From: Crossaster papposus
Lineage: Eukaryota; Echinodermata; Asteroidea; Velatida; Solasteridae
DNA length: 64,000 bases
Direction of reading: 5' to 3'
Assembly (NCBI GenBank): GCA_037893245.1
Contig: JBAIAA010000262.1
Location: 1,302,001 to 1,366,000, forward strand
Each line of letters starts with the position of its first letter. Within the stretch, counting starts at the first letter, position 1. The notes beneath the pieces are model-generated. The model was not told where the DNA came from. It saw only the letters and a list, made by a program, of their open reading frames with translations, and did not search any database. This document shows, in pieces, positions 1 through 64,000 of the stretch. A program made the position numbers and the translations under genes.

Positions 1-576
1 CACGCTCCCACTGCAACACTATGCGTAACTATTTTTAATGAAAATGAAATCACTATTAAGAAAATAATTATCCTGAGCAGACCGAGGTTGTGGTCATCCG
101 ACCTCTCCGTTACTGACCAAGAAAGTGTCTACTTCGTCACTCTGAGTCGAGTACCTCAAGTCATACCAAAAACTTGTTAGCAGAGCGAAATTTCGATCTT
201 CGGACCTCTGGGTTATGGGCCCATCACGCTTCCACTGCGCCACTCTGCTTCATGTGAATTTAGAAACAGCAAACAAAATTAAAGGAAAAAATTGTAAAAA
301 CATTCTAAAATATTTATTACATTTGAATAACAGTGAAGCAAAAATACCTCTTTAGCAGAACGAGGTTTTGGTCCTCGGACATCTTGGTTATGGGCCCAGC
401 ACGCTCCCACTGCTCCACTATGCGTAACTATTTTTAATGAAAATGAAATCACTATTAAGGAAATAATTATCCTGAGCAGACCGAGGTTGTGGTCATCCGA
501 CCTCTCCGTTACTGACCAAGAAAGTGTCTACTTCGTCACTCTGAGTCGAGTACCTTAAGTCATACCAAAAACTTGT

Positions 577-648
577 TAGCAGAGCAAGGTTTCGATCCTC
601 GGACCTCTGGGTTATGGGCCCAGCACGCTTCCACTGCGCCACTCTGCT
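577..648 (-). tRNA. tRNA-iMet (CAT)-like copy, one substitution
   Basis: C-type module with intact acceptor stem (AGCAGAG/CTCTGCT plus discriminator A), D arm, anticodon arm (CTGGG, loop CCCATAA, CCCAG) and variable loop AGGTC. The T stem has one change giving a G-U pair. Box A and box B are present, and a T5 run follows the 3' end after 5 nt. Expression is not known. Confidence 0.7.
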
Positions 649-3468
649 TCATGTGAATTTAGAAACAGCAAACAAAATTAAAGGAATAAATTGTAAAAAC
701 ATTCTAAAATATTTATTACATTTGAATAACAGTGAAGCAAAAATACCTCTTTAGCAGAACGAGGTTTTGGTCCTCGGACATCTTGGTTATGGGCCCAGCA
801 CGCTCCCACTGCTCCACTATGCGTAACTATTTTTAATGAAAATGAAATCACTATTAAGGAAATAATTATCCTGAGCAGACCGAGGTTGTGGTCATCCGAC
901 CTCTCCGTTACTGACCAAGAAAGTGTCTACTTCGTCACTCTGAGTAGAGTACCTCAAGTCATACCAAAAACTTGTTAGCAGAGCGATGTTTCAATCCTTG
1001 GACCTCTGGGTTATGGGCCCAGCACGCTACCACTGCGCCACTCTGCTTCATGTGAATTTAGAAACAACAAACACAATTAAAGCAGACATTCTAAAATATT
1101 TATTAAATTTGAATAACAGTGAAGCAAAAATACCTCTTTAGCAGAGCGAGGTTTGGGTCTACGGACCTCTGGGTTATGGGCCCAGCACGCTCCCACTGCA
1201 ACACTATGCGTAACTATTTTTAATGAAAATGAAATCACTATTAAGGAAATAATTATCCTGAGCAGACCGAGGTTGTGGTCATCCGACCTCTCCGTTACTG
1301 ACCAAGAAAGTGTCTACTTCGTCACTCTGAGTCGAGTACCTCAAGTCATACCAAAAACTTGTTAGCAGAGCGAAATTTCGATCTTCGGACCTCTGGGTTA
1401 TGGGCCCATCACGCTTCCACTGCGCCACTCTGCTTCATGTGAATTTAGAAACAGCAAACAAAATTAAAGGAAAAAATTGTAAAAACATTCTAAAATATTT
1501 ATTACATTTGAATAACAGTGAAGCAAAAATACCTCTTTAGCAGAACGAGGTTTTGGTCCTCGGACATCTTGGTTATGGGCCCAGCACGCTCCCACTGCTC
1601 CACTATGCGTAACTATTTTTAATGAAAATGAAATCACTATTAAGGAAATAATTATCCTGAGCAGACCGAGGTTGTGGTCATCCGACCTCTCCGTTACTGA
1701 CCAAGAAAGTGTCTACTTCGTCACTCTGAGTCGAGTACCTTAAGTCATACCAAAAACTTGTTAGCAGAGCAAGGTTTCGATCCTCGGACCTCTGGGTTAT
1801 GGGCCCAGCACGCGTCCACTGCGCCACTCTGCTTCATGTGAATTTAGAAACAACAAACAAAATTAAAGCAGACATTCTAAAAACATTCTAAAATATGTAT
1901 TACATTTGAATAACAGTGAAGCAAAAATACCTCTTTAGCCGAGCGAGGTTTTGGTCCTCGGACCTCTGTGTTATGGGCCCAGCACGCTCCCACTGCTCCA
2001 CTCTACTTCTTGTGAATTTAGAAACAGCAAACAAAATGAAAGCAGACATTCTAAAAACATTCTAAAATATTTATTAAATTTGAATAACAATGAAGCAAAA
2101 ATACCTCTTTAGCAGAGCGAGGTTTGGGTCTTCGGACCTCTGGATTATGGGCCCAGCACGCTCCCACTGCAACACTCTGCGTAACTATTTATTAATGAAA
2201 ATTAAATCACTATCAAGGAAATAATTATCCGGAGCAGACCGAGGTTGTGGTCATCCGACCTCTCCGTTACTGACCAAGAAAGTGTCTACTTCGTCACTCT
2301 GAGTAGAGTACCTCAAGTCATACCAAAAACTTGTTAGCACAGCGAGGTTTCAATCCTCGGACCTCTGGGTTATGGGCCCAGCACGCTTCCACTGCGCCAC
2401 TCTGCTTCATGTGAATTTAGAAACAACAAACACAATTAAAGCAGACATTCTAAAATATTTATTAAATTTGAATAACAGTGAAGCAAAAATACCTCTTTAG
2501 CAGAGCGAGGTTTGGGTCTACGGACCTCTGGGTTATGGGCCCAGCACGCTCCCACTGCAACACTATGCGCAACTATTTTTAATGAAAATGAAATCACTAT
2601 TAAGGAAATAATTATCCTGAGCAGACCGAAGTTGTGGTCATCCGACCTCTCCGTTACTGACCAAGAAAGTGTCTACTTCGTCACTCTGAGTCGAGTACCT
2701 CAAGTCATACCAAAAACTTGTTAGCAGAGCGAAATTTCGATCTTCGGACCTCTGGGTTATGGGCCCATCACGCTTCCACTGCGCCACTCTGCTTCATGTG
2801 AATTTAGAAACAGCAAACAAAATTAAAGGAAAAAATTGTAAAAACATTCTAAAATATTTATTACATTTGAATAACAGTGAAGCAAAAATACCTCTTTAGC
2901 AGAACGAGGTTTTGGTCCTCGGACATCTTGGTTATGGGCCCAGCACGCTCCCACTGCTCCACTATGCGTAACTATTTTTAATGAAAATGAAATCACTATT
3001 AAGGAAATAATTATCCTGAGCAGACCGAGGTTGTGGTCATCCGACCTCTCCGTTACTGACCAAGAAAGTGTCTACTTCGTCACTCTGAGTAGAGTACCTC
3101 AAGTCATACCAAAAACTTGTTAGCAGAGCGATGTTTCAATCCTTGGACCTCTGGGTTATGGGCCCAGCACGCTACCACTGCGCCACTCTGCTTCATGTGA
3201 ATTTAGAAACAACAAACAAAATTAAAGCAGACATTCTAAAAACATTCTAAAATATGTATTACATTTGAATAACAGTGAAGCAAAAATACCTCTTTAGCCG
3301 AGCGAGGTTTTGGTCCTCGGACCTCTGTGTTATGGGCCCAGCACGCTCCCACTGCTCCACTCTACTTCTTGTGAATTTAGAAACAGCAAACAAAATGAAA
3401 GCAGACATTCTAAAAACATTCTAAAATATTTATTAAATTTGAATAACAATGAAGCAAAAATACCTCTT

Positions 3469-3540
3469 TAGCAGAGCGAGGTTTGGGTCTTCGGACCTCT
3501 GGATTATGGGCCCAGCACGCTCCCACTGCAACACTCTGCG
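3469..3540 (-). pseudogene. A-module tRNA-iMet-like copy next to element 1
   Basis: A-type module: acceptor and anticodon arms resemble initiator tRNA-Met, but position 1 is C, two D-stem bases are changed, and the T loop lacks the TCGA core needed for box B. Its minus-strand 5' end lies 9 bp from the left end of element 1. It keeps a downstream T5 run, as A modules generally do. Probably not functional as a tRNA. Confidence 0.65.
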
Positions 3541-3549
3541 TAACTATTT

Positions 3550-3608
3550 GTACCGCTCAAGACAATGAGGGCGACAGAAGAAACATCAAGCCATTCGTGA
3601 TTCTGGCG
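3550..3608 (+). repeat. Element 1 split direct repeat A1
   Basis: 59 bp identical to 15318-15376. It begins GTACCGCTCAAGAC and ends at TTCTGGCG. It is directly preceded by satellite ACTATTT (3543-3549), the heptamer that also ends B1 at the internal B-A junction. Confidence 0.9.
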
Positions 3609-5989
3609 CCACGCCAGCGGGTGCTCTTGTGCCTCGCTGGCGATATTTGTGATTCCCTGTGGACTTTATGATATTTTGGGGAAATGGGATCGGGAGAGTA
3701 ATGTGTAGTTTGTCGGCATGTTGGAGTGGACCTGTTGGAAACAAATAGCTGGTAAGACTGTTCCTTTTATAAAATGGAAAGTGGGGTAGATCAGCTTGTC
3801 CTGCCAAATTACTTGGCGAGTTTTCTTGGTAAATTAAATGTTGTGTTGTGGGGTCCTACAGTACCAAAAGGTACGGCTGATATGTATAGTTTGATCATTC
3901 TTGTTAGTTCTTATTATTTTAGAGCTGTCGCAAAACTCCACATTTGCCGTATTTCATAGCACAGTACGGCGCTGGTACATGTATATGGTGGCATGATTTT
4001 CCAGTTGCGTCAATAACATGCTCGGGCGTTCGTTTTTATTGTGAGTCGACGGGCCGTGAAGTCAGCGCTGTCGGTGGGCACGCATGGTCGCGCTCGAGTA
4101 ATCTGTTCGGCATTTGTCGAATTCCAACGGTAGGGCGTGGCCGCAGAGTGCGCTCCCTATTACCCCTAGTCCCGGCTGCGTCGGCTGCTATAATTCTCTC
4201 GATCTCCGTTAGATGTTTCTGAACGCCAAACATGGACATCACGTACGATATTGTGGAGGTAAGATAGCCTCATCATTTATTTTTCGAAGATATTCGATTT
4301 ACAAATTGTGCTTATAGATTTCAAATTAAATAGGCGCAGGAACACAAGGCGTCATTGGCATGTTCAGAAGGTTAGCACAAAGTGGATAATATTGCATTCT
4401 CAAGGCTCCCGGTTGTACACAATAGCGGGTTGTGTTTACCCTAGCCTATATTTGATGCTCCATTGTTTTGAGATTTAACATATTTTTGCTAGCAAAAAAA
4501 AAAAAAAAAAAAAGGCCGACAAGCACTTTGAATTGTGATAGATGCCGATTTTATTGGAGATATATAAAAATATATATATATATGAAATAAATTCAGGATA
4601 CGAGTTATAATAACTTTGGCATATTTATTTATGGACGGACTGTTTCGTACCGTGTGACACTCATGTATATACACATATAATCTCATTTTATATAGTCGGG
4701 CGAAGTTTGGGATCGGCTCCATTTGATCCCTATTTTATACATTCCAAGCGTAGGTTACGGAACATGTGTTTATCACAGTGCATAGGTTTTAACAGCCAAG
4801 TGGCTATATAAGTCCGTGATATTATTTAAACACTGACAGCAGTTGGCACTCTTAGCCATTCCGTTTTTGCCCTTTTGTGTTCGTATTTCAATTATCAACG
4901 TCTTTCCATTTCCAGGAGAAGCCGGGCGCCTACGAGGGCATGCATAGAGACTAAGGCAAGCCCCGCTTCTAAAGGGCTTTGTGCTGCGTTCAAAATCTCT
5001 GCCAATTTTTTTGAGAACCTGCGTCAAGACGGCTGGGAAGACGTAGACCAGTTGTTCGGTCTGGACAAGGGGTGGCTCGGCCACCCTTTGACCCTGGCTC
5101 CGAAAGGGGGTAAGCGGCAAAATTTCGAGCGGCTGATGGCTCGTGTGGAGGCCGGCCCACTCGGTGAACAGTTTTTCTCGGCAGGCCGACCAAACTGCGT
5201 AAAACTCACACTGGCACCGGGGCTTGACACACCGGCACTGCAAGGATCAGGCCCCGGGTCTGACTCACAGTACGTCAACGGCTGACGTCGCCGTCCAGGG
5301 GACTGCATCCACCTCGGACTTACAGGTGAATTAAGTATTTATACATCAAGTCTAATTGCGATATACATGTGTAAAATGGTGAATAAGGCAGTGGTTTATA
5401 GTTGTGGTATTCTGGTACGTATGTGACATTCGCCGAAATTACAGACCCGATATATTATGGATATCGTGCTGGATAGGAATACATTTAACATTATTGGCAG
5501 ATGGAACAAAGACAATTCGTTGAGCTTAGATTTTGATCTGGAGTCCCTTACATCTTGAGTCTATACCCCAGAGACAATGTATAGAAATTATGGGGAAGGG
5601 TTTGAGAAACTCCATGAAAGTATCTGTAGCCAAATTTTGAGCCGATAGTTTGATTAAAAACCGAACACGTACTGTGAAATGTTATTTTGAGTTCGGTCTC
5701 GAACCTACAGGAGCGTGGATTGTAAAAGGTTAGATCTGAGGTTGGACCTCGAGGTTAAACGGAGATGGGCAATGATATTTGGCGAAATTATTATAAATCC
5801 ACACAAAACCCTGTGGAGATTCACTGAAAGTTTGTTTTGGTTTAGGGTCGGACCTAGAGATGAAAAGGGTCCGAATTGCTCAAGAAGAAACAGGATGAGT
5901 TAAATTTAGGTTTCTATTCAGAGCTTGCAATGACCTCATAAGGGGTAGGTTTCCATTAAATAATTTGATTAATCAGATTCAAATTCTTA
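3609..5989. other. Element 1 left body, no recognised gene; possible exon remnants
   Basis: No protein family recognised. Splice-like signals are present: a short ATG frame from 4232 ending GTGGAG with donor GTAAGA at 4259, an acceptor TTTCCAG ending at 4915, then a GC-richer open stretch to a donor CAG/GTGAAT at 5325/5326. Joining the first two in phase 0 reaches a stop after 12 further codons; the longer plus-strand frame over this stretch (stop ending at 5285) is in another phase. This could be a decayed untranslated leader, a degenerate gag or captured host sequence. Simple sequence: A20 at 4494-4513 and a TA run near 4561-4582. Confidence 0.3.
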
Positions 5990-8310
5990 GGTTGGACCTC
6001 GAGGCAGTAAGATAGGGGCTCCCGAAAGAAATTGTATAAGTTCAGATGCCGAGGTTGGACCTCAAGGGGGCAAAGGGCAGGGTCCTCCGAAATAAATCAT
6101 TTTAATAAATTGAGCAGATTCAGAGGTTGGACCTCGAAGTGGCAATGGGCTGGGTCCCTAAAAGAAAACTTGTAAACCAGAGTTAGTTCAGATTTCGAGG
6201 TTGGACCTCGTAGTGGCAAGGGGCTGGGTCCCTAAAAGAAAACTTGTAAACCAGAGTTAGTTCAGATTTCGAGGTTGGACCTCGTAGTGGCAAGGGGCTG
6301 GGTCCCTAAAAGAAAACTTGTAAACCAGAGTTAGTTCAGATTTCGAGGTTGGACCTCGTAGTGGCAAGGGGCTGGGTCCCCGAAAGAAATCATTTTAACT
6401 AAATTAAGTTCAGATTTCAAGGTTGGATCTCAAGGTCGCAAAGGGCTGGGTCCCCCAAAAGAAATACATTTGACCAAATTAAGTTCAGATGGTGAGGTGG
6501 GACCTCTTAGTGCCACGGGGCTGGGTCCCCAGAAAGAAATAACTTTGACCAATTAAGTTCAGATGCCGGAGTAGCACCTCGATAGGGCAAGGGGCATGGT
6601 TCCCAAAGGAAATCCTTAAAACTAAATTCAGTTCAGATTCCGAGGTTGGACCTCGAGATGGTAAGGGGCTGGGTCCTCAAAAAGAAATGTTGACCAAATT
6701 AGGTTCAGATGCCGAGGTGGGACCTCGAAGTGCCTCGGGACTGGGTCCCCAGAAAGTAATAATTTTGACCAAATTGAGTTCATATGACGAGGTGTGACCT
6801 CGAAGTGCCATGGGCTGGGTCCCCAGAAAGAAATAATTTTGACAAAATTGAGTTCAGGTGCCGAGGTGGGACCTCGAAGTGCCACGGGGCTGGGTCCCCA
6901 GAAAGAAATAATTTTGACCAAATTGAGTTCAGATGCCGAGGTGTACCCTCGGAGTGCCATGGGCTGGGTCCCCAGAAAGAAATAATTTTGACAAAATTGA
7001 GTTAATTTGCCGAGGTGGGACCTCGAAGTGCCACGGGGCTGGGTTCCCCTAAGGAAATAATTTTGACCAAATTGAGTTCAGATGCCGAGGTGGGACCTCG
7101 TAGTGGCAAGGGGCTGGGTCCCTAAAAGAAAACTTGTAAACCAGAGTTAGTTCAGATTTCGAGGTTGGACCTCGTAGTGGCAAGGGGCTGGGTCCCCGAA
7201 AGAAATCATTTTAACTAAATTAAGTTCAGATTTCAAGGTTGGATCTCAAGGTCGCAAAGGGCTGGGTCCCCCAAAAGAAATACATTTGACCAAATTAAGT
7301 TCAGATGGTGAGGTGGGACCTCTTAGTGCCACGGGGCTGGGTCCCCAGAAAGAAATAACTTTGACCAATTAAGTTCAGATGCCGGAGTAGCACCTCGATA
7401 GGGCAAGGGGCATGGTTCCCAAAGGAAATCCTTAAAACTAAATTCAGTTCAGATTCCGAGGTTGGACCTCGAGATGGTAAGGGGCTGGGTCCTCAAAAAG
7501 AAATGTTGACCAAATTAGGTTCAGATGCCGAGGTGGGACCTCGAAGTGCCTCGGGACTGGGTCCCCAGAAAGTAATAATTTTGACCAAATTGAGTTCATA
7601 TGACGAGGTGTGACCTCGAAGTGCCATGGGCTGGGTCCCCAGAAAGAAATAATTTTGACAAAATTGAGTTCAGGTGCCGAGGTGGGACCTCGAAGTGCCA
7701 CGGGGCTGGGTCCCCAGAAAGAAATAATTTTGACCAAATTGAGTTCAGATGCCGAGGTGTACCCTCGGAGTGCCATGGGCTGGGTCCCCAGAAAGAAATA
7801 ATTTTGACAAAATTGAGTTAATTTGCCGAGGTGGGACCTCGAAGTGCCACGGGGCTGGGTTCCCCTAAGGAAATAATTTTGACCAAATTGAGTTCAGATG
7901 CCGAGGTGGGACCTCGAAGTGCCACGGGGCTGGGTCCCAAAAAGAAAACCCTTCTATCTAATTAGGGTAAGATGCCGAGAGTGGACGTCGAGGTGCAAGG
8001 GCTAGGGTTCCCGAAATAAATCATTTTGATCAAATTAAGTTTAAAAGCCGAGGTGGGACCTCGAAGTGCGAGGGGATGGTCCCCAGAAAGAAAGCCTTTA
8101 ACCAAATTAAGTATAGATATCGAGGTTGGACCTCGAGTTGGCTATGGGCAGGGTTCCCGAAAGAAATCCTGTTATCCAAATTGAGTTCAGATGCCGAGTT
8201 TGGACCTCGGGGTAACAATAGGCAGGTCACCCCTGAAAGAAATGTGATATATCAAAGTAAAATGTTGATTTACCGGTTGAACCTCAAATAAATAGGTTGG
8301 GTTCCCTTTA
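5990..8310 (+). repeat. Minisatellite of about 74-76 bp with a hairpin core
   Basis: Tandem degenerate units of about 74-76 bp. Each carries a short inverted repeat of the form CGAGGT-3 nt-ACCTCG, then a GGGGCTGGGTCCCC-like block, an A-rich AGAAAGAAATAATTTTGACC-like segment, and AGTTCAGATG. Three successive units near 6191, 6265 and 6339 are spaced exactly 74 bp. Isolated older copies of the hairpin lie outside (near 5737 and 8745), suggesting spread from an ancestral site. Open frames here are repeat read-through, not proteins. Confidence 0.9.
6279..7910 (+). repeat. 816-bp tandem duplication inside the minisatellite
   Basis: The stretch from about 6279 to 7094 is repeated at about 7095 to 7910 with a constant 816-bp offset; the central parts (6628-7005 and 7444-7821) look identical. 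The duplication covers about eleven minisatellite units and is recent compared with divergence among units. Confidence 0.85.
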
Positions 8311-9879
8311 AGAAATCTGATAAATTTGGTAAATTCGAGGATGAGCCCAAAGAACACTGATTAAGTTTGGCGGGTCTATGCCCTTTGGGTCTGCAATTTA
8401 TGATATTTGCAGCGCCTTGAGTAAACACATGTTATGTACATATGCACAGTACCGATACGTGTGTGCGTCGGTGTGCGCGCATTGTTAGCGTTTCGGCAAA
8501 AAAAATCGGCTAAAATTAACAATGTTTCAATTTGTTTATAATAAGTGATGGCATACCAACATTTAGAGCCGAGACTGGGCCTTAGGATGCACTGGGCAGG
8601 AGGCCAAAATTGTTTGATTAATTAAGGTTCTGGGTCCCAATTTAATTCCCAAGGTAGCGTTGTTAAAGGATTCAAGTTTTAGGCGCCAAGGAAGTAAGAG
8701 GACGAGACCCTATATTTGAGTTTAGAGTTTCATGAATTTTGGATCCGAGGTTGGACCTCAAAGTATACTTGGGCTTTGCCCGAAATGGGTTATGGTGAGG
8801 AGATAAATCCCCGAATTTGACAGACAAATCATGAAGAACGGCCGCTACTGAGGAGTGTAAATTATTACTGGTATTTACCGATAAAATATATTCTGGGGTA
8901 GGGTACAGCCATATTTTCACGAGAGGTATTACCATTTTTAAATTAACAGGTGTACAGTGTACATGTACTCATAACAGTGATAATAACCGATTATACCAAG
9001 CTTAAAAGTCCAGAATGGGCTCTTTTAACCATTGTACCGTCCGGCATATTCAATTTCAATCACAGAAATGAAACTTAATATAGAGCTGCACCTGCTTTAA
9101 ATTGAGATGATGTATCTGAGCTCAAAAGGGCTGAGCCTCGATCAACTCATAGATTCATAGAAAATACATGAATTTGTGGGCTTGTCAATTACATTAACAA
9201 TAAATACACAGGTGATATTTGTAATATAAGGAGAATAAGATTGCATAGGCAGATGCATCTTCATGTACATGTATTTACATTTAAAACATCATGTAAAGTA
9301 ACTTGAAGAGGTCGAGTATCACTCGATGTCACCAGAGTGCCCTTAGCATTGCAGGCAACATAATAAATGTGGCTGCCCCCTTCCCCCTTATTCAAGTCAT
9401 TTTAATTTGGGTGTGCATGTACGTAGCTCTGGTAGCCTAGGGATACATGCAGGGCGGATGAACTCTTGTCTGTTTACTGGGGTGAGCCAAGACTGGTGTA
9501 TAGCAAAGAGATTACACTTGAAGCAATTTTGTAAAGAGCGATGAATGCGCTCTACATTGGTACGGGGGAGTTTAGGCAGATACAACAGTATTATCCATCC
9601 ACATTATTCTTGCCTGCTAGTGGCAGGTTCCGTCGGCGTTTGTTTGTTTGTTTGTTGGGGTGTTTGTTTGTTTGTTTATGTGAATGCAGGCGAAATCCGC
9701 TTTAGAGGTCTACAAACTAAGCGTCGGTAGCTTCTTAAAGGTTGTACTGTCACTGGCTACATGGCATATGTGATGTCCATTTTCAGGAAGTATGTTGACA
9801 AATTCACGCCACTGTCCATCGCCGACATCAAAGTAAAACAGATGTACGTAAATATTCTCACATAGTGGCACAAACAAAA
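8311..9879. other. Element 1 middle body, no recognised gene
   Basis: No coding region recognised on either strand. It holds one isolated minisatellite hairpin near 8745-8765 and a GTTT-rich microsatellite at about 9637-9680. Stop codons are frequent in all frames. Confidence 0.4.
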
Positions 9880-10139
9880 ACCATGGAATCCAAGGTTCAG
9901 GATATAGCTAAAGATTCTGACCAAGTATCGGGTAAAGATTCTGACAAACGGTCGAGGTTTGCCCTTTAAGCATTTAGGTTTGAACGCCCTTTTCGGCCGA
10001 CACTAAGGCGTGAAAGGGGTGTGTTTAGACCCTTGAAACAGGGCTAACGGCCTAGAGAAAATTCTCGGCAGGGCCAACATGGTCGGGGTTACGGTCAGAG
10101 AGAAAAACGTGTTAAATTGCAGGGTCGGTCAATTATGTA
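9880..10139 (+). pseudogene. Possible decayed Gag C-terminal basic region
   Basis: Read from the ATG at about 9880, this frame gives an acidic/serine stretch and then a basic, Arg/Gly-rich stretch containing FRFERPFRP and HGRGYGQREKR, broken by in-frame stops. A basic Arg/Gly-rich nucleic-acid-binding tail upstream of the polymerase is common in DIRS-order Gag proteins, and the position 0.7 kb before the RT remnant fits. No zinc knuckle was seen. The assignment rests on composition and position only. Confidence 0.35.
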
Positions 10140-10854
10140 AGCATTGGAAGATCATTTTAACATAAAATGCTGACAGGTTTGGTCTATGGGCTTTCGATGA
10201 TGTGTTATTTACACCCTTTTGTAGGCGGAGAAAGTATATGGCTTCTCCTTTATAGTGCATAGCCTTGGGTATTTTAATATTTGGCTGGAACATATACAAT
10301 GCGTTAATAAACTTATTTATGAGCACGAGATGCATTTTGTTGGCCTTGGAGAGGCATAGAGATAGATATCAAAATAAAACTATGAATGACGTAAAAGAAT
10401 CATGTTTTCTAGTTGTCCTTTCTCGGGGGCACATACGTATAACGTTCCTACCCTTTTAATACTAATAGTAACTTTGCGATACTTAGCAGTACTGAAGCGT
10501 CACGCGTGGGAGAGGTCCTTTATTCGGTGTTTCGATCTCTTCGCAGCCCAAGCAGGAGAGCTAGAAAGAAAATCCTCAGTTGGGTGGACATATCCGGGAA
10601 ACCCGTAAGTGTACCTAGCTTGTGTGCGCCAAACCCTCTAGATGTCATTTCAGGTCGTGCCTTGCCAGATGTGCAAGCACTGCTGTTTAGAGATCCAGAC
10701 CATTTAGTAGCTGGATAGCCTCGAATGTGAGCCCGGATCTTTGGGACTTCGTTTTTTGGTGAGTCGTGGATGGTCCCGTTGTATCTAGATGGCAGCGTAA
10801 AGGGGTAGAGATTAAAAGAAAGAACAATATATATAAACAAATCTACAATTCGAC

Positions 10855-12327
10855 ATGCCCCCACAAAAGTATTTTGCAAACGCCCCTTTGTGTTGTAAGT
10901 TCGTTCCCTTCATAAATGAGACCCTAACTAAGAGGCTTATACAAAGTTCCGTGGAGCTTTTGGGGAAGACGAGCAAAATTCAACCGCCCAGATGTGTAAA
11001 TGTCCCATCCATTGAACCCCAAAAGCCAAGACTACATGTAGTTATGTCGATGAAGGGGCCAAATCTTTGGTGTAAAGACACACCTTTCAAATTAGTTCCC
11101 TTGGGCGAGATTGCCAAGTTCATTGACAATAATGGATTCTTCCTTTTCAGCCACTAATGATGCACGAGGTTACAAGCAAATACTTTTGTCGGAATTGTCA
11201 AACCCTTTGTGGCCTCGAGTGGGCAAGTTACTATTTGGTTTGTGATTTTCATCATGGCTAAAGCACCGGACTATCCACACTGAGGTTTAGAAAGATGGCC
11301 GTTTCACTTGTATTCGTTTCACAGTACTCAGAGATGGCAAGGCTTTTGACAGGGCTCTGATATCGCTTTGTGTGGTTTGCTACATAAACTCACATTTTGG
11401 GTTCTTCTTCAATCTGGAAAAGAGTCATCTTCACCCATCCTCTAGCATGATTCATCTGGGTCTGGGAAATCTGTTAATAAAATCCATTTCGAGACTAGAC
11501 AATGTCTACCTCACTCCGCTCACACAAAAAGTGCGAGCCAAGAATTCCTTCTTGCGTTTTATAAATTCATTCTCACAGCCAATATCTTGGAAAATGGAAC
11601 ACCATGCGCCAGTGACTTGATGAGTTCAGACACTTTCGTTGGGGAGGAGTCTCAGTGGTGGATCCGTTAGGAAACGCTAGTTTTAGAGATTACTGGTCTC
11701 CAGAAATTCTAGTTGGGGCAGACATCTGCTGCAAGGAGGCCTTTGCTTTGTATTTTGACCTGCAGTCAGTTTCAGACTCATTGTGGGATAGGTCGGTTGA
11801 CGTGACAGCTGACTCTTTGGCTCTCTTCAACGTTTGGAGCAATCGCAGAGCAAAGTCAACAGTTTTGGCAACCCCTTGTTTAAGTCGATTTTCACCCCGA
11901 TCTTAGAGGGCAACTGCACTTTGCATTCGAGATGGATCCCGTTTAAGCAAACCCAGCAGACGTCCATTCAAGAGAATTATCACGAGCTGACGCTCAGTTA
12001 TCCAATTCAGTCTGGAAGCTGCTTCAGAAGGAGTCGAGAGGCGCTCGCGGCTTCATGTTTGACTTGATGGCACTTCCTTTAAATGTGCCGAAAGGATTAG
12101 CGGGTCTGCATTACTCGAGGGATCCAGTGCCCGGGTCGTCGGGTGTAAATGTATTTGCCCAGCAGTGCCCAGTTGGTGAAGAGCTTTGTTTTCCACCTTT
12201 CGTTATGATTGCTTCACTCATTCGACCGCAACAGGTATGGGGTTACGTGAAGGTTACTATGGTGGTGCCAAACACCCTCACCCGTAGCCATGGTGGCCGC
12301 GTCTGTCTTCTTTTACGAATCGCTTGA
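10855..12327 (+). pseudogene. Decayed DIRS-type reverse transcriptase/RNase H
   Basis: A run of fragments in changing frames reads in order as a DIRS-order polymerase. 10855-11157: N-terminal RT part with the IEPQKPRLH and NLWCKDTPFKL blocks. From about 11155: motif A as NDARGYKQILLS, then GLEWASYYLV after a frame change, then stops where the palm and catalytic Asp-Asp should be. From about 11610: RNase H, starting LMSSD, then a frameshift into RWGG, then CKEAFAL (Glu) and VDVTADSLAL (Asp). 11944-12327: one uninterrupted frame with ANPADVHSREL, FDLMAL, GVNVFAQ and FPPFVMI, typical of the segment after RNase H in this lineage. At least three frame changes and several stops make it non-functional. 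Its sequence is clearly unlike the polymerase of element 2, so it belongs to another DIRS lineage. Confidence 0.75.
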
Positions 12328-12584
12328 TACGTCTGTCTAAGGTGGGACATATGGAGCTCCGTGAATATTCATCAGTTAAGGGTTACCAGCCAAATATTGA
12401 GGGGCTGCCCTTTGAACTCCGGGCCTTTAAATTTTTCTTTCCCGACTCCACAAAGGATCAGATGAAATTTCCGCCGTCAAAGTTCAACAATGTCCTCCTC
12501 ATGTCGGGCTCCATGGGTAGGAGCCTTAAAGGTTTCAGCTGGCCTTCAAATCTTAATGTGCAGCTGGTCGCTAACTGGAGTTAG
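12324..12584 (+). pseudogene. Polymerase C-terminal extension, possibly SGNH-hydrolase-like remnant
   Basis: This frame overlaps the stop of the preceding fragment by four bases and continues the polymerase: LSKVGH, GLPFELRAFKFFFPDS, then NNVLLMSGSMGRSLKGFSWP. Some DIRS-order polymerases carry a GDSL/SGNH-like domain after RNase H. LLMSGSM resembles its block I, with the catalytic-site Asp missing. The frame stops at 12584, so only the start of such a domain would remain. The link to the RNase H tail is more secure than the SGNH reading. Confidence 0.4.
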
Positions 12585-15235
12585 ATTGCATCATTATGTA
12601 GAGCGGTGGCAGCTACATGCCGACAGCATGCAGTAGTTTTACACGAAATAATTAACTATTTCAGCAGGTTAGCAATTGCCAGACAGGAGCACGAGAGGTC
12701 ATAAGAGTCTTTTGCGCAGCCACCGTTCGGCTTCAGCCTTCAGGTAGAGTTTTCGGACTGTATCTTCATCTTGTCATCAATCTGCCAAACTAAGCTGGTG
12801 AAAGTAAATTGTTCTGTAGCCATGGTCAACAAGGCCCTAAGACTAAGAGCCATGTAGTAACACTACCTGGGTCTTTCTCTCGAATGATTACATTATGCAA
12901 GTTGATCTAATATACGACGTCCATCTGTCCATCTGAAGCTTCACCGCAGGCTACATATGGTTTTAAGATCAACTTTGCGCCTGCTTTCTCCCCCCGACAT
13001 ATCTTGTTTCTAGTAGTACACAGTGGCTAACATTTTTGCATATATTGGCTTCTTCAAGCATAATGGAGTATTGGCAAGGTTGAAGTCGCTGAACAGCCTT
13101 TTTATAAAGGCGGGCACACGACAAGCAGAAAATTAAGTTATATATTTAGTGGCATCACTCGAGGATTTTTTATCCATAATCATCAAGGCGAAGGATATCA
13201 AACAGAAGAAAATATCTTTAACGCAGCATTGTCTCCTTCCTAGTAGATAGGGATTCTAAAAAAAGAAGCAAGTCCACGCTGTTGGATGTGACAACTTAGG
13301 CGTTAGGGCTGGAGACTTTGGACGGACAAAGACGTGCGAGAGGGAGGCGACTTCTCTTCAACCACACGATTGGAAAGACGGTTAGAGATTAGTCCAGTTC
13401 TTCTTTCATTATCTTCCCAAAGTTAGATGATTCATCATCGGATTTAGACCCAGCCTGGTGCAGTCAACAGCTTGGTCGAGGCGGCAGGGTCCCACGGCTA
13501 CAGCCTAAACGTTTTCTGCTGTCAACGTAAGATCGCAAACATCTCGTCAACAATATCTATATAAACAATCATATCACAATTATTAATTGTGTAACAAGTG
13601 GCCGTATCATCTAGTTAAAGCATGGAGGTAGGAAACAAGCGGACAATCATCTGCCTTATGATTGAATTATTCAATCAACATAAACATACTAATTATAAAT
13701 GAACATATAAATCATAGGTAAGTTACTATGCAACCCAGCCATTTGCATACACTTTAATGGGCATGATGTGTCGACAATAAACACGTACAGTCATTGTCAA
13801 CAATCCATAACCTTGTATTTCCACACACGTGGATAACAGAAACGCATCTTAAATGTTGCCATATTTACCAGTAAATTATCCCAACTTGTACAAAATACAC
13901 ATGCGGGAGTGTCTGTTTATAACAATGGATAAGTTAACTAACCAACTGTTGCATTCTTTGAAGTTCTTAGCCGTAACAATGACGAAATTTACATGAGCAA
14001 TGATCGCACCATGTCCTAGCAGTAGCACATACAAATTGTGAAGTTTCTAGAATACAGAAAGGGTACAGCCACTTGAGGGCGCTATTTCAACTTTCCGCCG
14101 TTACAAAGCCTTTTGTGGGTACCGTGCGGGGGTCGCTGACACTTTACGCATCCGCAGAGCTTAGAAATAGGTGCAGATATGAATCACTGCAGATGGGCTT
14201 CCGAAAAACAAAACATAATAGGCCTAAACGCTACACTGAGTTGTAAACAATAACCAGGCGTAAACAAAGGGTGCAGTTCCTGCACGACGCAGTTCAGCGC
14301 CTTTTCATAGCATTCGAAAATCAAAAATGGTTTTTGAACTTACAAAGTGTCGGGCATCAAGTCCAGTAGATCCTTCTTAGAATTAAGTAACAGTAATAAT
14401 TTGAAGAACATGTAGGAGGGTAATATAGGTATATATAAGTAACACTTTCTTTTGACATATAGTACAGGGACTACCCCATTACTAGAGGTCAAATCATTAT
14501 CAAGATATAACTAAGATCATTATTCTTCACTAAAATTTATTTACATTAGCTGGTGTTTGCAAATGAACATGTTTCATGTTGGCGACGCAGCAGGTTTGAC
14601 AGGGTTCGCGACATGGTACAGACGCATAGTTTTCAAACGGCGCTGTCCTATCTTGCGGAGACATATATTGTACGCATATGTGGGTTTACGTCTCTATATA
14701 TATTTACATAAATAACATAGGTAGGCATATATCGAGATATGTATAGGGACCCTTTCTTAAAAAATAAATAAAAAATAATAATACTAAAAAACCTGACAAA
14801 GTTGTGGGGAAATTAACTGTCCCTATAACATTTTGGGTCTCTAGTGAAGGGGTCTAGGGGTAGAATTGGGTTAGGGATAATAACAAAAGACAAATTGGGG
14901 TGATGTTGAAAAGTGTAGATCGAAATAATGTTCAGAGTTTGAGTTTAGAGAGGTTTTAGGCACACAAACCTTCTGAAATGTCCCCATAACGTCATGTGCT
15001 AAAATAATGAGTGTGTATGTATGTAAACTTAGAAAATATTTTAAAAAAAGAAAAAGAAGGTTAAAACAAAACAAACCCGGAGTTTGCAACGACTGCAACA
15101 AAGTAACCCCTCTCTCCGTGCTCTATTTAAGGATAGGAGAGGCTTTTGTCTAAGAGTTGGGATGAGAGATGGGTGGAATGGTGAGTATTATATTAAGGGT
15201 TTAGGGGACTCAAGCTCGGATGGGGCTTCGGTAAT
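12585..15235. other. Element 1 right body, no recognised gene
   Basis: This is where a tyrosine recombinase would be expected, but no Arg...His-x-x-Arg...His/Trp...Tyr pattern or HGRW-like block was recognised in any frame. The sequence is AT-rich with frequent stops and short poly-A/AAT tracts around 14756-14800. It appears to be decayed or unrelated filler. Confidence 0.4.
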
Positions 15236-15317
15236 AATCTATCAAACCCATATCTAAGCATTGTAGATTCTGGAGCCCGCTACGGAACAATGGAGCGATA
15301 TAAATAGTTTACTATTT
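15236..15317 (+). repeat. Element 1 split direct repeat B1
   Basis: 82 bp identical to 15563-15644, ending in TTTACTATTT. It is followed directly by A2, so 15311-15318 preserves the circular B-A junction. Confidence 0.9.
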
Positions 15318-15376
15318 GTACCGCTCAAGACAATGAGGGCGACAGAAGAAACATCAAGCCATTCGTGATTCTGGCG
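15318..15376 (+). repeat. Element 1 split direct repeat A2
   Basis: 59 bp identical to the left end (3550-3608). A 186-bp spacer without recognised features separates it from B2. Confidence 0.9.
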
Positions 15377-15562
15377 GACCGATGGCGTGGAGTTCTCAGG
15401 GCTATGCGGGGTAAGAGTTCAGCTCGTCAGAGGTGAGTAAATATCTCTTGTTTGGCACACTTAGAAGTTGCAGTGTGGTGGTGAGTTTATCAACGGTTTT
15501 CCCACCCACCCAACCCCTTTTTCCCGCGCGGAGTTCCGCCGCGGGTTCCGGTTTCTACGTAA

Positions 15563-15644
15563 AATCTATCAAACCCATATCTAAGCATTGTAGATTCTGG
15601 AGCCCGCTACGGAACAATGGAGCGATATAAATAGTTTACTATTT
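15563..15644 (+). repeat. Element 1 split direct repeat B2 (right end)
   Basis: Second copy of the 82-bp B repeat. Its final ACTATTT (15638-15644) is followed directly by satellite TTTCATGAAAATG, which is what follows ACTATTT in uninterrupted copies such as that at about 19155-19170. Confidence 0.9.
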
Positions 15645-16759
15645 TTTCATGAAAATGAAATCACTATCAAGGAAATAATTATCCGGAGCAGACCGAGGTT
15701 GTGGTCATCCGACCTCTCCGTTACTGACCAAGAAAGTGTCTACTTCGTCACTCTGAGTAGAGTACCTCAAGTCATACCAAAAACTTGTTAGCAGAGCGAG
15801 GTTTCGATCCTCGGACCTCTGGATTTTGGGCCCAGCACGCGTCCACTGTGCCACTCTGCTTCATGTGCATTTAGAAACAACAAACAAAATTAAAGCAGAC
15901 ATTATAAAAACATTCTAAAATATGTATTACATTTGAATAACAGTTAAGCAAAAATACCTCTTTAGCCGAGCGAGGTGTTTGTCCTCGGACCTCTGGGTTA
16001 TGGGCCCAGCACGCTCCCACTGCAACACTCTGCGTAACTATTTGTTAATGAAAATTAAATCACTATCAAGGAAATAATTATCCGGAGCAGACCGAGGTTG
16101 TGGTCATCCGAACTCTCGGTTACTGACCAAGAAAGTGTCTACTTCGTCACTCTGAGTCGAGTACCTCAAGTCATACCAACAACTTGTTAGCAGAGGGAAG
16201 CTTCGATCTTCGGACCTCCGGGTTATGGGCCCATCACGCTTCCACTGCGCCACTCTGCTTCATGTGAATTTAGAAACAGCAAACAAAATTAAAGCACACA
16301 TTGTAAAAACATTCTAAAATATTTATTACATTTGAATAACAGTGAAGCAAAAATACCTCTTTAGCAGAACGAGGTTTTGGTCCTCGGACCTCTTGGTTAT
16401 GGGCCCAGCACGCTCCCACTGCTCCACTGTGCGTAACTATTTTTAATGAAAAGGAAATCACTATTAAGGAAATAATTATCCTGAGCAGACCGAGGTTGTG
16501 GTCATCCGAACTCTCGGTTACTGACCAAGAAAGTGTCTACTTCGTCACTCTGAGTCGAGTACCTCAAGTCATACCAACAACTTGTTAGCAGAGGGAAGTT
16601 TCGATCTTCGGACCTCCGGGTTATGGGCCCATCACGCTTCCACTGCGCCACTCTGCTTCATGTGAATTTAGAAACAGCAAACAAAATTAAAGCACACATT
16701 GTAAAAACATTCTAAAATATTTATTACATTTGAATAACAGTGAAGCAAAAATACCTCTT

Positions 16760-16831
16760 TAGCAGAACGAGGTTTTGGTCCTCGGACCTCTTGGTTATGG
16801 GCCCAGAACGCTCCCACTGCTCCACTGTGCG
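16760..16831 (-). pseudogene. Representative A module (tRNA-iMet-like, damaged box B)
   Basis: Represents the A module found in most units. The better variants match the consensus initiator tRNA at 66 of 72 positions; the differences sit at position 1, the D stem, the D loop and the T loop. The loss of TCGA in the T loop removes a canonical box B. The CAT anticodon loop and a T5 run about 8 nt downstream (plus-strand GCAAAAATACC) are kept. This copy is more diverged at its 5' acceptor strand. Confidence 0.6.
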
Positions 16832-19800
16832 TAACTATTTTTAATGAAAAGGAAATCACTATTAAGGAAATAATTATCCTGAGCAGACCGAGGTTGTGGT
16901 CATCCGACCTCTCCGTTACTGACCAAGAAAGTGTCTACTTCGTCACTCTGAGTAGAGTACCTCAAGTCATACCAAAAACTTGTTAGCACAGCGAGGTTTC
17001 AATCCTCGGACCTCTGGGTTATGGGCCCAGCACGCTTCCACTGCGCCACTCTGCTTCATGTGAATTTAGAAACAACAAACACAATTAAAGCAGACATTCT
17101 AAAATATTTATTACATTTGAATAACAGTGAAGCAAAAATACCTCTTTAGCAGAACGAGGTTTTGGTCCTCGGACATCTTGGTTATGGGCCCAGCACGCTC
17201 CCGTTGCTCCACTATGCGTAACTATTTTTAATGAAAATGAAATCACTATTAAGGAAATAATTATCCTGAGCAGACCGAGGTTGTGGTCATCCGACCTCTC
17301 CGTTACTGACCAAGAAAGTGTCTACTTCGTCACTCTGAGTCGAGTACCTTAAGTCATACCAAAAACTTGTTAGCAGAGCAAGGTTTCGATCCTCGGACCT
17401 CTGGGTTATGGGCCCAGCACGCGTCCACTGCGCCACTCTGCTTCATGTGAATTTAGAAACAACAAACAAAATTAAAGCAGACATTCTAAAAACATTCTAA
17501 AATATGTATTACATTTGAATAACAGTGAAGCAAAAATACCTCTTTAGCCGAGCGAGGTTTTGGTCCTCGGACCTCTGTGTTATGGGCCCAGCACGCTCCC
17601 ACTGCTCCACTCTACTTCTTGTGAATTTAGAAACAGCAAACAAAATGAAAGCAGACATTCTAAAAACATTCTAAAATATTTATTAAATTTGAATAACAAT
17701 GAAGCAAAAATACCTCTTTAGCAGAGCGAGGTTTGGGTCTTCGGACCTCTGGATTATGGGCCCAGCACGCTCCCACTGCAACACTCTGCGTAACTATTTT
17801 TTTCATGAAAATGAAATCACTATCAAGGAAATAATTATCCGGAGCAGACCGAGGTTGTGGTCATCCGACCTCTCCGTTACTGACCAAGAAAGTGTCTACT
17901 TCGTCACTCTGAGTAGAGTACCTCAAGTCATACCAAAAACTTGTTAGCACAGCGAGGTTTCAATCCTCGGACCTCTGGGTTATGGGCCCAGCACGCTTCC
18001 ACTGCGCCACTCTGCTTCATGTGAATTTAGAAACAACAAACACAATTAAAGCAGACATTCTAAAATATTTATTAAATTTGAATAACAGTGAAGCAAAAAT
18101 ACCTCTTTAGCAGAGCGAGGTTTGGGTCTACGGACCTCTGGGTTATGGGCCCAGCACGCTCCCACTGCAACACTATGCGCAACTATTTTTAATGAAAATG
18201 AAATCACTATTAAGGAAATAATTATCCTGAGCAGACCGAAGTTGTGGTCATCCGACCTCTCCGTTACTGACCAAGAAAGTGTCTACTTCGTCACTCTGAG
18301 TCGAGTACCTCAAGTCATACCAAAAACTTGTTAGCAGAGCGAAATTTCGATCTTCGGACCTCCGGGTTATGGGCCCATCACGCTTCCACTGCGCCACTCT
18401 GCTTCATGTGAATTTAGAAACAGCAAACAAAATTAAAGGAAAAAATTGTAAAAACATTCTAAAATATTTATTACATTTGAATAACAGTGAAGCAAAAATA
18501 CCTCTTTAGCAGAACGAGGTTTTGGTCCTCGGACATCTTGGTTATGGGCCCAGCACGCTCCCGTTGCTCCACTATGCGTAACTATTTTTAATGAAAATGA
18601 AATCACTATTAAGGAAATATTTATCCTGAGCAGACCGAGCTTGTGGTCATCCGACCTCTCCGTTACTGACCAAGAAAGTGTCTACTTCGTCACTCTGAGT
18701 CGAGTACCTTAAGTCATACCAAAAACTTGTTAGCAGAGCAAGGTTTCGATCCTCGGACCTCTGGGTTATGGGCCCAGCACGCGTCCACTGCGCCACTCTG
18801 CTTCATGTGAATTTAGAAACAACAAACAAAATTAAAGCAGACATTCCAAAAACATTCTAAAATATGTATTACATTTGAAAAAACAGTGAAGCAAAAATAC
18901 CTCTTTAGCCGAGCGAGGTTTTGGTCCTCGGACCTCTGTGTTATGGGCCCAGCACGCTCCCACTGCTCCACTCTACTTCTTGTGAATTTAGAAACAGCAA
19001 ACAAAATGAAAGCAGACATTCTAAAAACATTCTAAAATATTTATTAAATTTGAATAACAATGAAGCAAAAATACCTCTTTAGCAGAGCGAGGTTTGGGTC
19101 TTCGGACCTCTGGATTATGGGCCCAGCACGCTCCCACTGCAACACTCTGCGTAACTATTTTTTCATGAAAATGAAATCACTATCAAGGAAATAATTATCC
19201 GGAGCAGACCGAGGTTGTGGTCATCCGACCTCTCCGTTACTGACCAAGAAAGTGTCTACTTCGTCACTCTGAGTAGAGTACCTCAAGTCATACCAAAAAC
19301 TTGTTAGCAGAGCGAGGTTTCGATCCTCGGACCTTTGGATTTTGGACCCAGCACGCGTCCACTGTGCCACTCTGCTTCATGTGCATTTAGAAACAACAAA
19401 CAAAATTAAAGCAGACATTATAAAAACATTCTAAAATATGTATTACATTTGAATAACAGTTAAGCAAAAATACCTCTTTAGCCGAGCGAGGTTTTTGTCC
19501 TCGGACCTCTGGGTTATGGGCCCAACACGCTCCCACTGCTCCACTATGGGTAACTATTTTTAATGAAAAGGAAATCACTATTAAGGAAATAATTATCCTG
19601 AGCAGACCGAGGTTGTGGTCATCCGACCTCTCCGTTACTGACCAAGAAAGTGTCTACTTCGTCACTCTTAGTAGAGTACCTCAAGTCATACCAAAAACTT
19701 GTTAGCAGAGCGAGGTTTCGATCCTCGGACCTCTAGGTTATGGGACCAGCACGCTTCCACTGCGCCACTCTGCTTCATGTGAATTTAGAAACAACAAACA

Positions 19801-22654
19801 AAATTAAAGCAGACATTCTAAAAACATTCTAAAATATTTATTAAATTGGAATAACAGTGAAGAAAAAATACCTCTTTAGCAGAGCGAGGTTTGGGTCTTC
19901 GGACCTCTGGGTTATGGGCCCAGCACGCTCCCACTGCAACACTCTGCGTAACTATTTTTTAATGAAAATTAAATCACTATCAAGGAAATAATTATCCGGA
20001 GCAGACCGAGGTTGTGGTCATCCGAACTCTCGGTTACTGACCAAGAAAGTGTCTACTTCGTCACTCTGAGTCGAGTACCTCAAGTCATACCAACAACTTG
20101 TTAGCAGAGGGAAGTTTCGATCTTCGGACCTCCGGGTTATGGGCCCATCACGCTTCCACTGCGCCACTCTGCTTCATGTGAATTTAGAAACAGCAAACAA
20201 AATTAAAGCACACATTGTAAAAACATTCTAAAATATTTATTACATTTGAATAACAGTGAAGCAAAAATACCTCTTTAGCAGAACGAGGTTTTGGTCCTCG
20301 GACCTCTTGGTTATGGGCCCAGCACGCTCCCACTGCTCCACTGTGCGTAACTATTTTTAATGAAAAGGAAATCACTATTAAGGAAATAATTATCCTGAGC
20401 AGACCGAGGTTGTGGTCATCCGAACTCTCGGTTACTGACCAAGAAAGTGTCTACTTCGTCACTCTGAGTCGAGTACCTCAAGTCATACCAACAACTTGTT
20501 AGCAGAGGGAAGTTTCGATCTTCGGACCTCCGGGTTATGGGCCCATCACGCTTCCACTGCGCCACTCTGCTTCATGTGAATTTAGAAACAGCAAACAAAA
20601 TTAAAGCACACATTGTAAAAACATTCTAAAATATTTATTACATTTGAATAACAGTGAAGCAAAAATACCTCTTTAGCAGAACGAGGTTTTGGTCCTCGGA
20701 CCTCTTGGTTATGGGCCCAGAACGCTCCCACTGCTCCACTGTTCGTAACTATTTTTAATGAAAAGGAAATCACTATTAAGGAAATAATTATCCTGAGCAG
20801 ACCGAGGTTGTGGTCATCCGACCTCTCCGTTACTGACCAAGAAAGTGTCTACTTCGTCACTCTGAGTAGAGTACCTCAAGTCATACCAAAAACTTGTTAG
20901 CACAGCGAGGTTTCAATCCTCGGACCTCTGGGTTATGGGCCCAGCACGCTTCCACTGCGCCACTCTGCTTCATGTGAATTTAGAAACAACAAACACAATT
21001 AAAGCAGACATTCTAAAATATTTATTAAATTTGAATAACAGTGAAGCAAAAATACCTCTTTAGCAGAGCGAGGTTTGGGTCTACGGACCTCTGGGTTATG
21101 GGCCCAGCACGCTCCCACTGCAACACTATGCGCAACTATTTTTAATGAAAATGAAATCACTATTAAGGAAATAATTATCCTGAGCAGACCGAAGTTGTGG
21201 TCATCCGACCTCTCCGTTACTGACCAAGAAAGTGTCTACTTCGTCACTCTGAGTCGAGTACCTCAAGTCATACCAAAAACTTGTTAGCAGAGCGAAATTT
21301 CGATCTTCGGACCTCTGGGTTATGGGCCCATCACGCTTCCACTGCGCCACCCTGCTTCATGTGAATTTAGAAACAGCAAACAAAATTAAAGGCAAAAATT
21401 GTAAAAACATTCTAAAATATTTATTACATTTGAATAACAGTGAAGCAAAAATACCTCTTTAGCAGAACGAGGTTTTGGTCCTCGGACATCTTGGTTATGG
21501 GCCCAGCACGCTCCCACTGCTCCACTATGCGTAACTATTTTTAATGAAAATGAAATCACTATTAAGGAAATAGTTATCCTGAGCAGACCGAGGTTGTGGT
21601 CATCCGACCTCTCCGTTACTGACCAAGAAAGTGTCTACTTCGTCACTCTGAGTCGAGTACCTTAAGTCATACCAAAAACTTGTTAGCAGAGCAAGGTTTC
21701 GATCCTCGGACCTCTGGGTTATGGGCCCAGCACGCGTCCACTGCGCCACTCTGCTTCATGTGAATTTAGAAACAACAAACAAAATTAAAGCAGACATTCT
21801 AAAAACATTCTAAAATATGTATTACATTTGAATAACAGTGAAGCAAAAATACCTCTTTAGCCGAGCGAGGTTTTGGTCCTCGGACCTCTGTGTTATGGGC
21901 CCAGCACGCTCCCACTGCTCCACTCTACTTCTTGTGAATTTAGAAACAGCAAACAAAATGAAAGCAGACATTCTAAAAACATTCTAAAATATTTATTAAA
22001 TTTGAATAACAATGAAGCAAAAATACCTCTTTAGCAGAGCGAGGTTTGGGTCTTCGGACCTCTGGATTATGGGCCCAGCACGCTCCCACTGCAACACTCT
22101 GCGTAACTATTTTTTCATGAAAATGAAATCACTATCAAGGAAATAATTATCCAGAGCAGACCGAGGTTGTGGTCATCCGACCTCTCCGTTACTGACCAAG
22201 AAAGTGTCTACTTCGTCACTCTGAGTAGAGTACCTCAAGTCATACCAAAAACTTGTTAGCAGAGCGAGGTTTCGATCCTCGGACCTCTGGATTATGGGCC
22301 CAGCACGCGTCCACTGTGCCACTCTGCTTCATGTGCATTTAGAAACAACGAACAAAATTAAAGCAGACATTATAAAAACATTCTAAAATATGTATTACAT
22401 TTGAATAACAGTTAAGCAAAAATACCTCTTTAGCCGAGCGAGGTTTTGGTCCTCGGACCTCTGGGTTATGGGCCCAACACGCTCCCACTGCTCCACTATG
22501 GGTAACTATTTTTAATGAAAAGGAAATCACTATTAAGGAAATAATTATCCTGAGCAGACCGAGGTTGTGGTCATCCGACCTCTCCGTTACTGACCAAGAA
22601 AGTGTCTACTTCGTCACTCTTAGTAGAGTACCTCAAGTCATACCAAAAACTTGT

Positions 22655-22726
22655 TAGCAGAGCGAGGTTTCGATCCTCGGACCTCTAGGTTATGGGCCCA
22701 GCACGCTTCCACTGCGCCACTCTGCT
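22655..22726 (-). tRNA. tRNA-iMet (CAT)-like copy, G-U in anticodon stem
   Basis: One difference from the exact consensus: a C-to-T change in the 3' strand of the anticodon stem, giving G-U in place of G-C. All other stems pair, box A and box B are intact, and a T5 terminator follows after 5 nt. Confidence 0.7.
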
Positions 22727-23451
22727 TCATGTGAATTGAGAAACAACAAACAAAATTAAAGCAGACATTCTAAAAACATTCTAAAATATTTATTACATTT
22801 GAATAACAGTGAAGAAAAAATACCTCTTTAGCAGAGCGAGGTTTGGGTCTTCGGACCTCTGGGTTATGGGCCCAGCACGCTCCCACTGCAACACTCTGCG
22901 TAACTATTTTTTAATGAAAATTAAATCACTATCAAGGAAATAATTATCCGGAGTAGACCGAGGTTGTGGTCATCCGAACTCTCGGTTACTGACCAAGAAA
23001 GTGTCTACTTCGTCACTCTGAGTCGAGTACCTCAAGTCATACCAACAACTTGTTAGCAGAGGGAAGTTTCGATCTTCGGACCTCCGGGTTATGGGCCCAT
23101 CACGCTTCCACTGCGCCACTCTGCTTCATGTGAATTTAGAAACAGCAAACAAAATTAAAGCACACATTGTAAAAACATTCTAAAATATGTATTACATTTG
23201 AATAACAGTTAAGCAAAAATACCTCTTTAGCCGAGCGAGGTTTTGGTCCTCGGACCTCTGGGTTATGGGCCCAACACGCTCCCACTGCTCCACTATGGAT
23301 AACTATTTTTAATGAAAAGGAAATCACTATTAAGGAAATAATTATCCTGAGCAGACCGAGGTTGTGGTCATCCGACCTCTCCGTTACTGACCAAGAAAGT
23401 GTCTACTTCGTCACTCTTAGTAGAGTACCTCAAGTCATACCAAAATCTTGT

Positions 23452-23523
23452 TAGCAGAGCGAGGTTTCGATCCTCGGACCTCTAGGTTATGGGCCCAGCA
23501 CGCTTCCACTGCGCCACTCTGCT
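23452..23523 (-). tRNA. tRNA-iMet (CAT)-like copy, G-U in anticodon stem, T4 terminator
   Basis: Same sequence class as 22655-22726. The downstream run is shortened to T4 by an A-to-T change (plus-strand CCAAAATCTTGT), so termination may be weaker. Confidence 0.65.
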
Positions 23524-24248
23524 TCATGTGAATTTAGAAACAACAAACAAAATTAAAGCAGACATTCTAAAAACATTCTAAAATATTTTTTAAATTTGAA
23601 TAAGAGTGAAGAAAAAATACCTCTTTAGCAGAGCGAGGTTTGGGTCTTCGGACCTCTGGATTATGGGCCCAGAACGCTCCCACTGCAACACTCTGCGTAA
23701 CTATTTTTTCATGAAAATGAAATCACTATCAAGGAAATAATTATCCAGAGCAGACCGAGGTTGTGGTCATCCGACCTCTCCGTTACTGACCAAGAAAGTG
23801 TCTACTTCGTCACTCTGAGTAGAGTACCTCAAGTCATACCAAAAACTTGTTAGCAGAGCGAGGTTTCGATCCTCGGACCTCTGGATTATGGGCCCAGCAC
23901 GCGTCCACTGTGCCACTCTGCTTCATGTGCATTTAGAAACAACGAACAAAATTAAAGCAGACATTATAAAAACATTCTAAAATATGTATTACATTTGAAT
24001 AACAGTTAAGCAAAAATACCTCTTTAGCCGAGCGAGGTTTTGGTCCTCGGACCTCTGGGTTATGGGCCCAACACGCTCCCACTGCTCCACTATGGGTAAC
24101 TATTTTTAATGAAAAGGAAATCACTATTAAGGAAATAATTATCCTGAGCAGACCGAGGTTGTGGTCATCCGACCTCTCCGTTACTGACCAAGAAAGTGTC
24201 TACTTCGTCACTCTTAGTAGAGTACCTCAAGTCATACCAAAAACTTGT

Positions 24249-24320
24249 TAGCAGAGCGAGGTTTCGATCCTCGGACCTCTAGGTTATGGGCCCAGCACGC
24301 TTCCACTGCGCCACTCTGCT
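24249..24320 (-). tRNA. tRNA-iMet (CAT)-like copy, G-U in anticodon stem
   Basis: Identical class to 22655-22726 and in the equivalent position one 1594-bp higher-order repeat later. T5 terminator present. Confidence 0.7.
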
Positions 24321-25045
24321 TCATGTGAATTGAGAAACAACAAACAAAATTAAAGCAGACATTCTAAAAACATTCTAAAATATTTATTAAATTTGAATAA
24401 CAGTGAAGAAAAAATACCTCTTTAGCAGAGCGAGGTTTGGGTCTTCGGACCTCTGGGTTATGGGCCCAGCACGCTCCCACTGCAACACTCTGCGTAACTA
24501 TTTTTTAATGAAAATTAAATCACTATCAAGGAAATAATTATCCGGAGCAGACCGAGGTTGTGGTCATCCGAACTCTCGGTTACTGACCAAGAAAGTGTCT
24601 ACTTCGTCACTCTGAGTCGAGTACCTCAAGTCATACCAACAACTTGTTAGCAGAGGGAAGTTTCGATCTTCGGACCTCCGGGTTATGGGCCCATCACGCT
24701 TCCACTGCGCCACTCTGCTTCATGTGAATTTAGAAACAGCAAACAAAATTAAAGCACACATTGTAAAAACATTCTAAAATATGTATTACATTTGAATAAC
24801 AGTTAAGCAAAAATACCTCTTTAGCCGAGCGAGGTTTTGGTCCTCGGACCTCTGGGTTATGGGCCCAACACGCTCCCACTGCTCCACTATGGATAACTAT
24901 TTTTAATGAAAAGGAAATCACTATTAAGGAAATAATTATCCTGAGCAGACCGAGGTTGTGGTCATCCGACCTCTCCGTTACTGACCAAGAAAGTGTCTAC
25001 TTCGTCACTCTTAGTAGAGTACCTCAAGTCATACCAAAATCTTGT

Positions 25046-25117
25046 TAGCAGAGCGAGGTTTCGATCCTCGGACCTCTAGGTTATGGGCCCAGCACGCTTC
25101 CACTGCGCCACTCTGCT
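25046..25117 (-). tRNA. tRNA-iMet (CAT)-like copy, G-U in anticodon stem, T4 terminator
   Basis: Identical class to 23452-23523, including the T4 variant, exactly 1594 bp later. This supports a higher-order duplication. Confidence 0.65.
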
Positions 25118-27435
25118 TCATGTGAATTTAGAAACAACAAACAAAATTAAAGCAGACATTCTAAAAACATTCTAAAATATTTTTTAAATTTGAATAAGAG
25201 TGAAGAAAAAATACCTCTTTAGCAGAGCGAGGTTTGAGTCTTCGGACCTCTGGGTTATGGGCCCAGCACGCTCCCACTGCAACACTCTGCGTAACTATTT
25301 TTTAATGAAAATTAAATCACTATCAAGGAAATAATTATCCGGAGCAGACCGAGGTTGTGGTCATCCGAACTCTCGGTTACTGACCAAGAAAGTGTCTACT
25401 TCGTCACTCTGAGTCGAGTACCTCAAGTCATACCAACAACTTGTTAGCAGAGGGAAGTTTCGATCTTCGGACCTCCGGGTTATGGGCCCATCACGCTTCC
25501 ACTGCGCCACTCTGCTTCATGTGAATTTAGAAACAGCAAACAAAATTAAAGCACACATTGTAAAAACATTCTAAAATATTTATTACATTTGAATAACAGT
25601 GAAGCAAAAATACCTCTTTAGCAGAACGAGGTTTTGGTCCTCGGACCTCTTGGTTATGGGCCCAGCACGCTCCCACTGCTCCACTGTGCGTAACTATTTT
25701 TAATGAAAAGGAAATCACTATTAAGGAAATAATTATCCTGAGCAGACCGAGGTTGTGGTCATCCGAACTCTCGGTTACTGACCAAGAAAGTGTCTACTTC
25801 GTCACTCTGAGTCGAGTACCTCAAGTCATACCAACAACTTGTTAGCAGAGGGAAGTTTCGATCTTCGGACCTCCGGGTTATGGGCCCATCACGCTTCCAC
25901 TGCGCCACTCTGCTTCATGTGAATTTAGAAACAGCAAACAAAATTAAAGCACACATTGTAAAAACATTCTAAAATATGTATTACATTTGAATAACAGTTA
26001 AGCAAAAATACCTCTTTAGCCGAGCGAGGTTTTTGTCCTCGGACCTCTGGGTTATGGGCCCAACACGCTCCCACTGCTCCACTATGGGTAACTATTTTTA
26101 ATGAAAAGGAAATCACTATTAAGGAAATAATTATCCTGAGCAGACCGAGGTTGTGGTCATCCGACCTCTCCGTTACTGACCAAGAAAGTGTCTACTTCGT
26201 CACTCTGAGTCGAGTACCTCAAGTCATACCAACAACTTGTTAGCAGAGGGAAGTTTCGATCTTCGGACCTCCGGGTTATGGGCCCATTACGCTTCCACTG
26301 CGCCACTCTGCTTCATGTGAATTTAGAAACAGCAAACAAAATTAAAGCACACATTGTAAAAACATTCTAAAATATTTATTACATTTGAATAACAGTGAAG
26401 CAAAAATACCTCTTTAGCAGAACGAGGTTTTGGTCCTCGGACCTCTTGGTTATGGGCCCAGCACGCTCCCACTGCTCCACTGTGCGTAACTATTTTTAAT
26501 GAAAAGGAAATCACTATTAAGGAAATAATTATCCTGAGCAGACCGAGGTTGTGGTCATCCGACCTCTCCGTTACTGACCAAGAAAGTGTCTACTTCGTCA
26601 CTCTGAGTAGAGTACCTCAAGTCATACCAAAAACTTGTTAGCAGAGCGAAATTTCGATCTTCGGACCTCTGGGTTATGGGCCCATCACGCTTCCACTGCG
26701 CCACTCTGCTTCATGTGAATTTAGAAACAGCAAACAAAATTAAAGGAAAAAATTGTAAAAACATTCTAAAATATTTATTACATTTGAATAACAGTGAAGC
26801 AAAAATACCTCTTTAGCAGAACGAGGTTTTGGTCCTCGGACATCTTGGTTATGGGCCCAGCACGCTCCCGTTTCTCCACTATGCGTAACTATTTTTAATG
26901 AAAATGAAATCACTATTAAGGAAATAATTATCCTGAGCAGACCGAGGTTGTGGTCATCCGACCTCTCCGTTACTGACCAAGAAAGTGTCTACTTCGTCAC
27001 TCTGAGTAGAGTACCTCAAGTCATACCAAAAACTTGTTAGCAGAGCGAGGTTTCGATCCTCGGACCTCTGGATTATGGGCCCAGCACGCGTCCACTGTGC
27101 CACTCTGCTTCATGTGCATTTAGAAACAACGAACAAAATTAAAGCAGACATTATAAAAACATTCTAAAATATGTATTACATTTGAATAACAGTTAAGCAA
27201 AAATACCTCTTTAGCCGAGCGAGGTTTTGGTCCTCGGACCTCTGGGTTATGGGCCCAACACGCTCCCACTGCTCCACTATGGGTAACTATTTTTAATGAA
27301 AAGGAAATCACTATTAAGGAAATACTTATCCTGAGCAGACCGAGGTTGTGGTCATCCGACCTCTCCGTTACTGACCAAGAAAGTGTCTACTTCGTCACTC
27401 TTAGTAGAGTACCTCAAGTCATACCAAAAACTTGT

Positions 27436-27507
27436 TAGCAGAGCGAGGTTTCGATCCTCGGACCTCTAGGTTATGGGCCCAGCACGCTTCCACTGCGCCA
27501 CTCTGCT
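27436..27507 (-). tRNA. tRNA-iMet (CAT)-like copy, G-U in anticodon stem
   Basis: One substitution from the consensus, still paired as G-U; T5 terminator after 5 nt. Confidence 0.7.
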
Positions 27508-28231
27508 TCATGTGAATTGAGAAACAACAAACAAAATTAAAGCAGACATTCTAAAAACATTCTAAAATATTTATTAAATTTGAATAACAGTGAAGAAAAA
27601 ATACCTCTTTAGCAGAACGAGGTTTTGGTCCTCGGACCTCTTGGTTATGGGCCCAGCACGCTCCCACTGCTCCACTGTGCGTAACTATTTTTAATGAAAA
27701 GGAAATCACTATTAAGGAAATAATTATCCTGAGCAGACCGAGGTTGTGGTCATCCGAACTCTCGGTTACTGACCAAGAAAGTGTCTACTTCGTCACTCTG
27801 AGTCGAGTACCTCAAGTCATACCAACAACTTGTTAGCAGAGGGAAGTTTCGATCTTCGGACCTCCGGGTTATGGGCCCATCACGCTTCCACTGCGCCACT
27901 CTGCTTCATGTGAATTTAGAAACAGCAAACAAAATTAAAGCACACATTGTAAAAACATTCTAAAATATGTATTACATTTGAATAACAGTTAAGCAAAAAT
28001 ACCTCTTTAGCCGAGCGAGGTTTTTGTCCTCGGACCTCTGGGTTATGGGCCCAACACGCTCCCACTGCTCCACTATGGGTAACTATTTTTAATGAAAAGG
28101 AAATCACTATTAAGGAAATAATTATCCTGAGCAGACCGAGGTTGTGGTCATCCGACCTCTCCGTTACTGACCAAGAAAGTGTCTACTTCGTCACTCTTAG
28201 TAGAGTACCTCAAGTCATACCAAAAACTTGT

Positions 28232-28303
28232 TAGCAGAGCGAGGTTTCGATCCTCGGACCTCTAGGTTATGGGCCCAGCACGCTTCCACTGCGCCACTCT
28301 GCT
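28232..28303 (-). tRNA. tRNA-iMet (CAT)-like copy, G-U in anticodon stem
   Basis: One substitution from the consensus, still paired as G-U; T5 terminator after 5 nt. Confidence 0.7.
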
Positions 28304-30222
28304 TCATGTGAATTTAGAAACAACAAACAAAATTAAAGCAGACATTCTAAAAACATTCTAAAATATTTTTTAAATTTGAATAAGAGTGAAGAAAAAATAC
28401 CTCTTTAGCAGAGCGAGGTTTGGGTCTTCGGACCTCTGGGTTATGGGCCCAGCACGCTCCCACTGCAACACTCTGCGTAACTATTTTTTAATGAAAATTA
28501 AATCACTATCAAGGAAATAATTATCCGGAGCAGACCGAGGTTGTGGTCATCCGAACTCTCGGTTACTGACCAAGAAAGTGTCTACTTCGTCACTCTGAGT
28601 CGAGTACCTCAAGTCATACCAACAACTTGTTAGCAGAGGGAAGTTTCGATCTTCGGACCTCCGGGTTATGGGCCTATCACGCTTCCACTGCGCCACTCTG
28701 CTTCATGTGAATTTAGAAACAGCAAACAAAATTAAAGCACACATTGTAAAAACATTCTAAAATATTTATTACATTTGAATAACAGTGAAGCAAAAATACC
28801 TCTTTAGCAGAACGAGGTTTTGGTCCTCGGACCTCTTGGTTATGGGCCCAGCACGCTCCCACTGCTCCACTGTGCGTAACTATTTTTAATGAAAAGGAAA
28901 TCACTATTAAGGAAATAATTATCCTGAGCAGACCGAGGTTGTGGTCATCCGAACTCTCGGTTACTGACCAAGAAAGTGTCTACTTCGTCACTCTGAGTCG
29001 AGTACCTCAAGTCATACCAACAACTTGTTAGCAGAGGGAAGTTTCGATCTTCGGACCTCCGGGTTATGGGCCCATTACGCTTCCACTGCGCCACTCTGCT
29101 TCATGTGAATTTAGAAACAGCAAACAAAATTAAAGCACACATTGTAAAAACATTCTAAAATATTTATTACATTTGAATAACAGTGAAGCAAAAATATCTC
29201 TTTAGCAGAACGAGGTTTTGGTCCTCGGACCTCTTGGTTATGGGCCCAGCACGCTCCCACTGCTCCACTGTGCGTAACTATTTTTAATGAAAAGGAAATC
29301 ACTATTAAGGAAATAATTATCCTGAGCAGACCGAGGTTGTGGTCATCCGACCTCTCCGTTACTGACCAAGAAAGTGTCTACTTCGTCACTCTGAGTAGAG
29401 TACCTCAAGTCATACCAAAAACTTGTTAGCACAGCGAGGTTTCAATCCTCGGACCTCTGGGTTATGGGCCCAGCACGCTTCCACTGCGCCACTCTGCTTC
29501 ATGTGAATTTAGAAACAGCAAACAAAATTAAAGCACACATTGTAAAAACATTCTAAAATATTTATTACATTTGAATAACAGTGAAGCAAAAATACCTCTT
29601 TAGCAGAACGAGGTTTTGGTCCTCGGACCTCTTGGTTATGGGCCCAGCACGCTCCCACTGCTCCACTGTGCGTAACTATTTTTAATGAAAAGGAAATCAC
29701 TATTAAGGAAATAATTATCCTGAGCAGACCGAGGTTGTGGTCATCCGAACTCTCGGTTACTGACCAAGAAAGTGTCTACTTCGTCACTCTGAGTCGAGTA
29801 CCTCAAGTCATACCAACAACTTGTTAGCAGAGGGAAGTTTCGATCTTCGGACCTCCGGGTTATGGGCCCATCACGCTTCCACTGCGCCACTCTGCTTCAT
29901 GTGAATTTAGAAACAGCAAACAAAATTAAAGCACACATTGTAAAAACATTCTAAAATATGTATTACATTTGAATAACAGTTAAGCAAAAATACCTCTTTA
30001 GCCGAGCGAGGTTTTTGTCCTCGGACCTCTGGGTTATGGGCCCAACACGCTCCCACTGCTCCACTATGGGTAACTATTTTTAATGAAAAGGAAATCACTA
30101 TTAAGGAAATAATTATCCTGAGCAGACCGAGGTTGTGGTCATCCGACCTCTCCGTTACTGACCAAGAAAGTGTCTACTTCGTCACTCTTAGTAGAGTACC
30201 TCAAGTCATACCAAAAACTTGT

Positions 30223-30294
30223 TAGCAGAGCGAGGTTTCGATCCTCGGACCTCTAGGTTATGGGCCCAGCACGCTTCCACTGCGCCACTCTGCT
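30223..30294 (-). tRNA. tRNA-iMet (CAT)-like copy, G-U in anticodon stem
   Basis: One substitution from the consensus, still paired as G-U; T5 terminator after 5 nt. Confidence 0.7.
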
Positions 30295-32201
30295 TCATGT
30301 AAATTTAGAAACAACAAACAAAATTAAAGCAGACATTCTAAAAACATTCTAAAATATTTTTTTAAATTTGAATAACAGTGAAGAAAAAATACCTCTTTAG
30401 CAGAGCGAGGTTTGGGTCTTCGGACCTCTGGGTTATGGGCCCAGCAACACTCTGCGTAACTATTTTTTAATGAAAATTAAATCACTATCAAGGAAATAAT
30501 TATCCGGAGCAGACCGAGGTTGTGGTCATCCGAACTCTCGGTTACTGACCAAGAAAGTGTCTACTTCGTCACTCTGAGTCGAGTACCTCAAGTCATACCA
30601 ACAACTTGTTAGCAGAGGGAAGTTTCGATCTTCGGACCTCCGGGTTATGGGCCCATCACGCTTCCACTGCGCCACTCTGCTTCATGTGAATTTAGAAACA
30701 GCAAACAAAATTAAAGCACACATTGTAAAAACATTCTAAAATATTTATTACATTTGAATAACAGTGAAGCAAAAATACCTCTTTAGCAGAACGAGGTTTT
30801 GGTCCTCGGACCTCTTGGTTATGGGCCCAGCACGCTCCCACTGCTCCACTGTGCGTAACTATTTTTAATGAAAAGGAAATCACTATTAAGGAAATAATTA
30901 TCCTGAGCAGACCGAGGTTGTGGTCATCCGAACTCTCGGTTACTGACCAAGAAAGTGTCTACTTCGTCACTCTGAGTCGAGTACCTCAAGTCATACCAAC
31001 AACTTGTTAGCAGAGGGAAGTTTCGATCTTCGGACCTCCGGGTTATGGGCCCATCACGCTTCCACTGCGCCACTCTGCTTCATGTGAATTTAGAAACAGC
31101 AAACAAAATTAAAGCACACATTGTAAAAACATTCTAAAATATTTATTACATTTGAATAACAGTGAAGCAAAAATACCTCTTTAGCAGAACGAGGTTTTGG
31201 TCCTCGGACCTCTTGGTTATGGGCCCAGCACGCTCCCACTGCTCCACTGTGCGTAACTATTTTTAATGAAAAGGAAATCACTATTAAGGAAATAATTATC
31301 CTGAGCAGACCGAGGTTGTGGTCATCCGACCTCTCCGTTACTGACCAAGAAAGTGTCTACTTCGTCACTCTGAGTAGAGTACCTCAAGTCATACCAAAAA
31401 CTTGTTAGCACAGCGAGGTTTCAATCCTCGGACCTCTGGGTTATGGGCCCAGCACGCTTCCACTGCGCCACTCTGCTTCATGTGAATTTAGAAACAACAA
31501 ACAAAATTAAAGCAGACATTCTAAAAAAAATTAAAATATTTATTAAATTTGAATAACAGTGAAGAAAAAATACCTCTTTAGCAGAGCGAGGTTTGAGTCT
31601 TCGGACTTCTGGGTTATGGGCCCAGCACGCTCCCACTGCAACACTCTGCGTAACTATTTTTTAATGAAAATTAAATCACTATCAAGGAAATAATTATCCG
31701 GAGCAGACCGAGGTTGTGGTCATCCGAACTCTCGGTTACTGACCAAGAAAATGTCTACTTCGTCACTCTGAGTCGAGTACCTCAAGTCATACCAACAACT
31801 TGTTAGCAGAGGGAAGTTTCGATCTTCGGACCTCCGGGTTATGGGCCAATCACGCTTCCACTGCGCCACTCTGCTTCATGTGAATTTAGAAACAGCAAAC
31901 AAAATTAAAGCACACATTGTAAAAACATTCTAAAATATTTATTACATTTGAATAACAGTGAAGCAAAAATACCTCTTTAGCAGAACGAGGTTTTGGTCCT
32001 CGGACCTCTTGGTTATGGGCCCAGCACGCTCCCACTGCTCCACTGTGCGTAACTATTTTTAATGAAAAGGAAATCACTATTAAGGAAATAATTATCCTGA
32101 GCAGACCGAGGTTGTGGTCATCCGACCTCTCCGTTACTGACCAAGAAAGTGTCTACTTCGTCACTCTTAGTAGAGTACCTCAAGTCATACCAAAAACTTG
32201 T

Positions 32202-32273
32202 TAGCAGAGCGAGGTTTCGATCCTCGGACCTCTAGGTTATGGGCCCAGCACGCTTCCACTGCGCCACTCTGCT
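32202..32273 (-). tRNA. tRNA-iMet (CAT)-like copy, G-U in anticodon stem
   Basis: One substitution from the consensus, still paired as G-U; T5 terminator after 5 nt. Confidence 0.7.
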
Positions 32274-33399
32274 TCATGTGAATTGAGAAACAACAAACAA
32301 AATTAAAGCAGACATTCTAAAAACATTCTAAAATATTTATTAAATTTGAATAACAGTGAAGAAAAAATACCTCTTTAGCAGAGCGAGGTTTGGGTCTTCG
32401 GACCTCTGGGTTATGGGCCCAGCACGCTCCCACTGCAACACTCTGCGTAACTATTTTTTAATGAAAATTAAATCACTATCAAGGAAACAATTATCCGGAG
32501 CAGACCGAGGTTGTGGTCATCCGAACTCTCGGTTACTGACCAAGAAAGTGTCTACTTCGTCACTCTGAGTCGAGTACCTCAAGTCATACCAACAACTTGT
32601 TAGCAGAGGGAAGTTTCGATCTTCGGACCTCCGGGTTATGGGCCCACCACGCTTCCACTGCGCCACTCTGCTTCATGTGAATTTAGAAACAGCAAACAAA
32701 ATTAAAGCACACATTGTAAAAACATTCTAAAATATTTATTACATTTGAATAACAGTGAAGCAAAAATACCTCTTTAGCAGAACGAGGTTTTGGTCCTCGG
32801 ACCTCTTGGTTATGGGCCCAGCACGCTCCCACTGCTCCACTGTGCGTAACTATTTTTTTTAATGAAAAGGAAATCACTATTAAGGAAATAATTATCCTGA
32901 GCAGACCGAGGTTGTGGTCATCCGAACTCTCGGTTACTGACCAAGAAAGTGTCTACTTCGTCACTCTGAGTCGAGTACCTCAAGTCATACCAACAACTTG
33001 TTAGCAGAGGGAAGTTTCGATCTTCGGACCTCCGGGTTATGGGCCCATCACGCTTCCACTGCGCCACTCTGCTTCATGTGAATTTAGAAACAGCAAACAA
33101 AATTAAAGCACACATTGTAAAAACATTCTAAAATATGTATTACATTTGAATAACAGTTAAGCAAAAATACCTCTTTAGCCGAGCGAGGTTTTTGTCCTCG
33201 GACCTCTGGGTTATGGGCCCAACACGCTCCCACTGCTCCACTATGGGTAACTATTTTTAATGAAAAGGAAATCACTATTAAGGAAATAATTATCCTGAGC
33301 AGACCGAGGTTGTGGTCATCCGACCTCTCCGTTACTGACCAAGAAAGTGTCTACTTCGTCACTCTTAGTAGAGTACCTCAAGTCATACCAAAAACTTGT

Positions 33400-33471
33400 T
33401 AGCAGAGCGAGGTTTCGATCCTCGGACCTCTAGGTTATGGGCCCAGCACGCTTCCACTGCGCCACTCTGCT
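33400..33471 (-). tRNA. tRNA-iMet (CAT)-like copy, G-U in anticodon stem
   Basis: One substitution from the consensus, still paired as G-U; T5 terminator after 5 nt. Confidence 0.7.
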
Positions 33472-36400
33472 TCATGTGAATTTAGAAACAACAAACAAAA
33501 TTAAAGCAGACATTCTAAAAACATTCTAAAATATTTTTTAAATTTGAATAAGAGTGAAGAAAAAATACCTCTTTAGCAGAGCGAGGTTTGGGTCTTCGGA
33601 CCTCTGGGTTATGGGTCCAGCACGCTCCCACTGCAACACTCTGCGTAACTATTTTTTAATGAAAATTAAATCACTATCAAGGAAATAATTATCCGGAGCA
33701 GACCGAGGTTGTGGTCATCCGAACTCTCGGTTACTGACCAAGAAAGTGTCTACTTCGTCACTCTGAGTCGAGTACCTCAAGTCATACCAACAACTTGTTA
33801 GCAGAGGGAAGTTTCGATCTTCGGACCTCCGGGTTATGGGCCCATCACGCTTCCACTGCGCCACTCTGCTTCATGTGAATTTAGAAACAGCAAACAAAAT
33901 TAAAGCACACATTGTAAAAACATTCTAAAATATTTATTACATTTGAATAACAGTGAAGCAAAAATACCTCTTTAGCAGAACGAGGTTTTGGTCCTCGGAC
34001 CTCTTGGTTATGGGCCCAGCACGCTCCCACTGCTCCACTGTGCGTAACTATTTTTAATGAAAAGGAAATCACTATTAAGGAAATAATTATCCAGAGCAGA
34101 CCGAGGTTGTGGTCATCCGAACTCTCGGTTACTGACCAAGAAAGTGTCTACTTCGTCACTCTGAGTCGAGTACCTCAAGTCATACCAACAACTTGTTAGC
34201 AGAGGGAAGTTTCGATCTTCGGACCTCCGGGTTATGGGCCCATCACGCTTCCACTGCGCCACTCTGCTTCATGTGAATTTAGAAACAGCAAACAAAATTA
34301 AAGCACACATTGTAAAAACATTCTAAAATATGTATTACATTTGAATAACAGTTAAGCAAAAATACCTCTTTAGCCGAGCGAGGTTTTTGTCCTCGGACCT
34401 CTGGGTTATGGGCCCAACACGCTCCCACTGCTCCACTATGGGTAACTATTTTTAATGAAAAGGAAATCACTATTAAGGAAATAATTATCCTGAGCAGACC
34501 GAGGTTGTGGTCATCCGACCTCTCCGTTACTGACCAAGAAAGTGTCTACTTCGTCACTCTTAGTAGAGTACCTCAAGTCATACCAAAAACTTGTTAGCAG
34601 AGCGAGGATTCGATCCTCGGACCTCTAGGTTATGGGCCCAGCACGCTTCCACTGCGCCACTCTGCTTCATGTGAATTTAGAAACAACAAACAAAATTAAA
34701 GCAGACATTCTAAAAACATGCTAAAATATTTTTTAAATTTGAATAAGAGTGAAGAAAAAATACCTCTTTAGCAGAGCGAGGTTTGGGTCTTCGGACCTCT
34801 GGGTTATGGGTCCAGCACGCTCCCACTGCAACACTCTGCGTAACTAATTTTTAATGAAAATTAAATCACTATCAAGGAAATAATTATCCGGAGCAGACCG
34901 AGGTTGTGGTCATCCGAACTCTCGGTTACTGACCAAGAAAGTGTCTACTTCGTCACTCTGAGTCGAGTACCTCAAGTCATACCAACAACTTGTTAACAGA
35001 GGGAAGTTTCGATCTTCGGACCTCCGGGTTATGGGCCCATCACGCTTCCACTGCGCCACTCTGCTTCATGTGAATTTAGAAACAGCAAACAAAATTAAAG
35101 CACACATTGTAAAAACATTCTAAAATATTTATTACATTTGAATAACAGTGAAGCAAAAATACCTCTTTAGCAGAACGAGGTTTTGGTCCTCGGACCTCTT
35201 GGTTATGGGCCCAGCACGCTCCCACTGCTCCACTGTGCGTAACTATTTTTAATGAAAAGGAAATCACTATTAAGGAAATAATTATCCTGAGCAGACCGAG
35301 GTTGTGGTCATCCGAACTCTCGGTTACTGACCAAGAAAGTGTCTACTTCGTCACTCTGAGTCGAGTACCTCAAGTCATACCAACAACTTGTTAGCAGAGG
35401 GAAGTTTCGATCTTCGGACCTCCGGGTTATGGGCCCATCACGCTTCCACTGCGCCACTCTGCTTCATGTGAATTTAGAAACAACAAACAAAATTAAAGCA
35501 GACATTCTAAAAACATTCTAAAATATTTATTAAATTTGAATAACAGTGAAAAAAAAATACCTCTTTAGCAGAGCGAGGTTTGGGTCTTCGGACCTCTGGG
35601 TTATGGGCCCAGCACGCTCCCACTGCTCCACTGTGCGTAACTATTTTTAATGAAAAGGAAATCACTATTAAGGAAATAATTATCCTGAGCAGACCGAGGT
35701 TGTGGTCATCCGAACTCTCGGTTACTGACCAAGAAAGTGTCTACTTCGTCACTCTGAGTCGAGTACCTCAAGTCATACCAACAACTTGTTAGCAGAGGGA
35801 AGTTTCGATCTTCGGACCTCCGGGTTATGGGCCCATCACGCTTCCACTGCGCCACTCTGCTTCATGTGAATTTAGAAACAACAAACAAAAATAAAGCAGA
35901 CATTCTAAAAACATTCTAAAATATTTATTAAATTTGAATAACAGTGAAAAAAAAATACCTCTTTAGCAGAGCGAGGTTTGGGTCTTCGGACCTCTGGGTT
36001 ATGGGCCCAGCACGCTCCCACTGCAACACTCTGCGTAACTATTTTTTAATGAAAATTAAATCACTATCAAGGAAATAATTATCCGGAGCAGACCGAGGTT
36101 GTGGTCATCCGAACTCTCGGTTACTGACCAAGAAAGTGTCTACTTCGTCACTCTGAGTCGAGTACCTCAAGTCATACCAACAACTTGTTAGCAGAGGGAA
36201 GTTTCGATCTTCGGACCTCCAGGTTATGGGCCCATCACGCTTCCACTGTGCCACTCTGCTTCATGTGAATTTAGAAACAGCAAACAAAATTAAAGCACAC
36301 ATTGTAAAAACATTCTAAAATATTTATTACATTTGAATAACAGTGAAGCAAAAATACCTCTTTAGCAGAACGAGGTTTTGGTTCTCGGACCTCTTGGTTA

Positions 36401-37782
36401 TGGGCCCAGCACGCTCCCACGGCTCCACTGTGCGTAACTATTTTTAATGAAAAGGAAATCACTATTAAGGAAATAATTATCCTGAGCAGACCGAGGTTGT
36501 GGTCATCCGACCTCTCCGTTACTGACCAAGAAAGTGTCTACTTCGTCACTCTGAGTAGAGTACATCAAGTCATACCAAAAACTTGTTAGCACAGCGAGGT
36601 TTCAATCCTCCGACCTCTGGGTTATGGGCCCAGCACGCTTCCACTGCGCCACTCAGCTTCATGTGAATTTAGAAACAACAAACAAAATTAAAGCAGACAT
36701 TCTAACAAAAAATCTAAAATATTTATTAAATTTGAATAACAGTGAAGAAAAAATACCTCTTTAGCAGAGCGAGGTTTGAGTCTTCGGACCTCTGGGTTAT
36801 GGGCCCAGCACGCTCCCACTGCAACACTCTGCGTAACTATTTTTTAATGAAAATTAAATCACTATCAAGGAAATAATTATCCGGAGCAGACCGAGGTTGT
36901 GGTCATCCGAACTCTCGGTTACTGACCAAGAAAGTGTCTACTTCGTCACTCTGAGTCGAGTACCTCAAGTCATACCAACAACTTGTTAGCAGAGGGAAGT
37001 TTCGATCTTCGGACCTCCGGGTTATGGGCCCATCACGCTTCCACTGCGCCACTCTGCTTCATGTGAATTTAGAAACAGCAAACAAAATTAAAGGACACAT
37101 TGTAAAAACATTCTAAAATATTTATTACATTTGAATAACAGTGAAGCAAAAATACCTCTTTAGCAGAACGAGGTTTTGGTCCTCGGACCTCTTGGTTATG
37201 GGCCCAGCACGCTCCCACTGCTCCACTGTGCGTAACTATTTTTAATGAAAAGGAAATCACTATTAAGGAAATAATTATCCTGAGCAGACCGAGGTTGTGG
37301 TCATCCGAACTCTCGGTTACTGACCAAGAAAGTGTCTACTTCGTCACTCTGAGTCGAGTACCTTAAGTCATACCAACAACTTGTTAGCAGAGGGAAGTTT
37401 CAATCTTCGGACCTCCGGGTTATGGGCCCATCACGCTTACACTGCGCCACTCTGCTTCATGTGAATTTAGAAACAGCAAACAAAATTAAAGCACACATTG
37501 TAAAAACATTCTAAAATATGTATTACATTTGAATAACAGTTAAGCAAAAATACCTCTTTAGCCGAGCGAGGTTTTTGTCCTCGGACCTCTGGGTTATGGG
37601 CCCAACACGCTCCCACTGCTCCACTATGGGTAACTATTTTTAATGAAAAGGAAATCACTATTAAGGAAATAATTATCCTGAGCAGACCGAGGTTGTGGTC
37701 ATCCGACCTCTCCGTTACTGACCAAGAAAGTGTCTACTTCGTCACTCTTAGTAGAGTACCTCAAGTCATACCAAAAACTTGT

Positions 37783-37854
37783 TAGCAGAGCGAGGTTTCG
37801 ATCCTCGGACCTCTAGGTTATTGGCCCAGCACGCTTCCACTGCGCCACTCTGCT
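37783..37854 (-). tRNA. Initiator-tRNA body with anticodon AAT
   Basis: Same as the G-U class copies except for one more change that turns the anticodon loop CCCATAA into CCAATAA, so the anticodon is AAT rather than CAT. Stems, box A, box B and T5 terminator are otherwise intact. It would not decode AUG as read; probably a variant pseudogene. Confidence 0.55.
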
Positions 37855-38186
37855 TCATGTGAATTTAGAAACAACAAACTAAATTAAAGCAGACATTCTA
37901 AAAACATTCTAAAATATTTATTAAATTTGAATAACAGTGAAGATACAATACCTCTTTAGCAGAGCGAGGTTTGGGTCTTCGGACCTCTGGGTTATGGGCC
38001 CAGCACGCTCCCACTGCAACACTCTGCGTAACTATTTTTTAATGAAAATTAAATCACTATCAAGGAAATAATTATCCGGAGCAGACCGAGGTTGTGGTCA
38101 TCCGAACTCTCGGTTACTGACCAAGAAAGTGTCTACTTCGTCACTCTGAGTAGAGTACCTCAAGTCATACCAAAAACTTGTTAGCA

Positions 38187-38258
38187 CAGCGAGGTTTCAA
38201 TCCTCGGACCTCTGGGTTATGGGCCCAGCACGCTCCCACTGCAACACTCTGCGTAACT
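38187..38258 (-). pseudogene. Hybrid C/A tRNA module
   Basis: The T-arm half belongs to a C module (AGCGAGGTTTCAATCC on the plus strand), while the acceptor/D-arm half is that of an A module (CTCCCACTGCAACAC). It is followed by the A-to-B linker rather than the 102-bp linker. This is the expected product of recombination between an A and a C module inside their shared core and creates a local 224-bp period. Confidence 0.75.
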
Positions 38259-38804
38259 ATTTTTTAATGAAAATTAAATCACTATCAAGGAAATAATTAT
38301 CCGGAGCAGACCGAGGTTGTGGTCATCCGAACTCTCGGTTACTGACCAAGAAAGTGTCTACTTCGTCACTCTGAGTCGAGTACCTCAAGTCATACCAACA
38401 ACTTGTTAGCAGAGGGAAGTTTCGATCTTCGGACCTCCGGGTTATGGGCCCATCACGCTTCCACTGCGCCACTCTGCTTCATGTGAATTTAGAAACAGCA
38501 AACAAAATTAAAGCACACATTGTAAAAACATTCTAAAATATTTATTACATTTGAATAACAGTGAAGCAAAAATACCTCTTTAGCAGAACGAGGTTTTGGT
38601 CCTCGGACCTCTTGGTTATGGGCCCAGCACGCTCCCACTGCTCCACTGTGCGTAACTATTTTTAATGAAAAGGAAATCACTATTAAGGAAATAATTATCC
38701 TGAGCAGACCGAGGTTGTGGTCATCCGACCTCTCCGTTACTGACCAAGAAAGTGTCTACTTCGTCACTCTTAGTAGAGTACCTCAAGTCATACCAAAAAC
38801 TTGT

Positions 38805-38876
38805 TAGCAGAGCGAGGTTTCGATCCTCGGACCTCTAGGTTATGGGCCCAGCACGCTTCCACTGCGCCACTCTGCT
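38805..38876 (-). tRNA. tRNA-iMet (CAT)-like copy, G-U in anticodon stem
   Basis: One substitution from the consensus, still paired as G-U; T5 terminator after 5 nt. Confidence 0.7.
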
Positions 38877-41194
38877 TCATGTGAATTTAGAAACAACAAA
38901 CAAAATTAAAGCAGACATTCTAAAAACATTCTAAAATATTTATTAAATTTGAATAACAGTGAAGAAAAAATAACTCTTTAGCAGAGCGAGGTTTGGGTCT
39001 TCGGACCTCTGGGTTATGGGCCCAGCACGCTCCCACTGCAACACTCTGCGTAACTATTTTTTAATGAAAATTAAATCACTATCAAGGAAATAATTATCCG
39101 GAGCAGACCGAGGTTGTGGTCATCCGAACTCTCGGTTACTGACCAAGAAAGTGTCTACTTCGTCACTCTGAGTCGAGTACCTCAAGTCATACCAACAACT
39201 TGTTAGCAGAGGGAAGTTTCGATCTTCGGACCTCCGGGTTATGGGCCCATCACGCTTCCACTGCGCCACTCTGCTTCATGTGAATTTAGAAACAGCAAAC
39301 AAAATTAAAGCACACATTGTAAAAACATTCTAAAATATGTATTACATTTGAATAACAGTGAAGCAAAAATACCTCTTTAGCAGAACGAGGTTTTGGTCCT
39401 CGGCCCTCTTGGTTATGGGCCCAGCACGCTCCCACTGCTCCACTGTGCGTAACTATTTTTAATGAAAAGGAAATCACTATTAAGGAAATAATTATCCTGA
39501 GCAGACCGAGGTTGTGGTCATCCGAACTCTCGGTTACTGACCAAGAAAGTGTCTACTTCGTCACTCTGAGTCGAGTACCTCAAGTCATACCAACAACTTG
39601 TTAGCAGAGGGAAGATTCGATCTTCGGACCTCCGGGTTATGGGCCCATCACGCTTCCACTGCTACACTCTGCTTCATGTGAATTTAGAAACAGCAAACAA
39701 AATTAAAGCACACATTGTAAAAACATTCTAAAATATTTATTACATTTGAATAACAGTGAAGAAAAAATACCTCTTTAGCAGAACGAGGTTTTGGTCCTCG
39801 GACCTCTTGGTTATGGGCCCAGCACGCTCCCACTGCTCCACTGTGCGTAACTATTTTTAATGAAAAGGAAATCACTATTAAGGAAATAATTATCCTGAGC
39901 AGACCGAGGTTGTGGTCATCCGACCTCTCCGTCACTGACCAAGAAAGTGTCTACTTCGTCACTCTGAGTAGAGTACCTCAAGTCATACCAAAAACTTGTT
40001 AGCACAGCGAGGTTTCAATCCTCGGACCTCTGGGTTATGGGCCCAGCACGCTTCCACTGCGCCACTCTGCTTCATGTGAATTTAGAAACAACAAACAAAA
40101 TTAAAGCAGACATTCTAAAAAAAATCTAAAATATTTATTAAATTTGAATAACAGTGAAGAAAAAATACCTCTTTAGCAGAGCGAGGTTTGAGTCTTCGGA
40201 CCTCTGGGTTATGGGCCCAGCACGCTCCCACTGCAACACTCTGCGTAACTATTTTTTAATGAAAATTAAATCACTATCAAGGAAATAATTATCCGGAGCA
40301 GACCGAGGTTGTGGTCATCCGAACTCTCGGTTACTGACCAAGAAAGTGTCTACTTCGTCACTCTGAGTCGAGTACCTCAAGTCATACCAACAACTTGTTA
40401 GCAGAGGGAAGTTTCGATCTTCGGACCTCCGGGTTATGGGCCCATCACGCTTCCACTGCGCCACTCTGCTTCATGTGAATTTAGAAACAGCAAACAAAAT
40501 TAAAGCACACATTGTAAAAACATTCTAAAATATTTATTACATTTGAATAACAGTGAAGCAAAAATACCTCTTTAGCAGAACGAGGTTTTGGTCCTCGGAC
40601 CTCTTGGTTATGGGCCCAGCACGCTCCCACTGCTCCACTGTGCGTAACTATTTTTAATGAAAAGGAAATCACTATTAAGGAAATAATTATCCTGAGCAGA
40701 CCGAGGTTGTGGTCATCCGAACTCTCGGTTACTGACCAAGAAAGTGTCTACTTCGTCACTCTGAGTCGAGTACCTTAAGTCATACCAACAACTTGTTAGC
40801 AGAGGGAAGTTTCGATCTTCGGACCTCCGGGTTATGGGCCCATCACGCTTCCACTGCGCCACTCTGCTTCATGTGAATTTAGAAACAGCAAACAAAATTA
40901 AAGCACACATTGTAAAAACATTCTAAAATATGTATTACATTTGAACAACAGTTAAGCAAAAATACCTCTTTAGCCGAGCGAGGTTTTTGTCCTCGGACCT
41001 CTGGGTTATGGGCCCAACACGCTCCCACTGCTCCACTATGGGTAACTATTTTTAATGAAAAGGAAATCACTATTAAGGAAATAATTATCCTGAGCAGACC
41101 GAGGTTGTGGTCATCCGACCTCTCCGTTACTGACCAAGAAAGTGTCTACTTCGTCACTCTTAGTAGAGTACCTCAAGTCATACCAAAAACTTGT

Positions 41195-41266
41195 TAGCAG
41201 AGCGAGGTTTCGATCCTCGGACCTCTAGGTTATGGGCCCAGCACGCTTCCACTGCGCCACTCTGCT
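41195..41266 (-). tRNA. tRNA-iMet (CAT)-like copy, G-U in anticodon stem
   Basis: One substitution from the consensus, still paired as G-U; T5 terminator after 5 nt. It lies near the boundary between the two satellite subfamilies. Confidence 0.7.
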
Positions 41267-41940
41267 TCATGTGAATTTAGAAACAACAAACAAAATTAAA
41301 GCACACATTGTAAAAACATTCAAAAATATTTATTACATTTGAATAACAGTGAAGCAAAAATACCTCTTTAGCCGAGCGAGGTTTTCGTCCTCGGACCTCT
41401 GGGTTATGGGCCCTGCACGCTCCCACTGCTCCACTCTACTTCTTGTGAATTTAGAAACAGCAAACAAAATGAAAGCAGACATTCTAACAACATTCTAAAA
41501 TATGTATTAAATTTGAATAACAGTGAAGCAAAAATACATCTTTAGCAGAGTGAGGTTTTGGTCTTCGGACCTCTGGGTTATGGCTCCAGCACGCTCCCAC
41601 TGCAACACTCTGCGTAACAATTTTTTATGAAAATGAAATCACTATCAAGGAAATAATTATCCTGAGCAGACCGAGGTTGTGGTCATCCGAACTCTCGGTT
41701 ACTGACCAAAAAAATGTCTACTTTGTCACTCTGAGTCGAGTACCTCAAGTCGTACCAAAAACTTGTTAGCAGAGCGAGGTTTCGATCCTCGGACCTCTGG
41801 GTTATGGGCCCATTACCCTTCCACTGCGCCACTCTGCTTCATGTGAATTTAGAAACAGCAAACAAAATTAAAGCACACATTGTAAAAACATTCTAAAATA
41901 TGTATTACATTTGAATAACAGTGAAGCAAAAATACCTCTT

Positions 41941-42012
41941 TAGCCGAGCGAGATTTTGGTCCTCGGACCTCTGGGTTATTGGCCCAGCACGCTCCCACTG
42001 CTCCACTCTACT
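41941..42012 (-). pseudogene. A-type tRNA-like module with anticodon AAT
   Basis: A module with plus-strand TTATTGGCCC in place of TTATGGGCCC, changing the anticodon from CAT to AAT. The same variant recurs at 42513-42584 and 44801-44872, the last two separated by exactly 2288 bp. Confidence 0.6.
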
Positions 42013-42910
42013 TCTTGTGAATTTAGAAACAGCAAACAAAATGAAAGCAGACATTCTAACAACATTCTAAAATATGTATTAAATTTGAATAACTGTGAAG
42101 CAAAAATACATCTTTAGCAGAGTGAGGTTTTGGTCTTCGGACCTCTGGGTTATGGGTCCAGCACGCTCCCACTGCAACACTCTGCGTAACAATTTTTTAT
42201 GAAAATGAAATCACTATCAAGGAAATAATTATCCTGAGCAGACCGAGGTTGTGGTCATCCGAACTATCGGTTACTGACCAAAAAAGTGTCTACTTTGTCA
42301 CTCTGAGTCGAGTACCTCAAGTCGTACCAAAAACTTGTTAGCAGAGCGAGGTTTCGATCCTCGGACCTCTGGGTTATGGGCCCATTACCCTTCCACTGCG
42401 CCACTCTGCTTCATGTGAATTTAGAAACAGCAAACAAAATTAAAGCACACATTGTAAAAACATTCTAAAATATGTATTACATTTGAATAACAGTGAAGCA
42501 AAAATACCTCTTTAGCCGAGCGAGGTTTTGGTCCTCGGACCTCTGGGTTATTGGCCCAGCACGCTCCCACTGCTCCACTCTACTTCTTGTGAATTTAGAA
42601 ACAGCAAACAAAATGAAAGCAGACATTCTAACAACATTCTAAAATATGTATTAAATTTGAATAACTGTGAAGCAAAAATACATCTTTAGCAGAGTGAGGT
42701 TTTGGTCTTCGGACCTCTGGGTTATGGGTCCAGCACGCTCCCACTGCAACACTCTGCGTAACAATTTTTTATGAAAATGAAATCACTATCAAGGAAATAA
42801 TTATCCTCAGCAGACCGAGGTTGTGGTCATTCGAACTCTCGGTTACTGACCAAAAAAGTGTCTACTTTGTCACTCTGAGTCGAGTACCTCAAGTCGTACC
42901 AAAAACTTGT

Positions 42911-42982
42911 TAGCAGAGCGAGGTTTCGATCCTCGGACCTCTGGGTTATGGGCCCAGCACGCTTCCACTGCGCCACTCTACT
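42911..42982 (-). tRNA. tRNA-iMet (CAT)-like copy, U-G in acceptor stem
   Basis: One change from the consensus, at position 3 (AGTAGAG), leaving a U-G pair in the acceptor stem. A1:U72, box A, box B, the CAT loop and a T5 terminator are present. The same sequence recurs at 45199-45270, 2288 bp later. Confidence 0.65.
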
Positions 42983-45198
42983 TCATGTAAAGTTAGAAAC
43001 AGCAAACAAAATGAAAGCAGACATTCTAAAAACATTCTAAAATATGTATTACATTTGAATAACAGTGAAGCAAAAATACCTCTTTAGCAGAGCGAGGTTT
43101 TGGTCTTCGGACCTCTGGGTTAAGGGCCCAGCACGCTCCCACTGCACCACTCTGCGTAACTATTTTTAATGAAAATGAAATCACTATCAAGGACATAATT
43201 ATCCTTAGCAGACCGAGGTTGCGGTCATCCGAAATATCGGTTACTGGCCAAGAAAGTGTCTACTTCGTCACTCTGAATCGAGTACCTCAAGTCATACCAA
43301 AAACTTGTTAGCAGAGCCAGGTTTCGATTCTCGGACCTCTGGGTTATGGGCCCAGCACGCTTCCACTGCGCCACTCTGCTTCATGTGAATTTAGAAACAG
43401 CAAACAAAATTAAAGCAGACATTCTAAAAACATTATAAAATATGTATTACATTTGAATAACAGTGAAGCAAAAATACCTCTTTAGCAGAGCGAGGTTTTG
43501 GTCCTCGGACATCTGGGTTATGGGCCCAGCACGCTCCCACTGCTCCACTCTACTTCATGTAAATTTAGAAACAGCAAACAAAATGAAAGCAGACATTCTA
43601 AAAACATTCTAAAATATTTATTAAATTTGAATAACAGTGAAGCAAAAATACCTCTTTAGCAGAGCGAGGTTTTGGTCCTCGGACATTTGGGTTATGGGCC
43701 CAGCACGCTCACACTGCTCCACTCTACTTCATGTAAATTTAGAAACAGCAAACAAAATGAAAGCAGACATTCTAAAAACATTCTAAAATATGTATTAAAT
43801 TTGAATAACAGTTAAGCAAAAATCCCTCTTTAGCAGAGCGATGTTTTGGTCTTCGGACCTCTGGGTTATGGGCCCAGCACGCTCCCATTGCAACACTCTG
43901 CGTAACTATTTTTAATGAAAATGAAATCACTATCAAGGAAATAATTATCCTGAGCAGACCAAGGTTGTGGTCATCCGAACTCTCGGTTACTGACCAAGAA
44001 AGTGTCTACTTCGTCACTCTGAGTCGAGTACCTCAAGTGATACCAAAAACTTGTTAGCAGAGCGAGGTTTCAATCCTCGGACCTCTGGGTTATGGGCCCA
44101 GCACGCTTCCACTGCGCCACTCTGTTTCATGTGAATTAAGAAACAGCAAACAAAATGAAAGCAGACATTATAAAAACATTCTAAAATATTTATTACATTT
44201 GAATAACAGTGAAGCAAAAATACCTCTTTAGCAGAGGGAGGTTTTGGTCTTCGGACATCTGGGTTATGGGCCCAGCACGCTCCCACTGCAACACTCTGCG
44301 TAACTATTTTTAATGAAAATGAAATCACTATCAAGGAAATAATTATTCTGAGCAGACCGAGGTTGTGGTCATCCGAACTCTCGGTTACTGACCAAGAAAG
44401 TGTCTACTTCGTCACTCTGAGTCGAGTACCTCAAGTCATACCAAAAACTTGTTAGCAGAGCGAGGTTTCGATCTTTGGACATCTTGGTTAAGGGCCCAGC
44501 ACGCTTCCACTGCGCCACTCTACTTCATGTAAAGTTAGAAACAGCAAACAAAATAAAAGCAGACATTCTAAAAACATTCTAAAATATGTATTACATTTGA
44601 ATAACAGTGAATCAAAAATACCTCTTTAGCAGAGCGAGGTTTTGGTCTTCGGACCTCTGGGTTATGGGCCCATTACCCTTCCACTGCGCCACTCTGCTTC
44701 ATGTGAATTTAGAAACAGCAAACAAAATTAAAGCACACATTGTAAAAACATTCTAAAATATGTATTACATTTGAATAACAGTGAAGCAAAAATACCTCTT
44801 TAGCCGAGCGAGGTTTTGGTCCTCGGACCTCTGGGTTATTGGCCCAGCACGCTCCCACTGCTCCACTCTACTTCTTGTGAATTTAGAAACAGCAAACAAA
44901 ATGAAAGCAGACATTCTAACAACATTCTAAAATATGTATTAAATTTGAATAACTGTGAAGCAAAAATACATCTTTAGCAGAGTGAGGTTTTGGTCTTCGG
45001 ACCTCTGGGTTATGGGTCCAGCACGCTCCCACTGCAACACTCTGCGTAACAATTTTTTATGAAAATGAAATCACTATCAAGGAAATAATTATCCTGAGCA
45101 GACCGAGGTTGTGGTCATTCGAACTCTCGGTTACTGACCAAAAAAGTGTCTACTTTGTCACTCTGAGTCGAGTACCTCAAGTCGTACCAAAAACTTGT

Positions 45199-45270
45199 TA
45201 GCAGAGCGAGGTTTCGATCCTCGGACCTCTGGGTTATGGGCCCAGCACGCTTCCACTGCGCCACTCTACT
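45199..45270 (-). tRNA. tRNA-iMet (CAT)-like copy, U-G in acceptor stem
   Basis: Second copy of 42911-42982 within the 2288-bp duplication, with the same single acceptor-stem change and T5 terminator. Confidence 0.65.
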
Positions 45271-47423
45271 TCATGTAAAGTTAGAAACAGCAAACAAAAT
45301 GAAAGCAGACATTCTAAAAACATTCTAAAATATGTATTACATTTGAATAACAGTGAAGCAAAAATACCTCTTTAGCAGAGCGAGGTTTTGGTCTTCGGAC
45401 CTCTGGGTTAAGGGCCCAGCACGCTCCCACTGCACCACTCTGCGTAACTATTTTTAATGAAAATGAAATCACTATCAAGGACATAATTATCCTTAGCAGA
45501 CCGAGGTTGCGGTCATCCGAAATATCGGTTACTGGCCAAGAAAGTGTCTACTTCGTCACTCTGAATCGAGTACCTCAAGTCATACCAAAAACTTGTTAGC
45601 AGAGCCAGGTTTCGATTCTCGGACCTCTGGGTTATGGGCCCAGCACGCTTCCACTGCGCCACTCTGCTTCATGTGAATTTAGAAACAGCAAACAAAATTA
45701 AAGCAGACATTCTAAAAACATTATAAAATATGTATTACATTTGAATAACAGTGAAGCAAAAATACCTCTTTAGCAGAGCGAGGTTTTGGTGCTCGGACAT
45801 CTGGGTTATGGGCCCAGCACGCTCCCACTGCTCCACTCTACTTCATGTAAATTTAGAAACAGCAAACAAAATGAAAGCAGACATTCTAAAAACATTCTAA
45901 AATATTTATTAAATTTGAATAACAGTGAAGCAAAACTACCTCTTTAGCAGAGCGAGGTTTTGGTCCTCGGACATTTGGGTTATGGGCCCAGCACGCTCAC
46001 ACTGCTCCACTCTACTTCATGTAAATTTAGAAACAGCAAACAAAATGAAAGCAGACATTCTAAAAACATTCTAAAATATGTATTAAATTTGAATAACAGT
46101 TAAGCAAAAATCCCTCTTTAGCAGAGCGATGTTTTGGTCTTCGGACCTCTGGGTTATGGGCCCAGCACGCTCCCATTGCAACACTCTGCGTAACTATTTT
46201 TAATGAAAATGAAATCACTATCAAGGAAATAATTATCCTGAGCAGACCAAGGTTGTGGTCATCCGAACTCTCGGTTACTGACCAAGAAAGTGTCTACTTC
46301 GTCACTCTGAGTCGAGTACCTCAAGTGATACCAAAAACTTGTTAGCAGAGCGAGGTTTCAATCCTCGGACCTCTGGGTTATGGGCCCAGCACGCTTCCAC
46401 TGCGCCACTCTGTTTCATGTGAATTAAGAAACAGCAAACAAAATGAAAGCAGACATTATAAAAACATTCTAAAATATTTATTACATTTGAATAACCGTGA
46501 AGCAAAAATACCTCTTTAGCAGAGGGAGGTTTTGGTCTTCGGACATCTGGGTTATGGGCCCAGCACGCTCCCACTGCAACACTCTGCGTAACTATTTTTA
46601 ATGAAAATGAAATCACTATCAAGGAAATAATTATTCTCAGCAGACCGAGGTTGTGGTCATCCGAACTCTCGGTTACTGACCAAGAAAGTGTCTACTTCGT
46701 CACTCTGAGTCGAGTACCTCAAGTCATACCAAAAACTTGTTAGCAGAGCGAGGTTTCGATCTTTGGACATCTTGGTTAAGGGCCCAGCACGCTTCCACTG
46801 CGCCACTCTACTTCATGTAAAGTTAGAAACAGCAAACAAAATAAAAGCAGACATTCTAAAAACATTCTAAAATATGTATTAAATTTGAATAACAGTTAAG
46901 CAAAAATCCCTCTTTAGCAGAGCGAGGTTTTGGTCTTCGGACCTCTGGGTTATGGGCCCAGCACGCTCCCACTGCAACACTCTGCGTAACTATTTTTAAT
47001 GAAAATGAAATCACTATCAAGGAAATAATTATCCTGAGCAGACCAAGGTTGTGGTCATCCGAACTCTCGGTTACTGACCAAGAAAGTGTCTTCTTCGTCA
47101 CTCTGAGTCGAGTACCTCAAGTGATACCAAAAACTTGTTAGCAGAGCGAGGTTTCGATCCTCGGACCTCTGAGTTATGGGCCCAGCACACTTCCACTGCG
47201 CCACTCTGCTTCATGTGAATTAAGAAACAGAAAACAAAATGAAAGCAGACATTCTAAAAACATTCTAAAATATTTATTACATTTGAATAACAGTGAAGCA
47301 AAAATACCTCTTTAGCAGAGGGAGGTTTTGGTTTTCGGACATCTGGGTTATGGGCCCAGCACGCTTCCACTGCAACACTCTGCGTACCTATTTTTAATGA
47401 AAATGAAATCACTATCAAGGAAA

Positions 47424-47603
47424 ATGTTGATGTATTCGTTTGAGTACCGGGGCGAATTAGAATGCATCTATTTTATCATTGATATGTTAATGTGTATGCT
47501 CCAGTGGTCAGGGCGGGTATTTTGAATGGGTGCGGTACGCACTGCTAGTGGGAGTAATGTGTCACTTCACGCTTGCTAGCAGCAACGACAACACATACAA
47601 TTT
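47424..47603 (+). repeat. Element 2 split direct repeat A1
   Basis: 180 bp identical to 50911-51090. It starts ATGTTGATGTATTCG, directly after satellite AAGGAAA. It probably contains the promoter, since Gag starts just downstream. Confidence 0.95.
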
Positions 47604-47634
47604 TATGCTGTTGCAATTCTCCATACGTTTCAAC

Positions 47635-48294
47635 ATGTCAACCCCAGCTACCAAAGAGGACATTAAGGAGTTATTGGCTCAATTCACCTCTAGTCAGACC
47701 AAGATTGTCGAAGACAAATTAGCTGAAGCTTCTGCTAACTTCGACGCAAAACTTAAATCGGCCACCAACACCAAGTTAACCTGGAAAAGGGAGGGTCATA
47801 AACGACAATTTAACTTCAATCAGTCGGTATTGAATCACGTCGTCGAGGCCGAACGTAATTATCCTGAAGTTCAGCAGGAGCTGACTAGCATAAAAACATT
47901 GCTCGAGCACCGTCAAAAACTAATCTGACTCTCAGATACCAGCCCCTCTGGGTGGGCGACAGTCGAGGAATACGAGAACAACGAGTTAGCAAACGACTCC
48001 GACGATGACAAAAAGATTACACGGGCAGAAGGCAGGGCAGCTAGGAAGCTCAAAGCTTCATCCATCAAGAAGTCTGGAGTCAAGAGGTTCAAGACCGGTG
48101 ATTACCAGCTTCCTGCTCCCGCTCCTTCCTCTGTCCCTCCTGCAATACAACACCAGTCTTTTCGTGGTCAACGATTCTCGGCCAGCAAAGACATGTGCTT
48201 CGCTTGCGGAGGCCAAGGTCACTGGAGGAAAACCTGTCCCAACATCAACAGAAGACAAGACAAGACCTATCACCCCTCGGGTTTCTCCGCCTAG
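47635..48294 (+). pseudogene. gag: Gag-like protein with in-frame TGA
   Basis: I chose the ATG at 47635 (MSTPATKEDIK), just after A1; an upstream in-frame ATG at 47530 lies inside the terminal repeat. The frame reads an acidic helical N terminus (ELLAQFTSSQTKIVEDKL), then TWKREGHKRQFNFN, a block I associate with Gag of this DIRS lineage. A TGA at 47926-47928 interrupts after HRQKLI. The same frame then continues through GWATVEEYE, an acidic DSDDD stretch and a basic tail to a zinc knuckle CFACGGQGHWRKTC (48196-48237, spacing C-x2-C-x4-H-x4-C), ending at TAG 48292-48294. The conserved sense on both sides shows the TGA is a single lesion or, less likely, a read-through signal. The product would coat the RNA template and nucleate particles. 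Confidence 0.75.
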
Positions 48295-48295
48295 C

Positions 48296-50340
48296 AAGGA
48301 CATCGCAGCAAGCACGTCAAGAAATATCAATAAAGTTGAGTTAAATTATTTAACTGATAATTACTTTGAGTACGAAGAAAGGTGTTCCATAGGTTGCAAC
48401 ATTCAAGTGTCTGGTCGTTTGCATCAACACTATGAATTCTGGAATTCAATTAAAGCCAATTCCTTTGTTCTAGATATAATAAAGAACGGTTACATGCTGC
48501 CGTTCTATGAAACACCTCCACGTACCCCAAGAGTAGAAAAAGTCAATTACGGGGTGAATAATCGTCCGGCTATCAATAACAACAATTTTGTTACCGAGGC
48601 CATTTCAGACTTATTAGAAACGCAGTGTGTTTTGATTTGTACCGAGCAACCATTTATAATTAACCCATTGTCGGTTTCAGTACAGAAATCAGGTAAGCGG
48701 AGACTGATATTAGATTTAAGAGAAGTGAATAAGTATTTGTGGAAACAATCCGTCAAGTTTGAAGATATGCGTACAGCTCTGATATATCTTTCGAAGGGCG
48801 GATCTATGTTCCAGTTTGACCTCAAATCGGGATACCATCATATCAGCATTCGACCAGAACACCAACAATTTTTGGGATTTTCTTGGATTTACAACGGCTC
48901 GTTTACATTTTTCAAGTTTACTGTTTTACCGTTCGGTTTATCCACTGCCCCGTATGTTTTCACTAAAGTGGTAAGGCCATTAGTACAACAGTGGAGAAGC
49001 GAAGGAAAACAAATAGTAGTGTTTCTAGATGATGGTTTGGGATGTGCAGATTGCTTTCAGAAAGCCAAAGAGCACAGTGCTCAAGTTAAAGTTGACCTGG
49101 TCAACGCGGGGTTCGTACCCAATATACAAAAGAGTATTTGGGATCCGGTCTCAGAGACCGAGTGGTTAGGTTTAACAATTAACCTTAACAATGGCTCCCT
49201 TGTTTTACCACACAGACGGATAAGCAGTATCAAGGAAGGAATCCAAGAACTGTTGACTCCCAAGTTAGCAGGTTCGTTAACCTGGGTCAAAGCCAAGGAT
49301 CTAGCTAGTGTAGCTGGTAGGATCATTTCATCATATTTAGTAGTGGGATCAATGAGTAGGATCATGACCAAAGCTATGCATTGTGCAATCGAATCCAGAG
49401 ATTCGTGGAATTCCAAAGTTCTCATTTCAGAGCAAGCTAAAGAAGAACTTCTTTTCTGGCAGAACAACTTAGATAATCTAAAGGAAACTCCAATAAATGT
49501 CAATCCCATGTGTTCAAGAATAGTGTTTTCCGATGCAAGCAAATCCGGGTTTGGAGGTTACATAGTAAATGCCAACGACTCCATTAGTCACGGACTGTGG
49601 TCAGAAAACGAACAGAAAATGAGCTCGACCTGGAGAGAATTAAAGCAATAGAAATGGTTCTTACCTCTCAAATAAACAAGTTCAAAAACAATAGAGTAAA
49701 ATGGTTTTCTGACAATCAAGCAGTTACAAGAATAGTTTCCAATGGCAGCATAAAGCCAGAGTTGCAGTCTATTGCGCCAGACATATGTCGTACTTGTTTA
49801 CGTAATGGATTATTTCTAGAATTGGAATGGGTGCCGAGAGCAAAGAATGAAAAGGCAGATTTTCTAAGTAAGATAGTTGATTATGACGATTGGCAGACTT
49901 CAGATGAAATGTTCTCTGTACTCGATCGCAATTGGGGACCTTTTACTATCGATCGGTTTGCCAGCTATTATAATTCCAAATTAAGTTGTTTTAATTCTAG
50001 GTACTGGAACCCAGGCACACAGGCAACCGACGCATTTACACAAGATTGGACAGGGCATAATAACTGGATGGTTCCCCCTATTCATTTGGTTCCAAGAGTT
50101 ATTCAACAGCTATTGGCCAGTAAAGCTGAGGGTACATTAATATGCCCTGCTTGGAGATCCGCCCCTTATTGGGTGTTACTATTTCCAGATGGTTACAATC
50201 CAATATCCGAAATTACTGATATTTATGAATTTGTGAGTCCTTTCCCACTATTTGAAAACGGGCGAAGTGATAACTCTAAGTTTATTTACAATATTGTACG
50301 CAGTACAGTACTAGCGCTGAGGTTCAGCAGGTATGAATGA
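48296..50340 (+). pseudogene. pol: Reverse transcriptase/RNase H polyprotein with one frameshift
   Basis: The frame is +1 relative to Gag and is open from upstream of the Gag stop, so the true start (frameshift or internal initiation) is unclear; I begin just after the Gag stop. Order: SGRLHQHYEFWNSI and NGYMLPF blocks; RT fingers with RRLILDLREVNKYL; motif A FQFDLKSGYHH (Asp 48818-48820); motif B LPFGLSTAPYVF; motif C VFLDDG (about 49021-49035). RNase H follows: VFSDASKSGFGG (Asp 49532-49534), STWREL (Glu), then the frame ends at TAG 49649-49651. Sense resumes in the next frame as AIEMVL and WFSDNQAV (Asp 49711-49713), showing one base lost near 49645. The C-terminal part carries DRFASYYNSKL, DAFTQDW, WMVPP and CPAWRSAPYW, typical of DIRS-order polymerases. 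All RT and RNase H catalytic residues I can place are present, so the single frameshift is the main defect. Confidence 0.85.
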
Positions 50341-50455
50341 GTTTCCCGTTTAACAACGTTCATAACGTTAACGAGCAACTTGCGCTCGATGGTGCACCTG
50401 GTGCACCTGGTGCAGGGACCCCCAGCGGGTCAGTTCCTAAATTGAGGAAAAGTGA
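50341..50455 (+). other. Short intergenic region with GGTGCACCT repeats
   Basis: Between the polymerase stop and the recombinase remnant. Contains a 9-bp tandem (GGTGCACCT) near 50391-50417 with palindromic GTGCAC cores. No function assigned. Confidence 0.5.
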
Positions 50456-50802
50456 TTGAAAATTCAATACAGCGTTCATAATTTATTAACTGAGAGTTTT
50501 AACAAATGTTGTTTAATTTTCTTCGTCAAGCTAATTTTCAACACCGACAACTGGAGACACCGTTTCACTCGGAGTGCCAACAGTCCAGATCTGAACAATC
50601 TCGCCAAACAGCTGTCCTCCATATTGGTGAACTCAAGAGCCTCAATTTAAGATCCGGAGGAGCCTCAGAGGCCGCCAAGGCTGGTATAGCCGATAGACTG
50701 TTCAAGCGCCATGGTCGCTGGAAGTCGGAGACGGCTAAAGATTCCTATGTTCAAGAAAGCTTCCCTAATTTATTATCCGTTTCCAAGCGGTTATGTATCT
50801 AA
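50456..50802 (+). pseudogene. Tyrosine recombinase with internal core deletion
   Basis: Two ends of a DIRS-order tyrosine recombinase abut in different frames. The first part ends NNLAKQLSSILVNSRAS, which resembles the N-terminal start of these integrases. From about 50644 the other frame reads LRSGGASEAAKAG, RLFKRHGRWKSETAKDSYV and then the stop at 50800-50802. The C-terminal part keeps the Arg of the H-x-x-R block (the His is missing at the junction), the HGRW block and the putative nucleophile Tyr (50746-50748). The N-terminal core with the first catalytic Arg is absent; by comparison with family length some 200-300 codons are missing. It cannot be active, so this copy's integration must have been catalysed by another element, or the deletion came later. 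Confidence 0.75.
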
Positions 50803-50834
50803 CATCTACCCGTTCTTTATTTTGTTCATGCCGG

Positions 50835-50908
50835 TTGCTGCAGCTCGCACAATACCAAAATGATTGGGTATGCTGTGTTTTGTTTGTGTATACGATGATT
50901 TAAATGAT
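50835..50908 (+). repeat. Element 2 split direct repeat B1
   Basis: 74 bp matching 51507-51580 with one difference (TGATTGGG versus TAATTGGG). Followed by AA and then A2, preserving the circular junction. Confidence 0.92.
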
Positions 50909-50910
50909 AA

Positions 50911-51090
50911 ATGTTGATGTATTCGTTTGAGTACCGGGGCGAATTAGAATGCATCTATTTTATCATTGATATGTTAATGTGTATGCTCCAGTGGTCAGGG
51001 CGGGTATTTTGAATGGGTGCGGTACGCACTGCTAGTGGGAGTAATGTGTCACTTCACGCTTGCTAGCAGCAACGACAACACATACAATTT
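50911..51090 (+). repeat. Element 2 split direct repeat A2
   Basis: 180 bp identical to A1 at 47424-47603. Confidence 0.95.
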
Positions 51091-51444
51091 AATTTAATTG
51101 TCTATATTGTATATAATAATTAATCACTAGATTAATTTTGCTCTTATAATTATTGAATTATGTTGACAAGCGAAGCTCCCTTTATATGCCTTATATTGTT
51201 TAGCTAGCCTGAGAGTGGCGATCTGCATTGGTCAGGCATACGTTTCCACTTTTCCCAAAATTATAAAAAGATAGGTTTTTGTGGTTTTTCGTATCTGGCG
51301 ATCGCTATAAACAATATGTCGAATTCAACTTAACTTATAACGTTGAAAAATATATCGATATATATACATGTATAAGTATACAGTTATTGGCAATGTGGTG
51401 TTTTGCCCAAGTTGAAGCAGTAATGTCGAAGTAATAATGTTGTC

Positions 51445-51480
<36 letters not shown>

Positions 51481-51506
51481 ATTAAAGTGGGCGGGTTCTA
51501 CGCCGT
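51091..51506. other. Spacer between A2 and B2 with a (GTA)12 microsatellite
   Basis: AT-rich, without a recognised gene. Holds a perfect GTA12 tract at 51445-51480, which produces a poly-Tyr frame on the minus strand that I do not regard as coding. Confidence 0.7.
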
Positions 51507-51580
51507 TTGCTGCAGCTCGCACAATACCAAAATAATTGGGTATGCTGTGTTTTGTTTGTGTATACGATGATTTAAATGAT
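51507..51580 (+). repeat. Element 2 split direct repeat B2 (right end)
   Basis: Right terminal copy of B. It is followed by AA and then satellite TAATTATTCTGAGCAG, so the satellite resumes 12 bp before a B module (51593-51664). Confidence 0.92.
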
Positions 51581-51592
51581 AATAATTATTCT

Positions 51593-51664
51593 GAGCAGAC
51601 CGAGGTTGTGGTCATCCGAACTCTCGGTTACTGACCAAGAAAGTGTCTACTTCGTCACTCTGAG
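51593..51664 (-). pseudogene. Representative B module: ancient, highly diverged tRNA-iMet copy
   Basis: Most units carry this 72-bp minus-strand segment. An ungapped hand alignment of a B module (the block-1 variant) with the consensus initiator tRNA gives 50 of 72 identical positions, including CAGAGTG near the 5' end, AGAGGTC at the variable loop and TCTGCT at the 3' end. The anticodon position reads AGT, several stems no longer pair, box B is lost, and there is no T5 run immediately downstream. It is very similar among units, so it is being homogenised along with the array. Confidence 0.7.
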
Positions 51665-54600
51665 TCGAGTACCTCAAGTCATACCAAAAACTTGTTAGCA
51701 GAGCGAGGTTTCGATCTTTGTACATCTTGGTTAAGGGCCCAGCATGCTTCCATTGCGCCACTCTACTTCATGTAAAGTTAGAAACAGCAAACAAAATGAA
51801 AGCAGACATTCTAAAAACATTCCAAAATATTTATTACATTTGAATAACAGTGAAGCAAAAATACCTCTTTAGCAGAGCGAGGTTTTGGTCTTCGGACCTC
51901 TGGGTTATGGGCCCAGCACGCTCCCACTGCAACACTCTGCGTAACTATTTTTAATGAAAATGAAATCACTATCAAGGAAATAATTATTCTGAGCAGACCG
52001 AGGTTGTGGTCATCCGAACTCTCGGTTACTGACCAAGAAAGTGTCTACTTCGTCACTCTGAGTCGAGTACCTCAAGTCATACCAAAAACTTGTTAGCAGA
52101 GCGAGGTTTCGATCTTTGTACATCTTGGTTAAGGGCCCAGCATGCTTCCATTGCGCCACTCTACTTCATGTAAAGTTAGAAACAGCAAACAAAATGAAAG
52201 CAGACATTCTAAAAACATTCCAAAATATTTATTACATTTGAATAACAGTGAAGCAAAAATACCTCTTTAGCAGAGCGAGGTTTTGGTCTTCGGACCTCTG
52301 GGTTATGGGCCCAGCACGCTCCCACTGCAACACTCTGCGTAACTATTTTTAATGAAAATGAAATCACTATCAAGGAAATAATTATTCTGAGCAGACCGAG
52401 GTTGTGGTCATCCGAACTCTCGGTTACTGACCAAGAAAGTGTCTACTTCGTCACTCTGAGTCGAGTACCTCAAGTCATACCAAAAACTTGTTAGCAGAGC
52501 GAAATGAAAATGAAAATGAAATCACTATCAAGGACATAATTATCATGAGCAGACCGAGGTTGTGGTCATCCGAAATATCGGTTACTGGCCAAGAAAGTGT
52601 CTACTTCGTCACTCTGAGTCGAGTACCTCAAGTCATACCAAAAACGTGTTAGCAGAGCGAGGTTTCGATCTTCGGACCTTGGGTTAAGGGCCCAGCACGC
52701 TTCCACTGCGCCACTCTACTTCATGTAAAGTTAGAAACAGCAAACAAAATGAAAGCAGACATTATAAAAACATTCTAAAATATTTATTAAATTTGAATAA
52801 CAGTTAAGCAAAAATCCCTCTTTAGCAGAGCGAGGTTTTGGTCTTCGGACCTCTGGGTTATGGGCCCAGCACGCTCCCACTGCAACACTCTGCGTAACCA
52901 TTTTTAATGAAAATAAAATCACTATCAAGGAAATAATTATCCTGAGCAGACCGAGGTTGTGGTCATCTGAACTCTCGGTTACTGACAAAGAAAGTGTCTA
53001 CTTCGTCACTCTGAGTCGAGTACCTCAAGTCATACCAAAAACTTGTTAGCAGAGCGAAATGAAAATGAAAATGAAATCACTATCAAGGACATAATTATCA
53101 TGAGCAGACCGAGGTTGTGGTCATCCGAAATATCGGTTACTGGCCAAGAAAGTGTCTACTTCGTCACTCTGAGTCGAGTACCTCAAGTCATACCAAAAAC
53201 GTGTTAGCAGAGCGAGGTTTCGATCTTCGGACCTTGGGTTAAGGGCCCAGCACGCTTCCACTGCGCCACTCTACTTCATGTAAAGTTAGAAACAGCAAAC
53301 AAAATGAAAGCAGACATTATAAAAACATTCTAAAATATTTATTAAATTTGAATAACAGTTAAGCAAAAATCCCTCTTTAGCAGAGCGAGGTTTTGGTCTT
53401 CGGACCTCTGGGTTATGGGCCCAGCACGCTCCCACTGCAACACTCTGCGTAACCATTTTTAATGAAAATGAAATCACTATCAAGGAAATAATTATCCTGA
53501 GCAGACCGAGGTTGTGGTCATCTGAACTCTCGGTTACTGACCAAGAAAGTGTCTACTTCGTCACTCTGAGTCGAGTACCTCAAGTCATACCAAAAACTTG
53601 TTAGCAGAGCGAGGTTTCGATCTTCGGACCTCTGGGTTATGGGCCCAGCACGCTTCCACTGCGCCAATCTGTTTCATGTGAATTTAGAAACAGAAAACAA
53701 AATGAAAGCAGACATTCTAAAAACATTCTAAAATATGTATTACATTTGAATAACAGTGAAGCAAAAATACCTCTTTAGCAGAGCGAGGTTTTGGTCTTCG
53801 GACCTCTGGGTTAAGGGCCCAGCACGCTCCCACTGCACCACTCTGCGTAACTATTTTTAATGAAAATGAAATCACTATCAAGGACATAATTATCCTTAGC
53901 AGACCGAGGTTGCGGTCATCCGAAATATCGGTTACTGGCCAAGAAAGTGTCTACTTCGTCACTCTGAGTCGAGTACATCAAGTCATACCAAAAACTTGTT
54001 AGCAGAGCCAGGTTTCGATTCTCGGACCTCTGGGTTATGGGCCCAGCACGCTTCCACTGCGCCACTCTGCTTCATGTGAATTTAGAAACAGCAAACAAAA
54101 TTAAAGCAGACATTCTAAAAACATTCTAAAATATGTATTACATTTGAATAACAGTGAAGCAAAAATACCTCTTTAGCAGAGCGAGGTTTTGGTCCTCGGA
54201 CATCTGGGTTATGGGCCCAGCACGCTCCCACTGCTCCACTCTACTTCATGTAAATTTAGAAACAGCAAACAAAATGAAAGCAGACATTCTAAAAACATTC
54301 TAAAATATTTATTAAATTTGAATAACAGTGAAGCAAAAATACCTCTTTAGCAGAGCGAGGTTTTGGTCCTGGGACATCTGGCTTATGGGCCCAGCACGCT
54401 CACACTGCTCCACTCTACTTCATGTAAATTTAGAAACAGCAAACAAAATGAAAGCAGACATTCTAAAAACATTCTAAAATATGTAGTAAATTTGAATAAC
54501 AGTTAAGCAAAAATCCCGCTTTAGCAGAGCGAGATTTTGGTCTTCGGACCTCTGGGTTATGGGCCCAGCACGCTCCCACTGCAACACTCTGCGTAACTAT

Positions 54601-54745
54601 TTTTAATGAAAATGAAATCACTATCAAGGAAATAATTATCCTGAGCAGACCGAGGTTGTGGTCATCCGAACTCTCGGTTACTGACCAAGAAAGTGTCTAC
54701 TTCGTCACTCTGAGTCGAGTACCTCAAGTGATACCAAAAACTTGT

Positions 54746-54817
54746 TAGCAGAGCGAGGTTTCGATCCTCGGACCTCTGGGTTATGGGCCCAGCACGCTTC
54801 CACTGCGCCACTCTGCT
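54746..54817 (-). tRNA. tRNA-iMet (CAT), exact consensus copy
   Basis: 72 nt reading as a complete eukaryotic initiator tRNA: acceptor stem AGCAGAG/CTCTGCT with the A1:U72 pair and discriminator A; D stem GCGC/GCGT; anticodon stem CTGGG/CCCAG with the three G-C pairs typical of initiators and loop CCCATAA; variable loop AGGTC; T stem CGAGG/CCTCG with loop ATCGAAA (A54, A60). Box A is TGGCGCAGTGG, box B is GGATCGAAACC. No CCA is encoded. A T5 terminator (plus-strand A5 at 54736-54740) follows after 5 nt. It delivers initiator methionine if expressed; whether Pol III transcribes satellite copies cannot be seen. Confidence 0.88.
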
Positions 54818-57800
54818 TCATGTGAATTAAGAAACAGAAAACAAAATGAAAGCAGACATTCTAAAAACATTCTAAAATATTTATTACATTTGAATAACAG
54901 TGAAGCAAAAATACCTCTTTATCAGAGCGAGGTTTTGGTCTTCGGACATCTTGGTTATGGGCCCAGCACGCTCCAACTGAAACACTCTGCGTAACTATTT
55001 TTAATGAAAATGAAATCACTATCAAGGAAATAATTATTCTGAGCAGACCGAGGTTGTGGTCATCCGAACTCTCGGTTACTGACCAAGAAAGTGTCTACTT
55101 CGTCACTCTGAGTCGAGTACCTCAAGTCATACCAAAAACTTGTTAGCAGAGCGAGGTTTCGATCTTTGGACATCTTGGTTAAGGGCCCAGCACGCTTCCA
55201 TTGCGCCACTCTACTTCATGTAAAGTTAGAAACAGCAAACAAAATGAAAGCAGACATTCTAAAAACATTCTAAAATATTTATTACATTTGAATAACAGTG
55301 AAGCAAAAATACCTCTTTAGCAGAGCGAGGTTTTGGTCTTCGGTCTCTGGGTTATGGGCCCAGCACGCTCCCACTGCAACACTCTGCGTAACTATTTTTA
55401 ATGAAAATGAAATCACTATCAAGGAAATAATTATTCTGAGCAGACCGAGGTTGTGGTCATCCGAACTCTCGGTTACTGACCAAGAAAGTGTCTACTTCGT
55501 CACTCTGAGTCGAGTACCTCAAGTCATACCAAAAACTTGTTAGCAGAGCGAAATGAAAATGAAAATGAAATCACTATCAAGGACATAATTATCCTGAGCA
55601 GACTGAGGTTGTGGTCATCCGAAATATCGGTTACTGGCCAAGAAAGTGTCTACTTCGTCACTCTGAGTCGAGTACCTCAAGTCATACCAAAAACGTGTTA
55701 GCAGAGCGAGGTTTCGATCTTCGGACCTTGGGTTAAGGGCCCAGCACGCTTCCATTGCGCCACTCTACTTCATGTAAAGTTAGAAACAGCAAACAAAATG
55801 AAAGCAGACATTCTAAAAACATTGTAAAATATGTATTACGTTTGAATAACAGTGAAGCAAATATACCTCTTTAGCAGAGCGAGGTTTTGGTCTTCGGACC
55901 TCTGGGTTAAGGGCCCAGCACGCTCCCACTGAACCACTCTGCGTAACTATTTTTAATGAAAATGAAATCACTATCAAGGAAATAATTATCCTGAGCAGAC
56001 CGAGGTTGTGGTCATCCGAACTCTCGGTTACTGACCAAGAAAGTGTCTACTTCGTCACTCTGAGTCGAGTACCTCAAGTCATACCAAAAACTTGTTAGCA
56101 GAGCGAGGTTTCGATCCTCGGACCTCTGGGTTATGGGCCCAGCACGCTTCCACTGCGCCACTCTGTTTCATGTAAATTTAGAAACAGCAAACAAATTGAA
56201 AGCAGACATTCTAAAAACCTTCTAAAATATTTATTAAATTTGAATAACATTTAAGCAAAAATCCCTCTTTAGCAGAGCGAGGTTTTGGTCTTCGGACCTC
56301 TGGGTTATGGGCCCAGCACGCTCCCACTGCAACACTCTGCGTAACTATTGTTAATGAAATTGAAATCACTATCAAGGAAATAATTATCCTGAGCAGACCG
56401 AGGTTGTGGTCATCCGAACTCTCGGTTACTGACCAAGAAAGTGTCTACTTCGTCACTCTGAGTCGAGTACCTCAAGTCATACGAAAAACCTGTTAGCAGA
56501 GCGAAATGGAAATGACAATGAAATCACTATCAAGGACATAATTATCCTGAGCAGACCGAGGTTGTGGTCATCCGAAATATCGGTTACTGGCCAAGAAAGT
56601 GTCTACTTTGTCACTTTGAGTCGAGTACCTCAAGTCATACCAAAAACTTGTTAGCAGAGCGAGGTTTCTATCTTTGGACATCTTGGTTAAGGGCCCAGCA
56701 CGCTTCCACTGCGCCACTCTACTTCATGAAAAAGTTAGAAACAGCAAACAAAATGAAAGCAGACATTCTAAAAACATTCAAAAATATGTATTAAATTTGA
56801 ATAACCTTTAAGCAAAAATCCCTCTTTAGCAGAGCGAGGTTTTGGTCTTCGGACCTCTGGGTTATGGGCCCAGCACGCTTCCACTGCAACACTCTGCGTA
56901 ACTATTTTTAATGAAAATGAAATCACTATCAAGGAAATAATTATCCTGAGCAGACCGAGGTTGTGGTCATTCGAACTCTCGGTTACTGACCAAGAAAGTG
57001 TCTACTTCGTCACTCTGTGTCGAGTACCTCAAGCCATACCCAAAACTTGTTAGCAGAGCGAGGTTTCGATCCTCGGACCTCTGGGTTATGGGCCCAGCAC
57101 GCTTCCACTGCGCCGCTCTACTTCATGTGAATTTAGAAACAGCAAACAAAATGAAAGCAGACATTCTAAAAACATTCTAAAATATGTATTACATTTGAAT
57201 AACAGTGAAGCAAAAATACCTCTTTAGCAGAGCGAGGTTTTTGGTCTTCGGACCTCTTGGTTAAGGGCCCAGCACGCTCCCACTGCACCACTCTGCGTAA
57301 CTATTTTTAATGAAAATGAAATCACTATCAAGGACATAATTATCCTTAGCAGACCGTAGGTTGCGGTCATCCGAAATATCGGTTACTGGCCAAGAAAGTG
57401 TCTACTTCGTCACTCTGAGTCGAGTACCTCAAGTCATACCAACAACTTGTTAGCAGAGCCAGGTTTCGATTCTCGGACCTCTGGGTTATGGGCCCAGCAC
57501 GCTTCCACTGCGCCACTCTGCTTCATGTGAATTTAGAAACAGCAAACAAAATTAAAGCAGACATTCTAAAAACATTCTAAAATATGTATTACATTTGAAT
57601 AACAGTGAAGCAAAAATACCTCTTTAGCAGAGCGAGGTTTTGGTCCTCGGACATCTGGGTTATGGGCCCAGCACGCTCCCACTGCTCCACTCTACTTCAT
57701 GTAAATTTAGAAACAGCAAACAAAATGAAAGCAGACATTCTAAAAACCTTCTAAAATATTTATTAAATTTGAATAACATTTAAGCAAAAATCCCTCTTTA

Positions 57801-59216
57801 GCAGAGCGAGGTTTTGGTCTTCGGACCTCTGGGTTATGGGCCCAGCACGCTCCCACTGCAACACTCTGCGTAACTATTTTTAATGAAAATGAAATCACTA
57901 TCAAGGAAATAATTATTCTGAGCAGACCGAGCTTGTGGTCATCCGAACTCTCGGTTACTGACCAAGAAAGTGTCTACTTCGTCACTCTGAGTCGAATACC
58001 TCAAGTCATACCAAACACTTGTTAGCAGAGCGAGGTTTCGATCTTTGGACATCTTGGTTAAGGGCCCAGCACGCTTCCACTGCGCCACTCTACTTCATGT
58101 AAAGTTAGAAACAGCAAACAAAATGAAAGCAGACATTCTAAAAACATTCTAAAATATGTATTAAATTTGAATAACAGTTAAGCAAAAATCCCTCTTTAGC
58201 AGAGCGAGGTTTTGGTCTTCGGACCTCTGGGTTATGGGCCCAGCACGCTCCCACTGCAACACTCTGCGTAACTATTTTTAATAAAAATGAAATCACTATC
58301 AAGGAAATAATTATCCTGAGCAGACCGAGGTTGTGGTCATCCGAACTCTCGGTTACTGAACAAGAAAGTGTCTACTTCGTCACTCTGAGTCGAGTACCTC
58401 AAGTCATACCAAAAACTTGTTAGCAGAGCGATATTTCGATCTTCGGACCTCTGGGTTAAGGGCCCAGCACGCTTCCACTGCGCCACTCTACTTCATGTAA
58501 ATTTAGAAACAGCAAACAAAATGAAAGCAGACATTCTAAAAACATTCTAAAATATTTATTAAATTTGAATAACAGTGAAGCAAAAATACCTCTTTAGCAG
58601 AGCGAGGTTTTTGTCTTCGGACCTCTGGGTTAAGGGCCCAGCACGCTCTCACTGCACCACTCTGCGTAACTATTTTTAATGAAAATGAAATCACTATCAA
58701 TGACATAATTATCCTTAGCAGACCGAGGTTTCGGTCATCCGAAATATCGGTTCCTGGCCAAGAAAGTATCTACTTCGTCACTCTGAGTCGAGTACCTCAA
58801 GTCATACCAAAAACTTGTTAGCAGAGCCATGTTTCGATTCTCGGACCTCTGGGTTATGGGCCCAGCACGCTTCCACTGCGCCACTCTGCTTCATGTGAAT
58901 TTAGAAACAGCAAACAAAATTAAAGCAGACATTCTAAAAACATTCTAAAATATGTATTACATTTGAATAACAGTGAAGCAAAAATACCTCTTTAGCAGAG
59001 CGAGGTTTTGGTCCTCGGACATCTGGGTTATGGGCCCAGCACGCTCCCACTGCAACACTCTGCGTAACTATTTTTAATGAAAATGAAATCACTATCAAGG
59101 ACATAATTATCCTTAGCAGACCGAGGTTGCGGTCATCCGAAATATCGGTTACTGACCAAGAAAGTGTATACTTCGTCACTCTGAGTCGAGTACCTCAAGT
59201 CATACCAAAAACTTGT

Positions 59217-59288
59217 TAGCAGAGCGAGGTTTCGATCTTCGGACCTCTGGGTTAAGGGCCCAGCACGCTTCCACTGCGCCACTCTACT
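59217..59288 (-). tRNA. Initiator-tRNA body with anticodon CTT
   Basis: Plus-strand TTAAGGGCCC replaces TTATGGGCCC, so the anticodon loop is CCCTTAA with anticodon CTT (reads Lys AAG if charged and used). Otherwise two changes: a U-G pair in the acceptor stem and an A-C mismatch in the T stem that also alters the first base of box B. T5 terminator present. Many copies in this block share the CTT loop. Probably a variant pseudogene. Confidence 0.5.
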
Positions 59289-59614
59289 TCATGTAAATTT
59301 AGAAACAGCAAACAAAATGAAAGCAGACATTCTAAAAACATTCTAAAATATTTATTAAATTTGAATAACAGTTAAGCAAACATACCTCTTTAGCAGAGCG
59401 AGGTTTTGGTCTTCGGACCTCTGGGTTATGGGCCCAGCACGCTCCCACTGCAACACTCTGCGTAACTATCTTTCCTGAAAATGAAATCACTATCAAGGAA
59501 ATAATTATCCTGAGCAGACCGAGGTTGTGGTCATCCGAACTCTCGGTTACTTACCAAGAAAGTGTATACTTCGTCACTCTGAGTCGAGTACCTCAAGTCA
59601 TACCAAAAACTTGT

Positions 59615-59686
59615 TAGCAGAGCGAGGTTTCGATCCTCGGACCTCTGGGTTATGGGCCCAGCACGCTTCAACTGCGCCACTCTGCT
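59615..59686 (-). tRNA. tRNA-iMet (CAT)-like copy, D-loop change
   Basis: One difference from the consensus, in the D loop (GG to TG), which would weaken the D-loop/T-loop contact and box A. Stems and T5 terminator intact. Confidence 0.6.
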
Positions 59687-61347
59687 TCATGTGAATTTTG
59701 AAACAGAAAACAAAATTAAAGCAGACATTCTAAAAACATTCTAAAATATGTATTACATTGGAATAACAGTGAAGCAAAAAAAACTCTTTAGCAGAGCGAG
59801 GTTTTGGTTCTCGGACATCTGGGTTATGGGCCCAGCACGCTTCCACTGCGCCACTCTGCTTCATGTACATTAAGAAACAGCAAACAAAATGAAAGCAGAC
59901 ATTCTAAAAACATTCTAAAATATTTATTAAATTTGAATAACAGTGAAGCAAAAATACCTCTTTAGCAGAGCGAGGTTTTGGTCTTCGGACCTCTGGGTTA
60001 TGGGCCCTGCACGCTCCCACTGCAACACTCTGCGTAACTATTTTCAATGAAAATGAAATCACTAACAAGGAAATAATTATTCTGAGCAGACCGAAGTTGT
60101 GGTCATCCGAACTCTCGGTTACTGACCAAGAAAGTGTCTACTTCGTCACTCTGAGTCGAGTACCTCAAGTCATACCAAAAACTTGTTAGCAGAGCGAAAT
60201 GAAAATGAAAATGAAATCACTATCAAGGACATAATTATCCTGAGCAGACCGAGGTTGTGGTCATCCGAAATATCGGTTACTGGCCAAGAAAGTGTCTACT
60301 TCGTCACTCTGAGTCGGGTACCTCAAGTCATACCAAAAACGTGTTAGCAGAGCGAGGTTTCGATCTTTGGACATCTGGGTTAAGGGCCCAGCACGCTTCC
60401 ACTGCGCCACTCTACTTCATGTAAAGTTAGAAACAGCAAACAAAATGAAAGCAGACATTCTAAAAACATTCTAAAATATTCATTAAATTTGAATAACAGT
60501 GATGCAAAAATACCTCTTTAGCAGAGCGAGGTTTTGGTCTTCGGACATCTGGGTTATGGGCCCAGCACGCTCCCACTGCAACACTCTGCTTCATGTGAAT
60601 TTAGAAACAGCAAACAAAATGAAAGCAGACATTCTAAAAACATTCTAAAATATGTATTACATTTGAATAACAGTGAAGCAAAAATACCTCTTTAGCAGAG
60701 CGAGGTTTTGGTCTTCGGACCTCTGGGTTATGGGCCCAGCACGCTCCCACTGCAACACTCTGCGTAACAACTTGTTAGCAGAGCCAGGTTTCGATTCTCG
60801 GACCTCTGGGTTATGGGCCCAGCACGCTTCCACTGCGCCACTCTGCTTGATGTGAATTTAGAAACAGCAAACAAAATGAAAGCAGACATTCTAAAAACAT
60901 TCTAAAATATGTATTACATTTGAATAACAGTGAAGCAAAAATACCTCTTTAGCAGAGCGAGGTTTTGGTCCTCGGACATCTGGGTTATGGGCCCAGCACG
61001 CTCCCACTGCTCCACTCTACTTCATGTAAATTTAGAAACAGCAAACAAAATGAAAGCAGACATTCTAAAAACCTTCTAAAATATTTATTAAATTTGAATA
61101 ACATTTAAGCAAAAATCCCTCTTTAGCAGAGCGAGGTTTTGGTCTTCGTACCTCTGGGTTATGGGCCCAGCACGCTCCCACTGCAACACTCTGCGTAATT
61201 ATTTTTAATGAAAATGAAATCACTATCAAGGAAATAATTATCCTGAGCAGACCGAGGTTGTGGTCATCCGAACTCTCGGTTACTGACCAAGAAAGTGTCT
61301 ACTTCGTCACTCTGAGTCGAGTACCTCAAGCCATACCAAAAACTTGT

Positions 61348-61419
61348 TAGCAGAGCGAGGTTTCGATCCTCGGACCTCTGGGTTATGGGCCCAGCACGCT
61401 TCCACTGCGCCACTCTGCT
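61348..61419 (-). tRNA. tRNA-iMet (CAT), exact consensus copy
   Basis: Identical over 72 nt to 54746-54817, with all stems paired, box A and box B intact, and a T5 terminator (A5 at 61338-61342 on the plus strand). It lies in the first copy of the 1003-bp duplication. Confidence 0.88.
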
Positions 61420-62340
61420 TCATGTGAATTCAGAAACAGCAAACAAAATGAAAGCAGACATTCTCAAAACATTCTAAAATATGTATTACATTTGAATAAC
61501 AGTTAAGCAACAATCCCTCTTTAGCAGAGCGAGGTTTTGGTCTTCGGACATCTGGGTTATGGGCCCAGCACGCTCCCACTGCAACACTCTGCTTCATGTG
61601 AATTTAGAAACAGCAAACAAAATGAAAGCAGACATTCTAAAAACATTCTAAAATATGTATTACATTTGAATAACAGTGAAGCAAAAATACCTCTTTAGCA
61701 GAGCGAGGTTTTGGTCTTCGGACCTCTGGGTTATGGGCCCAGCACGCTCCCACTGCAACACTCTGCGTAACAACTTGTTAGCAGAGCCAGGTTTCGATTC
61801 TCGGACCTCTGGGTTATGGGCCCAGCACGCTTCCACTGCGCCACTCTGCTTGATGTGAATTTAGAAACAGCAAACAAAATGAAAGCAGACATTCTAAAAA
61901 CATTCTAAAATATGTATTACATTTGAATAACAGTGAAGCAAAAATACCTCTTTAGCAGAGCGAGGTTTTGGTCCTCGGACATCTGGGTTATGGGCCCAGC
62001 ACGCTCCCACTGCTCCACTCTACTTCATGTAAATTTAGAAACAGCAAACAAAATGAAAGCAGACATTCTAAAAACCTTCTAAAATATTTATTAAATTTGA
62101 ATAACATTTAAGCAAAAATCCCTCTTTAGCAGAGCGAGGTTTTGGTCTTCGGACCTCTGGGTTATGGGCCCAGCACGCTCCCACTGCAACACTCTGCGTA
62201 ATTATTTTTAATGAAAATGAAATCACTATCAAGGAAATAATTATCCTGAGCAGACCGAGGTTGTGGTCATCCGAACTCTCGGTTACTGACCAAGAAAGTG
62301 TCTACTTCGTCACTCTGAGTCGAGTACCTCAAGCCATACC

Positions 62341-62345
62341 AAAAA
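62341..62345 (-). terminator. RNA polymerase III T5 terminator (representative)
   Basis: Plus-strand AAAAA, read as TTTTT on the minus strand, starts 5 nt after the discriminator base of the tRNA at 62351-62422. The same run follows each exact-consensus C module and nearly all G-U class copies. In the degenerate C class it is interrupted to give GTTGTTGG. Confidence 0.75.
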
Positions 62346-62350
62346 CTTGT

Positions 62351-62422
62351 TAGCAGAGCGAGGTTTCGATCCTCGGACCTCTGGGTTATGGGCCCAGCAC
62401 GCTTCCACTGCGCCACTCTGCT
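62351..62422 (-). tRNA. tRNA-iMet (CAT), exact consensus copy
   Basis: Identical over 72 nt to 54746-54817 and 61348-61419 and in the second copy of the 1003-bp duplication. T5 terminator at 62341-62345. Used here to measure unit geometry: A at 62127, B at 62248, C at 62351, next A at 62525. Confidence 0.88.
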
Positions 62423-63309
62423 TCATGTGAATTTAGAAACAGCAAACAAAATGAAAGCAGACATTCTCAAAACATTCAAAAATATGTATTACATTTGAAT
62501 AACAGTGAAGCAAAAATACCTCTTTGGCAGAGAGAGGTTTTGGTCTTCGGACCTCTGGGTTATGGGCCCAGCACGTTCCCACTGCAACACTCTGCGTAAC
62601 TATTTTTAATGAAAATAAAATCACTATCAAGGAAATAATTATTCTGAGCAGACCGAGCTTGTGGTCATCCGAACTCTCGGTTACTGACCAAGAAAGTGTC
62701 TACTTCGTCACTCTGAGTCGAGTACCTCAAGTCATACCAAAAACTTGTTAGCAGAGCGAAATGAAAATGAAAATGAAATCACTATCAAGGACATAATTAT
62801 CCTGAGCAGACCGAGGTTGTGATCATCCGAAATATTGGTTACTGGCCAAGAAAGTGTCTACTTCGTCACTCTGAGTCGAGTACCTCAAGTCATACCAAGA
62901 ACGTGTTAGCAGAGCGAGGTTTCGATCTTCGGACCTTGGGTTAAGGGCCCAACACGCTTCCACTGCGCCACTCTACTTCATGTAAAGTTAGAAACAGCAA
63001 ACAAAATGAAAGCAGACATTCTAAAAACATTATAAAATATTTATTAAATTTGAATAACAGTTAAGCAAAAAAACCTCTTTAGCAGAGCGAGGTTTTGGTC
63101 TTCGGACCTCTGGGTTATGGGCCCAGCACGCTCCCATTGCAACACTCTGCGTAACTATTTTTAATGAAAATGAAAATGAAATCATTATCAAGGAAATAAT
63201 TATCCTGAGCAGACCGAGGTTGTGGTCATCCGAACTCTCGGTTAGTGACCAAGAAAGTATCTACTTCGTCACTCTGAGTCGAGTACCTCAAGTCATACCA
63301 AAAACTTGT

Positions 63310-63381
63310 TAGCAGAGCGAGGTTTCGATCCTCGGACCTCTGGGTTATGGGCCCAGCACGCTTCCACTGCGCCACTCTGCT
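63310..63381 (-). tRNA. tRNA-iMet (CAT), exact consensus copy
   Basis: Fourth copy identical to the initiator consensus, with T5 terminator (A5 at 63300-63304 on the plus strand). It lies outside the 1003-bp duplication, so exact copies are not all the product of one local event. Confidence 0.88.
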
Positions 63382-64000
63382 TCATGTGAATTTAGAAACA
63401 GCAAACAAAATGAAAGCAGACATTCTAAAAACATTCTAAAATATGTATTACATTTGAATAACAGTGAAGCAAAAATACCTCTTTAGCAGAGCGAGGTTTT
63501 GGTCTTCGGACCTCTGGGTTAAGCGCCCAGCACGCTCCCACTGCACCACTCTGCGTAACTATTTTTAATGAAAATGAAATCACTATCAAGGACATAATTA
63601 TCCTAAGCAGACCGAGGTTGTGGTCATCCGAACTCTCGGTTACTGACCAAGAAAGTGTCTACTTCGTCACTCTGAGTCGAGTACCTCAAGTCATACCAAA
63701 AACTTGTTAGCAGAGACAGGTTTCGATCCTCGGACCTCTGTGTTAAGGGCCCAGCACGTTTCCACTGCGCCACTCTACTTCATGTAAAGTTAGAAACAGC
63801 AAACAAAATGAAAGCAGACATTCTAAAAACATTCTAAAATATTTATTAAATTTGAATAACAGTTAAGCAAAAATCCCTCTTTAGCAGAGCGAGGTTTTTC
63901 GTCTTCGGACCTCTGGGTTATGGGCCCAGCACGCTCCCACTGCAACACTCTGCGTAACTATTTTTAATGAAAATGAAATCACTATCAAGGAAATAATTAT

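Follow-up and report, generated by a model that had tools for sequence, protein, structure and literature searches.

A satellite built from initiator tRNA-Met genes in the sea star Crossaster papposus is probably maintained by satellite dynamics

Is a long tandem array of initiator tRNA-Met modules kept for the tRNAs it could supply, or is it a satellite descended from a tRNA gene? The question is raised by a 64,000-nucleotide stretch of Crossaster papposus DNA (the window) on contig JBAIAA010000262.1, here C262, for which the original prediction had allowed both answers. The mitochondrial COX1 is compatible with the echinoderm code, and the tRNA order ahead of COX1, which we take as a lead, presumably agrees with that of sea stars.

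Results

Array blocks, unit finding, and junction mapping divide the window as follows:

1..3552, minus strand: array block 1, running on leftward past the window (TRF, unit BLAST, junction mapping)
3553..15637, no strand assigned: 12.1-kb insertion splitting the array (TRF, junction mapping)
15638..47423, minus strand: array block 2, with a long regular run at 21857-38252 (TRF, unit BLAST, junction mapping)
47424..51580, plus strand: 4.2-kb insertion, a DIRS-like retroelement (ORF domains, junction mapping)
51581..64000, minus strand: array block 3, running on rightward past the window (TRF, unit BLAST, junction mapping)

The tRNA-module array as such is confirmed. It amounts to 47,527 bp, or 119 lengths of 398 bp, by module spacing and to 47,758 bp when the three blocks between the mapped junctions (3552/15638 and 47423/51581) are summed, close to the 47.7 kb and roughly 120 units first estimated. 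TRF gave a period of 398-399 bp with 174- and 158-bp periods nested inside. By module scan the window has 110 C, 113 A, 100 B, and 29 b modules, a total of 352 tRNA-like copies (each labeled by the nearest of four references; converted C/B hybrids may fall either way), and all 352 lie on the minus strand, as predicted for head-to-tail units with three 72-bp modules. Over 264,000 bp read on C262, the satellite covers 224,399 bp and 1,626 modules occupy the minus strand, while the plus strand of the same 264 kb has none, its closest 72-mer showing 37 mismatches. The modules recur on this contig at 1.080 Mb. C262 therefore has what defines satellite DNA, long head-to-tail arrays of a single unit in one orientation.

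Each 398-bp unit consists of C (72 bp), a 31-bp linker, A (72 bp), a 49-bp linker, B (72 bp), and a 102-bp linker, giving module spacings of 103/121/174, as in this example:

27110..27507, minus strand: example 398-bp unit (sequence and module spacings), with C at 27436-27507, A at 27333-27404, and B at 27212-27283, then the next unit

Initiator tRNAs are marked by A1-U72, the CAU anticodon, a GGG:CCC anticodon stem, and A54/A60 in the T-loop, and direct reading of the C consensus shows all of them. This consensus is that of an initiator tRNA-Met gene and matches exactly the gene found on another contig, C885. B differs from C at 7/72 sites and A at 22/72; the latter is nevertheless tRNA-derived, since 10,000 shuffles gave a minimum of 38 mismatches to C. 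A whole 72-nt tRNA is present in each of A, B, and C, and the spacers are unlike one another, the three linkers sharing chance-level matches only.

The original prediction was to fall if the C modules gave no initiator-tRNA score; they reach up to 58.7 bits with Rfam RF00005. ARAGORN found 55 tRNAs in the window, minus strand throughout (47 Met-CAT, 6 Lys-CTT, 1 Leu, and 1 Ile), and RF00005 gave 135 matches above the gathering score, also minus only and spread over all module types, the 58.7 bits being the top score. The minimum-energy fold of C differs from the cloverleaf (four single modules folded, one of them 1 base out of register), a result given no weight here.

We counted a C module as intact when it had all 21 standard pairs, A1-U72, the CAT anticodon, and box B, with a T4 run no more than 30 nt away. 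By this definition 117/501 C modules are fully intact in the 264 kb of C262 and 26/110 in the window, so the description of the best copies as complete genes, Pol III boxes and terminators included, is right for a minority and fails for the rest. All 21 pairs are present in 162 of the 501, A1-U72 in 482, and CAT in 397, the other 104 having a different anticodon. The box B pattern occurs in 0/483 A, 1/438 B, and 0/204 b modules. Exact consensus copies are more frequent for A (149/483 in the 264 kb, 40/113 in the window) than for C (82/501 and 4/110, respectively). The window copies of C identical to the C885 gene, and one example of anticodon decay, are as follows:

54746..54817, minus strand: C module equal to the C885 initiator tRNA-Met gene (identity; 58.7 bits with RF00005, ARAGORN)
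61348..61419, minus strand: C module equal to the C885 gene (identity; Rfam)
62351..62422, minus strand: C module equal to the C885 gene (identity; Rfam)
63310..63381, minus strand: C module equal to the C885 gene (identity; Rfam)
58421..58492, minus strand: initiator body with anticodon CTT, called tRNA-Lys by ARAGORN (ARAGORN, Rfam)

Across the whole genome, allowing up to 3 mismatches to each consensus gave 8,965 C and 11,198 A modules, and 1,281 of the C copies are exact. Chance is excluded, as the reversed control of the C 72-mer gave 0 matches against these 8,965. By extrapolation, the satellite would total 6-7 Mb. Further arrays of the same modules with their own variants are found on contigs C146 and C79; C146 has a higher-order period of 10,454 bp and, in one stretch, both module orientations, and C79 carries variant units. 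The satellite is thus homogenised into local subfamilies and higher-order repeats on these contigs. A 572-bp tRNA-Lys array on C479 was considered as kin of a 572-bp sub-period here and rejected, since 3 kb of it proved free of C, A, and B modules.

Both insertions have clean junctions of different kinds. For the 12.1-kb insertion, which contains a 74-bp tandem repeat at 6037-8209 (TRF), unit positions on the two flanks overlap by 10 bp, resembling a target-site duplication. The 4.2-kb insertion encodes a reverse transcriptase (ORF at 47990-49651) and a Dam domain (ORF at 49588-50340); the array picks up in phase after it with a unit-position overlap of just 2 bp, and no clear target-site duplication was found at its junctions.

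For diversity on C262 we started from 419 triplets in C-A-B or C-A-b order (386 + 33) and kept the 260 units that were free of gaps and spaced at exactly 103/121/174, so that any unit with an indel and any C module outside such a triplet is excluded; both the 216 distinct sequences and the 61 lineages (>3% apart) used below were drawn from these 260. So many distinct sequences, the two insertions with their differing junctions, and the subfamilies that vary from contig to contig all argue against an assembler having inflated a small tandem cluster, an explanation to which we give almost no credence.

Across the 61 lineages, diversity was.098 for C,.072 for link1,.045 for A,.053 for link2,.078 for B, and.076 for link3. 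With the 9 sites where B or b differs from C removed, C remained at.080 versus.068 for the linkers (P that C is lower,.81), and at these non-diagnostic sites on C262 we found no purifying selection on C when set against the linkers. That the C modules on C262 are held by selection for tRNA function was accordingly rejected, C diversity not being below that of the linkers, and A, although dead, has kept its sequence better than C. At the 9 diagnostic sites, 179/212 variant cells among the 216 distinct units hold the B or b base, and we infer from this pattern that gene conversion may have brought B-type bases into C modules. Broken stem pairs in C numbered 116 against 97.8 expected from random hits, diagnostic sites included.

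At first sight the functional sites of C (boxes A and B and the anticodon) seemed more variable than the rest of C (permutation P of.04-.05), which would suggest selection against activity. This reading was rejected; the excess looks partly conversion-like, because part of it sits at sites where B or b differs from C, and the other 14/18 functional sites have a diversity of.102 versus.074. C to T changes stand at.016 at CpG and.024 elsewhere, and this absence of excess CpG decay gives no sign of methylation silencing.

The lowest-diversity 100-bp segment begins at unit position 83 or 103 (permutation P of.02 and.01). This A-link2 part could be a protein-binding domain if the satellite were structural (centromeric, pericentromeric, or a boundary), with Pol III modules recruiting TFIIIC or condensin-type factors to organise chromatin. 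The large size of the satellite and its higher-order repeats are consistent with such a role. However, low diversity in A is also expected if its divergence simply keeps it from exchanging with B and C, and A, B, and b almost entirely lack the box B pattern; we regard a structural role as quite unlikely.

On C885 the initiator gene is identical at 72/72 sites between two units, whereas the spacer differs by about 8% (64 mismatches and 31 gap columns against 698 matches), which is purifying selection on the gene relative to its flanks. Because the genes are identical while the spacers differ, these are likely the working genes, and the functional initiator tRNA is probably made from ordinary genes like those of this cluster. 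No A or B modules occur in the 3 kb read there. Homology of the satellite linkers to C885 spacers was rejected, with chance-level matches past the gene and ~10 flanking bases, and the step from gene cluster to satellite unit is therefore not seen.

Discussion

We conclude, with a probability of roughly 75%, that this is a satellite derived from initiator tRNA-Met genes and maintained by satellite dynamics rather than for tRNAs. Origin from a tRNA gene, one of the possibilities first proposed, is supported, and upkeep by satellite dynamics is probable because C is as diverse as the spacers on C262. The proposed supply of initiator tRNA finds no support as the reason the array is kept, since C is not conserved above the linkers and less well preserved than A, 104/501 anticodons are changed, only 117/501 modules are intact, and a separate conserved cluster exists on C885. 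In the mechanism we propose, three tRNA copies of unequal age would make up the unit: A, now dead, would be the oldest, B a younger copy whose box B is broken, and C a copy equal to the working gene. Together with their spacers they would have been amplified as one 398-bp repeat, and in 174-bp and longer combinations too. Unequal exchange and conversion would then keep the array, and the intact C copies would be recent leftovers that Pol III may or may not still read.

Several observations sit against this reading. The C consensus and the C885 gene agree at every site, though A and B have drifted; with equal age and an equal lack of constraint, C should also have drifted, and its exactness needs a younger C, re-seeding from genes by conversion, or former constraint as candidate explanations. 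The 1,281 exact copies, the CpGs without excess decay, and the linkers without homology to C885 spacers belong here as well. So does the small C146 sample of 7 distinct units, in which diversity in C (.010) is lower than in B (.019), link2 (.020), and link3 (.038), similar to that in A (.009), and higher than in link1 (0).

Exact copies, fully intact modules with box B and T-run, undecayed CpGs, and a C less diverse than three other parts on C146 could also mean that intact C copies are massively transcribed by Pol III in the growing oocyte or early embryo. Zebrafish offers a parallel, as the available part of PMC11417395 describes maternal tRNAs encoded in highly repetitive clusters and later-expressed ones encoded by isolated genes. 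The lack of constraint on C262 C modules relative to spacers or dead A, the altered anticodons, and the conserved C885 cluster make stage-specific supply unlikely. A long shot is that the megabase satellite is a dormant reserve of >1,000 perfect initiator tRNA genes that would become accessible in the oocyte or embryo only; were this true, chromatin control of the satellite would set the initiator tRNA level and hence global translation.

We read the array as most likely a satellite that came from tRNA genes and was homogenised with no selection for their function; as such it is kin to the Pol III satellites of newts and frogs and differs from them by its many intact gene copies. A 3.18-kb tandem repeat of Xenopus laevis holds initiator tRNA genes, as the array here does, but it carries several tRNA genes in a far longer unit and is transcribed. 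The amphibian satellites described in the available part of PMC10702118 likewise have a tandem unit with a tRNA-like, Pol III-type sequence, the unit being ~360 nt in Cynops PolIII/TAN, ~250 nt in Rana/polIII, ~200 nt in Hydromantes Hy/polIII, and longer in Xenopus OAX. There the newt satellite is traced to tRNA-Glu by retroposition and a tRNA origin of Hy/polIII is called questionable. Those units have one diverged tRNA-like part, whereas here there are three initiator modules in graded decay, one class of which equals a tRNA gene in 1,281 copies (PMC10702118, in part).

The long arm of zebrafish chromosome 4 is, like our satellite, repeat-rich with thousands of clustered tRNA genes and isolated copies elsewhere; it encodes many tRNA species with repeat-encoded products in eggs, whereas here there is one species, and on C262 no constraint is seen (PMC11417395, in part). 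Entamoeba also has tRNA genes in each tandem unit, but nearly all its tRNA genes lie in 25 array types, against one mostly decayed tRNA here (PMC2652664, in part). The human 1q23.3 VNTR is a tRNA-bearing macrosatellite for which a boundary role was proposed; unlike ours, it has a 7.3-kb CTCF-binding unit, 9-43 copies per allele, and tRNA genes conserved with mouse (PMC4041453, in part). Harttia catfish satellites share tRNA gene-derived sequences but are composites with SINE and LINE parts (PMC11955569, in part). No initiator-tRNA satellite was among the literature matches listed, from a search outside which most subscription journals lie.

The finding means that a highly constrained gene can turn into satellite DNA and yet leave >1,000 perfect copies. 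It also confounds tRNA gene counts by annotation programs, with 8,965 near-perfect 'genes' by sequence, and it offers a natural test of how a cell copes when potential initiator tRNA genes are in great excess and some of them combine an initiator body with a changed anticodon.

Anatomy and extent of the array

The window covers bases 1302001 to 1366000 of C262, a 3.16-Mb contig in an assembly of 1.023 Gb and 1,841 contigs. TRF and the junctions delimit three array blocks separated by two insertions.

Features of the window
1-3552, modules on the minus strand: array block 1 (TRF, junctions)
3553-15637: insertion 1, 12 kb, with unit positions at its ends overlapping by 10 bp (junction analysis)
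15638-47423, modules on the minus strand: array block 2 (TRF, junctions)
47424-51580: insertion 2, with an RVT_1 ORF at 47990-49651 and a Dam-domain ORF at 49588-50340 (domains, junctions)
51581-64000, modules on the minus strand: array block 3 (TRF, junctions)

The array amounts to 47,758 bp when summed between junctions and 47,527 bp when derived from module spacing, in agreement with the ∼47.7 kb of the original prediction. Each full unit of 398 bp carries three tRNA-like modules of 72 bp, which all lie on the minus strand in the order C, 31 bp (link1), A, 49 bp (link2), B, 102 bp (link3), and the next C. Module C is a complete initiator tRNA-Met. Compared to C, module A differs at 22 of 72 positions, B at 7, and a variant of B, b, at 6. 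In places, the array consists of a 174-bp sub-unit or of longer combinations (e.g., 572 and 797 bp).

In a 264-kb scan (the window plus 100 kb either side on C262), the array occupies 224,399 bp and holds 1,626 modules (501 C, 483 A, 438 B, and 204 b) in a single orientation. A 3-kb sample at 1.080 Mb of the contig is array as well, and the array is absent from another 3-kb sample at 1.700 Mb. The latter (C262:1700001-1703000) contains what resembles, by eye, a different tandem repeat and has no tRNA modules. Among the matches listed or samples read, the unit was found on C262, C79, and C146 (places 2.77 to 6.57 Mb), the last with a higher-order period of 10,454 bp. A sample from C146 (6355001-6358500) has modules in both orientations, in contrast to C262. 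Three aligned units from C79 differ from the C262 consensus at 2 to 8 sites in C, 4 in A, and 7 in B.

Genome-wide, we counted 8,965 copies of C and 11,198 of A within 3 mismatches, and none for the reversed controls. At this mismatch limit, 224 kb of array hold 420 A and 291 C modules; if the density is the same elsewhere, the array would total 6.0 to 6.9 Mb by extrapolation, to which more diverged subfamilies would add.

Initiator identity and Pol III elements

The C modules score as tRNAs: counting all module types, Rfam gave 135 tRNA matches in the window and ARAGORN 55 tRNAs (47 Met, 6 Lys, 1 Leu, and 1 Ile), all on the minus strand, with RF00005 being a general tRNA model that is blind to the initiator type. 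The hallmarks of a eukaryotic initiator tRNA are present in the C consensus, namely A1-U72, a CAU anticodon, a GGG:CCC anticodon stem, and an AUCGAAA T-loop. A T5 run starts 5 bp downstream of C in the consensus unit. The expectation that the best copies are complete genes with Pol III boxes and terminators is borne out for part of the C modules of the 264 kb, a T4 run lying within 30 nt in 375/501 and box B being matched by pattern in 232/501. Box B reads GGACCAAAACC in module B versus GGATCGAAACC in C, and the pattern was matched in 1/438 B, 0/204 b, and 0/483 A modules.

Diversity within the array

Diversity was calculated from 260 ungapped C-A-B units, reduced to 61 lineages more than 3% apart, and was.098 for C,.072 for link1,.045 for A,.053 for link2,.078 for B, and.076 for link3. 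Without the nine diagnostic sites, at which B or b differs from C, the values were.080 for C and.068 for the linkers (P for C being lower,.81), so the tRNA module is no better conserved than the spacers. Within C, stems are more diverse than loops (.109 versus.079), and broken stem pairs number 116 versus 97.8 expected from random hits, a count that includes the diagnostic sites, so that conversion contributes. Of the 212 variant cells of C at the diagnostic sites, 179 show the base found in B or b, as conversion between modules would give.

Exact consensus copies make up 149/483 of A and 82/501 of C modules in the 264 kb, and 40/113 versus 4/110 in the window; the best preserved module is A, which cannot be a tRNA. 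The CAT anticodon is lost in 104/501 C modules of the 264 kb (66 CTT, 21 AAT, and 17 others), some of them in amplified families. In the window, 18/110 are altered, with families carrying CTT, AAT, or CCT on an initiator body (e.g., 58421-58492 and 59217-59288). Judged by the sequence of this contig, initiator tRNA supply, one of the roles originally proposed, is unlikely to be what maintains the array, given that C is no less diverse than the spacers, A is better kept, and so many C modules have lost CAT.

The lowest-diversity 100-bp stretch of the C262 unit lies at positions about 83-203, over the dead A module and link2 (permutation P,.01 to.02). This part could be a candidate protein-binding domain or could merely have escaped exchange with B and C.

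In a 20-kb sample of C146, with only 7 distinct units and 47 C modules, diversity was.010 for C,.020 for link2,.019 for B,.038 for link3,.009 for A, and 0 for link1. Here C is less diverse than link2, B, and link3, though not less than A or link1, and 13/47 C modules are exact. C may thus be under selection in that array.

Likely working genes on another contig

Contig C885 carries initiator genes identical to the C consensus and about 841 to 858 bp apart (3 kb read), with at least five exact places among the matches listed. Apart from one partial 54-bp tRNA-like match, no A or B modules were found in these 3 kb. Two complete units agree at 72/72 gene positions, while their spacers align with 64 mismatches and 31 gap columns alongside 698 matches. 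The third gene has the identical sequence as well, with upstream flanks that differ at 34 to 43 sites per 560. A pattern including the 5′ flank occurs at three places genome-wide, every one on C885. This cluster likely represents working initiator genes. That the C consensus equals these genes while A and B have drifted is a puzzle; C may be younger, may have been re-seeded from the genes by conversion, or may formerly have been under selection.

Insertions into the array

Beyond both insertions the array is back in phase, indicating that a continuous array predates them. Insertion 1 contains a 74-bp tandem repeat at 6037-8209, and none of four ORFs tested from it matched Pfam. ORFs near 10.4 to 12.6 kb look, by eye, like decayed reverse transcriptase. 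Unit positions at insertion 2 overlap by just 2 bp, leaving no clear target-site duplication, and its RVT_1 and Dam domains are those of DIRS-type elements; we presume it to be a DIRS-like retroelement.

Other sequence in the assembly

The sequence GGTTCGAATCC occurs 34,060 times genome-wide versus 156 for its reversed control. Three samples from contig C1 (L001, L002, and L005) resemble, by eye, copies of one tRNA-headed SINE. Contig C8 (>5 Mb; L048 and L050) carries bacterial-type cytochrome oxidase (COX1) genes, which suggests bacterial DNA in the assembly, perhaps from an associate. COX1 on contig C1841 is open under codes 4, 5, 9, and 13 and has Asn at conserved positions, such as in the conserved COX1 motif STNHKDIG, under code 9 only, which points to an echinoderm-type mitochondrial code. 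The tRNA order upstream presumably agrees with that of sea stars.

Comparison with other tRNA repeats

Known tandem repeats containing tRNA include newt PolIII/TAN, Rana/polIII, Xenopus OAX, and Hy/polIII, the tRNA origin of the last being termed questionable (PMC10702118), and also Harttia satellites (PMC11955569), Entamoeba arrays (PMC2652664), and a human tRNA VNTR (PMC4041453). Products of zebrafish tRNA clusters are described as present in eggs (PMC11417395). Reported numbers reach 45,225 tRNA genes and pseudogenes in a surveyed mammal, and large clusters in protists reportedly extend beyond any one clade (PMC2888827); for a sea cucumber, 1,032 tRNA genes are reported, 90 of them Met (PMC8580430).

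The C. papposus genome has a second tRNA array, of tRNA-Lys(TTT), which was seen on contigs C479 and C424 and numbers 791 copies genome-wide at up to 3 mismatches. These arrays are large and tandem, with a unit of about 572 or 770 bp, and four units sampled (3 kb, L041) show at most one gene difference and 0 to 3 spacer differences.

The array on C262 is a real, large, tRNA-gene-derived satellite. It is unusual in its initiator tRNA type and in its number of perfect copies, with 1,281 exact C modules genome-wide.
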